DNA from: Ypsolopha sequella
Taxonomy: Eukaryota; Arthropoda; Insecta; Lepidoptera; Ypsolophidae
Reading direction: 5' to 3'
DNA length: 64,000 bases
Assembly: GCA_934047225.1 (NCBI GenBank)
Contig: OW203991.1
Coordinates: 8,866,001 to 8,930,000 of the forward strand
Shown here in pieces: positions 1-64,000 of this stretch. Position numbers and translations under genes: made by a program. Below the pieces are notes generated by a model. That model was not told where the DNA came from. It saw only the letters and a program-made list of their open reading frames with translations, and ran no database searches. Position 1 is the stretch's first letter, and each line of letters starts with the position of its first letter.

Positions 1-1674
1 TCATATCAGCGCGCAATGCATAGTGGCTGTTACGAGTATGACGCTCGCTGCGTCCTTGAGAGGGCGAAATAGGAGAAAATTATACTTTTCACTTGGACGT
101 GATTACTCGATTGAATAATCTTATGTTATGTTTATAGCTATAAAGTTTATCTATTTATCAAAGCATAAATTAATTCAATCGGCCAAGCCACTCAGGAGCA
201 GTAGGGAATTTGAGGTCAAAAAACACCATTCAGTAAAAAAAAAAATCATGTAGAAGTTTTGGTGGTATGAAAAAGAAAAATGTAGCATATGTTGTCTAAG
301 AGTTGATTATTCATAATACATTTTTTCATTATATTTGGTTTGGCCATAAACGCGGAGTAGGCTTTAGAAAGTACCCATTTGGCAATAGTAAGGCCCTTAA
401 GAGGCTATGCAAATTTTATTTTTGTCACTTCACTCCAAGCGAAAAATCGCGCAGTGCGTGAGGGGCGGATTCAGGGCGAAAGGGGAAATTGTTAGTTTTA
501 TAATTATTATAAAAAAACTAAAATAGCTAGCAAAATATCAAATTTCAAATCTCTTGATATTGTTAAAACACACCTAATAAAATACTTTTGAGTTCTGTAT
601 ATGGTTCCTACTAGTCAAACGAGGAGAAAAAGTGTGTTTGAAGACCTCATTTCAACAATTATTTCTATCGAGGAAAATTTATCCAAACATGTTTTCCAAT
701 TTCAAAACCCTAGAGTATATAGTCAAAATGCGTATACCAGAAACTGATTATAATTTTCCGTGTATTTCATGAAATACACAGAAAAGAAACACCTGTATTT
801 TTTTCGCATATCACCTTAAAGGCGTTCCTCGTGATGTCATCTGACATGATTTCATACTAAAAGTGATTAATATCGCTATCGCTAACTTCAGTATTAAAAG
901 AAATTTTTCGAAAATTCAAAAAGTTTTGTGCTTTGCTATAACTAATTAATCTGTTACTATAAAAATAAACTGATATTTCACTATTCGACTGATGACGGGG
1001 CACACCGAGGGCCGAAATAAATCGAGTTATAATCTTTTTTTAATTGTTTTAATAAAAAATCTCACTTACAAAATAAAAATATGAGACTAGCCTCCAAAAT
1101 ATAAAGGATATTTAATAATCAAGAATATAAAACAAATAGTTATGACAATTTCAAAATCATAAAGTATTTATTACTTAGTTATTGTTTATAGGTACGTTAC
1201 TAATGAACAAGTTAAAAAAATATTAAACATTATTCACTAAAACGATAAAAAAACTAATAAAATTTTTAAAACAAAATCTCAGTCACTGGTATTCCAATTT
1301 CAGAATATAATAATAATTTATACTAACTTATATAACAAATTAGAAAGTTTATTAGGGAATATTATTCATATTATTAATAAACTTAGCTCCAAATATCATT
1401 TGCAATGATAAATCATGCAAAAAATAATAATAATTAGGAATATTGAATGAAACATACATTCTATTATTTTGTGTTCTCACAGAATTTTATATAAATATAG
1501 ATACTATGTCGGTACTATTTGGACACCTAAAAACGGGCAAAGGCTAATTTCAGAAACAAACGTTAATTTAGGGCACACAGGTATAACTCACAGTGTTTCC
1601 CCCCTCCCACAAATGGCAAGTAAACAAGTACTACCGATATAAATTATGTAAAACCCATTAGAACCATAGTTTTA
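1..1674. other. AT-rich noncoding stretch
   Basis: I see no gene, RNA gene or clear repeat boundary here. The sequence is AT-rich with frequent stops in all frames and homopolymer runs. Confidence 0.6.
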
Positions 1675-1825
1675 ATTCTGAAGGCTTTACTTTTAGTTTT
1701 AGTGCTGTCAAAACTAAATTTTCTTCATTGCAAAATAGTCCTTAACTGTTAGGGTTAGAAGTTAAATTACTTTGAAAGTTTTCAAGTTTTGACAGCACTA
1801 AAACTAATATTAAAACCTTCAGAAT
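1675..1825. repeat. Foldback (MITE-like) element
   Basis: Two arms of about 41 bp (1675-1715 and 1785-1825) are near-perfect inverted copies, sharing attctgaagg, agttttagtgctgtcaaaac and the segment between with a few mismatches. About 70 bp of AT-rich spacer separates them. There is no coding capacity. This is the form of a short non-autonomous DNA transposon. The family is not identified. Confidence 0.7.
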
Positions 1826-2160
1826 CGGCTTTAATAGGTACATACCCGAACTAGGAGCAAACCCAGTTCAGATTGAGAATTCTACGAAATAAAAGTTTGA
1901 ACAAAAATAATTTATGTACTGACTAGCGACCGGCCCTGGCTTCGCACGGGTAACACTGAGTATATCCATGGCTGAATGACATGTGAAAACCTGAGGGGGT
2001 GTGGTAAGTTTGTCCATCGGCCTGCTGCGTAGCACTCACACAGATTCACATAAATTCAAGTTTTACTTATTTTAAAGCTTTCCTTCTTGATATTAAAAGC
2101 TAAACACATAGTTTCGGGATATTTTCTTTGGCACTCTTTGAAAGAAACAATTCCGCCTTA
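1826..2160. other. Noncoding spacer
   Basis: No gene or clear repeat was seen between two foldback elements. Confidence 0.5.
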
Positions 2161-2161
2161 A

Positions 2162-2666
2162 GGCACTTTATGCTGCGAAAGTGCTGGCACTTTAGAAAAA
2201 AAAAAAAAATTTACTTACTAGTACAATTATTGAAAATCTGCTCAAGTAAATGTGTAGATATAGCAATGAACCATTTTTAAATAGCATGGTTTTCATACAC
2301 AACGTCTTTGATGAGCTAAACATTTAACTTATGCCAAAACCAGCCTCTTTTAGCAAAAGTTAAATGTTTAGGTCATCAAAGACGGTGTGTATGAAAACGT
2401 ATGCTATTTAAAAATAGTTCATTGCTATATCTACACGCCCGCTAGACTAACGATCTGAAGGACGTTGCGGGTGGTGGCTGGATGAGGATGACTGAGGACC
2501 GCCAAGAGTGGCGTAATATGGGGGAAGCCTATGTCTAGCAGTGGACGAATACGGGCTGATGGATGGATAGCTACACATTTACTTGAGCAGATTTTCAATT
2601 ATTATTCTAGTAAGTAAATAATGCTTTTTTTTCTAAAGTGGCAGCATTTCTGCAGCATATAGCACC
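2162..2666. repeat. Long foldback element, split by an RTE insertion
   Basis: The left arm (2162-2331) pairs with the right arm (2346-2666) over about 170 bp once an inserted 134-bp segment is removed. Shared stretches include atttaaaaat, gaaaatctgctcaagtaaat and the end box gctgc...cactttag. The loop is only about 15 bp, so the single strand would form a long hairpin. It has no coding capacity. Confidence 0.75.
2437..2570 (+). mobile_element. RTE-type non-LTR retrotransposon 3' end
   Basis: This 134-bp fragment is the extreme 3' end of an RTE-like LINE. A translated frame matches the 5174-5341 copy (GWMRMTEDRQEWRN region), although one codon here is a stop (tag at the position read as Q in the other copy). 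It ends in a tggatgga microsatellite tail. The 6-bp sequence ctacac occurs directly before it (2431-2436) and after it (2571-2576), a target-site duplication that places the insertion inside the right arm of the surrounding foldback element. Confidence 0.75.
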
Positions 2667-4269
2667 ATAAATTATTTTTATATAACTTTATCGCTTCACG
2701 GTCTACAAACTGGGAAAACTATTAGATCGTAGCACTTGCTACGCCGTAGCAAAACGTAGACGCGAGCGCAGCATTAATAAACGCGCCTAATTACTTTGTT
2801 CGTACTTCCGCTCTTATTTTAATCCTGTAAAACACAGACCAGTTAGCCATAAGACATCTTATCAACCACGAACAAGTGAGATTTTTTCCGCGCCGGAGTG
2901 TTGCAGGCTAATGCGGGGAGTACGGACTACATTGGACGTCTAATCGGAGCTAATTTGCTTCTGAAAACATTCTGTCAAGGACAGCGGTGTGCGGGGTTGG
3001 TGCGAGGACAAAAAGCCGTATCACAATAGTGTCGATACCGCTTTATTATTCATCGATAAATTATTCAAAGAAGCAGTACGAAACCTAAACTCTAATCGAG
3101 TGATCTTGTGAATATGTATTATTACATTATATCAATGATTTTTATAGTCGTAAAATTTTTATAAAATAAAACAAAGAAGAAAAATTAAGGTGTATATTTA
3201 TTTTAATAAATGCAATTTGCTAAATTATTACAAACTGTATGAATAAAAATTCCCGTAAATCACAACAATGCTCCAGGAATGGGGTCTACTTTTATAAAGG
3301 CCACCAGTTGGCGCCACTGGCACGTAAGGTATATGTCAAAGGTTTGTTAGGTTAGATTTACATAGAAGTTCGATTTTTTGTTTTGCTTATCCATATAATA
3401 TTTTTTTTTTCTTTCTTAAATGCGAATAAACAATGCCGAAATGATGTGCAGTTCCGTTATGTTCCAAAACGAAAGGAGGACTTAAGTTTTGTTTTAGTCC
3501 CTCTTTTCTTTAGTTCTAATCTTAAATCATTTACTTTCATTGCACCGTACCTTGAATAATAAACCTGAAACTATGAATTTATGTCGACTAATACACAAAT
3601 AACTAATAAAAAGCCATAGCTTTCGCCGTTTCGCGGGCATTTGACGTTTCTCTATACCTGTCGCCTCAGTGGCGCCACCTGACGTCGATAGTAGCCCTCA
3701 TTGTAATACATTCGTATCTATACACTTTATAAATAGGTGTAATTGGGGTAGATCATGGATGGGGCAGGTTGAATGTAGGTATAAAAAATTGGTACCAAGA
3801 GCTGTGTAGCCGCCGTATCATTTGTTGAGAAAGAAATCATTTACCTCTTTAGCTACGTGTTTACAGATCCAAAGTTCTTGTTCAGTTGTGATTGGTTAGA
3901 AATCACACAGAATTTCGTACTTGAATACTTAACAGTAAAGAAGGGATTAACCAATTCACGAAGTTTAACGAAACGTATAACAATAAAGTTGATTAACTTG
4001 GAAAGTAAATTGGAAGATGTTTAAAATTCCCTGATTTCGGTTGCGGGACCAAAAAGTTGTCCTTTTACGGAGTAATTTTGAAACATTAATTATTGGTGAA
4101 ACTCAAAATCAAATTATTTAATTGTTCAGTAAAGGTATATATGATTTTATAATATTTAAAATACCTTATACCGTGATGTGCCATACTTGGCGTACAAATA
4201 ACTATTTATAACTATTTACAAAGATTTAAGTTAAAAAAGAAAGAATTTGTGAAAATAAAGAAAATAAAT
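2667..4269. other. Noncoding, mixed repeats not resolved
   Basis: There is no convincing gene. A somewhat GC-richer patch (about 2870-3020) and two short boxes with ggcgccac (about 3313 and 3671) are present, without readable coding content. Confidence 0.5.
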
Positions 4270-4745
4270 TGGCTAAGTGCTAGTCGTAAATTACAACAAT
4301 ATAGACGTCATAGCAACATTAAGGTGGCACAAAAATGCCGCTAAAATGGTCAAAACCATGACTGACAAACAATTCGCGGCTCCCGCTGAGTACGAAACCC
4401 TAGTATCTTATGCACTATATTTTTCCTATAATTTTGACGCAATCACCATGATCTTTATCATATTTTTCGGTTCTCTTGTTTCTTATAAAGGAGGGGGTAT
4501 GATAACGTTGAAAAAAATATAACTTTTTCAAAGTTTTTTTCTATGGGGACCCCCCTTTGATTTCCATTCTTTTATTTGCCGTTATAGAGGCTGTAAAAGA
4601 CGTATTGTGTGAAAAATTCAACTGGCTATCTATAACGGCTGAAGATGTAGACCCTTGTGACAGACGGACGGACGGACAGACAGACAGCGGAGAGTTAGTA
4701 ATAGGGTCTCGTTTGACACTCTTCGAGTGTACGAAACCCTAAAAA
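4270..4745 (+). repeat. Interspersed repeat ending in acggacggac...gaaaccctaaaaa (family A)
   Basis: The 3' part shows the (acgg/cagac)n tract at 4663-4690 and the terminal box cgagtgtacgaaaccctaaaaa, the hallmark of a very common interspersed repeat in Lepidoptera. Short open frames across it are not supported as genes. Related copies in this window lie at about 9070-10067 (interrupted), 12640-12780, 25585-25680 (reverse), and 28795-28813 joined with 58852-58925 (reverse, split by the giant LTR element). Confidence 0.6.
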
Positions 4746-5173
4746 ACAATATTTAAAATTTAAGACGAAATGTTTACAAATGTAAACAACCTAAATTACA
4801 GTTCTAAGGAAAGCTCACAATGGTCTGCAACAACAATTTCCCGGAATTAAAAGAAGTTTCTTTAATAACAAGGTCTCTGGAAGCAACTTGTAGAAAACTC
4901 AAATTTCATGGGAATAGGTTGACAATAAAGAAGGACGAAGAATATTAATAAGGGTTTTTTGTTCAAGTTGACGTCTTCATAAAGCATTTCTCTCGAGAAA
5001 TGGAATTGACCTTTTCCTTACACAAAAATACAGTCAGCAACCTTCATACTTGTTTTTCCAATTATTGTTTGTAAGGCGAAAGATTCGTATCCTCTACGAA
5101 ACGCATAGCTTATGATGGTTCTTCTTATTTTTGAATTAAAGATATTAAATAAATGTGATTTATGGCATTTCGC

Positions 5174-5341
5174 ATGTACAGCAAAGCGTAGCGTAGGCCG
5201 CCCTCGTGCCCGCTGGACTGACGATCTGCAGGACGTTGCGGGTGGCGGCTGGATGAGGATGACTGAAGACCGCCAAGAGTGGCGTAATATTGGGGAGGCC
5301 TATGTCCAGCACTGGACGAATACGGGCTGATGAATGAATGG
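5174..5341 (+). mobile_element. RTE-type non-LTR retrotransposon 3' end (C-terminus of ORF2)
   Basis: A frame ending at 5330 reads the typical C-terminal tail of lepidopteran RTE endonuclease-reverse transcriptases, including GRPRARWTDDLQDVAGGGW and EWRNIGEAYVQHW, followed by a stop and a gaatgaatggatgg tail. A 12-bp duplication, atggcatttcgc, flanks it (5162-5173 and 5342-5353). It is therefore a severely 5'-truncated insertion of about 168 bp. The RT and endonuclease domains are absent, so it is dead. Confidence 0.85.
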
Positions 5342-5353
5342 ATGGCATTTCGC

Positions 5354-6228
5354 GAACATAGCTTAGTATCACACAAGATAAGACAAGATACCACCAATTT
5401 GTTGTTTCGCTGCGTGATCATTAGTATACCGCGTCCAAGAAAAAGAGGCCAATAATGAGCCAACATATAATCGCCTGTATCAAAATCAAATAAGGTCTTT
5501 GCCGTTTGACTTATTGTGCTGGACGGGTAATAAAAACAGTTGCTAAGGTAGGCCATCCTCTTAATGCTGTAAAAAGGTAAAGAGCGACACTGTAGAGCTG
5601 AGAAAACTGAGAAGGAATGCAGTGAAACGTGCTAGGCTGTGTTTAGAGAGAAACGGACTTTCCGAACAATTGCTGATGTACAGCTAATGTAAGTTTAGGC
5701 ATGCAATTTTGTGGATTTCAATTACATACACACAGTACATAAGATGATTTTTTTTTTAATACGCTTGAATGCAGAAGTGTCTAGTTACTAACAATTTCAT
5801 TACTTACCTACCTACTTGCCGTTTGTGATTATTAATTCCTATTCAAAGAATTTTTCAAGTTTAGCACGATCTAAACAGCTTCTGTATTCTGACAGTTCTA
5901 AGCCCGTAAAAGTATGAAGGGAAAATTGCAACTAATGATCGCTGATGTCGCAGCTATAGCGCAGAGTGGCATGCAAAAGTCGCGCGCGGCGTGGGACAAA
6001 TATTACGAACTCGCGCGATCACGTGGCGGGAGGAGGCGGTGACGCGCGACTCACGCTTGACTGACAAGTGATATGACAACGCTATTCGGTTTTTATAGGA
6101 AAACTTTGATCGTCGATATCTTTTTTATTATTATGAAACAAGACAAAAGTTACGAAACCTATATTTTTTATATCAAACATAGATTCGTTTCCTTTGATAT
6201 AGCTAGGGGGTTCATTATCAACTTGTAT
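5354..6228. other. Noncoding, with a GC-rich patch
   Basis: No gene is supported. Positions 5940-6070 form a GC-rich island rich in cgcgcg motifs within AT-rich DNA. It could be a promoter remnant or part of a repeat. I cannot tell which. Confidence 0.4.
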
Positions 6229-6820
6229 ACAGAGTGTAATCGTTAAATGTGACCAGGCGATTATTCCGTAACTAAAACAGATATCAAAAAAATTTAAACT
6301 GATATCGAAAGTACGTTACCTAATCAGTAAAATGACATCAATAACTTTTTGAAAATCAAACGAGAAGTATCCAAAATTTTGACTTTAAACATTCCCATAC
6401 ATTTAGCATGAGATTAGTAGAATATTGGAATATGCCATTTTTCAATCAATAAATGAAACAATCACGATTATTAACAATTGGCAGGAATGACAACCCGCGA
6501 TAAAGGTTTTAAGTAGATACACATGTATCTACTTGAAAATCATTATTATCATATCATACGTAATCATAAAATGAGATTAAGGTAAAATGAGTACTAGACT
6601 ACTTAAAATAAGGAAACTAAAACCATTCCACTAATCTCATACTTAATGTATGGGAATGTTTAATGTCAAAATTTTGGATACTTCTCGTTTGATTTTCAAA
6701 AAGTTATTGATGTCATTTTACTGATAAGATAGCGTACTTTCGATATCAGTTTAAATTTTTTTGATATCTTTAATAGTTACGGAAAAATCGCCTGGTCACA
6801 CTTAACGATTACAACCTGTA
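6229..6820. repeat. MITE with ~200-bp terminal inverted repeats
   Basis: The left arm (6229-about 6430) and right arm (about 6630-6820) are inverted copies. They share gtaatcgtta, gtgaccaggcgatt, aatttaaactgatatcgaaagtac and the box around acttctcgtttgattttcaa. The ends read CAG...CTG and are flanked by TA on both sides, which suggests a Tc1/mariner-type TA target. The ~200-bp middle has no open frame. Confidence 0.75.
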
Positions 6821-6822
6821 TA

Positions 6823-7254
6823 TGTAATATCATTGTATATACAATATATTTTCCAGACGCATCATTAAATTTGGCAACATAGAGAACAATAAATATTCAG
6901 TAAGAGCAAACAGGTGACATTATCGAGTCACATATTTATATTCATACATTTTGATTTGAAATTATTATTGACGTATCCATTTAATATTTATTAGGTAAAA
7001 TAACAAATAAACTAACATTCGTTTTTACCTCGATACTTATACAAAATGTTTTGTTTTATTCCCGAAATCAGAGCAGTGTACTTGTCGAACGATATACTCT
7101 CGTTCGCTTGATAATGATTTCAAGAGGAAATAAAAACATGTCATCACGACATAAATTTCCAAGGGGGTGGCAGATGTGTTCTCGAGTGTGAACTGTGAAA
7201 TTCAGATCACAGTCCACACTCAGTACACCTGCGTTTCACTGACGATTATTACGT
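6823..7254. other. Noncoding AT-rich spacer
   Basis: Nothing recognisable was seen. Confidence 0.5.
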
Positions 7255-7400
7255 TTCAACATGATGGGTGGTGAGCCCTATCGCTGTTCTTTGGGCACAA
7301 AAAATTCACGCTTTTTAAGGCATGCAGGTTTCCTTAGGATGTTTTCCTTTACCGTTCAGCAAGCACCGTCCTCTGGCGTGTGGCAACGTCATCTAATCAG
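7255..7400 (+). repeat. Fragment of a lepidopteran interspersed repeat
   Basis: The segment gcatgcaggtttcc...gatgttttcctttaccgtt (about 7320-7358) resembles a block often seen in lepidopteran interspersed elements. The limits and the family are uncertain. Confidence 0.35.
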
Positions 7401-9069
7401 AATATTGTCACTTCATGTGACTGCAGAGATGACGTAGGTACCTATTTACTAGATACTGTTACCCTCATGACGAAATGAAGCCACCAAGCGACTCGTCGTG
7501 TTCCGGTATGACGTCATGAGTAGCTGTAGGGAAGACCGGCCCGCGAGCATTACTAATCAGGCCCGCGATCGCAGGCCGGACATGTCCGGTTTCTTTTTTA
7601 ATTTAAAATTCACAAACTTATAATAATAACGTTATGATATTCATGATATATTAAAACTAACAACCGATTTAATATAAATTATTCATTTCATGCGTATTTG
7701 TCTAAAAGCATGTAGCGATATTATAAGAATGTTATTTATACTACACCTGCTCGGAAAGTACCTTCTTACTTTTTTGAAAACGATGCAGGAAATACGTCAT
7801 TACTGTCATACAAATATGCGGGCGGAAAAAGTGTATGAAAATTCATTGTTAACGTGCTTGAGCGGGCAGAAAAAGTATATGCAAATCCATTGTTAACGTG
7901 CTGTTTTTTTTTTAAATAACATAAAGAATGAGCAAGTGGCCAAGTGGCCAGTATTAGTTTGCGAACTCGTACATAAAACTCGAAAAATGATACTGGCCAA
8001 TTGCTTTTCCTGTACATAATAAAAAATAAGAAGAAAATAAAAAGTGACAATCGCACGCGAGTCAGTCGATTTCTTTTATTGTATCTTGATTAAAAGTAAA
8101 ATTATGCTATTTCCTCGCAGGTGTAGTATAAAGCACTATGTATCACTCGGGAGAAAGTGCGATTCCCAACCCGTGTGTATTGAGGCCCTTGGCTTCGCCT
8201 CGGGCCTCAAACTACACCCTCGTTGGTAATCTTCCCCTTTCTTCCCTCGGTGAACAATGTACTATTATAACCCTATTTCAAGGTGCATAGCCAACACCTA
8301 CTGTCAGTGTACATTCTGTACAGGCCTTACAACCACAATGTGACGTTATCACTAGTGGCCCAAGGAATACATTTTTTTCTTCTATAGTGGAGTTTGGCAG
8401 ATTTATTGATTTTTATTTTATTTGACGTTTCAGACCGGATGGAAAATAGAAATCAATTTAACAATTTTTTTTTAAATTTTATTAATAATCAATACAAAAA
8501 AACGCAAGAACTATAAAAATAAAACATAAATATGTAAACAATTCAAAAGTAATAAGTTTCTTAATTCTTATGAATAAATACGGTGCTTAAAAATAAAATG
8601 GGAATGAAAAATTTGTTGTTGAAAATGCTATAAAATCGCATGTACCACTAGTGATGACGTCATCATTAAAAGCCATTTCAGTTGTAAGGCCTGATATAGA
8701 GAATGTGTTGGCACGGCACACGCTTCGGCCAACTCCGTTGACACTTGTTCAAAGTATCAAACGAAACTGCCATTCGTACACGCATCCACGAACATCTCTG
8801 ATGCGCTGCAGTAACGCGGCAGCCTCAACAGAGGGCCCTGAATGCATTGTTGTACTGAACACGCAGCGCATTGTAAGCTTTCTGATTATAGTTGTTCCTA
8901 AGCTGCAAGTGTAGAAGGATTGCCAGTAATCCATAAACAAGGTGATCTTTACAATATTTGTTCACTTCGCAAACCTACGGATCAACATATTTTTACCTCT
9001 CACCGACAACTTAAGTCTTAACTTATTTGAATGGTACGGAACTCGTACTCGACCGATTTCTTGCAACAA
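7401..9069. other. Noncoding, with a hairpin-like repeat near 8.1-8.25 kb
   Basis: There is no supported gene. Around 8120-8240 the boxes ggtgtagt, gggagaaagtgcgattccc and ttggcttcgcctcgggcc suggest a short foldback-type repeat. The small open frames at 8044-8229 and 8651-8914 have no recognisable domain and lie in repeat-like DNA. Confidence 0.45.
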
Positions 9070-10067
9070 ACGTATTAAAAAAACCGGTCAAGTGCGAGGA
9101 GGACTTACGCCCTGAGGATTCCGTGCCATTTAAATAAGTTAATATCATCCATCCATCCATCAGCCTAGTTCGTCCACTGCTGGACATATGTCTTCTCAGG
9201 ACTTTGCCAATCCCAGCGGTCATCCTGGAAGAGTTGCCCCTACTCACACACGCTGGGCAGGCGGGTTGGTGAGCGCGGTGCCGGAACCCTCAAACCAGTG
9301 AGGCCGCTGCCTATCACCAGTCTGTTCCATATAAGGCCTGGCTATTAGGGATGGATATACCGCCATCCATCGGTCCCAGGCATGGTGGGCCTCCTGGTTT
9401 TTTGCCTGTGAGCTGTCCTCTTACTCTCCCCCGAATTACTTCGAGGGGGTCTCCGAGTAAGATGGTGGTAACTCCACAGTCGAGCTCGGCATCAGCTCTA
9501 CCACCTATAAGTTAATATACTTTTAAATAATTTCAACAGAAATTACAAACTTCCACTACCTACACTACCTACAACATACATGAAACAATACTGCAAAGTT
9601 AAATTGGTTGAGTATTCGGCATCGTTATCCTAAAACTACATGATAAATCGGCGTTTTCAGTATTTGTTGTTTAAATACACCATATGGTACATAAGATAAT
9701 AAACAGGAATTCCAAATTCCTTAGTACTTTGGTCTTTGAGATTGTAACAAAAATGGTCTTAAAATGACAATGTTGACTGCCCCACATTTATTATTACAAA
9801 AAATATATTTAGACAATGACAACGGTAAGAAAAAGAATAATTGTCGGCTCCGTTTTCATGTATGATACCTCCTCTGAAAAATAATTTAATTACATTTTTC
9901 ATTCAATATTCAGTTTTAGGTCAAAATTTTACGTAACATATCAAAATTTTAGGTCTCTATCTCATTCCATACAAGAGCTAGAGACCCGTGACATATGGAT
10001 GGACGGAAAGACAGCAGAGTGATATTAATAGGACTCCGTTTTGCCTTTTGGGTACGGAACCCTAAAA
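9070..10067 (+). repeat. Family A repeat, near full length, interrupted
   Basis: The 5' head reads aaaccggtcaagtgcgagg at about 9080-9098. The 3' end reads gccttttgggtacggaaccctaaaaa at about 10042-10067. The copy is interrupted by a 363-bp insertion with its own target duplication (9146-9508). No coding frame spans it. Confidence 0.6.
9146..9508 (-). mobile_element. ~360-bp RTE-tailed short element, copy 1
   Basis: In its sense orientation (-) it starts with aggtggtagagctgatgccg and ends with agcagtggacgaactaggct followed by a gatggatggatg tail. It is flanked by the 10-bp duplication aagttaatat (9136-9145 and 9509-9518). Its length and both ends match the 27285-27645 copy, so the 5' end looks defined rather than randomly truncated. 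It is best read as a non-autonomous short element that uses an RTE-type 3' end. Confidence 0.75.
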
Positions 10068-11308
10068 ATGCTGGCAGCGACTGTCCTGCAGAAATGTACT
10101 AGCAAGGAAAGTTCACCAGACCCATTTTTGCTCTTATTACTAAAGCAATCAAGGCAAAAGTAGGTTTTAACAATTGACCTCGATAGTTACTCGTACATAG
10201 TAAAATGCGATTTATTATTCAACCTTATATCGGAACAAACAAATATTTGTACTTCAATATTATTTTAATATACTCGTAACGAACGCTCTTTGACAGAGTT
10301 CAACAATAATAGGCGATCCAATCTTTTATCGGAACAAAATTAATTTACCTTTCACATTGAGAGTTTTTGCTATACCGGTAATGGCGTCGGTTTGTAAACA
10401 AGGACTTAGTGCGCCGATAAATTTATTCCAGTCACGTAGAGGACTGCTCGCGGTTTTTAATAAAGTGGGAAAAAGTGGGCAAAGCGAAAGCTTTCCTCTG
10501 CTCTTCAAGTATCTGGGGATTAATACTTTTTTCAATATTTTATATATTGTGTTGTGTGTTCAGTATTTTGTGTTCTCTAATGGCATTGCTGATATACTTT
10601 ATGGTTTGTTTTGTTATCGATAAAAGGTTTTTGGTATTTTTGTACAACCTTTGTTTTTGGTTTCACCCAGGTAGAAACAGGTTTTTGTTACTTTCACATT
10701 TTATTTAATTAAAGGAAAATACAATTTAAAAAATACGATGTTATGATGTCATGTTTCATTTATGTAGAATAAGTTAGTAGCCTACTCCTAACAGAAGGAT
10801 CTCTGTTTGACTTCTCATATTAAAATGTGCACTAATGAGACTATAAATTTTAACAATAAATTTTCTCCAAAAGTTTTAATTCTTGAACAAAATTGGTCCT
10901 TGATTTTTCCTAACGGTAAAAATTTGCGTTATAAATCCAATAAGCCCCACTTCTGAGTATTCGATGTCATTAAGCGTGGCTTGTTGATCCTATAACAAAA
11001 TGAAATATTTTTATCGAAGCGACACATCCAATCGCGTTACAAGAAACCCGATTGATCTTCAAGAAACTCCAATTTTGTTTCTTTCGAAATATGAATTGAG
11101 TGAAAAAAAAGAGATCTCAGAAAAAGTATTCGTTATTACGGCGCCTTCTATCGCTAAAGCCAGGTTTACATTAAGGCTATATATAAGGTTAAATATGAAC
11201 AACTATATTGTTAAATTATAGATAAAAATTTTAACTATGACAGAAATAAATTTCTATGTTTGAGCACTTCGCGATTTATCCATCGCAAGGAGATATAAAT
11301 TAACATTA
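10068..11308. other. Noncoding AT-rich spacer
   Basis: Short open frames (10357-10623, 10475-10708, 11000-11221) are AT-rich and carry no recognisable domain. I do not support them as genes. Confidence 0.5.
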
Positions 11309-11392
11309 TTTGAAAAGTAAATCTGGATGTGAGGAGCTCTGAACTGGGATCAGATCCCGGATCAGAGCTCCTCACATCCAGATTTACTTTTC
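11309..11392. repeat. Near-perfect palindrome (gaggagctctga core)
   Basis: Arms of about 32 bp (agtaaatctggatgtgaggagctctga and its reverse complement) enclose a short loop with gggatcagatccc. The right arm plus about 40 bp of flank (ctttctgcgtttctatactgcaatgat) recurs at about 60918-60985, so this is part of a dispersed element. Confidence 0.65.
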
Positions 11393-11516
11393 TTTCTGCG
11401 TTTCTATACTGCAATGATATAATGTTAATTTAAAATTCCAATCAATGCACATCAAGCTATATATTTTGTGGTATCATATATTTTTACCAATTTTTTACCA
11501 ATGAATTTTACATAAT

Positions 11517-11700
11517 GCCCTCGTAAGCGTTCAGTATGTGCATTACAGGCTGGTATATCAAGTAGTTACAAAAATTCAGTGTACAGATATGGTAGAAAAA
11601 TTCGTCGGTCCAGATAACAACCTCGATAGCGCAGTTAGTAACGCACCTGTTATATAAGCAGGAAGTCGCACGTTCGAATTCCGCCCAGAGGGGTTTTTTA
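11517..11700 (+). repeat. Diverged copy of the tRNA-like unit (degenerate tRNA at 11620-11692)
   Basis: The sequence aligns with one unit of the 23.2-25.5 kb array over the 5' flank (gccctcgt.agcgttc, ggt..atatcaag.ag) as well as over the tRNA-like body. The body retains an A-box-like region and an intact ttcgaat loop, but has many substitutions and mispaired T-stem positions. A T-run follows at 11694-11699. It is a decayed, dispersed relative and probably not functional. Confidence 0.6.
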
Positions 11701-11790
11701 TAGTAGTTTATGCTACAAGGGCGAAAAGGAATAAATTACGAGGACGATTTAAAACACGATCGTAGCGAGTGTTTTAAGGGAAGAGCGCAA
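11701..11790 (+). repeat. One arm of a foldback repeat (ataaattac...aaaacac...cgtagcgagtgtttt)
   Basis: It shares tagtttatgctacaagggcg, ggaataaattacgaggacg and gtagcgagtgtttt with the foldback segment found at 17066-17190 and 20959-21084 in the opposite orientation. Only this part is present here. Confidence 0.6.
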
Positions 11791-12849
11791 GACTCCGCGG
11801 CCATACAAAACGATTTAGCTTCTCATTTGTACGCTAATGCATTAAATCAAATAAAACTTTGAGTAACTTCATCTTTTTCACAACCTACAAGTCCGATTTA
11901 ACTTTAAATTTCAGATAATCAACACGCTTAGGAAATACAAGCACTTGGAAATCTTTTTTTTAAGCTCCAAAATGTTAAATTTTCATGTTCGATTTTCTTA
12001 AGCATTTCTCAAGTAAAAACAATTTATATTGAATTTCGGACCCGTGGTAGTTCATAAATATTTGGAAAATGCAGTTATTTCGTATGTAGAAAGTATAGGA
12101 TTTCAGTAAATAGCTATGGGCTGGTATTCGAAATCGGGGGCGCAAATTACATAAATCTAGAATTTCATTCTGTCGCATCAGGGGTGGCGGAGGCGTGCGG
12201 GGGGAGAAGACGGGACGAGCGATGGGTCACTCGTTTCACTCACCTTACTTGTTAAAACGGTGCATTATCAAAGAGTTTTGTACCAGTGTATGGTAATGGA
12301 GAAGTTATTGAGTATGGTGGACAGATTTTTCGTGCAAAAATGGGTGAGTACTATTTGTATTTTTTACCTTATAAATACAATGTATTTCGTTTATAAATTA
12401 GGTCATGCATCTTGGATTTGGCCATTAATTTGATTGGTCTGCAACTCCTTATAACTATTATCCTGCCATTGCCATCTAACACGCAATGAGAGGCCACGCC
12501 AAGTGTTCACTGTGGCGACGCGGCGCTACGGCTTTTATCAAAGAAAACGCCGCCGCGCCGCTGCCGCTTCAGTCACGTGTCGAGTAGTGGGTGGCGCTCC
12601 CGCACTTTAGTACATTCGTTTTGGATATAAACAACTATAACTTCATATATTTGTTCTCTCCACACATCGCAAAAAGCTCCTCATGATGACAGACAGCAAG
12701 AAAATAACAGACAGATAGGCAACAAAGTGATCCTATAAGGGTTCCGTCTTTTTAATTCTGAGGCACGGAACCCTAAAAAGTATTTCATTTTAGCCTCTAT
12801 TACAAAAACTGTTCATAACGACGATTAGTACCTATGTCTGTTTAAGGTT
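11791..12849. other. Noncoding; GC-rich patches and a family A 3' end
   Basis: There are GC-rich patches at 12178-12240 and 12490-12605. A family A repeat end (cagacag...gcacggaaccctaaaaag) lies at about 12685-12779. No supported gene was seen. Confidence 0.45.
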
Positions 12850-14130
12850 TGCAAAATAATTTGATCCTATACAGGAGTAAAAATAATTATGCAGTCCCTT
12901 TTTATTCTGAGAGAACTAATAGATCACATAAAAAAGTGAACTGCGGAAATAAAGGTTGTATTCAGATAACTACTACTGGGGCTAAATTTAATAACTATCT
13001 ATTAAGGATGATCGGCAAAGTTCAAAAGCAGACTTTCGTTTATCTGCAAAGTTATTTGATATTTATATATTATATCGTTTATCTGATAAGTTTATCTGTT
13101 TTTTTATTAACTTTTAAAAAAAAAGTTATTAAAATTATAATCAGAAGTATAGGATTTGTTTGATAAAAAACGCTCGTTGCTACCAGAAATTGTAGCATAT
13201 AAAAAGTGGTAATACTGACTAGTGACGGGCATCGGCGTCACTGGTGCGAGGATTCCATAACCACGCTCAGACACCACTAATTGTATGCTAAAGGGTGATA
13301 CTTGCAGCTGGAACAGGGGCCCATAAGCTGTCCCAGATTTATAGTATACAAGTATCTTATATTCTACAATATTTAATATAAAACGTCCTACCAGACAGTT
13401 GTATGATGACGTCATCCACTGATCTTCGCACGAAGACCCTCCACGTGGACTCCAAGGCGTGTCGGTGCCGTGACACGTAGATCACCTTCCACGATGAATC
13501 TAAACACAACCCTCCTAACCCGGGATGCATCCGAACCCAGAAGAAATGGTAATTGACAAGTCCACTTGTCGCACACCGCGTGTTCAGGTTATGTCACACA
13601 CACACAGGAAATACACTGATAGTGGCCTTCACGCCAAAATATCGTCAGCCTTTGACCCCCTGCTGTTCTTTACGATGTCCGCACCGATTTCCCTTGGGTT
13701 AAATTGTTAATCTCACATTTTATAAATCGTCCGCGATCTGTACCAAAAAATGTCCACGTCCCTCGTTTTTTTGACAGCTCCAAGTCCATAGACAAAATAT
13801 ATAGACCATTGATGGATGCGTTCCGAAATATACATTTTATTCTGAACAGGATTATTAAATATAATAATAAACGAAAAATTTAAATATTAAATTTACATAA
13901 GGACACATTATAATTTGACCCTATACAGGAGTTAAAATATTTATGCTGCTGCTCCTGAGAGATTTTTTCTGTTTAATCAAAAGATCATATACAAAACAGT
14001 AAACTAAGAAAACATAAGTAAAATTCAGATAAATAATACTGATACTTAATTTTATTACTATGAATTTCAGATGATTATATCGACGAGGTAAAAAAAGGAA
14101 AGGTACGTTTATCAGCGAAACGAAAAAAAA
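12850..14130. repeat. Pair of diverged direct repeats, ~1.06 kb apart
   Basis: The segment at about 12855-13080 (gatcctatacaggagtaaaa...attcagataa) recurs in diverged form at about 13911-14110 (gaccctatacaggagttaaaa...attcagataa). Between them, about 13206-13280, lies a partial copy of the RTE-tailed short element (gtgacgggc.tcggcgtcactggtgcgag). The identity of the outer repeat is not known. Confidence 0.5.
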
Positions 14131-14419
14131 TATGTAAAAAAGGGTTATAAACTTAACATGTTAGTATAAATATGTATTGTATATTGTAATAAGATAGGGT
14201 TTTTAAAAAAAACCTCCAAAGTTGTGAGCCTTTCGTCCTACCGATTAAGCTTTTGATGCGAAAACCTAAACATTTTTAATGCTCATCACATTAAATTTCA
14301 GGCGTATATCAAAAGAAAACAGAACACTCAGTAGTCAACCAAAGCACTGTAAGGCCGATGTTGAAACCTTAAGGTCAAAATTATACAGGTAAATATTTAT
14401 TAGGAGAATACACGGATAA

Positions 14420-14830
14420 AATCGCGCCACCCATGACTTTGAAAAGTATACCGGTCTAAAGGTAGATCAAAGTGGTCATTTGTCGATCCTGTGGATGGTT
14501 TTCTGGCAGCTAGTCCGGATGGACTCATAAGAAATGAAGGACTTGTAGAAATAAAATACCCATTTGTAGCCTCGGAAATGAGTCCTGCAGATGCAATTCA
14601 AAAGGGATTAATCACATTTTGTAAGGTGACGACTCAAGGCATATAACTGAAAACAGAGCATAACTATTATTATCAGGTCCAAGGTCATCTTCATGTGTCA
14701 CAATGGGCTTATTGCTATTTTATTGTTTGGAGTTCACATGGGTTGCTTTACCAAAAAATCAAAAGAAATGATACATTTTATCAAGAAAAAATGCAAACAC
14801 CTCTAAGAAACTTTAACATGCACTGGAGTA
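14420..14830 (+). pseudogene. YqaJ-type (lambda-exonuclease-like) nuclease pseudogene
   Basis: A frame from about 14470 reads DGFLAASPDGL, then GLVEIKYPF, then YYYQVQGHLHV and CYFIVW. This is the D...ExK...Q signature order of the YqaJ / viral-recombinase nuclease fold (PD-(D/E)XK superfamily), a 5'-3' exonuclease type often carried by mobile elements in animal genomes. The N-terminal part is in another frame (TGLKVDQSGHL, about 14450-14480), so one frameshift is present. There is also an in-frame stop at 14644-14646. The 3' side ends near 14832. It has no start codon and is clearly decayed. The assignment rests on motif recognition only. Confidence 0.7.
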
Positions 14831-15857
14831 TCTAGAAATATGCCTGCAAGAGAATGTGTTATTATTAGGTAATTTAAAATAGAAATTATTAAAAAATCAT
14901 CATAACATCACATTTTTCATTTATAATGTTATCCTCGTAAATTATTATCGGCACTTGTTAGAATTTACCAAAAATGGTTACTAAAAATACTGTATATCCC
15001 ATAATTACGTTTCCTTAACTAAATATCCGGCCGGTTCCGCATAAAAAAATGTCAAGGGATTACATAAAATAGTAAAAAAAAAAAATCCAACATTCCGATG
15101 TTATTATGTGCATCAACATCTGGATAATGAATATTTTTTATTCTATTTGTCTTTGAGCGAATCTAGCTTTTTTAGAGTATTTTTGAAAATTATTCTAACG
15201 AAACCTATGTAGATTACAACGTAATTAATAAACTGAAAAATTACAACATCAATCAGCTCATTGTTACCTATTACACTTATTGATAAAAATAATATTTTAT
15301 TAACTTTATGATGTCTTGATGATTGTTAAATTAAAAAAAAAACAGCCAAGTGCGAGTCAGGGTTTCGTATTATGGATGATAAATTTAATTTTCTCATTTT
15401 TTTCGGAAATTTCTCAACCGCTTTATTTTTCATGTAATCTTTACGTAAACACATATTACCATGATTTTTTCCATAAATGTTTTTCAATTTATTTCACTTT
15501 TCTTTCAGTCAAAACATATTTTGGGAAGCACATAATTAAGTTTACGGCCTGTATAGTTATTTAGAGAAGAAGAGCACAAAATAAAGCATAAAAATTGTTC
15601 GTGAGACGAGTATTACCACCAGTTTCCGTTTCCAAAACCAATTGAATTTCAAAGTAAATATCCATTTAGTTACTCATATAACACAGTAATCGTCCAAAAT
15701 ATTTTACATACTATTATATTGTGTTCGTTAGACAAACAGGAACAGGAGATCATTCATTTTTTATTTTGCATGTTGTTTCTTTTGAATTAAATAACCAAAG
15801 GCACTAAAAACGAAAGTACGAAAGGATGTCCTGATCTGAGTAAGCTGTGAGTACAAA
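14831..15857. other. Noncoding AT-rich spacer
   Basis: It contains a family A-like 5' head at about 15345 (agccaagtgcgagtcagggtt) and otherwise AT-rich DNA. The 82-aa open frame at 15316-15564 lies over this repeat and has no recognisable domain. Confidence 0.45.
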
Positions 15858-15965
15858 ATGAACAAGTACGGAGCAGGGAGTGGGGCGCGGGGGAAGGGCG
15901 CGCTCGTGCCGGCCGCGAATGATCGGAACAGCTACAACAATTGTGAGAATCCAAATCTCGCGCGC
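15858..15965 (+). other. Candidate first coding exon (weak)
   Basis: A GC-rich island holds an ATG at 15858 and 36 open codons rich in G and A residues (starting MNKYGAGSGARGKG). It ends exactly at a consensus splice donor, cgc|gtaagt, at 15966. The contrast with the AT-rich surroundings is what makes it notable. No domain is recognisable and no downstream exon was found. It could equally be a chance frame in a GC-rich repeat. Confidence 0.2.
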
Positions 15966-15985
15966 GTAAGTTTTACCGTCTAGCC

Positions 15986-16305
15986 TTAAACGTAACCGAG
16001 TAATTTATTGCTTTTACGCCCGTGTATCATACTACATTTTTCAATGCATAGTGTGAGGAAATGAAAACAAATATAATCTTGTGAACTTTAAATTATAATT
16101 GGCTCAAAAGGACTGTATCCATAGCCGTTAAACGGTGTAAAAAAAAGTATAACGTCTATGGTACGCAGGAAAGGCTGCAGGTTAGCCAGCCATTGTAAAT
16201 AAATAAAAAAAAAAAAAATAATAAAGCCCTAGGGCAAAATAATCGACTTTCTGTTCGGTTTTGATGCATAAAAAGTGGGCCTTTACGAGCACATGCATTG
16301 AAAAA
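15986..16305 (-). repeat. Composite foldback element, copy 1 (inverted)
   Basis: The core (tttttcaatgcat ... atgcattgaaaaa ends, about 265 bp) is joined to part of a second foldback (tagtatgatacacgggcg). It is the inverted counterpart of 16798-17190, with a 492-bp spacer between the two copies. Confidence 0.75.
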
Positions 16306-16797
16306 ATATTTATTTCCTTGATATTTGTTTCTAGTTGATCTTTTCTAGTTTCTAATGCACTCTTACAATATAAAATATATATTGATCAGTAAATTCCAAG
16401 TTAATCCAGGATACTCAAAGTGTGTGGGTACTACGAACAAGTTTGTATGTTTGAGCTTCCTAATATTAAAGTTTCGAGTTTGTATGAAATAACTTCAGTA
16501 AGCGGTGTTGTTTTCAATTTTGATACTAAGCTAGATCGTCTTTATAACTCAGTATTTAAGAGCCTATAATACCTTACATTGCTTCGTGACCATACTGTTA
16601 TATCAATAATACTGCACCAATCACTTTGAAACGTTAAAGTATGGTAATTAGAAGAATAGAAGTAATGGTATGGTAAAGTTGACAACTAATGCTACATCCA
16701 GAATTTGGCGTAAACTATAGATACAATGATCATTAAATTTTCTTGGTAAAAAAAATGCAACGTTACCATACAATTAACTGATAGTATTCATTTAATA

Positions 16798-17190
16798 CTT
16801 TTCAATGCATGTGCTCGTAAAGGCCCACTTTTTATGCATCAAAACCGAACAAAAAGTCGATTATTTTGCCCTAGGGCTTTATTATTATTTTTTTTTTATT
16901 TATTTACAATGGTTGGCTAACCTGCAGCCTTTCCTGTGTACCATAGATGTTATACTTTTTTTTCCACTGTTTAACGGCTCTGGATACAGTCCTTTTGAGC
17001 CAATTATAATTTAAAGTTCACAAGATTATATTTGTTTTCATTTCCTCACACTATGCATTGAAAAACGTAGTATGATACACGGGCGTAAAAGCAATAAATT
17101 ACTCGGTTACGTTTAAAACACTCGCTACGCTCGGTTTTAAATCGTCCTCGTAATTTATTCCTTTGCGCCCTTGTAGCATAAACTACTATT
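16798..17190 (+). repeat. Composite foldback element, copy 2
   Basis: Its core ends are ttttcaatgcat and atgcattgaaaaa. It is followed by a second foldback, tagtatgatacacgggcg ... cgcccttgtagcataaacta, with a loop around aaaacactcgctacgctcg. It is near-identical to 20690-21084 and to the reverse of 15986-16305. It has no coding capacity. Confidence 0.8.
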
Positions 17191-18396
17191 AAATGAGATC
17201 ATAAAACTTTGCATAATAACTGATATTATCACAAAGCAAGCCCAGAATGTTTTTCATTTTAAAAATAACCGCTATATTCACCACAAAAATGTTTTTTGAA
17301 TAAAACACGTCCGTTTTTAAAACGCGCGATGCTTCGGTTGTCGTCACAGTCACGGTTCAGAGCGCGCTATTTTAAACGTTGTTAAAATGTCATAGAGTTC
17401 AGTTACACTTGATGCAAAATGTCTTGCTCAACGTCAGGTCCTAAATACTCTTTAGCAGTGAATTAAAAAAACATAAAAGACTGATTAGAGCTGAAAAATG
17501 ACCCCACGATAAAGTGTGTTAAAAACCATTTGGTATGGCGACGGCTCCAATAGCATTCACTGTTTCTTTTAGTCGGCCAATCACGGCAGGCCTAGTATCG
17601 CATGACAACAGTACTAACCAATCATGAGCCTTAGCACTTTTCAGTCCCATTTTCGAATAACACTTTGTTAGAAATGCGTCTTCCTTGCTTTTTTCATTCG
17701 CAAATCTTAAGTAACTAAAAATAAATTCAAAAGCCTTTGGAATAGAAGACTTTGTATGACTCGACTATGGACGTGGAATAAATTAAAGAAGCGTGTAAGG
17801 ATCGTATTAGACGGAGACTGTGGCCTCTAGTTACCCCTCTGGGAGATAAGTGAGGGTATAATATACAATTTTAGGTGGTTTTAAATAAAAACTCGGTTAC
17901 TTATACCACAGTTAAAATGTTGTTGGTGTATCAGTGAATTCGCTTGTCTTATTTCGGTTCCATAAGTATGTGAGATGATGTAGCGTGTATTTTTGTAATT
18001 GTATAAAAATAGTTGTTACGCTAAAAGGGCACCTTTTAGTGGGACCTTGACATTCGGAAAGTAAAAATTGCTATTATACATGAAAATTTAATTTTTTAAT
18101 TAAATGGTTCTAAAATCACTCTTGTGGAAAATCCAATTATTTTGAAGCTACCATAAAATGATTTAAAAAACGTTTAATCATATAGTAAACTATTGTTATA
18201 CATTGCTCTTATCTAAAATATGTGTTCTGGTTGTTATATTTTGTAACAAATCTGGAGAATCGATCCTTAAACCCTCAAACCCTCTGTTTAGTTCCAAATC
18301 TCACTGAAACATCGAAGAAGTTTTAAACAGCGTGAAAAAACAAATTTCTCATGTCATGTGTACAAAAGTAAAAGCATGAATAATATTTTTGAAACC
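17191..18396. other. Noncoding AT-rich spacer
   Basis: Nothing recognisable was seen beyond simple AT-rich DNA. Confidence 0.5.
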
Positions 18397-18745
18397 CTTA
18401 CGCCAGGGCCACAGCTTCAGGCTTCTGGCGGCGCTTCTTGCTGCGGTTTTTGCGACAGGCTTTGCCCTGCCACGACACCCGTCGGCGCCGTCCACCCGCA
18501 TTGGATGTATAGCACGCTCGCTCGCTCAAAGCGCTCGACATTAGGTTCGTCCTGTGCGCTCGATCACTGTTCCAACCGCCCGCCTCCCCGCACACCGCCG
18601 TCCCGAGAACGCAAGTCACTCGAAGCCGGACAAGACGCGCGAGCGGCGACCCATGGCCGGCTCTATACAGCTTCATACATTTGTTCTCTCCGCCGCGCCG
18701 GCGCCGTCGCAAGCAGAACCGCTTGGCGCGCCTCTCGAAGCCTGA
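18397..18745. other. GC-rich, CpG-rich island of unknown role
   Basis: This 350-bp block is far richer in G, C and CpG than its surroundings. Open frames cross it on both strands (18358-18897 +, 18398-18712 -), as expected from low stop frequency in GC-rich DNA. The - frame ends in a basic stretch (CRKNRSKKRRQKPEA) that could be genuine coding sequence, but I recognise no domain and see no clear splice sites. It may be a host exon remnant, a promoter island or a repeat fragment. Confidence 0.3.
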
Positions 18746-18897
18746 AGAAGAATGGTTTTTTGCCCAATTATCAATATTCCTCTACAATAAAATTTAACTC
18801 CAGAAACTGTTACATTTCAGGGGTAATTCTCGTAAATTTACATTTTCCACTTTTTTTTGAGTTTTTTGAGGCTGCAAATTTACTAAGCTGTGGATGA

Positions 18898-20443
18898 GAT
18901 AGATGAGAATATAATTAAATTCAAATTGTACAGAAAATTAAATTTTGTTTCCGAATAAAAGATTCTTCTTTCGGAGTTTCTTGTTAGGGTTTGTAGGTAC
19001 ACTTGGTCGGAAGATTATTTATATTATTAAATTTGTATTGTTGACAATTAGGATAAATTTAATGACACCTCAACCGTCAAAATCGGTCTACTGGTTATCG
19101 AAATAAATTGGATCATCCGATTGACTACGTTCATACATACCAATAGTGGTTAACCTCATAGCCCTCCTTTTGACTTTGCCGTGGTCGGGTAATAAGAACT
19201 GCGACCCACCACGGTACATGCTAAGGTTAAACATCAGTCGCTCGGTACAAAGTGCACAACTTATCTTTGTTTTTCTTATTAAGAATTCGAAAGTGAAAAA
19301 GATCTATGGCAATTAACGTCAATAGTCAATAGTTAACGTCAATCCTGCTCTAATCAGATGCCGCGCACGCAAAACTTCAGTAATTTTGAAATTGTGCCTA
19401 CATTATGACTTTAATCATAATTTCTTGATGTAACAAAAATGTTTTTCTCTTGTTAGTATCTGCGTGTGTTGGTTTCGTTTCAATCGGTTTTGAAACACGG
19501 CAACTGAATCGCTTTTTTCGTGAAATTCATGCTTTTTTAAAAGTAATAGAAGATTGAAGGTATGTTTATTTATAAAGTGTAATTAATACTCGTAACTGTC
19601 TTGAATCAAAAAACAATCCATATTTTTTTTCAAATTTTTGCCCTCTACATTGACGGAACTGAATCCAATCCAAAACTGATGTTTAGCATTATGGAGCCCA
19701 GTACAAAGCTAAATGAATATTTTACTGTCAGTTAACTACCATCATATATTTAAAATTAAAATTAAAAAAAAAATCTTATAAAGGACATACCTTAGAAATG
19801 TATGGATTGCAAATTTACTTTGCTCGATAGGAAAAAAATCGCAAAGTCAACTCTAAGAAAAAATCTTAAAATGGCGTTAATAATATGTATTTTTAAAGCT
19901 ATTTCTAAATTTGCGAGAATTTTCTTTATACAAAAGAGAGAAATTAGGAGAAGGATTTTTAATTAATGGATATTTAATTTAAGTAGCTGATTAGAGTAGG
20001 ATAGACAATTACAACACAAAAGCGTTAGAGAAGGACTAAAGTATCGTTCGGGGTTTTCTAGTAAAGTTTTTGATTATGTTTATTGGCATTTCTGTCTGAT
20101 TCAGTAAAAACACCTATGGTAACACTTTATAATTGTGTATATGCCTGTCTGCGACATAATTTAAAAACGGTTGAGCCTTTTGAGCTGAAATTTGGCATGT
20201 ACATGTATTTTGGTGTCAAATTAATTTGAAATATCAGAAAAAATATTTACAGATTTAAAAACGCCTTATATAGTAAATTAAAATGTCATGTCTTGTATAT
20301 TTCCTCTATGCTTGTGTATAGCTACATTTTGAAATGAGATGGAGTTTATTTTTAACTTACTTTTGTTAAGTTTTTAATATAAACCCAGAAAATGTAAAAA
20401 TATTTTAAAAGATATATAACTTTAAACTCTCGCGTTTTGTACA
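18898..20443. other. Noncoding AT-rich spacer
   Basis: No gene or clear element boundaries were seen. Confidence 0.5.
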
Positions 20444-20687
20444 CATTATAATATATATAATCGGGTCTACCGCGATCAATTTTTACCTTTTTACCGAGGC
20501 GCAGTGATGAGATGCAGGTGACGATCGAAGTATTTTCCTGGAAAATGCATCTCATCACTGCGCCTCGCCATACTTGCCAGTTTCCCGTAGACCACGAGAC
20601 ATGCAACTGTCTCGAAACGTCGGGTGTCCCCTTTTCGTAAAAAGGTAAAAATTTATCGCGGTAGACCCGATTATATATATTATAATG
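20444..20687. repeat. Foldback element with cgggtctaccgcgat arms
   Basis: Arms of about 50 bp read cattataatatatataatcgg...ctaccgcgat...tttttacc and its inverse. An inner inverted pair lies around gaggcgcagtgatgagatgc. A truncated relative occurs at 27165-27225. Confidence 0.75.
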
Positions 20688-20689
20688 TA

Positions 20690-21084
20690 TTTTTCAATGC
20701 ATGTGCTCGTAAAGGCCCACTTTTTATGCATCAAAACCGAACAAAAAGTCGATTATTTTGCCCTAGGGCTTTATTATTATTATTTTTTTTATTTATTTAT
20801 AATGGTTGGCTAACCTGCAGCCTTTCCTGTGTACCATAGATGTTATACTTTTTTTTCCACTGCTTAACAGCTCTGAATACAGTCCTTTTGAGCCAATTAT
20901 AATTTAAAGTTCACAAGATTATATTTGTTTTCATTTCCTCACACTATGCATTGAAAAATGTAGTATGATACACGGGCGTAAAAGTAATAAATTACTCGGT
21001 TACGTTTAAAACACTCGCTACGCTCGTGTTTTAAATCGTCCTCGTAATTTATTCCTTTGCGCCCTTGTAGCATAAACTACTATT
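20690..21084 (+). repeat. Composite foldback element, copy 3
   Basis: It is near-identical to 16798-17190 across core and tail. It differs by a few substitutions (such as tgcttaacag versus tgtttaacgg) and poly-T length. Confidence 0.8.
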
Positions 21085-21285
21085 AAAAGATGTAAGAAAT
21101 AGTTATTTGTGCAACAAGAGAGCAAAAAAATTTTTTGTTGCGAGTGCCGAGTTTGAATCCCGAGCAAGCGAAGGATTCTATAATAAGGATAAATAAGGAT
21201 AAATTCTAAGTAAGAATCCTGAGCGTGGTGAGGGATTCAAAGGCACAAGAAACAGAATAAATTTGCTCTCGTGTGACACATACAT

Positions 21286-21739
21286 CTTTTCACCTCACTG
21301 GCGAGAAAACACAGATGTAAAGACGCCATCTTTTCGAACGAACTTATGTTCAATGTTTTTTTTTCTTTAAGCAATAAATACACCGCGAAAAATCGGAAAA
21401 CCTTTGATAAACCGATCAAAAACGCAAAACATAAACATCACGCGGGAGTTTTACTCTATCTATTCGTTTCCGGATTCCATACACATTGGGAGGCCATACA
21501 CATAATTTCGAGAAGTTTACCTTGTCTATGGTATCCGACAAGCTGTGGGGCTGTGTATGTGTATGGAATACATATAGAGTGAACGAGATAGCCGCCATGC
21601 TGATGTTTGCTGTTTCTCTTTCTCTAAAGGATATGGAGTTTTTGTACAATTTACATTTGAAACACTTTTCGTCGCAAAATCGATTTTGCTCACTGTTTTT
21701 AAGCAATAATGCGCGCTTTTCGAGCTAATGAGGTGAAAA
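21286..21739. repeat. MITE-like element with ttttcacctca termini
   Basis: The terminal box atcttttcacctcactggcgagaaaa at the left is matched in inverse by cgcttttcgagctaatgaggtgaaaat at the right. Subterminal gcaataa boxes and an inner inverted pair around tccatacacat / tgtgtatggaa are also present. Open frames inside (21346-21728) are not supported as genes. Confidence 0.6.
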
Positions 21740-23212
21740 TAATATTTCCATGCAATTAGTATCTACTACGACTAATTCCATGAATATTTCATACTGAGGA
21801 TGAAATATATGAGCCTATATCATGAGGGGCATAATTCTTAGAGCATAGAATGCTCTAATTCACACCAGTAATATAGTTAGGTAACATTATATCTTGTAAC
21901 TCGTATCTCTACGTACAGAAAAGAAATAGTAATTTATGGCCAAAAATGGCGGTTATCTTGGTAGGCTACAAATACGTAAGAAGTGTTTTTTTCTTCTTTA
22001 ATATGAATCTAGTTTTTTGATGTAAGTAGAGACACTGCTCATATAGTTTAATATAAAAGCAGAAAATAAAACAAAATTCGCTCTTATGACAGGAGATGGT
22101 TGTGAGTGACGTTGGATGTAAAAAATAATCTCTGGAATTAATTAATTAATATAAAATTAATTATCTGAAAAAATAGTTTGATATTCAATTTGCGTTTAAA
22201 GTTGCGTTGTATGATGTTACGTTTTCGCAAACCCAAAACTTAAGCGATCACGTATCCAAACCCTTTTTTTTTGCCGTTCATCATTGTCACAATCCAAGGA
22301 CCTAAATTGCATCATTTTTTTTCGCGATTTTGGCGTTTGTGTGAGTGATACGTACACACAAATGTGTATAGAGCGGCATCTAACTCTTACCCATGAATTT
22401 TGTCCCTTTCTAGCTTTTCGATTTTATATGATATATTAAATTCATGTTTTTTTGGTTCTGACCATTTTTTTACCAAAATTATGACATAGATAGGTGACGT
22501 TGTAATTGTGTTACTTTTATAATTAGCTTGGCTGTGTTTTGTTTCTACAGTTAATGCCTAGGCAAATTTTGCAGAAAAAAAATCGTTTTCCCGGGTAAAT
22601 CTATTCCACTGCAAAAGTTTGTTTACAAACAAAACAACTTCAAGATTTTGTAATTTTATTCACAATTAGAATTATACTTGGTCATATACTCGTACATAAG
22701 GTGCTTAGTATGAATTAATGAATGAACGTTTATTTGCCAGAGTATGCGTATTACAAGTTTATAAATAGAAAAATAATAGTGTCAGCATAATCTATCGTAA
22801 AAACGATATAAACTAAGTATGTCGTTAGTGACATTATATTTACAAAATTAACACGATTAGTTACTTAATTCACAAAAATGAACTCGATTAATATCTGCAA
22901 GTTATTATAATATTTTATGTACATAAACTCATTAATTGTATAAAAAGTCTTGCCATTGAGCCAGATACATAGTCAATATTTAAATAAGTTAAATGGAAGT
23001 TCCTTTACTTCCTAAGGAATATTATTAAATACCTTTATAGCCATATATCATAGAAGTTAATTAAATAAGCAATCATACCTTTAAAGTCTGTACTTTCACA
23101 GTGTTATCTTCATACACTTTGTTGCCAACTGTAACAGAAATAGAAGAACATTCGGAGTTGTTTATTGTGGAGGTTGTTAATGAGCCACATAGTTATATCA
23201 GAGAATATAAAG
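21740..23212. other. Noncoding AT-rich spacer
   Basis: No gene was seen. The segment aatgaatgaacgtttatttgccagag at about 22719 resembles the start of a dispersed repeat, similar to aagaaacatttattgccaaa at about 62670. Confidence 0.45.
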
Positions 23213-23295
23213 TATTACTACGTATTATTAGAGTGCAATACAAACTAGAAAATATCAATCAGAAACAAACCCAAAGACAAGAATATGAAAAAATT

Positions 23296-23367
23296 CCCCG
23301 GGCCAGGATTCGAACCTGCGACCTCTTGTTATCAAGACAAGCGCGCTACCAATTGCGCCACCGAGGT
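23296..23367 (-). tRNA. tRNA-like gene, array unit 1 (predicted anticodon TGA)
   Basis: This is a 72-nt cloverleaf. The acceptor stem is ACCTCGG/CCCGGGG (one end mismatch). The D stem is GCGC/GCGC. The anticodon stem CTTGT/ACAAG is perfect with loop CTTGATA. The variable loop is 5 nt, and the T arm GCAGG-TTCGAAT-CCTGG has one mismatch. The Pol III A box (TGGCGCAATTGG) and B box (GGTTCGAATCC) are intact, and a T6 terminator follows within 3 nt. Folding gives TGA at positions 34-36, yet the short variable arm is not that of a serine tRNA. It is therefore probably a tRNA-derived element or unusual pseudo-tRNA rather than a standard decoding tRNA. Confidence 0.6.
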
Positions 23368-23691
23368 TCCTACCCGGACCGGTGAATTCTTCCATCATAC
23401 TTGTCCACTGTTATTTTTTGCTTCTGCTTGATATACTAGCTTGTACAACACATATAGAACGCTCACGAGGGCGTTATGTGATTTCACGCCTTGTTCTTAG
23501 AAACAGATGGCGCTGTCGTCGCTACAATATTGTTGCTTCAGACAGTTAAGAAATTCACAGTTCTCATTAACTAAGATTATGTTTATTTTGCGAAATCCAT
23601 CGCTATGAATACTCTAAATATTATTAGAGTGCAATACAAACTAGAAAATATCAATCAGAAACAAACCCAAAGACAAGAATATGAAAAAATT

Positions 23692-23763
23692 CCCCGGGCC
23701 AGGATTCGAACCTGCGACCTCTTGTTATCAAGACAAGCGCGCTACCAATTGCGCCACCGAGGT
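23692..23763 (-). tRNA. tRNA-like gene, array unit 2
   Basis: It appears identical in sequence and flanks to unit 1, 396 bp further on. It has intact A and B boxes and the T-run terminator. Confidence 0.6.
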
Positions 23764-24087
23764 TCCTACCCGGACCGGTGAATTCTTCCATCATACTTGT
23801 CCACTGTTATTTTTTGCTTCTGCTTGATATACTAGCTTGTACAACACATATAGAACGCTCACGAGGGCGTTATGTGATTTCACGCCTTGTTCTTAGAAAC
23901 AGATGGCGCTGTCGTCGCTACAATATTGTTGCTTCAGACAGTTAAGAAATTCACAGTTCTCATTAACTAAGATTATGTTTATTTTGCGAAATCCATCGCT
24001 ATGAATACTCTAAATATTATTAGAGTGCAATACAAACTAGAAAATATCAATCAGAAACAAACCCAAAGACAAGAATATGAAAAAATT

Positions 24088-24159
24088 CCCCGGGCCAGGA
24101 TTCGAACCTGCGACCTCTTGTTATCAAGACAAGCGCGCTATCAATTGCGCCACCGAGGT
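24088..24159 (-). tRNA. tRNA-like gene, array unit 3
   Basis: It matches unit 1 except for a substitution in the D-loop region (gtag to atag when read in the sense direction). That change falls in the A-box/D-arm neighbourhood and may weaken it. Confidence 0.6.
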
Positions 24160-24483
24160 TCCTACCCGGACCGGTGAATTCTTCCATCATACTTGTCCAC
24201 TGTTATTTTTTGCTTCTGCTTGATATACTAGCTTGTACAACACATATAGAACGCTCACGAGGGCGTTATGTGATTTCACGCCTTGTTCTTAGAAACAGAT
24301 GGCGCTGTCGTCGCTACAATATTGTTGCTTCAGACAGTTAAGAAATTCACAGTTCTCATTAACTAAGATTATGTTTATTTTGCGAAATCCATCGCTATGA
24401 ATACTCTAAATATTATTAGAGTGCAATACAAACTAGAAAATATCAATCAGAAACAAACCCAAAGACAAGAATATGAAAAAATT

Positions 24484-24555
24484 CCCCGGGCCAGGATTCG
24501 AACCTGCGACCTCTTGTTATCAAGACAAGCGCGCTACCAATTGCGCCACCGAGGT
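24484..24555 (-). tRNA. tRNA-like gene, array unit 4
   Basis: It appears identical to unit 1, including the boxes and terminator. Confidence 0.6.
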
Positions 24556-24879
24556 TCCTACCCGGACCGGTGAATTCTTCCATCATACTTGTCCACTGTT
24601 ATTTTTTGCTTCTGCTTGATATACTAGCTTGTACAACACATATAGAACGCTCACGAGGGCGTTATGTGATTTCACGCCTTGTTCTTAGAAACAGATGGCG
24701 CTGTCGTCGCTACAATATTGTTGCTTCAGACAGTTAAGAAATTCACAGTTCTCATTAACTAAGATTATGTTTATTTTGCGAAATCCATCGCTATGAATAC
24801 TCTAAATATTATTAGAGTGCAATACAAACTAGAAAATATCAATCAGAAACAAACCCAAAGACAAGAATATGAAAAAATT

Positions 24880-24951
24880 CCCCGGGCCAGGATTCGAACC
24901 TGCGACCTCTTGTTATCAAGACAAGCGCGCTACCAATTGCGCCACCGAGGT
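24880..24951 (-). tRNA. tRNA-like gene, array unit 5
   Basis: The tRNA-like body is intact, but the unit's 5' flank is cut at 25063, where the array switches orientation. Confidence 0.6.
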
Positions 24952-25295
24952 TCCTACCCGGACCGGTGAATTCTTCCATCATACTTGTCCACTGTTATTT
25001 TTTGCTTCTGCTTGATATACTAGCTTGTACAACACATATAGAACGCTCACGAGGGCGTTATGTTGGATTTCGCAAAATAAACATAATCTTAGTTAATGAG
25101 AACTGTGAATTTCTTAACTGTCTGAAGCAACAATATTGTAGCGACGACAGCGCCATCTGTTTCTAAGAACAAGGCGTGAAATCACATAACGCCCTCGTGA
25201 GCGTTCTATATGTGTTGTACAAGCTAGTATATCAAGCAGAAGCAAAAAATAACAGTGGACAAGTATGATGGAAGAATTCACCGGTCCGGGTAGGA

Positions 25296-25367
25296 ACCTC
25301 GGTGGCGCAATTGGTAGCGCGCTTGTCTTGATAACAAGAGGTCGCAGGTTCGAATCCTGGCCCGGGG
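25296..25367 (+). tRNA. tRNA-like gene, inverted unit 6
   Basis: It has the same 72-nt body as units 1-5 on the opposite strand, followed by a T6 run at 25370-25375. It faces unit 5 head to head across the 25063/25064 junction. Confidence 0.6.
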
Positions 25368-25584
25368 AATTTTTTCATATTCTTGTCTTTGGGTTTGTTT
25401 CTGATTGATATTTTCTAGTTTGTATTGCACTCTAATAATATTTAGAGTATTCATAGCGATGGATTTCGCAAAATAAACATAATCTTATTACTACGTAGTT
25501 ATATAACTAAGTAACTTATTATTGTCAAACCCTCATTATTTTGAAAGTCGAGAAATTTCCAACGTGATGTTATTTATGTTTTTT

Positions 25585-25680
25585 ATGGTTCCGTACCCAA
25601 AGGGCAAAACGGATGTCAACTCTGCTGTCTGTCCGTCCATCCGTATGTCACGGGTCTCTAGCTCGTAGAAAAATGAGTTA
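25585..25680 (-). repeat. Family A repeat 3' end, reverse orientation
   Basis: It reads atggttccgtacccaaaggg followed by ctgtctgtccgtccatccg. This is the reverse complement of the terminal block seen at 9970-10067. Confidence 0.65.
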
Positions 25681-26267
25681 CAGATCTGAGGTTTTGATAT
25701 TTTAGGTAGAATTTTGACTCAAAACCGAATACAATTAATTAATTTATCAGGCGCGTCACATATTATGAAAAAGGAGCTGAAGCAACATTTTTTTTTCTTA
25801 TCCTAGAATGTATGGTAGTAGAAAAATATTTTTAAATATATTAAACATGAAGAAGTGGGGGTTTATCAAAGTTATCATTATGAACCATTTAAAAAAAAAT
25901 ATCCCAAAATCTAAACTAGCTATGAATTTTCAATGTCATAACATACTTTTCACTCGAATTTTCAAATCATTTCGACTTTTCTGGCGCGTGCGCTAAAATT
26001 GCGAAAGCAGAAAAATCAATAATTTCCCTAGTAAATCCCTTATAAAATCATCGGAAATCTGTCGTAGCAAATTTTTTCACATTCACAGAAAAATAATTTT
26101 CCTACCAAGCTGCCTTCGCAATTGCACGTGTCAGAATAGCCGCCCAGATCTTCAATTTTATCTTCTGGTCTGCGAAATATATGGCTCATACTCATAAAAC
26201 AAACCTGTTTAGCTAAAACTTCGTTACCATTTCATCGATCATAAGTATACAGGTATATATTATACTC
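25681..26267. other. Noncoding AT-rich spacer
   Basis: No gene is supported. The 62-aa frame at 25808-25996 lies in AT-rich repeat-like DNA. Confidence 0.45.
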
Positions 26268-26486
26268 ATCAAAAAAACGGAAACACTTTTTAAGTTTATG
26301 TTTTTAATGTATTATTAGAAAATTTGAATTTGGAACATTAACATAGGGAATGCAAAACCTTGTACTACCTACATACCTACTGTTATATATAATTATAACA
26401 TTTTAATTTATATTTTATATATTATACAATATTTTTCTAATAATCCATTAAAAACATAAACATAAAAGTGTTTCGATTTTTTTGAT
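26268..26486. repeat. MITE with ~55-bp terminal inverted repeats
   Basis: Arms read atcaaaaaaacggaaacact...tttatgtttttaatg and the inverse, around an AT-rich centre. The terminal sequence resembles Tc1/mariner-type ends. There is no coding capacity. Confidence 0.7.
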
Positions 26487-26699
26487 AGGAAGTGTATTTA
26501 TTTCGGGTTATTTAAATATATATGTACAGAAAGATCACAGAAAAACCTTTAGATATTTTCAGATAGCAACCCAAAACTCAAAGAGCAAAAAATGCATGTC
26601 TTATCCTGGCCCCGTTCAATATTACCAATTCCTTTTGATTTCACGATTCAAGAGTTCCTAAATAGTAAATTAGGACCCAACAAACTAAAAGGGAATTCG

Positions 26700-26985
26700 A
26701 TATTTTATTAGGGTTCATAAAGAAACGATAGTAACCCTTTTAAAGTTTTTTGCCTCTGTTTTTTTAAGATATTTTTTGCGTAATATTTTTATCCGTTACG
26801 TTTTGTTGGTTTGTTGGCTGCTGGTTTGTTGGTTTGTCCTTCTTTCACGCAGCAACGGAGCAACGGATCGACGTAATTTTTTACACAAAAATAGTTTATA
26901 GGCCGGAGAGTGATATAGGTTACTTTTTATCCTGAAAAAATGCTAACTAAATCAGCGCTGGCGATGCCACGTGCAAAAGCTAGTA
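26700..26985 (+). repeat. Lepidopteran interspersed repeat fragment ending in caaaagctagt
   Basis: It contains gcagcaacggagcaacggat, ggccggagagtgatataggt and a terminal gtgcaaaagctagta. This pattern is known to me from lepidopteran interspersed repeats, possibly a Helitron-type 3' end (CTAG). The family assignment is tentative. Confidence 0.35.
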
Positions 26986-27164
26986 CGTAATTTTGCGTAT
27001 TAATTGTTTTATTCTGGTAGCACCAACTGAACAAATTCAAACAAAAAACCACTTTAGGATTATATAAACCAATCAAAATCTTTCATAACGACCTCCCAAA
27101 ACGAATGAAAAAAAAAATTGTATGCAACACTCAGTATGATAAGATAAGCACAACATTAGGACAT

Positions 27165-27225
27165 GGGCCTTTTTCGTAAAAAGGTAAAAATTGATCGCGG
27201 TAGACCCGATTATATATATTATAAA
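27165..27225 (+). repeat. Truncated copy of the cgggtctaccgcgat foldback
   Basis: It matches the right arm of 20444-20687 (ttttcgtaaaaaggtaaaaa, gatcgcggtagacccgatta). Confidence 0.7.
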
Positions 27226-27284
27226 ACATTAGGACAATTAGGATGTCTATCCATTGAGGTATTATTACCAGGTAATTTTTTACA

Positions 27285-27645
27285 GGTGGTAGAGCTGATG
27301 CCGGGCTCGACTGTGGAGGTACCACCATCTTACTTGGAGACCCCCTCGAAGTAATTCGGGGGAGAGTAAGAGGACCGCTCACAGGCAAAAAACCAGGAGG
27401 CCCAGCATGCGTGGGACCGATGGATGGCGGTATATCCATCCCTAATGGCCGGGCCTTATATGGAACAGACTGGTGACGGGCAGCGGCGTCACTGGTGCGA
27501 GGGTTCCAGCACTGCACTCACCAACCCGCCTGCCCAGCGTGTGTGCAAGTATGGGCAATTCTTCCAGGATGACCGCCGGGAGTGGCAAAGTCCTGGAAAG
27601 GCTTATATCCAGCAGTGGACGAACTAGGCTGATGGATGGATGGAC
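27285..27645 (+). mobile_element. ~360-bp RTE-tailed short element, copy 2
   Basis: It starts ggtggtagagctgatgccgg and ends agcagtggacgaactaggct with a gatggatggatgg tail. It is flanked by the 10-bp duplication attttttaca (27275-27284 and 27646-27655). It aligns end to end with the 9146-9508 copy. The open frames crossing it (27424-27826) are incidental. A tail frame (DDRREWQSPGKAYIQQW) echoes the RTE ORF2 C-terminus, which explains which machinery could mobilise it. Confidence 0.8.
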
Positions 27646-27655
27646 ATTTTTTACA

Positions 27656-28794
27656 TTAAAATTCAATGTACCCCATCTGCAAATATACAATGATGTACCC
27701 AACTATCTAAAATGTATCGAAAAGCCCATCCTTTTCAATAATAACGTATACAGTTCCTCACAAATAAGTGCTATTACAATATCACTGAATTTTTTAACGA
27801 TAAGATTATATAATATTACTAAATAACGTTACAAAATAAAATACTTCAATGGCCCTGCGAGAAGAAAAATAAAAATATATAATTATTATTATTATTCTTT
27901 CTGTTTGTGTGTGTTACCAAAGTTTATTGTATATAACATATTTGTATAGTAACATTTAAGTAAAATATCAGCTAGTTGCCCCTCTTGTTTTTGCTGCGCC
28001 CTTACCTGTACTTTTCCTCTATGTATCTTTTATACTTGTGACTTGGTAATAAATAAATTATATGATATGATATGACATGCAAACTGAAACACGCTTTATG
28101 AGATTTTTTTTAATGTTTAGTGAAAGTTTAATTAAACTATGACAAACCAAGAATAACAAAAGGTTCTAGACTACGGGCGCACAGTGATAACCACGGATAT
28201 CGGATGTCGTTGGATATCTATGGTGGTAACCCTATGTATTTCAAGATGTGATTAATTCGACGTATAGAAAAAAAAAACTTCATCCAAATAAACAGGATTG
28301 CCAGACGCAACATGGAGCATTGTGTACAGCCAGCAATTTTTTTTTCTTTTTTGAATAAAAAAATCACGTCTATAAGACTTCTAGACAATTATCATTGTCA
28401 TTTAGTGACAAGTAGGGCCCTACTACGATCGATAGAGCGTATCAAAAAGTGCTTAAAAATAAGGTTTGAGCGTCCTATTTTGGTACTAACGTGAGCCAGC
28501 CTGATTTCATCGAAGATCGATTTATTTGAAAAAATCGATTCAGCATCGTTTTCAGCAACATGTGACCAATAAGTAACGGTGTAGAAAAAAAAAAACAATA
28601 TCAAAATAAACAGGGTTAGTTGGACGCAACCTGGAGCATTTATTTTGATGTAATTCTTTTTCTACACAACTACAAATTGGTGCTATCTTGTTACTCGATA
28701 CATAGGGCTGTACGCTCCTAGTCTATTCGATTGACGACGACGATGCTCTCGAATGGGACGAAATATAAATCGAAACAATTAATACTATTTTAGA
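27656..28794. other. Noncoding AT-rich spacer
   Basis: Repeated boxes at 28262-28330 and 28583-28640 (aaataaacaggattgcc.gacgcaac.tggagcat versus aaataaacagggttagttggacgcaacctggagcat) indicate a diverged direct repeat. There is no gene. Confidence 0.5.
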
Positions 28795-28964
28795 GTTCCG
28801 TATTCAAAGGGTATGTACCAGATCGAATGAGGTTTTCATTGCCTCTGGTCCGGTAAAAAAGAATTATTATAGTGATTTGGAGCTGCAGTATTGCAAAGGA
28901 TTTGATTTGTTTCATTTCTAAACTAAATGGGGGGGGGAGGCGAGACAGATGTTTAATTTATTAG

Positions 28965-29740
28965 GCTGAGGTAGCTTGACGGTTTTATTTTTATAAAAGG
29001 AGGGTTCTGCAAATACTGATCTCAAGGGGAAATCTGAATGAATTGTTTGAAACAATATTGTAACTCATTCATACTATCGCGACTTTTGTTATCACCATTC
29101 GTCGTTAAATACTATTGTTTAATGGAACGAACAAGCGAAGCGAGTTTGTGTTTATTAGAATATTCAACCAAAAGCTCAAGATGTGTAGGACAAACTACTA
29201 AATAGTAATAACGTTTGTACACAATTTACAACTCTGGTTTACTTTAGATTCGTATTTGTTTGAGAATTTTATCAATGATTAGTGACATTGAAAAATAAAA
29301 TAAAATAGTTAGATTACATTTAAACAAATTTACCTGGAAAGCCTTTTAAGGGTTTTCATTTTGTTTCTGAAAAATAGGTGTCCCAATTGATGGCGACACA
29401 AAGTCTAGACAAACGTTCGAATTAGGCGCCATGAAGTCTGGACAGGCTGTATCACGTGACCACATGTAGCGTCATTCCAATAAGGAAACGTATGAAGAAT
29501 TTAATAGGCTGATGTAGCTTGACGAGTTTACCTTTATAAAAGGAGGGTTCTGTAAATGTTAATTTTAAAGGGGAATCTGTTGGATTGTTCATTTATTTCT
29601 GATGAATGTTTTATTGTTATTTTTATGTTTAATTCCTAGGTTTCAACATTTTATCCTTATTATCAAGATGTTTTCTTCCCATAAATCATTGTTAAATATG
29701 AATGTTTTATAGAACGGGCAATTGAAGCGAGTTCATGTCT
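28965..29740 (+). repeat. Duplicated U3 blocks, each with a TATA-like box
   Basis: Block 1 (28965-29160) and block 2 (29505-29740) share taggctga.gtagcttgacg, ttataaaaggagggttctg and an end box gaacg..caa..gaagcgagtt. TATAAAAGG occurs at 28992 and 29535. Neither is followed by a clear initiator at the right distance, so these may be decayed promoters or enhancer-like repeats. Confidence 0.6.
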
Positions 29741-30139
29741 ATTCAAGTGATAGAGTGAGTGTATATATGTAAGTATGTGTATGTGAAGGAGCGTTGGTAT
29801 AACAAGAGCCAGAGTTGGTTGGAGCATCGTGAAATAAGGTACGCGAGTGAAATTAGATAAAGGGAAATTAGGGTTGTAAGTACGAACAAAATTGGTAGGA
29901 AAAAGGCAGAAAAGTGGATTTGTAGGAGATTACATCGTGGCTCCGAGGAGCAGGGCAACATATTAGTTAAGTAATAATTACTTATCGGTTATGTTTTACT
30001 CTATGTTCGTGATTTTAACTACAAGGATACAAACGGTAAGGTAACACCTAAAGGATTCTAGTTGGGAGGACTTTTAAAAGGTTTTCATTTTACAAATTCG
30101 GACCCTAAAAATAATCTTCCATCCGGTCGGAACAGAGAT

Positions 30140-30204
30140 TATAAAAGGGGGTGCAGCGGGAGATAGGAGATCAGTCAACCTTCGACCACCGAGATGGAAG
30201 GATC
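30140..30204 (+). promoter_or_regulatory. Core promoter in the LTR: TATA, TCAGT initiator, DPE
   Basis: TATAAAAG starts at 30140. An arthropod initiator, TCAGT, lies at 30171-30175 with the start A at 30173, 33 nt downstream. GGATC at 30200-30204 fits the DPE consensus RGWYV at +28 to +32. The same three elements with the same spacing occur in the 3' LTR (54579, A at 54612, 54639). This places the U3/R boundary about 1.36 kb into the LTR. Confidence 0.7.
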
Positions 30205-30440
30205 ATCACGAAGAGGAGGGAACCTTCAACAGCCGAGATGGAACAGTCATCACGAAGAGGAGTTAATCATCGACAGCCGAGATGGGACAGTCATCGCAAA
30301 GGGATCAGTAAGTCTTCGACAGCCGGGATGGAACAGTCATCACAAAGAGGTCAGTTAACCTTCGGCAGCCGTTAAGGAACAGTCTCGGGGGCGATAGCTA
30401 GGAGAATCAGGCCATCCGTGCAAGAGGAGCTGTGTTCCGG
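30173..30440 (+). ncRNA. Predicted noncoding first exon, ending in a consensus splice donor
   Basis: It runs from the initiator to ccg|gtgagt at 30440/30441. Most of it (30179-30387) is a tandem array of about 4.6 units of 44-46 bp sharing gacagccgagatgg and cagtcatcac.aagag. The 74-aa frame across it (30151-30375) begins upstream of the predicted start site and has repeats in its protein too, so translation is doubtful. A repeated, probably structured leader would suit packaging or regulatory roles, but that is inference. Confidence 0.5.
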
Positions 30441-30567
30441 GTGAGTTGTTTATTTTATCACTTTCTTTAAATTCTATATTTTTTTTATTGTGTATGGAAA
30501 TAATTTGCAGTGGCGTTACTAAATTTTCTACGTCTTATAGGTGCACCGTGTTAAATTTTATTCTTAT

Positions 30568-31185
30568 TCTTGTGTGTATGTGAAGTAATTTACTGTGATT
30601 TCACCCGATTATCTACAACTAATACGTCTTGGATTCGTGAAGCAGATATCTTCATTATTTCTTACCATATTTTAACATTTGTGTGTGTGTATGTAAATTA
30701 GTTACTTCAATTTTCACCCGAATATTTACGTCTATACGTCGTGTTTTTGAATACTGAATTATTTCTTACTTTGTTATATTTTTGTGTGAGTAGGCGAACT
30801 ACAAAGGATTCTTCCGGTTCTTTTGTTTCCATCTCTTACTTTACTTAATATGTGTGTGTATGTAAATAAGCTACTGCAATTTCACCCGATTATTTACATC
30901 TAATACGTCTTGGATTCGAGAAGCAGATATTTTTATTATTTCTTACCATATATGTGTGTGTGTGTGTGTATGTAAATAAGTTATGTACTTCAAATTTCAC
31001 CCGAATACTTACGTCCAATACGTCGTGTTTTTGAACAGGTTGCTGAACTTTTTTAGCTGTGTTATTTCTTACTTAGTTATATTTTTGTGTGAGTAGATAA
31101 CTTACAATGGATTCTTTTCCTCTTTCTTTGATAATTGTCTTTTGTTTTCATCATTTACTTTACTTAATGTGTGTGTGTGTGTGTG
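30568..31185 (+). repeat. GT-microsatellite higher-order repeat in the LTR
   Basis: Two sub-units alternate: one with cacccgatta.ctac..ctaatacgtcttggattcg and one with cacccgaata.ttacgtc.atacgtcgtgttttt. Each is introduced by a (tg)n run and atgtaaa.ta. The A-B pair occurs twice, with a period of about 270-300 bp. The 3' LTR carries the same structure. Confidence 0.75.
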
Positions 31186-32914
31186 CGTGTTAATTTACTT
31201 TGATTTCTCTCGTTTTCTACCCAGTTAAATTTAAACAAAGTGTAGGATAAAATATGTATTAATAGGAAATTGTCTTATGTGATGTATTGGAACCAACGGG
31301 GCTATGAAACGTAGGGTGTGAATTTCCGAACACAACCCAAGCCTTGTTGAAAATAGCTTTGGAATTGTGTATTAACAAAGTAACCCTTTGAACACGTTCC
31401 AGGTGTAAAAGAATCACATATCTTGTACAGTTATATTCTTCAGATTTAAATGAACATTTTAAATAGAAATTTCTTTTAACGACCGTTCATGTTGAACTTG
31501 CTTCGTTTGGAACTACATTGAAACTATAGATTTTCATAAATACTTACCAATTTTGTAATAAAGACAGCTTTCCCATTGAGACAGTAATACTGTAGGGAAA
31601 ACTCAATCGTAGCTACGGAATCTATAAATTAGTATCCTATTTAGCTCGCGGCTCTAAAGATAGACATCTCTTTTGGGAATGTAACTAGCATAAAAGCAAA
31701 GGATTACATTTCTATAAATAATATGAAATAGTAATTTGGTTTTCCATAAAATTTTGGAGAAGGAACAATTCTTTAAATGACAAATTCGTATTGTGCCTGA
31801 AAAGTTGAGGTACCTTATGGAATGCTGAGTTTATTTGCGCCAGGGCCGTTCCCAGCCCTATGGTTCAGCAATGCAATACCATCGTAGACATTTATACACT
31901 AAACGGGGTAAATGTCCTACACTTCGTCAGGTGTAAATAAATTTATCTTCCAGTCAGCTAATTTGAAGAAATAGTAAAATTGGCAGCGGTATAAATCTTT
32001 CGCTATTGGAGTTATTCTGGATCCAAAATCATGTAAATCTAGCTGAATACATGTACGAAGTTTGTTTTGAAAAATGAATCAAGACCACTTCAATTTACGT
32101 CTTTAGTCAGGCTAAAAATAGGCTTATGACTTATCCAATACGATCACATGGTTACGTTTCTAAAGAGATGTCTTCTCATTCAGTTAAAAGTGACTGATCT
32201 TCTTTCTAGCAGTTTTAGCTGAGTTACGTATCGGTGTAAGATCTCGTATAGTAGGAGCACTTCAGGGTTTCTTGTTGGTTCTTCCCTGTTGGTGTGTAGT
32301 TAGGGAACCATCACTCGTAGTAGGCTCATTTAAAAATAAAAATAAAACAATTAAAAGAAACACTCGTAGTAGGCTCGTTTAAAATAAAAATAAAACAAAT
32401 AAAAATATAAAAAAACCTAACAATACAAACCTTTTAAAGATTTCTCCTGAAGGTTCTAACTGGTGTTTGATCAAAAAACAAGCCACATGAACGTTTATTA
32501 TACTAGTAATGTCGTACAATATAAATACACGACGAATTACTTAAAACTAAGCAGAAATGTAGTAATAACAGGTTGACAATGAAATTGAAACCTAACTAAC
32601 TAAACAAATAGTGTAATATTTAATGAACTTAAATGTTTGTCACCCTAAAAAGAGTGGTGCAAGTATTGTTATTGTTCATCTAATAAATATGATGTTCAAA
32701 TTGTAAAGTAAATATTATTTTGTTAAAATCTCAGTTTCAAAATAAGCTAACTAAGAAATAAAAATAAAACAAATAAAAAAAAGTCTTGGGAGTATTCCAT
32801 ATCCAGGGGAAAGTACCTTCATGACATAACTTAAGACTTCATATCGAAGCTTCTTGTTACATATATGATTACATGAAATAAAAATTCTATCCTACTCCAT
32901 ACCATAGGAGAGTT

Positions 32915-33296
32915 ATTGGAAAGATCGGCTAAATAAGTCGTCTTCTATTCTTACAACATTTTATTGACTAAAAGTCGAAGTGATTGACTCTATCGAAAAT
33001 GATCAGAGTGGATCTCAAATGAATTTATTACTTAATAAAATAAGATGAATTTATTGGGAAGATCGGCTAATTATGTCATCTTCTATTCCTTCAGTATTTT
33101 AATGACTAAAAGTCGAAGTGATTGACTCTATCGAAAATGATCAGAGTGGATCTTATATGAATTTATTACTTAATAAAATATGTTGAATTTATTGGGAAGA
33201 TCGTCTAAATAAGTCATCTTCTATTCCTACAACATTTTATTGACTAAAAGTCGAAGTGATTGACTCTATCGAAAATGTTCAGAGTGGATCCTCATT
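32915..33296 (+). repeat. Three tandem 138-bp repeats in the LTR
   Basis: Units start at 32915, 33053 and 33191 with attggraagatcg.cta and share gactaaaagtcgaagtgatt and gactctatcgaaaatg.tca. The third is cut at about 33296. They are present again at about 57353-57734 in the 3' LTR. Confidence 0.85.
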
Positions 33297-33708
33297 TAAA
33301 TATTTATAAAATGTGATACATGAAGATACTCGACCTTATCCATTCCCGCTTTACTGGTTGTGGTTATAAAAAAAAAAAAAAACAAATTGCTGTAAAACTT
33401 TGCAGAGACCAATTCCAAACCTCTACACCAAATTGTGAATTGTCTAGATCTACTTAGTCTTTCCAGATAAAATGATTTTGGATTGACTAAGAGAAATAGT
33501 TTGACTTGCTTTATACAATTACATTACTTTCATATTAAATAATAACAAAGAATTTTACGTCACAATTAAATAAATAAAGCGATAACTAAACAAACTCATA
33601 CAAAATTACTAGGGACAATATTAATGCATATTTTCACTGAAACTCTTCATAGGATTTTATCATTATAGTCTTGTTATTACTCTTCAATGTAAATGGAGTC
33701 TAGTATAC

Positions 33709-34173
33709 TGAGCACGCGATATGACGGCAGTGCTTTGTATCACCATAGGTTTTAAAAATAGCGGGAAGTGAAGAGAAATAATTACGAAGATGAAAGATCT
33801 GACCTTGGGAAGGAGCTGCATGCACCACAAACCACGCTTCGCCTGAGCCACCAAGTCTCTGGTGTTCTCCAAGATGGTTTTCTTCTTCCTCTTCGTGCCT
33901 GGTTGCGCTCTTCTCGGCTAATCTTCTTCGTAATAGTAATAGATGAAAATGAGGCGCACAGCGGGTGCGATCTCAAAATGGCGGGCGGTAGGGTCGAGGT
34001 AGGACCTAGTCGAATGACAATCAGCGTATACCTCCGGCGTGAAAGGCTTCTGATTGACGACTGATTGATTTGCGTCCAAAACTAAGCGGGTGGAGATGCA
34101 GCGAAAATGACAGTTGAAAATATTAATTCACAACTACCCCGCAGTATGAGAGCCACAAGAAGTGGCGCGAACA
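33709..34173 (-). repeat. BEL 3' LTR
   Basis: It is 465 bp and appears identical to 40066-40530. It lies on the left because the element is on the - strand. The 98-aa + strand frame inside it is present in both LTRs and is incidental. Confidence 0.95.
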
Positions 34174-34187
34174 TTTGCCCCCGGCGT
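34174..34187 (-). promoter_or_regulatory. BEL polypurine tract (candidate)
   Basis: Read on the - strand, cgccgggggcaaat abuts the 3' LTR. Its position fits plus-strand priming. The tract is purine-rich but not pure. Confidence 0.5.
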
Positions 34188-34273
34188 TAAAACCATTGGT
34201 TTTAAAATAAGAATAGAAAAGTAAAAATAAGACAGAGAATAACGAAATTTTGAAGCGGGGGCAAAGAAAGGAG

Positions 34274-37045
34274 TTATTGAGATGGGAGAGGGCAAAGACG
34301 CACGACAGGTCGTTTGTAAACACCTGTCGTCGTTTTGACAGAAGCTACCCTAATGACATTATCTTTGCCAGGGTATACAGCTACAATAACACCGAGCGGC
34401 CATTGAAGCGGTGGAGTGTTATCGGTAACTACAACGACAACAGATCCAATTTTGATTGGGTTGGAAGGTGTATTCCATTTTCCTCTAGACTGGAGAAGAT
34501 GGAGATAATCATTCTTCCATCGCCTTGCGAACGATTCTACCATTTGATCAAGCAACGCGTAGCGACGTAATAAATGAACTGGCTCATCAGCCACCTTACA
34601 AGCGGGTAATTCTTTTAAAGGAGTTGACATCAGAAAATGTGCAGGAGTTAACGCGCTAAGTTCAGATGGATCTTCACTCAGCAGCGTAAGCGGACGAGAA
34701 TTTATGACACATTCTATTTGCGTAACTACAGTTAATAATTCTTCGTAGGTCAACAGTTGAGTACCTACTACTCTATGCAAATGCGTCTTAAATCCTTTGA
34801 CATATATCTCATAATGTCCCCCAAAATGTGGGCTACGTGGAATATTAAATTTCCATTGTATTCTATGATCGGCAAGTTCATTCGCGAAAGACGTTTTAAA
34901 TTCTTCGGAGTTTGTCAAATTGTAAATTTCTGAGAGGGCATTTCTAGCGCCTACAAAGTTCGTAGCATTATCTGAATATACGAAAGACACTGCTCCACGT
35001 CTAGATAAAAAACGTTTGAACGCGGAAAGAAAAGTGTTCGTGCTAAGATCAGTTGCCAATTCAACGTGAACTGCACGAGTCACCAGGCATACAAATATGC
35101 AGAGGTAACATTTGACGGGACGGACTCCACGTTTTCGATACGGAGTGATACTGATAGGACCACAATAATCCACAGCGCAGTGGACAAAAGCTTTAGCCTC
35201 ATTAACGCGGCATGATGGTAAATCTGCCATGAAAGGGAAGGTTTGTCTCGGCTTCGCCTTAAAACAATAATTGCAGCTATGTATTACGCGACGAACAATA
35301 TTTCGACAGGAAAGTATCCAAAATTTTTGGCGGATTATTGACATTAAAGCCACTGGTCCAATGTGACAATTTTTGCGATGATAATGAATGATAATCAATT
35401 CGACAATATGATTTTTACGAGGTAACAACACAGGGTGTTGTTGATCGAACGTCATGTCTGTGTTGCGAAGTCGACCACCAACGCGTAACAATCCATTTTT
35501 ATCTAAAAATGGCGATAGTCGATTTAAAGCGGGAGAACAAAGTTTATTTGACTTTAATCTTTTTATTTCATCAAGAAAATAAAATGCTTGAAGAGCTTTA
35601 ATCAATGCAACTTCAGCGAAATCCATATCGGTAGCGGTAAAAATATTAGAGCGCGGTAAAATACGTAAAAATCGGTAGATGTAAATGATTGTGTGTAAAA
35701 GCACAAGCCATGACGAAATTCTTTCCGAAAGAGAAAGAAGAGGATGCGGTTCTTCATTACTAAAAGCGGGAAGAGAAATTGTTTTTGATTCCGGCAAGTT
35801 TTCTTCAATAGAAGCTGATTCTATTGTTTTGATTGGCCACTCTTTAGCGTCCAGATAAAGCCAAGCAGGTCCAGTGAACCAGAGCGGGTGACTCATCAAC
35901 TGCGTGGGAGTGAGACCACGGGAAAGACAGTCGCTCGGGTTTTGAGAACCAGCTGTATGGTAAAAACATTCAGCGGGAATAGCGGATATTATTTTTGTTA
36001 TACGCGTCGCGACAAAGGTTTTAAACCTGTGCGGTGAGGAATGTATCCAGTGTAAAGTTACCATAGAATCGGTAAAACAGTAAATACGTTCAATATTGTG
36101 ACGTATTTTATAAGCGTCAACTACACGACGAGTTAATTTCGACATGAGTAACGAGGCACAAAGCTCAAGGCGGGCGACACTGACGGTCTTGAGCGGACAG
36201 ACTTTTGACTTTGCGCATACCAGCCGAATGCTAGTGCAAGTGTCTGAGTCATCTTGTACTCTAATATATACGACACATCCGTATCCACGTTCACTTGCGT
36301 CTGCAAATGATATTATCGAAATTTTCGAATTTTGGAACACGTCTAAGTGGCGTTTAATACGTAAATCCCGCAAAACAGGTAGCTCCTTCAAATAGTTTTG
36401 CCAAATCTGCGCAATATCAGAGGGTAGTGTTTCATCCCAGTCTAATTTTAAAATACAGATTTTCTGCAAGAGTAATTTTGCGTACAAGATCACAGGAGCG
36501 GTAAAGCCGAGGACGTCGTACTGACGTGCTATCACGGACAAAACATTGCGTTTAGTACATGGGCGACTATCTAGCGATACAGTAAAAGAGAACTCGTCAG
36601 AATCAGGCGACCACTGTAAGCCAAGAACTTTAAGAGTTTGAGTTTGTTCTTCAAAATTCTTACTAGAATTTAAGCGGTGAGTATCAAGCAGTGTATCAAG
36701 TAACTGTTGACAGTTACTAGACCACTTGACGAGCTCAAAGCCACCGGCCTTAAGCAATCCTACCAGCTCATCTCTGAGCTGTAAGGAGCCCTGCACGGTG
36801 GGCGTGCTATAGCAGATGTCGTCCATGTAACAGTTTCGTGCGGCTACAGTAGCGGCGAGCGGGTACGCTGAACTCCCATCCTCACAGAGTTTCCTGACTA
36901 CTCTCATCGCAAGGAAAGGGCTACTACGTAGTCCAAAGCAGACGCGATTGAACTGATAAGCGATAAGCGGTGAACACGTGTCAAAGCGGTATAAAAACTT
37001 TTGAAATTTGCGATCATCGGCGTTAACCAAAACTTGTAAGAACAT
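34274..37045 (-). pseudogene. BEL/Pao pol: RT (second part), RNase H, integrase
   Basis: This 923-codon open frame carries the RT catalytic YMDD box (about residue 73). It then has RNase H with acidic residues in SFADASERGYG (about 245), LELCASLLMS and YCFTDSM (about 325), and NPSDCLSRGL. The integrase has an HHCC zinc site (HIGP...CNYC, about 558-590), first D in VDYCGP (about 626), second D in VYSDNATNF (about 690) and E in GGHYEIYVK (about 742). This DDE triad is complete. The frame opens just upstream of its first ATG and is out of register by one with the upstream gag-RT frame. The N-terminal RT motifs therefore lie in the other open frame, and a polyprotein cannot be made without frame correction. 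Otherwise the reading frame is uninterrupted, as expected of a recent copy. Confidence 0.93.
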
Positions 37046-37073
37046 TTGTTTGATATCCGAGGTAAAAGCGATT

Positions 37074-39602
37074 TTAAAATAAAATTAAAAACAAATCGTT
37101 TTGCAAATTAGCACCTGTGTGCAGCGTGTCATTTAATGAGACACGAGTACCATCAGCGGAGTCAGTCTTAGTACTGGCATTCATACAAATACGCACCTTT
37201 GTCGTTGATTTATCAACACGCACTACGGGATGATGCGGAATATAATAACCAAGAGATAATTGGTCATCATTATGAAGCGGGGATATGTAACCTTTAGTTA
37301 GGTATTCATTTATTATATTGTTATACTCGGAACGTAAATCTGCGTTAGAAACAAACCTACGCTCAAGAGACATAAAACACTTTTTTGCGTGATGGTACGA
37401 GTTTCCTAGTATGTTAGGATTCCGTGCGAACGGTAAAGAAACCGAATAGCGACCAGCGGGGTCACGTGACACATTGTTAATAAATAATTTTTCACATTCA
37501 TCATTTGCGGGACTAGAAGCAGGTTCACAATGCACCTCTTCTAATTGCCAAAATTTTTGTAAAATAAAATCTATTGGCGGTTCAATCTCCATATAAGAGC
37601 ATAACGAAATTGAACATGCGGTATTTTGGTAAACAGGCGTATTACCAATTAGCGTAAAACCGAAGATGGTCTGAAATCCCGTCGGCGTACCCGGGGGACC
37701 AGAGACGCGGCCTGATAACAAGATATCCGCGAATAAAGATGCACCGATAAGAATATCAATCTCGCCCGGTAAGTAAAAGGTTTCATCAGCAAGTGTGATA
37801 CCTTTTAAATATGAAAGCGTAGACAAATCGACCTGCACCGATGGTAAGTTGTCGGTAATACGGTCGATTACATAAGTGTCAAGCGAAATTGAAACCGAAT
37901 CATCAAATCGTGAAAACAATTTAAGGTTTGTCGCACCCTTAATTGGGTTTGATGAAGAGCCGATGCCCTTAACAAAAGCGCGGGGAATTTTCTCATATTT
38001 TAAGTTAAGCTTCTCACAACAGGAAACCGTCGAAAAACTGGATTGTGACGCAGGGTCGCAGAGCGCACGTAGACGGACTGACATACCGTTAGAATCTTTC
38101 ACGATCACTTGAATTGTACCTAAAAGGCATGTTTCATTACGCTGCGAGTTAGGCTGTAAGTTACATAAAGAAATATTATTACTCGCAGTTGGTACGGATT
38201 GAGAATCATTAGTCATATGTTCTGTGTTAGTCGCCGATACGGCAGGATCCACCAACCTCGAAGATTGCGTATGTGTGCGTGGAGACACGGTAATATTTTG
38301 ACCAAGCGCGGTGTGAGTATTCATCACATTTTGTTTGCGGCACAACATCGAATGGTGTTTACAATTACAATGGCGGCAATTATAAGACGATTTACAAGCG
38401 GAATTGTTATGCGTAATACTTAAACAATTGGTGCAACCGTTATTAGATTTGATGAACTGAAATCTTTTCTCGATATCTAGTTTCACAAATTCGGGACACT
38501 TATATAAATTATAGTGTTTTAATTGTTTACATAGCGGACAACAATTATTATTGGTCGAAGCGGAGACAAAAGCATGGGTTGACTTGGTACTGTACCCGGT
38601 TTTGTTGTTATTATTATTAACGGAGCGGTTCGGAGCGGGAGCGGTAATTGCGGGTGCAGTGCGGTTCAGTATCTTAGTTTGTTCCCGTAAAAATGATATT
38701 AATTCATCATAATGGGGTAAATCGGAACCACGTTTAAACATTTCAAATGAACGAGCGGTTTCAACATCAAGTTTTTTAAGGGCCAAATACATAAGGATAA
38801 AATCCGAAAGATCTTTAATATTCAGTGATTTTAAACACGAAACAGCGGAACAGAACTTGTCTAAAAACAAGTCCAAGTTTTTTGAACTAGCGGTAGTTAA
38901 AGGGCGAAATTCAAACATTTGATCCAAATAAGTAGTGGCTAAACTACGCGAGTCTTGAAAAGTAGAAACGAGTGTTTTCCAGATTATGTCGTAGTTAGTT
39001 GCGTTCGGTGTGATTCCAGAACAAATCGAAAGTGCCCGGCCAGAAAGTTTACCCATCAGGTATTGTACTCGTTCGTTGTCGGTCAAGTCCGGATTATCGT
39101 GAATCGTGGTTTTAAATGTTTCATAGAATGTTGGCCACATAGTAGCTTCACCAGAAAAACCAACGAGTTCCAGTTTTGGAAGCTTGATAGTAGGTTTTTT
39201 GGGACATTCCATGTCACGTGGAGCTTTAACTTTAGAGTCAGCCGATTTCGAAGAATGTGATAACTTCCGGTTGATGTATTTGCAATGGGAGTAAAGATCC
39301 TCAAAAGCTGACCAACTTTGATAATTTGGTTCAAAATTAGGATTTATCAATACCTCTGTGTCATTAATTTCATCTATGATTACATGAATTTCTGAGCGTA
39401 CAGTATCCAATGTTTCGACATTGGCCATAAACAATTCTGCCGAAGAAACATCCTCTAAAGCGGTTTTAGAAAAGTCATAAACTCTCTGAAGGCGATTAAA
39501 CAATTCTTGCCTTTTATTTTTAAGCTTCTTTAAACTATACGACATCTTTAATTTTGCAGCTTCTGCGGAATTTGGCATGTTATATAGTACAAAGTTAGGC
39601 AA
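37074..39602 (-). pseudogene. BEL/Pao gag, protease and start of RT
   Basis: This 842-codon frame starts at the ATG at 39602, about 460 nt inside the 5' LTR. Its N-terminal half is a BEL-type gag (coiled-coil-like start, then FSGEATMWPTFYETF and the LMGKLSGRAL region). Zinc-binding motifs follow: CPLC (about 354), CTNCLSITHNNSAC (a CX2CX4HX4C knuckle, about 390) and CRHCNCKHH (about 414). The aspartic protease active site is ALCDPASQSSF (about 514). Early RT motifs VRVDKSTTKVRICMNAS and SLNDTLHTGANLQNDL (about 795-830) close the frame before it stops at 37074. The stop falls inside RT, upstream of its first catalytic aspartate block, which marks a small insertion or deletion rather than a normal gag-pol junction. 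Confidence 0.93.
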
Positions 39603-40041
39603 GTACCAGAACTATCGAAAGTTTTATACTGACTACAACATAGAATAGTGCTAATGAGTTAGAGATAACACGGGCGGCGGACGAACCTGTGTACGAGTAC
39701 CTCTCGATAATATTAAGAATTAGCAGGTAGGCAGATAATATTTTCTGTGAAATGATCAAATGGTATAATCGCAGCGGATAAATTAACAGAATGGCGTATT
39801 TCACTGTAGATAATTTATAATTTCCAGTATATAGGAAATGGAATCACTAATATTTTGACGAATGCGGGGTTTTAATGCATAGATAATGCAAATAAGAGCG
39901 GGAATGCGGGGTAATACTGCGGGCAGAGTGAAAATTAGAGCGGAATTCACGTGTTCTTTAGACAAAGAACATGAAGATAGCGGTTGGAAATACCAAAAAA
40001 TGGTTATAGATCGCAGATCAAAGGGCCTAAAATGGATCTAG

Positions 40042-40059
40042 ATCCGGCTCGAATGGCCA
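40042..40059 (-). promoter_or_regulatory. BEL primer binding site, tRNA-Tyr-like (candidate)
   Basis: On the - strand, TGGCCATTCGAGCCGGAT begins 6 nt from the end of the 5' LTR. Its complement ends atccggctcgaa...cca, close to the 3' end of an insect tRNA-Tyr as I remember it, with about two mismatches next to the CCA. The tRNA identity needs a direct comparison. Confidence 0.5.
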
Positions 40060-40065
40060 AAAAAA

Positions 40066-40530
40066 TGAGCACGCGATATGACGGCAGTGCTTTGTATCAC
40101 CATAGGTTTTAAAAATAGCGGGAAGTGAAGAGAAATAATTACGAAGATGAAAGATCTGACCTTGGGAAGGAGCTGCATGCACCACAAACCACGCTTCGCC
40201 TGAGCCACCAAGTCTCTGGTGTTCTCCAAGATGGTTTTCTTCTTCCTCTTCGTGCCTGGTTGCGCTCTTCTCGGCTAATCTTCTTCGTAATAGTAATAGA
40301 TGAAAATGAGGCGCACAGCGGGTGCGATCTCAAAATGGCGGGCGGTAGGGTCGAGGTAGGACCTAGTCGAATGACAATCAGCGTATACCTCCGGCGTGAA
40401 AGGCTTCTGATTGACGACTGATTGATTTGCGTCCAAAACTAAGCGGGTGGAGATGCAGCGAAAATGACAGTTGAAAATATTAATTCACAACTACCCCGCA
40501 GTATGAGAGCCACAAGAAGTGGCGCGAACA
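40066..40530 (-). repeat. BEL 5' LTR
   Basis: It is 465 bp, with TG...CA on the - strand. An arthropod initiator motif TCAGT reads on the - strand at 40421-40417, within atcaatcagtcgtc, and could be the start site. No matching DPE was found at +28. Confidence 0.93.
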
Positions 40531-41241
40531 TATACAAATACTATAGATCTTGGGTCTTCGAGATTACAACGACATGTCATGTTTAGCTAGAATGTTGCAC
40601 AAATAATCTGCATACAAAGTTTATTTACATAGACAATTTAAGTGCCTTACTTTTCTCTTAATAGGTTACAACTAGCTCCTTTCGGTTAGCTCATTTCCAT
40701 TTAAAAGTTACTCGTATGATAACTAATATATCTTCTTATAGATGAACTAGTACTTAACTTTGTAGGTCAATTATTTTTATTATTTATCAATTACATTTTG
40801 ATTATGTTGTAGGAGGCTTATTTTTATACTCGATCTTACTAAAAGAATCAGGGTTACGTAGGTGCGGTACACAACGTAGGTGCTCATACCACTAGACGAC
40901 GATCATGGCCAAAGACAAGACTAACACGTTTCATGCCTCATTAGTGCATCTTTTTATAGCCCAGCGGTTTGTTAATTAATATTTAGATAGGTCATAAATT
41001 CATAACTATAGATAGAGAAGTTCAGTATGATAAGTAGTAAGTTAGGTTAGTCAGAGCATAGGTTTATAGGTAATTAAACAGCTAGGTAGGTATAGACAGC
41101 TCGGCATATAGTTAGAGCTAGCTAGGTATAGAGATAGGTAGTCAGTCAGCTTGAGTTAGGTAGATAGCCAGTTAGGGATAGCTAAAGATAGGTAGTTAGA
41201 TAGATGTATAGATCAAAAGGTAGAAAAGGTATCTTTTCAAC

Positions 41242-41259
41242 TGGTGCCGTGACCAGGAT
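41242..41259 (+). promoter_or_regulatory. Giant-element primer binding site, tRNA-His
   Basis: TGGTGCCGTGACCAGGAT begins 2 nt after the LTR end (41239). It is the perfect complement, over 18 nt, of the CCA-tailed 3' end of eukaryotic tRNA-His as I know it (...cctggtcacggca-CCA). This fixes the element's orientation and confirms that it is an LTR retrotransposon rather than a segmental duplication. Confidence 0.8.
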
Positions 41260-44200
41260 GTAGGGTTTCATAATTTTATATTTATTACATCGAGTGTAGT
41301 GTTTATTTTCAAATCTTAGCTTAAATATCTGAATTAAAATTATGCAATTTTGAATAGTAATCTTCACTGAATCTGCAGACTTTTCTTATTAAAGCTGTCG
41401 TGTTTAGTGTAATAGTCAATAATTTTCTTTTAGTAGCTGATAGACTAGGGCAATATTTTAATATCTGGTATAGGGCTTAAGTATGGTTGCATATTGAGAC
41501 TGGCAGAAACGTGTTAGTCTTTTCAACTGTTGCGTGAAAATGGAAAAGTAGATTAAGAGTAGAAAATAGCCTCTAATTAATACGGTTCACATGGATGAGT
41601 GATGTTTTTCTGTTGAATGGAGTGCTGGTGTTGAATGGTTAGTTATGGGGAGTGTTTCCAGGTCCAATTCGGCAATACCTAAGCTCATTCGGACAGATTG
41701 TGTACATCTTTAGTTAGGACTTCTTGAGGGCAGCTAGTGGAGGCAGGGTCTAGAAAAAGAAATAATAATATTATCATGACGTGTACAGAAGTTGAATGAA
41801 AGTAGAGTGCGAAATAGACTTACAGTAAGCAATAGAAGAAAGTATATTGACCAAATTGACGAGATATTGATTTTTGTTGTTTGTGCCTACCCCTCTGAAA
41901 GTCAGGCGTGAGAGTATGTATGTATGTACTATTATAATAGGAATTTTGGAAGTGTAAATTTTGTAGGGTTGTATTAGGGTTGACATTAGGTGTGTTAGGA
42001 CCGTGAAAAGTAATGGGGAGGGAGTAATTCTCTAATACTGACACCTTTTTGTATTGAAAATGACATTACTTTTTTGGTTTCCTAGCCCCATTGTACTAAT
42101 TAACATAGTTTTATGTTGATTTTCATTACTGAATGAAACAACAATAGTATAGGAATTTTAAATTTCTAATTTTCAATTTTAAGTCATTATTTCAATTCAT
42201 TCAAGTAAGTGACTCCATTGATATCAGTATTACCATTTAAATGCAATCACTGAGATATTAGGTAGACTTGTCAGGATGGCTTAGACGGGTGACACCATAG
42301 ATTTAAACAAAATGTATGTACATTTGTCAAAATAAGATACTCATAATGAAAGAATGTCAATGCGTTAATATATGAAATGTTCGAAACAAACCTCAATATG
42401 AAGGTCTTTCAATCCAATACGTGGCCAGGTTTATGTATCTTTCTTGAATGCAAAGCTTGCTTTTCGGTAGTGGGCTGAATCAAATTTCACATCTGCTTTC
42501 ATGATTTTGAAGGAAGTTCAGTAGGGCTTTCCAGTTTTATTTACAACAAGCAGTAGGTAGGACGAGTAGATTGAAAGCCTGATGAATGAAAGTGGTTTAT
42601 GAATTACAACACTGTAAGGAAGTTGACAAGTTGTGAATATGGTAAAAAGGGGGTGAAAAGGTTCATGAGAAGAACTTAAGTTTTTATTTGGCATGCAGTA
42701 TTTTTAGTGTGTGGTCATTGTTATAGAGGCGTACAATTTGGACATATTGATTACATTGTTAACAGAATGTACTAATCAATTAAAATTTTGGTAGATAAAG
42801 ATGCACAAACAAAGATGGCATCGTCCCAAATAATATAAATAAAACTTGTAGATAGTCATGTCAGTTAAGGATAGTTTGCATAAATTAAATGAAACAAAGA
42901 TTTCATGGTCCAAACGCTCAAAAAGTACTACATATAATTTTGAGTAATAGGGAACCCATTCAAGTAAAGTAATTAAAAGATAAATATTTATATTTATATA
43001 AAATAGGAAAAGACAGCATGACTTACCTTAAAGGAAAGGTTTTGTAGTAAATCCAAGACAGGCCGATGTTGTTTTGTTTTCTCTTCTTCGATGCAGAGAC
43101 ATTGACGCTTCTTATTGTAGCTTATATGGAATAATTTTCCAAGTTTGGCACATCCTCTATCGGAAGGGCCACACAATATTAATACTGAGTAAACTTGGGT
43201 TTATGGTTCTTTATCTGTTTAATACACCTGAAAAATAGAGGATGAATTTTGAACTATAAATTAGAAGATTATGTAAGGAGATAAAGTCTGTTTGAATTGA
43301 GTGAAGGTTGATGGAATGAGAGAAAATTTTGAGGAGTGTAAGTTGAAAGAAAAAGAAGGGGAGTTCTCACAGAAACTTGTATTGAAACTTTGGGTTATGG
43401 TTTGTTTTGGTTAATATGATGGAAGATGAGCACGGTATAGTGGAGTGAATGAGTTTTGTATGTAATTATTAATGGAACTTACAAGATATAAATCAGTGTA
43501 TGAGGTAAAGTAATCTAAAGCTTTAACTTGTTTAATGTTTGTATATATGAGGCTATTATTAGTTTGTATGACATGGACGGAACACTTACGGACCTTTTAT
43601 TCACTAATTAAACTAATAGTAGTGTTATATTGCTGTATAAAAGTATAATTAAACCGAAGTTAGTGACAATAACTTAGGTTAGGTTGTTTACAAGCGAAAC
43701 AATTTCAAGTTCAAGGAAACACTTTAGGTTAGAAATAGAAAAAGAGCGGGAGTTTGTTTATGTTGTCAAAAGTCAGAGAGAGAAAGGGCGCCCCTATCGA
43801 CTGACTCGATCACAAACTGAAATCTTAGAATTAAATTGAGCAAGTTTTGTGCTATGTTCAGCGGCGGATAAATCAAACAAAGCTATTTTTTTTGTGGCAC
43901 CGAGAGCGATCCTTTTCGAAGTACCTATCTATTATTACTTAAGGATGATAATTGTAACATACGATATTAAGACGCGTATCGCTTCATTGTTTTTTTTTTA
44001 GAAATCAAATAGATGAATGATTACTTGACATAGCCTTTAACGCAATCGAGTTTTATAAGCTTTCATATGTAGGAGGCGAAATAAATAGACTCACGTATGT
44101 TTAGTTCGGCATCGTTTACTAGATGGCGACTTTAGTAGTAAGGCCACAAAAGGTTCCTCCTAATTCAGTGTGACCATTGTTATGAAATTCTGAAATGTAG

Positions 44201-47200
44201 GCGCGAGCTGTTCTAAATAATAAAATCAAGTGCTTGTGTTTTGTTCTGGTTCAAGCGCCGTCGCATTTAGATCATTGGCAATGAGAATGAAATTAAACTT
44301 TACGGCAGATAATATGGAAATAAATAGACGTACATATCGGAAGTTTACTATTGTAGTTAGATAAGTAGGTACCTACATTTTACAAGATTATTATGAGAGA
44401 TGGCGTGAGTTAAGTATAACCGGTGGTTTATAACGATTAAAATGCACGAACGGAAGTAAGATGAATGAATGGATAAATAGTTTTTTTTTCTTCTCCATCT
44501 TAAGGCTGCGTTTCAAAACGAGCGATTATCACTCGTTGTGATGCAAATGTTAGATAGGTACTCTATACGCAGAGTTCGAGAGTTGATACGATTGAATCTG
44601 TCCGCAGGTAAACGAGCTATTACCTGACAGTTGAAATTAAGTTATTTTTCCGATTTTACTCAGAATTATTTTAAAACAATGTTGTCATTATTTAGTATAA
44701 AAAACGACCATAAAAGACGTTCACGGGTTTTATCCTTGAGTTACATTTGGTGTTAAATTGGTATAGATGTTTCTTGGAATTCATCTATGAGTGTTCTAAG
44801 ATCAAAACCTTCTTTACCTTTCTTGTACCTTTATTGTGAAGATAATATGCTTATACAACCCGCGCGAATTGTTACACGTTTTGAAACGATTCCTTATTTT
44901 GTATACTTGAATGTTTGATTGAATGAAGGAAAAGTGGGGTGCGTTCATTTGGATTGTCGGGTGCAGCACACGCGAAGCCGGAATTAGACATTTCGTTTTT
45001 TGTTTTCATTTTTGGTGTATCATTGATGAAGCATTGTGAATGAACCGTCTAAGGTGGACACATCATCTTCCTTCAATGATGTGCCTTTTTGATGAAACAC
45101 ATTACTCACCCTTTTTAGTTTAAATAGGCGTTGTCTTCTATCGGTGTTGTTCATCGGAAATGAACGGCAAGTGAAGTGTGTAAATAGCGACGTTCATACA
45201 TTTCATAGCGGAGTAGCGTCATGTAATGTCAGATTACGGTTTTTATGTTTGTTGTTAACTTGGGTGGTCTGACTTTTATTCACTTCTTATACACATTTAC
45301 ATTTTGTGTATACTCACGAAAAGTTAATCATTGATCAACCTTCACTACCATTTATTGGAAATAGATAATTTTGGGTTAATCGTCTAATTTCGACTTTACA
45401 CATTATTCATTAGGAGCATTGTAATATGATACATTGAGTTGATAAATCGTCGAGTGATCCCAAAGAGCACATAAAAAAAAAACAGATAGTGTAATGTAGG
45501 CATCTAAAGATATTTTTGAGACATAGGTACTTGTGATTATTCATTATAAAGTAGGATGGGGGCGAGAAATAGGTTATCAAAAGTTGAATTAATAGATAAT
45601 TGTTATCTATTAATGTAGACTTATTTTGCTCTGAATTATGGATAAGGTGACCGAAGTTAACATGATCAAATAAATTAAATACTGAATTATATATGTCGGG
45701 ATAAATTCTTTTATAATATAAAGGGTAGTATAATAATGTATGATTCAACATTCATTCTAGTAAAGAGAAATGGTGTTGGAGTGTTAATTTAAGTATAGAG
45801 TAATAAAGTATAAGTTTGGGGTTAATGTTAAATAATTATTGTTGGGGTAATGTTTTAACTAACATTAATTCAAGTGAGATAAATGTATTATAAATATTTT
45901 TGTTGTTGATTAAAATAAATAAAGCATACAATATAATAAAAAAGAATGGACCTAATCCCCTCAGGAGTTAGAAGCTTTTATCTTTTGACTGACAACACAG
46001 AGACAAACTTTAGAGTTATAATTTAAGGAGTAAAATAAAATAAATGACTTTCCCCAACCCTGTAAAATTCGGTATTAAAATCAACAAAACAAAACCAAAT
46101 TACTTTTACTTGGATCCATGGTCACAGCTAGGAACGCACTTTAACTCTTAACGAAACTAGATAGATTGCCGGGTGTCGCGTCGGCGGGCGATCAAATTGT
46201 GTTCAATTCTAAGGACATCTGGTCAAATTTATTTCATTTTGCAACTGTTTTACAATTACAATTAATAAATGCAATGACTATGTACTTGTTCCATTATGTT
46301 TTAAATTTTTCTTCGAAATCTACACGACCATAGACCCACAACTTTTGGTGCGTTCCGTGTTACACCAATAATGATAGATCTACCATCAAAGTTCTTTCGC
46401 CCATCAAATCGTTCCGAATGATAAATGGCGTCCATCTTTGCGTAAACTTAGGATTCACTCGTAACTCTTTTAAACGCGACATAGACGTTAACGCTTCCAA
46501 GTGACAGAATTTGTAGAAATTATGTTACATTACAAGAACACAAAGGGTAAACTACTTTAATAGGTCTAAGAAGTGATATCATTTAACTAAAATCTTTGAA
46601 ATATGATATAAGCAAACTTTTATGCTACAAATAATCTTTTTTTAGTAGCTGCCGGACAGCTGACATTTTTGATAGATCGCTCTGTGCGATGATAGCACAA
46701 CATAGTGTTGATAATGTTGTTATCTTTAAAGTTATGGCGGCCATTTTAGGGTTATCGTTATTGCGCTAACACCAAATCGGAATGACCATTGGTCCGAAGA
46801 AATTTAAATAGTTTAAGTCGTCATTCGGAACGCGGTACTAGACGTTTGTTGTTGTCGATTTATTTTCCGTAGTAAGAAAAGTGCGGGCAGTGCCTTCTCG
46901 TGTTTTTTTTTCTCTAACCGTTAAAAAAACCGTTTTTCTAATTTGTGTTTACCACGGACATGGCTGTATGGATTGGGATCCCTTTGCCTTTCCAATTAGT
47001 GAGAAGAAAGAAAAAAATTTACTTGCCGTCGCAATTTCAATAAAATTTAACGACTTTACACGGTCAAAAGCGTGAGAATTTATCCTATTTTATCATGAAA
47101 GAACATGAAGCAACAGTCTACGGTGCATTCAAATAAGTTATGTATCTGAAGCATTTAATATACATTGAGGAGAGGAGATGGAATATTAAACTATGGAGGG

Positions 47201-49420
47201 AGCAAACAGTATGAATCAACAGTCTTTGGTGAAGTCGAAATAGAAGTGAATTCATAGAACTTATGTATCTGGAGCATATAAGGTAAACAAATATACATTG
47301 AAGAGGGAATTTGGAAGACTGAACTATAGAGGAGGCAAGCAGTGTGAACCAGCAGCCCGCGGTGCGGTCAAATGGGAGGTTATGTATTCAGAGGGAGCGA
47401 GCATAAATAATAAAGGATTTCGAAATTGCAACCTGGCTTCAAGAACGATGGACAATAAACCTGAGAGAGAAAACCCCAGAAGTCGGACATATATTAAGAA
47501 GTGTGAACAGTAATTTGATTCTGGTTGAGGTTTTTTATTAAGTGAAAGCCTTTTTATTTGTCTTTATGACAGATTTAAGAGTATAGGGTAGTTTTGAGAT
47601 TGGGAAGGAAAAGGAGTTAGACTTGCCAGAATTATTATAACTGATTAACAACAATAGAAAAGAAGTAGTGGTGTGAAGAGCTAAACAGATACATGAAGAG
47701 TCAAACAGGGGGCGTTATTATCAACTTAATTAGACATAATACAAAAGAAAAAAATGTTAATTAAAAACAGGTGAGGGCTGCATGTTTGTGTCATTTGGGG
47801 TAGGGGCGTTCGGGTCATGGAGAGGCCTAGGGGCTGGAGCTTACCTCATATAACACATTAGTTTTGTTATCCAACGAGGTAATGCTGCTAGTGTCTTGGG
47901 TACCCTGTTCAGCGATAGCGATGGCTTCAACAAAGTCTTTTATTTAGTGTAAATTTATTTTTATTTAGGTTAGTTTGTAATAAATCTATTTTTAGCAGTT
48001 TAGTTTGTTTTTCATATTTAGTTTTAACCTTACATTGTTTATTTTTTATCTTTCACTTATATTTTAGTATGTTTCTTCATTAAATTAAACATATCTATCC
48101 TACAATACCTTAAACACATACATATCATCTAAGCACAATTGCTTGTACCCATGAATGGAAACATGTTGGATCTTAGGATTCGGTGTAAATATAATTTTAT
48201 TTAGTTTAGGTTGTATATAATATATATTTATAGTCATTTGGTTTGTTTATGTTTTTGTTTTTTTTTAACTTTGCAATTTGTTCAATACAGAGTAGTGATG
48301 TCAAATATGTGCACTACATCTGAATTCGATGTTCTTGGTGCAGTTTGCTGAAATGTGAAATTAGAAAAACATAGGAAATGGAGGGAAAATTTTAGATTTC
48401 CATTTAGAGTAAATATAATTTTATTTAGGTTAGGTTGTGTATATATATATTTATAGTAATTTAGTTTGTTTAAGTGTTTGTATTTTATAAGATTATTTTG
48501 TTTTAAATTTAAAATATTTTTTTTTATTTTATTTTGTAATTTGTTTGGTACAAAGGGAAGGTTACTAAAATTAAGGAATTACAAAAAGAAGACTGTAGGA
48601 AAGTTTATATACCTATTTACAGGATAATAATATTGTAAATATTATATCTAAATTTAAAGTTAATGTACATAATAATTATTTTTAATATCTTTTGTAATAA
48701 TTTTATTTTTCTCTCTCTTTCCGTAATTGTTTTCTTTTATTTTTTTTTTGTGTTTTGACATATTCAAACAATTACCTGAGACTTCTCATTGTATAGTCAT
48801 TTATTTAAAGTAAATATAATTTTATTTAGGTTAGGTTGTATATATACATATTTATAGTAGTCTAGTTTGTTTAAGTTTTTGTATTTTATAGGATTATTTT
48901 GTTTTAAATTATTTTTAATTATGCAATTTGTTTGATACAAAATCAATCACCTTGAAAATAAGTAAAATTGAAAGTAGGTGATAAATATGTTAAATAAGGT
49001 ACAAGTAAGGATATTAGACTCGGGAGATGTTTTTTTTTGTTTTTCTTTTTCTTTTTTCTATCATCCCTCTTCTACTATTCTATACGATCAGTATAGGAGA
49101 CAAGTAAAGAGATGTTAATTAAATATATAGATATAAGACAACATTAAATCATCAAATAAATCAAATTTTGAGGAAATTATTTACCTTAACAAATTGTGTG
49201 TGTTTATATTTCTGTGCAGTGTATGTATTTGTATGATTTTAAAATACTGTAATACTTTTTTTATTCGAAGCAATAAAACTTTTATTCTTACTCTGCTTAC
49301 TTTACTTAACAGCTGAAAGGAAAAAAAAATATAATAATCACTATTTTTTAGGACCTACACATATCAATTTCAGGGAAGATAGTATTATTTTAATGTATAT
49401 TAATTTTTGTTAACTTTTCT
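41260..49420 (+). other. Giant-element internal region, mostly noncoding
   Basis: There is no gag or pol frame in any orientation. Long stretches are C-poor and G-rich on the + strand (43261-43320 holds 19 G and 1 C). Tandem, diverged repeats lie at 47100-47360 (boxes acattga.gag..g and gaa.caacagtc). Four dispersed copies of a taaatataattttatttaggtta block occur at about 47945, 48185, 48408 and 48808. The 113-aa - frame at 45410-45751 is AT-rich without a domain and is not supported. Confidence 0.6.
43027..43200 (-). other. Candidate exon on the - strand (weak)
   Basis: An open frame of about 58 codons with comparatively high GC (ILCGPSDRGCAKLGKLFH..., cysteines at CGPSDRGC and QCLC) ends exactly at a perfect splice donor, aag|gtaagt (intron starts at 43026 on the - strand). 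No domain is recognised. It is antisense to the retroelement, so if real it would be captured or host sequence. Confidence 0.25.
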
Positions 49421-49433
49421 AGGGATCTGTTAG

Positions 49434-49598
49434 AACAGAGACGCGATTGCGGACGATCGGTCTGATACAAATATTTTTGACATCATTTCTCCCGTTTTAG
49501 ACGATTTGGAGAAATCATCGAAATATATTATTATTAAATTTGACGAGAATAACATATTAGCTGACTGCGTTTATTTTGTATTAGATACAGTTTTGTGA
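49434..49598 (+). other. Candidate terminal coding exon (weak)
   Basis: Fifty-four open codons, with an acidic composition (DIISPVLDDLEKSSKYIII near the middle), run to a TGA at 49596-49598 and lack an ATG. Upstream, aacttttctag (ending 49422) and ttagaacag (ending 49438) could be splice acceptors. The segment gatctgttagaacagagacgcga at 49424-49446 recurs as gatctgttaaacagaaacgcga at the very end of the window, so the block is dispersed. No family is recognised. Confidence 0.25.
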
Positions 49599-49620
49599 GG
49601 AAGGAAGCGTGGGAACACTT

Positions 49621-51351
49621 GATGATGATTTAGAGGTGGGACACCTGCTGGGCACAGGCGGATGGTCGGCTCTCCAGTTGGATCTATTCCATCCAGTTCC
49701 CATTGCTTGGAGCTTTGGTATCCTATTGTCCCAGTGGCATTCCCTCCTCAAATCTTCCACTTCTCTTAGTATATCTTAATATGTCTGAGTACCCAAGGTA
49801 CTTGAGGTCTTCTTCTTTAATGTGATCATTACCAAATACTTCCCATCTTAGGCTAGAATATATAAAAAGCATTCACCTAAGTAGTGCTTACTCGTTTCCT
49901 CCTCGCTGCAGTGCGGGCAAGAGGAGTCCTCCTGTACCTTCATTATTGACAGATGTCTGTTCAGCCTACAGTGGCCAGCCAGAATACCCACCAACGTACC
50001 TAGATTGATTCTACTTAGATTAAGAGTGTACCTTACTTTTTTTTAGACGATAGTCGAGAGAAACATTTTCGACTGTCGACCGCCCTCAATGTTCCTCCAT
50101 TCATCTGCTGATTCTGATGAAGCCAAACGGCTTATTACCTTATTAGTGACGTTTGCCGGAATAGGGATCCTAGGTTCAGGTCCAATGAACCTATCCTCTG
50201 CACCTTCTCGGGCTAATTCGTCTGCTTTTTCATAACCTTCAACTCCTTGATGTCCTGGGACCCAGGCTACTATTGTTTCAGTTTTTTCACCTAGCTTATT
50301 GAGTGTTTTTTACACTCTCCTACTAGAGCCGATTTATTTACTGGATTTTTAAGCGCAAGAAGTGCTGCTTGGCTGTCCGAGTAAATAATGACTGTTTTCT
50401 CGTTTATGTCCGACCTTGAGAGTACCATACTGGCGCATTCCATGATGGCAAATGTTTCTGCCTGAAATACGGTAGCCAAGGTACCTAGTGAGTAGGATGC
50501 GATTCCTTCTTCTTCATCTTTATCAGGTATAAAGACACCAGCTCCTGCTAGTCCTGTACTACCTTTCCCTGAGCCGTCCGTATAGCAATTAATGCTCGGT
50601 CGGTCTGTCAGTAACTCCCAGTCTTCTCTGGTTCCTATATGTATGCGATATTTTATTTTATCGAATAATATTTCTTTCTTTATCAGGTCATTATTGGCAA
50701 GGAGCATTTCGAAATTACAGCCTGATTTATCTGCTATGGAGGCATGCCCTTTATCCATAAAGTTGCCCTTCCACTCTTTGTTATTTTCATTCTGTACCAT
50801 TGCTCGGTAGCTCTCTTTTTGACCTCAATGTGCAAGGGATTTAGGCCTATTATCACTTCCAGAGCCCTGGTTGGAGTTGTTCTCAGAGCTCCAGTGACCA
50901 TGAGGCATGCCAATCTTTGCACCTTGTCTAGCTTTTTCTTGTGGATTGTATGTATGCTCTTGGCCACCATACAATTGCTCCATATAGCACTCGTGGTAGA
51001 ATGATGGCCTAATATATCCAGTGCATTATGCTAGGCGTCAGACCCCATTTACTACCCACTGCCCTTCTACATTGGAAAAGTGTTCTTATGACTTTACTAC
51101 ATTGTGATCTAACATGAGTGTCAAATCTCAGTTTGTGGTCGAAAATCACTCCAAGGTACTTTATTTCTTTAACTTCTTCTAGAACTGTGCCCTTCAATTT
51201 GATAGGTTGTAGTTCCTTAGGCTTCCTCTTGTTTGTGAAGAGAACTAGTTTAGTTTTACTGGGATTTAGATCAAGTCCTTTATCTTCACACCAGTCCAAC
51301 ACTTTTCTTATTGCAGTGATCATCCGAGATCTCACCGTGCTTAAGTCTTAA
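49621..51351 (-). mobile_element. 5'-truncated non-LTR retrotransposon with RNase H
   Basis: It is flanked by the 12-bp duplication gtgggaacactt (49609-49620 and 51352-51363). On the - strand it opens in the RT thumb/connection region (DWCEDKGLDLNPSKTKLVLF, about 51290-51230). It continues through an RNase H domain with YTDGSGKGSTG, AETFAIMECA and IYSDSQAALLAL (catalytic D, E, D), then an AWVPGHQGVEGYEKADELA block and a CPHCSEEETS zinc-finger-like end. It finishes with an atcatcatc tail at 49621. The frame is broken near 51009, 50970-50800, 50291 and several times later. I place it in the RNase H-bearing I/LOA-like group. Endonuclease and RT palm are lost. Confidence 0.85.
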
Positions 51352-51363
51352 GTGGGAACACTT

Positions 51364-52082
51364 AGGTATTGTTGAAAGTAGAGTTAGAGTTTTAAGTGTT
51401 TGTCATTTAAATGTAGAGGTTTATTTATTTGGTTACGAAATATCTTTATAATATATTTTCGCTCAGATTTAAATATGAGGGAATGGTCTCTGAATGAAGT
51501 ATTTGCCATGATATTGAGATATATTATGGTACTCATAGAGACATTGTTGTTGAAATGAGGATTATATTTCTTTGACAGTTAAGATTGACACAGACTTCAA
51601 CGATATTTTAATTAGGAATATTTTAATAACTGTCTGTTTCAACCAAAATTCAACATCCACTCGATAAGCGCAATTAAATATGACATAGTGGTCACGAAGT
51701 AAGACCAAGTAAATGATGAGAGGTTTGGAATAGGTTGACTTTACCTACTGACCTACTTGGGAAGTTTTACACGCAGCATATTAAAAAAAATGGATTCTAG
51801 ATTTTATAGTGACGAATCACGTTTTAAATATTTAAATTAAATCCAGGAATCGATTTCGGAGCCTTGTAGAGCTATGCATGAAAACTATAAAACAAGGATT
51901 TATAGAGTACCTAATTATAAATATTATTTAGTAGATAATGATAGAAAAATTTTACTTCAAACCAAAATTTTGATAATAACAAGCTAGAAACTAGGTGGTG
52001 CACACACACATATTAACGAACTGTAAACTTAAGAATTAAGATTTACCAAAAAAAAAAAAATAATAATAATATCGGGCCTTTT
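51364..52082 (+). other. Giant-element internal region, noncoding
   Basis: AT-rich. A 55-codon frame ending at about 51573 (SDLNMREWSLNEVFAMI in part) has no recognised domain. Confidence 0.4.
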
Positions 52083-52320
52083 ATGTATTTTGCTGTTACT
52101 GGAATGGTGTACTATCTCAAAGAGAAAAGCACTAAGATTCGTTTATCAGAGATGGAGAAGGAAATTGATGATTTGGATGGTTTGTGTTTCTATTATTTTA
52201 TGCCAATTTACTAATGCTTAAAATGTAATTTTATCTGTTTCAGAGACTACGATAAATTTTTTTTTCTTTTCTTCTTTCTCTTTCAACAGTCAACAGTTGG
52301 GTATTGGTGTGGTGTTCTAG
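52083..52320 (+). other. Candidate two-exon small ORF with a textbook minimal intron
   Basis: An ATG at 52083 opens 32 codons rich in charged residues (KEKSTKIRLSEMEKEIDDLD near the end). A 64-bp intron would run from 52180 (gatg|gtttgt) to 52243 (ttttatctgtttcag|ag), with a tactaat branch-site match at about 52210. Splicing keeps the frame open for 25 more codons to a stop at 52320. A second strong acceptor (tttctctttcaacag) lies at about 52289. No domain is recognised, and the polypyrimidine-coded tail looks unlike a protein end. The acceptors may instead serve the LTR splice donor. Confidence 0.3.
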
Positions 52321-53240
52321 ATAATACAGATTATCTAGTGACATTAACTTATTAAAGTTGTACACACTTGTACTTAGCGTAGATACTGTCTAATTTATAA
52401 CATAAGGGCAGTTCATTAATACCCGGTATGACGGGTAAATCTCTATTGAACGGACTGATGGATCCTAAGAGTAGCGTGAAAGGAAGAGATCGCGATACAA
52501 ATGAGATGTATGAGGAAAAGTTGTTTTATTAGGTAAAATATTACAATACCTATAAAAGTGTATATGTATGTATATGTATTTGATATATATTTGAGACTTT
52601 TGTGGTAAGAAGATTGTAAATGAGGGCTCTAAGGAGACAACAGATCTGACAATAGAGGTTAAATTATCATGGTTTTGACCAGAGACATTACACATATCAT
52701 GGACTTATTATGGAAAATTGGTGTTAGGTTAAATTACATAGAAAAAAGTACATGGTAAGTCCTTACTCTACAGAAGCTAATACTCCCTTTTTCGGCAACT
52801 ATACAAGCTCCAAGATACTGATTAGGATGCTAGAGGAAGGACTCCAGTCGAGATAAGTAAATGACGGGATAGTTCTGGTGAGGTGGCCCATTGCTTGGAA
52901 TTTAGTGCGATTCGAGATAATCTGATAGCAAGTCCAGTGTTAATCGAAAAGTCGGATTGGGCTGGAAGGCTATTCTATAATCGCAGGATTGGCTGGGCCC
53001 CACATCCCGGTTCTCACGTTGTGTTAAATGCCATGCGGTCGAAATAAGGGCTATCCATTATTGATTTATTAAAAAAGAATGGAGACTGGATACTAGTAGT
53101 TCCGGTTGGTGGATTGGTTTAAAGATACACTACAACAAATGCACCCTGGTAGAAACTATAATAATTTGTTTTAATGCGATGCTAATGGAATTGAGAAAAA
53201 TTTTCTACGGTCAAAATAATTAGGATCTGCGAAAATGTTT
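52321..53240 (+). other. Giant-element internal region, 3' part, noncoding
   Basis: No gene was seen. The 76-aa (52465-52695) frame on the - strand has no domain. Confidence 0.5.
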
Positions 53241-53251
53241 TGGGGGCGAGC
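53241..53251 (+). promoter_or_regulatory. Giant-element polypurine tract (candidate)
   Basis: tgggggcgagc abuts the 3' LTR start at 53252. Most bases are purines, and its place fits plus-strand priming. Confidence 0.55.
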
Positions 53252-56200
53252 TGTACCAGATCGAATGAGGTTTTCATTGCCTCTGGTCCGGTAAAAAAGA
53301 ATTATTATAGTGATTTGGAGCTGCAGTATTGCAAAGGATTTGATTTGTTTCATTTCTAAACTAAATGGGGGGGGGGAGGCGAGACAGATGTTTAATTTAT
53401 TAGGCTGAGGTAGCTTGACGGTTTTATTTTTATAAAAGGAGGGTTCTGCAAATACTGATCTCAAGGGGAAATCTGAATGAATTGTTTGAAACAATATTGT
53501 AACTCATTCATACTATCGCGACTTTTGTTATCACCATTCGTCGTTAAATACTATTGTTTAATGGAACGAACAAGCGAAGCGAGTTTGTGTTTATTAGAAT
53601 ATTCAACCAAAAGTTCAAGATGTGTAGGACAAACTACTAAATAGTAATAACGTTTGTACACAATTTACAACTCTGGTTTACTTTAGATTCGTATTTGTTT
53701 GAGAATTTTATCAATGATTAGTGACATTGAAAAATAAAATAAAATAGTTAGATTACATTTAAACAAATTTACCTGGAAAGCCTTTTAAGGGTTTTCATTT
53801 TGTTTCTGAAAAATAGGTGTCCCAATTGATGGCGACACAAAGTCTAGACAAACGTTCGAATTAGGCGCCATGAAGTCTGGACAGGCTGTATCACGTGACC
53901 ACATGTAGCGTCATTCCAATAAGGAAACGTATGAAGAATTTAATAGGCTGATGTAGCTTGACGAGTTTACCTTTATAAAAGGAGGGTTCTGTAAATGTTA
54001 ATTTTAAAGGGGAATCTGTTGGATTGTTCATTTATTTCTGATTAATGTTTTATTGTTATTTTTATGTTTAATTCCTAGGTTTCAACATTTTATCCTTATT
54101 ATCAAGATGTTTTCTTCCCATAAATCATTGTTAAATATGGATGTTTTATAGAACGGGCAATTGAAGCGAGTTCATGTCTATTCAAGTGATAGAGTGAGTG
54201 TATATATGTAAGTATGTGTATGTGAAGGAGCGTTGGTATAACAAGAGCCAGAGTTGGTTGGAGCATCGTGAAATAAGGTACGCGAGTGAAATTAGATAAA
54301 GGGAAATTAGGGTTGTAAGTACGAACAAAATTGGTAGGAAAAAGGCAGAAAAGTGGATTTGTAGGAGATTACATCGTGGCTCCGAGGAGCAGGGCAACAT
54401 ATTAGTTAAGTAATAATTACTTATCGGTTATGTTTTACTCTATGTTCGTGATTTTAACTACAAGGATACAAACGGTAAGGTAACACCTAAAGGATTCTAG
54501 TTGGGAGGACTTTTAAAAGGTTTTCATTTTACAAATTCGGACCCTAAAAATAATCTTCCATCCGGTCGGAACAGAGATTATAAAAGGGGGTGCAGCGGGA
54601 GATAGGAGATCAGTCAACCTTCGACCACCGAGATGGAAGGATCATCACGAAGAGGAGGGAACCTTCAACAGCCGAGATGGAACAGTCATCACGAAGAGGA
54701 GTTAATCATCGACAGCCGAGATGGGACAGTCATCGCAAAGGGATCAGTAAGTCTTCGACAGCCGGGATGGAACAGTCATCACAAAGAGGTCAGTTAACCT
54801 TCGGCAGCCGTTAAGGAACAGTCTCGGGGGCGATAGCTAGGAGAATCAGGCCATCCGTGCAAGAGGAGCTGTGTTCCGGGTGAGTTGTTTATTTTATCAC
54901 TTTCTTTAAATTCTATATTTTTTTTATTGTGTATGGAAATAATTTGCAGTGGCGTTACTAAATTTTCTACGTCTTATAGGTGCACCGTGTTAAATTTTAT
55001 TCTTATTCTTGTGTGTATGTGAAGTAATTTACTGTGATTTCACCCGATTATCTACAACTAATACGTCTTGGATTCGTGAAGCAGATATCTTCATTATTTC
55101 TTACCATATTTTAACATTTGTGTGTGTGTATGTAAATTAGTTACTTCAATTTTCACCCGAATATTTACGTCTATACGTCGTGTTTTTGAATACTGAATTA
55201 TTTCTTACTTTGTTATATTTTTGTGTGAGTAGGCGAACTACAAAGGATTCTTCCGGTTCTTTTGTTTCCATCTCTTACTTTACTTAATATGTGTGTGTAT
55301 GTAAATAAGCTACTGCAATTTCACCCGATTATTTACATCTAATACGTCTTGGATTCGAGAAGCAGATATCTTTATTATTTCTTACCATATATGTGTGTGT
55401 GTGTGTGTATGTAAATAAGTTATGTACTTCAAATTTCACCCGAATACTTACGTCCAATACGTCGTGTTTTTGAACAGGTTGCTGAACTTTATTAGCTGTG
55501 TTATTTCTTACTTAGTTATATTTTTGTGTGAGTAGATAACTTACAATGGATTCTTTTCCTCTTTCTTTGATAATTGTCTTTTGTTTTCATCATTTACTTT
55601 ACTTAATGTGTGTGTGTGTGTGTGCGTGTTAATTTACTTTGATTTCTCTCGTTTTCTACCCAGTTAAATTTAAACAAAGTGTAGGATAAAATATGTATTA
55701 ATAGGAAATTGTCTTATGTGATGTATTGGAACCAACGGGGCTATGAAACGTAGGGTGTGAATTTCCGAACACAACCCAAGCCTTGTTGAAAATAGCTTTG
55801 GAATTGTGTATTAACAAAGTAACCCTTTGAACACGTTCCAGGTGTAAAAGAATCACATATCTTGTACAGTTATATTCTTCAGATTTAAATGAACATTTTA
55901 AATAGAAATTTCTTTTAACGACCGTTCATGTTGAACTTGCTTCGTTTGGAACTACATTGAAACTATAGATTTTCATAAATACTTACCAATTTTGTAATAA
56001 AGACAGCTTTCCCATTGAGACAGTAATACTGTAGGGAAAACTCAATCGTAGCTACGGAATCTATAAATTAGTATCCTATTTAGCTCGCGGCTCTAAAGAT
56101 AGACATCTCTTTTGGGAATGTAACTAGCATAAAAGCAAAGGATTACATTTCTATAAATAATATGAAATAGTAATTTGGTTTTCCATAAAATTTTGGAGAA

Positions 56201-58851
56201 GGAACAATTCTTTAAATGACAAATTCGTATTGTACCTGAAAAGTTGAGGTACCTTATGGAATGCTGAGTTTATTTGCGCCAGGGCCGTTCCCAGCCCTAT
56301 GGTTCAGCAATGCAATACCATCGTAGACATTTATACACTAAACGGGGTAAATGTCCTACACTTCGTCAGGTGTAAATAAATTTATCTTCCAGTCAGCTAA
56401 TTTGAAGAAATAGTAAAATTGGCAGCGGTATAAATCTTTCGCTATTGGAGTTATTCTGGATCCAAAATCATGTAAATCTAGCTGAATACATGTACGAAGT
56501 TTTTTTTGAAAAATGAATCAAGACCACTTCAATTTACGTCTTTAGTCAGGCTAAAAATAGGCTTATGACTTATCCAATACGATCACATGGTTACGTTTCT
56601 AAAAAGAGATGTCTTCTCATTCAGTTAAAAGTGACTGATCTTCTTTCTAGCAGTTTTAGCTGAGTTACGTATCGGTGTAAGATCTCGTATAGTAGGAGCA
56701 CTTCAGGGTTTCTTGTTGGTTCTTCCCTGTTGGTGTGTAGTTAGGGAACCATCACTCGTAGTAGGCTCATTTAAAAATAAAAATAAAACAATTAAAAGAA
56801 ACACTCGTAGTAGGCTCGTTTAAAATAAAAATAAAACAAATAAAAATATAAAAAAACCTAACAATACAAACCTTTTAAAGATTTCTCCTGAAGGTTCTAA
56901 CTGGTGTTTGATCAAAAAACAAGCCACATGAACGTTTATTATACTAGTAATGTCGTACAATATAAATACACGACGAATTACTTAAAACTAAGCAGAAATG
57001 TAGTAATAACAGGTTGACAATGAAATTGAAACCTAACTAACTAAACAAATAGTGTAATATTTAATGAACTTAAATGTTTGTCACCCTAAAAAGAGTGGTG
57101 CAAGTATTGTTATTGTTCATCTAATAAATATGATGTTCAAATTGTAAAGTAAATATTATTTTGTTAAAATCTCAGTTTCAAAATAAGCTAACTAAGAAAT
57201 AAAAATAAAACAAATAAAAAAAAGTCTTGGGAGTATTCCATATCCAGGGGAAAGTACCTTCATGACATAACTTAAGACTTCATATCGAAGCTTCTTGTTA
57301 CATATATGATTACATGAAATAAAAATTCTATCCTACTCCATACCATAGGAGAGTTATTGGAAAGATCGGCTAAATAAGTCGTCTTCTATTCTTACAACAT
57401 TTTATTGACTAAAAGTCGAAGTGATTGACTCTATCGAAAATGATCAGAGTGGATCTCAAATGAATTTATTACTTAATAAAATAAGATGAATTTATTGGGA
57501 AGATCGGCTAATTATGTCATCTTCTATTCCTTCAGTATTTTAATGACTAAAAGTCGAAGTGATTGACTCTATCGAAAATGATCAGAGTGGATCTTATATG
57601 AATTTATTACTTAATAAAATATGTTGAATTTATTGGGAAGATCGTCTAAATAAGTCATCTTCTATTCCTACAACATTTTATTGACTAAAAGTCGAAGTGA
57701 TTGACTCTATCGAAAATGTTCAGAGTGGATCCTCATTTAAATATTTATAAAATGTGATACATGAAGATACTCGACCTTATCCATTCCCGCTTTACTGGTT
57801 GTGGTTATAAAAAAAAAAAAAACAAATTGCTGTAAAACTTGCAGAGACCAATTCCAAACCTCTACACCAAATTGTGAATTGTCTAGATCTACTCAGTCTT
57901 TCCAGATAAAATGATTTTGGATTGACTAAGAGAAATAGTTTGACTTGCTTTATACAATTACATTACTTTCATATTAAATAATAACAAAGAATTTTACGTC
58001 ACAATTAAATAAATAAAGCGATAACTAAACAAACTCATACAAAATTACTAGGGACAATATTAATGCATATTTTCACTGAAACTCTTCATAGGATTTTATC
58101 ATTATAGTCTTGTTATTACTCTTCAATGTAAATGGAGTCTAGTATACAAATACTATAGATCTTGGGTCTTCGAGATTACAACGACATGTCATGTTTAGCT
58201 AGAATGTTGCACAAATAATCTGCATACAAAGTTTATTTACATAGACAATTTAAGTGCCTTACTTTTCTCTTAATAGGTTACAACTAGCTCCTTTCGGTTA
58301 GCTCATTTCCATTTAAAAGTTACTCGTATGATAACTAATATATCTTCTTATAGATGAACTAGTACTTAACTTTGTAGGTCAATTATTTTTATTATTTATC
58401 AATTACATTTTGATTATGTTGTGGGAGGCTTATTTTTATACTCGATCTTACTAAAAGAATCAGGGTTACGTAGGTGCGGTACACAACGTAGGTGCTCATA
58501 CCACTAGACGACGATCATGGCCAAAGACAAGACTAACACGTTTCATGCCTCATTAGTGCATCTTTTTATAGCCCAGCGGTTTGTTAATTAATATTTAGAT
58601 AGGTCATAAATTCATAACTATAGATAGAGAAGTTCAGTATGATAAGTAGTAAGTTAGGTTAGTCAGAGCATAGGTTTATAGGTAATTAAACAGCTAGGTA
58701 GGTATAGACAGCTCGGCATATAGTTAGAGCTAGCTAGGTATAGAGATAGGTAGTCAGTCAGCTTGAGTTAGGTAGATAGTCAGTTAGGGATAGCTAAAGA
58801 TAGGTAGTTAGATAGATGTATAGATCAAAAGGTAGAAAAGGTATCTTTTCA
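53252..58851 (+). repeat. 3' LTR of the giant element (5,600 bp, uninterrupted)
   Basis: This uninterrupted copy of the LTR carries the same promoter (54579-54643), leader repeats (54618-54826), splice donor (about 54880), higher-order repeat and 138-bp repeats. Differences from the 5' copy include c/t at 29173, a 2-bp insertion (ctaaaaagag) near 56602 and runs of differing length. Confidence 0.93.
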
Positions 58852-58990
58852 GGTACCAACCGGAACCTTTTACTAGCATCCGATGTCTGCCTGTCCGTCC
58901 GTCTGCTACAGGAGTCTACACAGCTTCAGCTGTTATAGGTAGCTAGTTGAAATTTTCACACTATACCTACGTGTTACTACAACCTCTATC
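58852..58990 (-). repeat. Family A repeat, remainder split by the giant element
   Basis: The sequence ggtaccaaccggaacc followed by gcctgtccgtccgtctgctac continues the reverse-oriented repeat whose other end (gttccgtattcaaagggta) lies at 28795-28813. It documents the target of the giant insertion. Confidence 0.65.
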
Positions 58991-59235
58991 AAGTAAAATT
59001 AAAAAAAAAAATTAACCTATGAAAAAAAATTCCATCCATTCTGTTGTTTCAATACGTGAATATTTGTATTACCCTTCGACGACAAATAGGCCAATGAGCC
59101 AACCAATAATCGCTTCTATTAAGGGGCAGGTAGTCGCCAAAGACCTAGACCTCTGTAACAGTGCGCACAGCGCTACGACCGTCGCGACGCGACGACGCTG
59201 GGACTCCGGATAGCGCAAAACAGGAGAAAATAACT

Positions 59236-59369
59236 GTGTTACTACAAAACAGTGTTTAACTTTAGACAGTGTTTAAATCTGTCGTTGTCGCCTTTTCTTA
59301 TAATCGTAAAAAAGTGACAGCAACAGATTTAAACACTGTCTAAAGTTAAACACCGTTTTGTAGTAACAC
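59236..59369. repeat. Foldback element with ~57-bp near-perfect arms
   Basis: The arm gtgttactacaaaac.gtgtttaactttagacagtgtttaaatctgt and its inverse surround a ~20-bp loop. It has no coding capacity. Confidence 0.8.
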
Positions 59370-59504
59370 CGTAATACTTTTCACATAGACGCGATGGACG
59401 AAAAAAAATTCCATAAATATTTTTTCTACGCAATATTTTCCTTGTATTTTAGTGCAAGTGCAATAGTTTTATGATTACAAAGAAATAACCAATTTTTCTT
59501 AATA

Positions 59505-59670
59505 TTAGTCTTATTTTCATGTTGTTTCTTATGCGCGAGAATAATTTCCTAAAATGAATTTGTTTTTTACAAAATGTACAAATATTTTTTCAAATAATTT
59601 TCAAACATACCGTTTAATATAAATAACTTAATCAATAGAGCCAGTTTCGGATGACGCTGGGAAGAGGCGC
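59505..59670 (+). repeat. Diverged direct repeat, copy 1
   Basis: It aligns with 62483-62645: attttcatg.tgtttctt, gcgagaat.atttcc, cataccg.tta and agtttcggatga. It is an unidentified dispersed element. Confidence 0.5.
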
Positions 59671-60085
59671 CTTAAAAGCTGAAAAAGTATTTGCCATTGA
59701 CTTTTTTGTATTGGACGGGTATTCACATTTTTTGCTAGTCTATGCCATACTCTTAAGCGTCAGCATGACGATACAGACCATTAAACATTCCTCGAGAAAG
59801 AAAAAAATAATTGGAATAATCTTTGACAAACCTTAATAACAATTAAATCTTATTAAAATACAACAAAGCTCATACTCATGTACAAACTTGGTGATGTTTT
59901 TGAATCAAACCACTACAGAGCAGAAATTGCTTGTTGGCTGCCAAAAGCGAGTTTATTAAAGCTGATAAAAGGTAAAAACAGACAAACAAAAGAAAAAAAA
60001 ATCGGCCAATTGCGAGTCAGACCATATTTTGGATGATAAATTATTTTGTAATTTTTTTTCGTGGATTTCTCAACCGTTTCATTTT

Positions 60086-60389
60086 TCCTGTAATCTAATA
60101 TGCAAGGTGACTTTTTGATCATCGTCCAAATTCATACTGGAGGCTTGATAAGTGATCAGTATCTTGGATCAGTTACAATTTTTGTGAAATTTGTAAAATG
60201 AAATTTCGGCTTCCCATAGAAATTCACTTCCAGTCACTGGAATCACTATGGGGAGTCGAAATTTCATATTACGAATTTTACAAAAATGATTATTGATCCA
60301 TGATACTGATCACTTACCAAGCCACCAGTATGAATTTGGACGATGATCAAAAAGTCACATTGTATATCTTTATATTAGATTACAGGAAA
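60086..60389. repeat. MITE-like foldback, arms >100 bp
   Basis: Arms share cctgtaatctaatat, actttttgatcatcgtccaaattcatactgg and gatcagtatc.tggatca in inverse orientation around a short loop near 60225. Confidence 0.8.
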
Positions 60390-60626
60390 ATATAAATATA
60401 AATCTTTATTTTTCCTGTAAATGTAAAGATGGATTGAAAGCAAGTACATTTTGTTTCGGCAAAGGTATACTTTGAATGCTACGCGGCTTTAAATCTGAAT
60501 TTCAGCTACATATACTTAGACGAGCCGCGTGTTATATTGACATAAATTTTACGCCAGCAATCTATCGAATTCAACAAACTTTTTATGCTATATCCTTATT
60601 TTTATGTTTTAATGTGACAAGGATAT

Positions 60627-60889
60627 CAGTGGCGTGAAAAAACTTTTTTCCGGAAAAGCAATCAGAAGGTCAAGTACGACAATAAAAAAAATATGAAAAA
60701 ATTTAAACATCACTTTGAAAAAAAAAATTTTTTGTATGAAAATGTCCACTCTAGGGTAGGCAGTGCCTACTCTGGCGTCATACAAAATTTTTTTTTTCAA
60801 AGTGTTATTTAAATTTTTTCATTTAGTTTTTATTGTTGTACTTGACCTTCTGATTGCTTTTCCGGAAAAAAGTTCTGTGCACGCCACTG
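60627..60889. repeat. hAT-type MITE with 8-bp target duplication
   Basis: The ends read CAGTGGCGTG and its inverse CACGCCACTG. Inner arms share cttttttccggaaaagcaatcagaaggtcaagta. It is flanked by aaggatat on both sides (60619-60626 and 60890-60897). An 8-bp duplication with CAGTG-type ends is characteristic of hAT transposons. It carries no transposase. Confidence 0.85.
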
Positions 60890-60917
60890 AAGGATATTAA
60901 GCATTAAAGCTTCCCGA

Positions 60918-60985
60918 TTCAGAGCTCCTCACATCCAGATTTACTTTTCTTTCTGCGTTTCTATACTGCAATGATAATAATGTTA
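60918..60985 (+). repeat. Half copy of the gaggagctctga palindrome
   Basis: It matches 11358-11430 from tcagagctcctcacatccag through tatactgcaatgat. Only the right arm and its flank are present. Confidence 0.65.
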
Positions 60986-61631
60986 ATTCATAGCATTAAA
61001 AGTAAGTTAATCTAGGTTATTTTGCTTGGTGCAAGTGGGCCTAAGTAAGGAAAGAAGTGAATGGAAATTCAAACCAGGTAAGTTCCTCCTCATAAATTTA
61101 TGCAAAGAAACTTTAATTAGATATACAAAACTGGCAGTTTGAAATCGGCTAGTAAACGAAACTACGATAAATCCCGGATAAGTAATAGCTATTCTGGCCA
61201 ATCAGAAGCTGCCATCGAATAACAAAGAAAGGCTTCTATCGATTATATGATGGGCAATACCAAAGACAAAAGGTCAGACTCATAAATGAGCCGGCCTGTA
61301 CTTACTTCTGTCGTAAATCGAAAATGGAATGGTTTTAGTTGCTCCGAAACTAAGCAAAACTATGTCGTTGGGATCAAAACTACAATTACTGCTGAACCAA
61401 CTACGACCAGTTAGGTAGTACTCGATATAAGTTAGTTTGTAGAGTTCCAAAATTGTTACCATTAATTGATTTTAATATTGCTCGGGTTGTTTGGTGCCTG
61501 TGGTCCAAAGTGTTCTGTACTGGACAATTTGTTGTTTCAGTAATATACGATTATGACGTTATATTTTTATCTATATATCTTACTTTATATCTATAATTTA
61601 AAAGCTACGCTTTATATTATATATCTAATAT
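60986..61631. other. Noncoding AT-rich spacer
   Basis: No gene or clear element was seen. Confidence 0.5.
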
Positions 61632-61809
61632 ATAAGGTTAAATTATATTAGTTAGCGAAACTAGTGCGATCAGCTGACTGGTCCAGTATGGAAAGGTGAA
61701 AACATTTGAAATTTTAAGAATTTCGCTTAGCTCCCATACAAACAGTTGTTCATATAGACTAGTACTACCTATGTTTTGAGTTTCGCCAACTAATATTATT
61801 TAACCTTAT
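61632..61809. repeat. Short foldback element
   Basis: The box taaggttaaattatattagtt near the left end is matched in inverse by aactaatattatttaacctta at the right end, with gcgaaact / agtttcgc just inside. Confidence 0.6.
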
Positions 61810-62482
61810 ATATATATAATTTAAGAGCTACGCTCTTGTCAGTGGCATATCGGCCATTCTTCTCTTTCTTCTATGTTAATGATTTGACCTCTTGGTATCT
61901 TTTTTCTTCACTTGAGTAAAGCAGAGGTGCGCCGCCTAGCTCTTTCTGTTCCTCTGCTCAATTTTTAATAACAAAATTATCGTTATTTATCGTGTAAGGT
62001 ACCTCTCTCTGTCGTAAAGTAGATAAGTTATGTACCTATATGTATTTACTTATATTAGTATTTATCTATAGAATATATATCTTATGGTAGACATATGTAT
62101 ACAGTCAAGTATATTTAAATTTATATATTGCTATTTTACTTGTATGTAAATACGTATGTATGATTACTTATTTTTATTATTAAAGTGTCCTCTCCCACTA
62201 AGGTTTGCTGGAAGAAATCTCTTTTCAGATATAAGCTCGCCTCTGTACATATTGTATTTTATTGTAAATAATTATATTTAATGTAAAGAATAAAGGTTTC
62301 TGAAGGACCATTTGGAACCCCGTGCTATTTTTCTGAAATTATTATGCGAAAAACTTACCATTCCAATACAACGAAAGAATAGGCAGTTGATGTGAAAAAC
62401 ATCTCAATATTATTGACTGATACGGCGTACCTATCACGTACAGGACGTATTCATTTGTAGTAATAGTAATAATACTTTGAAA
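61810..62482. other. Noncoding AT-rich spacer
   Basis: Nothing recognisable was seen. Confidence 0.5.
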
Positions 62483-62672
62483 AATATTTTCATGCTGTTT
62501 CTTGTATGCGAGAATGATTTCCCTAAAATAAGTGGTTCTTTATAGTTAAACTAACAATACGAGTATGTATTTCTTTCATAATTATTAAACATACCGCTTA
62601 AGAGAAATAATTGATATCAATATTCATTTTCGGATGATCCAGCATCATCCGAAAATGACTATTGATATGAAT
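62483..62672. repeat. Diverged direct repeat, copy 2, ending in a hairpin
   Basis: It matches 59505-59670. Its end overlaps a tight palindrome at 62611-62671 (ttgatatcaatattcatttt / cggatgat ... atcatccg / aaaatgactattgatatgaa). Confidence 0.5.
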
Positions 62673-64000
62673 AAGAATAAGAAACATTTATTGCCAAATA
62701 CACACAAAAAAGAAAAATGAGTACAATCAAATATTAAAATATAAAAAGTTAAAAACACAAACAGTTCGTACACAAAATATAAACATTTAAACAAAGCATT
62801 TATTTGGACAAATGGGAATAACTCAGCATTTGCTGACGCTGTCATACAGTGTGCAGCACTGGTTTTCAGTTATCCCCAGCTCTTAGGGTAGGATATCAAT
62901 TCTTCCCAGCGAAGAGCTGCCTTAAGTTAGTAATACCGAATACATATAAGTATTTGGAAATATTAAGGGAAAGATATACTTATATAACATAAGCTGTGTA
63001 TTTAATAGTACGTAAAAGTAGAAAAAACGAATGTATACATGATTTATACTTGCGATTGTCGGCCCTTCATATATGCAACAAAGGCAGTAAAATGACAGCA
63101 TTGGAAGCACTGGAGATAAACAAACAAACTTCGAAAGACCAACATAAAATACTTAATCAACAATACCCTACCGATCGACGGCGGTGATTTGGAAAAAATA
63201 TTTTATATTGTTTAATTTATAGGTAAGTTTTTCTTAATTTATTTTTTAGTTAGGTATAATTTTATCTTTTATATTTCTATTAATTTATAGGTAGTCTTAA
63301 TGTTATTTAAGTTTTATATTGTTAAATCAACAATTAGATCTCAATAACTCACCATTACTTTTATACTTTAATTAAGTTTAATATGACATTTAAAATCAGC
63401 TTTTGACAATTATTTCGTGATAAGTCTTTGAATTGTAATTTATTTAACAATCATCACCATTTTCTTTTTCAAAAATCTGACATTACAATTTTTTATTTTT
63501 ATTTTTATTTTATTATTTTTTGATTATTTGACATGACTTCCATTTTACATATTTCACTAAAAAATACCTAACCTTTAGGGAAAATTTTTTTCGAATGGCA
63601 TCTCTAACAATCTGTTATTCTACCCACTTTTTTATATGTTTTTCCTCACAATCATTGTTGACATACGTTTGTCGTTTTATGGCTCGTATATTAAAATAAT
63701 AAATATTCTGTATCCCCTGAAGATGGATTAATTTCCGAAACCGGTTGGGAAGTGTTCTACTGGGGAAGTGTGCAACAAATATAATTGTGTTATGAAACAA
63801 ATTGTACAAGTGTTTATGTTCAAAATCAAGATACGAATGTATACATTTTTAAATTTATACAGTATTAAAAAGCGCTACGGAAAAAAAATCGACACTTTTA
63901 GAGCTTGCATATCTACTTCAGTAAAGAAGGTTCTATTTTGATAAAATTGTATATTATTTATGGTTATTTTTTTCTAAAGATCTGTTAAACAGAAACGCGA
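62673..64000. other. Noncoding AT-rich DNA to the window end
   Basis: No gene is supported. A retroelement-like 3' box, gaagatggattaatttccga/aaccggttggg, lies at about 63718-63748. The last 22 bases resemble 49424-49446. Confidence 0.45.

What the first reader, a model, noticed from the sequence alone, without database searches (positions are those of the whole stretch)
28814..58851. A ~23-kb non-autonomous LTR retrotransposon with 5.6-kb LTRs in an insect genome
The sequence shows TG...CA LTRs of about 5.6 kb, a 4-bp target duplication (ggta), a tRNA-His primer site and a polypurine tract, yet no gag-pol in 12 kb of internal DNA. Insect LTRs are usually a few hundred bases to about 1-2 kb. 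Elements of this build are known mainly as plant LARDs. LTR divergence of about ten substitutions means it moved recently, so something supplies proteins in trans. I regard this as the best candidate for an undescribed system in the window.
Basis: partly seen in the sequence, partly recalled or inferred. Interest (0 to 1): 0.88.

Follow-up and report, generated by a model that had tools for sequence, protein, structure and literature searches.

The report
Giant gene-free LTR retrotransposon family
This 23-kb stretch is one copy of a family of very large mobile elements with terminal repeats of about 5.7 kb, in which no gag or pol genes were found, and it likely spreads by borrowing the copying proteins of another, still unidentified retrotransposon.

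Summary
In detail: a 5.6 + 12.0 + 5.6-kb LTR element (28814-58851) with a GGTA target duplication, an 18-nt primer site matching tRNA-His (tRNA recalled), a polypurine tract and no gag-pol. Its 5' LTR is split by a young BEL/Pao element. The host assembly (867 Mb) has at least 9 copies with both internal ends. The 7 read have perfect, different 4-bp duplications and near-identical LTR pairs (0-10 substitutions per 5.7 kb), share the interior, and differ from each other by 1.3-2.4% in the LTR. A second family (27 places; one read, also without gag-pol-sized frames) and a third share a non-coding core beside the polypurine tract; this lies in the least variable part of the interior. The element is a recently active, LARD-type, non-autonomous LTR retrotransposon. 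LARDs are already annotated in insects, including a moth, so the kind is not new. Two unusual points: the clade may have diversified while gene-free, and 9 of the 10 LTR/primer-site junctions found share a site with three mismatches to tRNA-His, the window copy being the exception. No helper was found; that search stayed incomplete, and host identity was not tested.

The parts
28810..28813 (.). left target-site duplication GGTA
   Evidence: read in sequence; 7 of 7 copies read have matching, mutually different 4-bp duplications
28814..33708 (+). 5' LTR, first part (ends with TATAC, the BEL target site)
33709..40530 (-). nested BEL/Pao retrotransposon with 465-bp identical LTRs, duplication TATAC at 33704-33708 and 40531-40535; coding frames 37074-39611 (DUF1759) and 34274-37084 (RT, Peptidase_A17, integrase, DUF5641)
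40536..41239 (+). 5' LTR, second part, ending TTTTCA
41242..41259 (+). primer binding site TGGTGCCGTGACCAGGAT, 2 nt after the LTR; complement of the recalled insect tRNA-His 3' end
   Evidence: tRNA-His sequence recalled, host gene not looked up because that search did not complete
41240..53251 (+). interior without gag-pol, 12,012 bp (12.0-12.7 kb in 6 of the 7 copies read; the seventh, C19, holds a nested BEL element)
50291..51347 (-). broken antisense fragment of a non-LTR retrotransposon (end of RT, then RNase H), a passenger present in the six copies aligned
52535..53251 (+). conserved non-coding core upstream of the polypurine tract, shared with family B and, by match positions, C
53237..53251 (+). 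polypurine tract GTTTTGGGGGCGAGC
   Evidence: pattern for tract plus LTR start hits 37 places (9 A, 27 B, 1 other), 0 in the reversed-pattern control
53252..58851 (+). 3' LTR, 5600 bp; pieces of LTR positions 2878-4576 are shared with family B, and that block has fewer variable sites
58852..58855 (.). right target-site duplication GGTA

Best explanation
The window holds one 23-kb copy of a multi-copy LTR retrotransposon family of LARD type in which no gag or pol genes were found, and which is predicted to be copied and inserted by proteins supplied in trans by an unidentified, probably Ty3/gypsy-type helper element. Shown: intact LTR ends, 4-bp duplications, primer site, polypurine tract, LTR pairs nearly identical within a copy but different between copies (the footprint of reverse transcription), a shared interior without gag-pol, and a non-coding core shared with a second family (and, by match positions, a third). 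Inferred: the 5' LTR would drive one long RNA. The helper's particle would package it, with the conserved core and the shared LTR block as likely cis signals. A tRNA, probably tRNA-His, would prime the first strand and the polypurine tract the second. The helper's integrase would insert the product. Clustered private substitutions in 4 of 6 interiors suggest template switching between co-packaged RNAs.
For: Termini and duplications in 7 of 7 copies read. LTR-pair substitutions 3, 0, 2, 2, 3, 9 and 10 per about 5.7 kb against 71-136 between 3' LTRs of different copies. No gag-pol in six frames of the window interior. In each of the 7 copies the longest frame lies in the antisense RT/RNase H region (only the window's frames and two of C16's were scanned). 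Junction, 3'-interior and polypurine-tract searches: 10, 10 and 9 A places, 9 places having all three. Second family B, one copy read without a frame above 125 aa; 3 kb of a third, C. Core: 15 segregating sites in 717 against a mean of 36.5 for windows of that size, 2.7% of windows as low; the lowest window (13 sites) overlaps it. No frame bias in A/B differences, 61/70/65. Clustering of private substitutions: 0 of 2000 shuffles reach it in 4 of 6 copies; C16 (P 0.078) and C4 (P 0.28) show none.
Against: No helper was found. The three terminal searches returned mainly A and B places, and the four His-type places outside A and B plus one odd polypurine-tract place (C20) could not be read. The helper's superfamily rests only on the 4-bp duplication (rule recalled). 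The nine variant primer sites fit plain tRNA-His priming poorly. Transcription was not tested. One of the clustered stretches (window copy, interior 7801-8100) lies in a gap-rich part of the alignment. The shorter A/B LTR matches (E 2e-9 to 5e-9) stand only somewhat above the reversed-sequence control (E 2e-7 and 4e-6).
Confidence: 0.87

Rival explanations
1. The family is an ordinary autonomous retrotransposon whose coding copies exist elsewhere in the genome; the copies seen are internal replacements of it.
For: Non-autonomous LTR elements often derive from autonomous ones (recalled). Four tRNA-His-type sites (C7, C8:26354814, C13, C17) and a polypurine-tract place on C20 belong to neither A nor B by these searches and were not read. 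The primer sites of 18 of the 27 B places were not seen.
Against: The 7 A copies, the one B copy and the 3 kb of C that were read have no gag-pol-sized sense frame. Seven of the 9 B copies with both pattern ends have 9.2-9.7 kb between them, the size of the copy read; two (C6 15.0 kb, C29 12.0 kb) are longer and unread.
Confidence: 0.25
2. Assembly artefact or chimeric repeat with no real mobility.
For: None found; no long reads were available.
Against: Seven copies on six large contigs have the same structure and different perfect target duplications.
Confidence: 0.01
3. The antisense RT/RNase H frame in the interior supplies the reverse transcriptase in cis.
For: 347- and 192-aa frames in C16 and, without indels or added stops, in C10b, with RNase H and RT matches in C16. 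For the longer frame the nonsynonymous to synonymous count against C16 is 58:28 over five copies (2.1), below the 3.6 expected from opportunities, which weak constraint could give.
Against: A stop separates the two frames; the RT match covers only profile positions 163-205 and is below cut-off; four of the five other copies have indels or stops; the shorter frame shows 37:10 (3.7 against 3.5 expected); transition bias also lowers the ratio and the five comparisons share C16. It reads as a truncated LINE passenger.
Confidence: 0.02
4. Endogenous retrovirus (errantivirus-like provirus) that lost its genes.
For: 4-bp duplication and LTR build are compatible with Ty3/gypsy relatives (recalled).
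Against: No trace of gag, pol or env in six frames of the window interior. LTRs and interior are far larger than in known insect errantiviruses (recalled).
Confidence: 0.05

Closest known systems
LARDs (large retrotransposon derivatives; first described in barley and relatives, recalled)
   Same: Large LTRs, long conserved interior without genes, primer site and polypurine tract, presumed trans-mobilisation.
   Different: Host likely an animal (BEL/Pao neighbour, rule recalled; not tested). 5.6-kb LTRs and a 12-kb interior exceed the classical sizes as I recall them. Several diverged families share one core.
Insect LARD-class repeats annotated in Apis (PMC4028053), Bombus (PMC4414376), Cotesia typhae (PMC8549517) and the moth Scirpophaga incertulas (PMC10923946)
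   Same: Same operational class of retrotransposon derivative.
   Different: In the passages seen these are pipeline totals; no element anatomy, ages or conserved core is given there.
Master-less non-autonomous LTR elements of Culex quinquefasciatus (PMC3286476)
   Same: No coding sequence, no recognisable autonomous parent, tRNA primer site.
   Different: In the table rows seen, LTRs are 208-931 bp and duplications mostly 5 bp; the interiors carry tandem repeats.
Helenus and other TRIMs (PMC10886601)
   Same: Trans-mobilised; some vertebrate and bivalve Helenus families use tRNA-His.
   Different: TRIMs are under 1 kb in that paper, and Helenus has a tRNA-like LTR sequence.
Woot of Tribolium (Ty3/gypsy; long LTRs recalled)
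   Same: Unusually long insect LTRs (recalled).
   Different: Autonomous (recalled); Osvaldo-like elements of mosquitoes, some of them close to Woot, use tRNA-Lys (PMC3286476 passages).

Membership tests
LARD | paired LTRs with TG...CA ends and target-site duplication | tested here: met
   7 of 7 A copies read; not testable for B, whose 5' LTR was read only in its last 1264 bp
LARD | primer site and polypurine tract at the interior's ends | tested here: met
   the primer site is an exact tRNA-His match only in the window copy among 10 A junctions
LARD | no gag-pol coding capacity | tested here: met
   six-frame Pfam of the window interior; frame lengths only, in the 6 other copies
LARD | long interior conserved among copies | tested here: met
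   12.0-12.7 kb, 1.4-2.9% pairwise difference among the 6 copies aligned
LARD | mobilised in trans by an identified autonomous partner | tested here: inconclusive
autonomous Ty3/gypsy element | gag and pol frames between the LTRs | tested here: not met
endogenous retrovirus / errantivirus | env or pol remnants | tested here: not met
   window interior only
TRIM | total length about 1 kb or less | tested here: not met
   23.2 kb without the nested element
BEL/Pao (nested element) | Pao peptidase, RT, integrase, 5-bp duplication | tested here: met
   RT and rve matches slightly below Pfam cut-off (27.2 of 29.6 and 29.2 of 32.6 bits), Peptidase_A17 and Integrase_H2C2 above

The most novel reading that the evidence does not exclude
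A whole clade of giant LTR elements that diversified into at least three families while carrying no genes, held together only by a conserved non-coding RNA core and LTR block that a foreign helper recognises. Within it the dominant A lineage has moved to a primer site that no perfectly matching host RNA gene seems to explain: nine of ten junctions found carry it, and a 15-base part of it occurs at only one other place in the genome. That would mean an unusual way of starting reverse transcription, or template-biased repair of the primer site.
Probability: 0.3. Interest if true: 0.68.

Novelty: new member of a known kind. Interest (0 to 1): 0.5.

Why it matters
In the insect papers seen, LARD-class elements appear as pipeline totals. 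Here is a dissected, recently active case with dated copies, related families and a delimited non-coding core. That makes an open question testable: what does a helper recognise in an RNA that shares no genes with it, and how is a primer site kept that does not match its tRNA?

Tried and rejected
Rejected: assembly artefact, gene-containing element, antisense RT in cis (see rivals). A host RNA gene matching the variant primer site: the 15-mer occurs only in nine A copies and at C10:27092196, about what chance gives by my own estimate (1-2 expected), and that place was not read. C25 was fetched as a possible solo LTR, but its 3' end motif was not found, so solo status is not shown. The PDB search of the antisense frame added only RNase H likeness. 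Sent but did not complete, so not done: leader-region searches of A and B, the tRNA-His gene, and the Lepidoptera marker family PF03260 (marker role recalled). Scripts 41 and 45 stopped with errors and were done again as 42 and 47.

Full report
What is there. The element runs from 28814 to 58851. The 3' LTR is 53252-58851 (5600 bp). The 5' LTR is 28814-33708 plus 40536-41239 (5599 bp) and is split by a BEL/Pao element at 33709-40530 with identical 465-bp LTRs and a TATAC duplication. The flanks repeat GGTA. The interior, 41240-53251, starts AC + TGGTGCCGTGACCAGGAT and ends GTTTTGGGGGCGAGC. The two LTRs differ by 10 substitutions over 5597 sites.

Coding capacity. Pfam scans of all six frames of the window interior, with X at stops, give no gag, protease, integrase or LTR-type pol. 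They give only two RNase H pieces below cut-off on the minus strand. Frame-by-frame scans give RNase H above and an RT piece below cut-off there. In the other copies the longest frames lie at the same place, up to 347 and 192 aa; the two of C16 match RNase H and the end of an RT. Most comparisons show indels or stops, though C10b is as open as C16. Nonsynonymous to synonymous counts are 58:28 and 37:10 against 3.6:1 and 3.5:1 expected from opportunities. I read it as a decaying, truncated non-LTR passenger.

Copies. A search with the first 587 LTR bases scored 40 of 93 candidates and lists 31 full-span LTR starts at 86-100% identity. LTR-to-primer-site junctions: 10. Last 552 interior bases at 96-100%: 10 places. 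Exact polypurine tract plus LTR start of type A: 9. Nine places have all three. Seven were read: C16, C19, C10 twice, C5, C4 and the window. All seven carry matching 4-bp duplications: GTAA, CAAG, CAGA, ATAT, ATGT, GTAT, GGTA. Their LTRs are 5.6-6.0 kb, except that the 5' LTR of C4 holds about 2.5 kb more.

Age. LTR-pair substitutions are 3, 0, 2, 2, 3, 9 and 10. The window copy is the oldest of the seven. At a recalled lepidopteran rate near 3e-9 per site and generation this is zero to about 0.3 million generations, if the host is a moth or butterfly (not tested). Between copies the 3' LTRs differ by 1.3-2.4% and the interiors of six copies by 1.4-2.9%, so old lineages are represented by young insertions. 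Private substitutions are clustered in 4 of 6 interiors, as template switching would leave them; one cluster, in the window copy at interior 7801-8100, lies in a gap-rich stretch, and C16 and C4 show none.

Related families. The last part of the interior matches 27 further places at 67-69% and three at about 71% in two pieces. One of the 27 was read (C15, L037/L038). It has a 5130-bp 3' LTR, a 9284-bp interior, primer site TGTAGCCGTGACCAGGA and polypurine tract CGGGGGCGA, and no frame above 125 aa on the whole stretch; only the last 1264 bp of its 5' LTR were read, 99.2% identical to the 3' LTR, so its duplication is untested. Its LTR shares four collinear pieces with LTR A between A 2878 and 4576, and its interior shares the terminal 0.7 kb. 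The reversed-sequence control gave two matches elsewhere (E 2e-7 and 4e-6), so the interior match (3e-76) and the first LTR piece (4e-18) are secure and the three shorter LTR pieces (2e-9 to 5e-9) rest partly on their order. Three kb of a third family (C3, L039) is 73% identical to B over 1.1 kb and has no frame above 108 aa. The element strand of A, B and C has on average more G than C (for B; for A and C), while 3-kb windows of the window's left flank stay between -0.08 and 0.07; some 1-kb stretches inside the element, such as 46001-47000 and 49001-51000, lack it.

Constraint. The shared interior core has 15 segregating sites in 717 bases among 6 copies. The mean for windows of that size is 36.5 and 2.7% of windows are as low; the lowest window, with 13, starts 141 bases upstream and overlaps it. 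The LTR stretch 2878-4576 has 0.026 variable sites per base against 0.050 elsewhere among 7 LTRs, not tested for chance. A/B differences in the core show no codon rhythm (61/70/65), mostly one-base gaps, and stops in every frame. A non-coding cis function is the simplest reading. Which function (packaging, export, priming) is not known.

Primer site. The pattern CAACTGNNGCCGTGACC finds 14 places, 0 in the control: 9 belong to B copies (7 with the exact tRNA-His form, 2 with TGTA), 1 is the window, and 4 are unassigned. The other 18 of 27 B places do not show this pattern, and their sites were not read. The nine other A junctions read CAGCAGGTTCCGTGACC, and in the six of them that were read the stretch continues to AGTAT. 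Against the recalled tRNA-His end this has three mismatches in 18, one at the position of the tRNA's last base. Because the B copies seen mostly have the window's form, the variant is likely derived. If tRNA-His primed these copies and the primer-site heteroduplex were resolved without bias, nine of nine keeping the mismatched form would be unlikely (about 1 in 512, inference). So priming differs, repair is biased, or these nine share a very recent source, which the LTR divergence of the six read argues against. The variant's 15-mer occurs at only one other place.

Helper. No place with both end signals was seen to carry gag-pol, but few could be read. Four primer-site places and one polypurine-tract place (C20:23455084) lie outside A and B and could not be read. 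Of 9 B copies with both exact patterns, 7 have 9.2-9.7 kb between them, and C6 and C29 have 15.0 and 12.0 kb (computed). The helper question stays open.

Prior art. From passages: LARD plus TRIM make up 4.09% of the honey bee genome (PMC4028053); LARD/TRIM in bumblebees (PMC4414376); LARD 8.84% in the moth Scirpophaga incertulas (PMC10923946); LARD 35% of the classified elements in the wasp Cotesia typhae (PMC8549517); 38 Culex families without coding sequence or master copy, and one LARD-like element cited there (PMC3286476); Helenus and Ajax (PMC10886601); Tribolium repeats, where Woot is only mentioned (PMC2397513). Listings seen: (no hit). None of those listings or passages describes this element or a multi-family gene-free clade with a conserved core; the library is open-access papers only.

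Verdict. A real, well-formed, recently active LARD-type family, of a known kind, with a notable non-coding core shared between families and an unexplained primer-site variant.

Noticed in passing
window 23218-25487: Five tandem 396-bp units and one inverted unit, each with a tRNA-Ser (TGA)-like gene.
   Followed up: no
window 33709-40530: A BEL/Pao element with two long frames and identical LTRs, so very young; relatives at 97.6-99.4% identity also sit in LARD copy C19 and in L032.
   Followed up: partly
L029 and L031 (C144, C74): A-type LTR fragments next to long arrays with repeat spacings of 18 and 43 bases on small contigs (the rows for L030 were cut from the output).
   Followed up: no
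L033-L036 (C88, C71, C62, C34): Four small contigs share nearly identical 10-kb stretches (99.97-100%) with an LTR fragment; recent duplication or unmerged haplotypes.
   Followed up: no
G000:C8:8580212-8609580: Three family-B 3' ends spaced 14.4 kb apart in one orientation, the length of one B LTR plus interior, which suggests tandem units.
   Followed up: no
window 41240-58851, L037/L038, L039: Average excess of G over C on the element strand of A, B and C, absent in 3-kb windows of the window's left flank; some 1-kb stretches inside the element lack it.
   Followed up: partly
window 6226-6822, 60098-60367, 9148-9510 with 27280-27644: Inverted repeats of 128-365 bp outside the element, possibly DNA transposon ends.
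   Followed up: no
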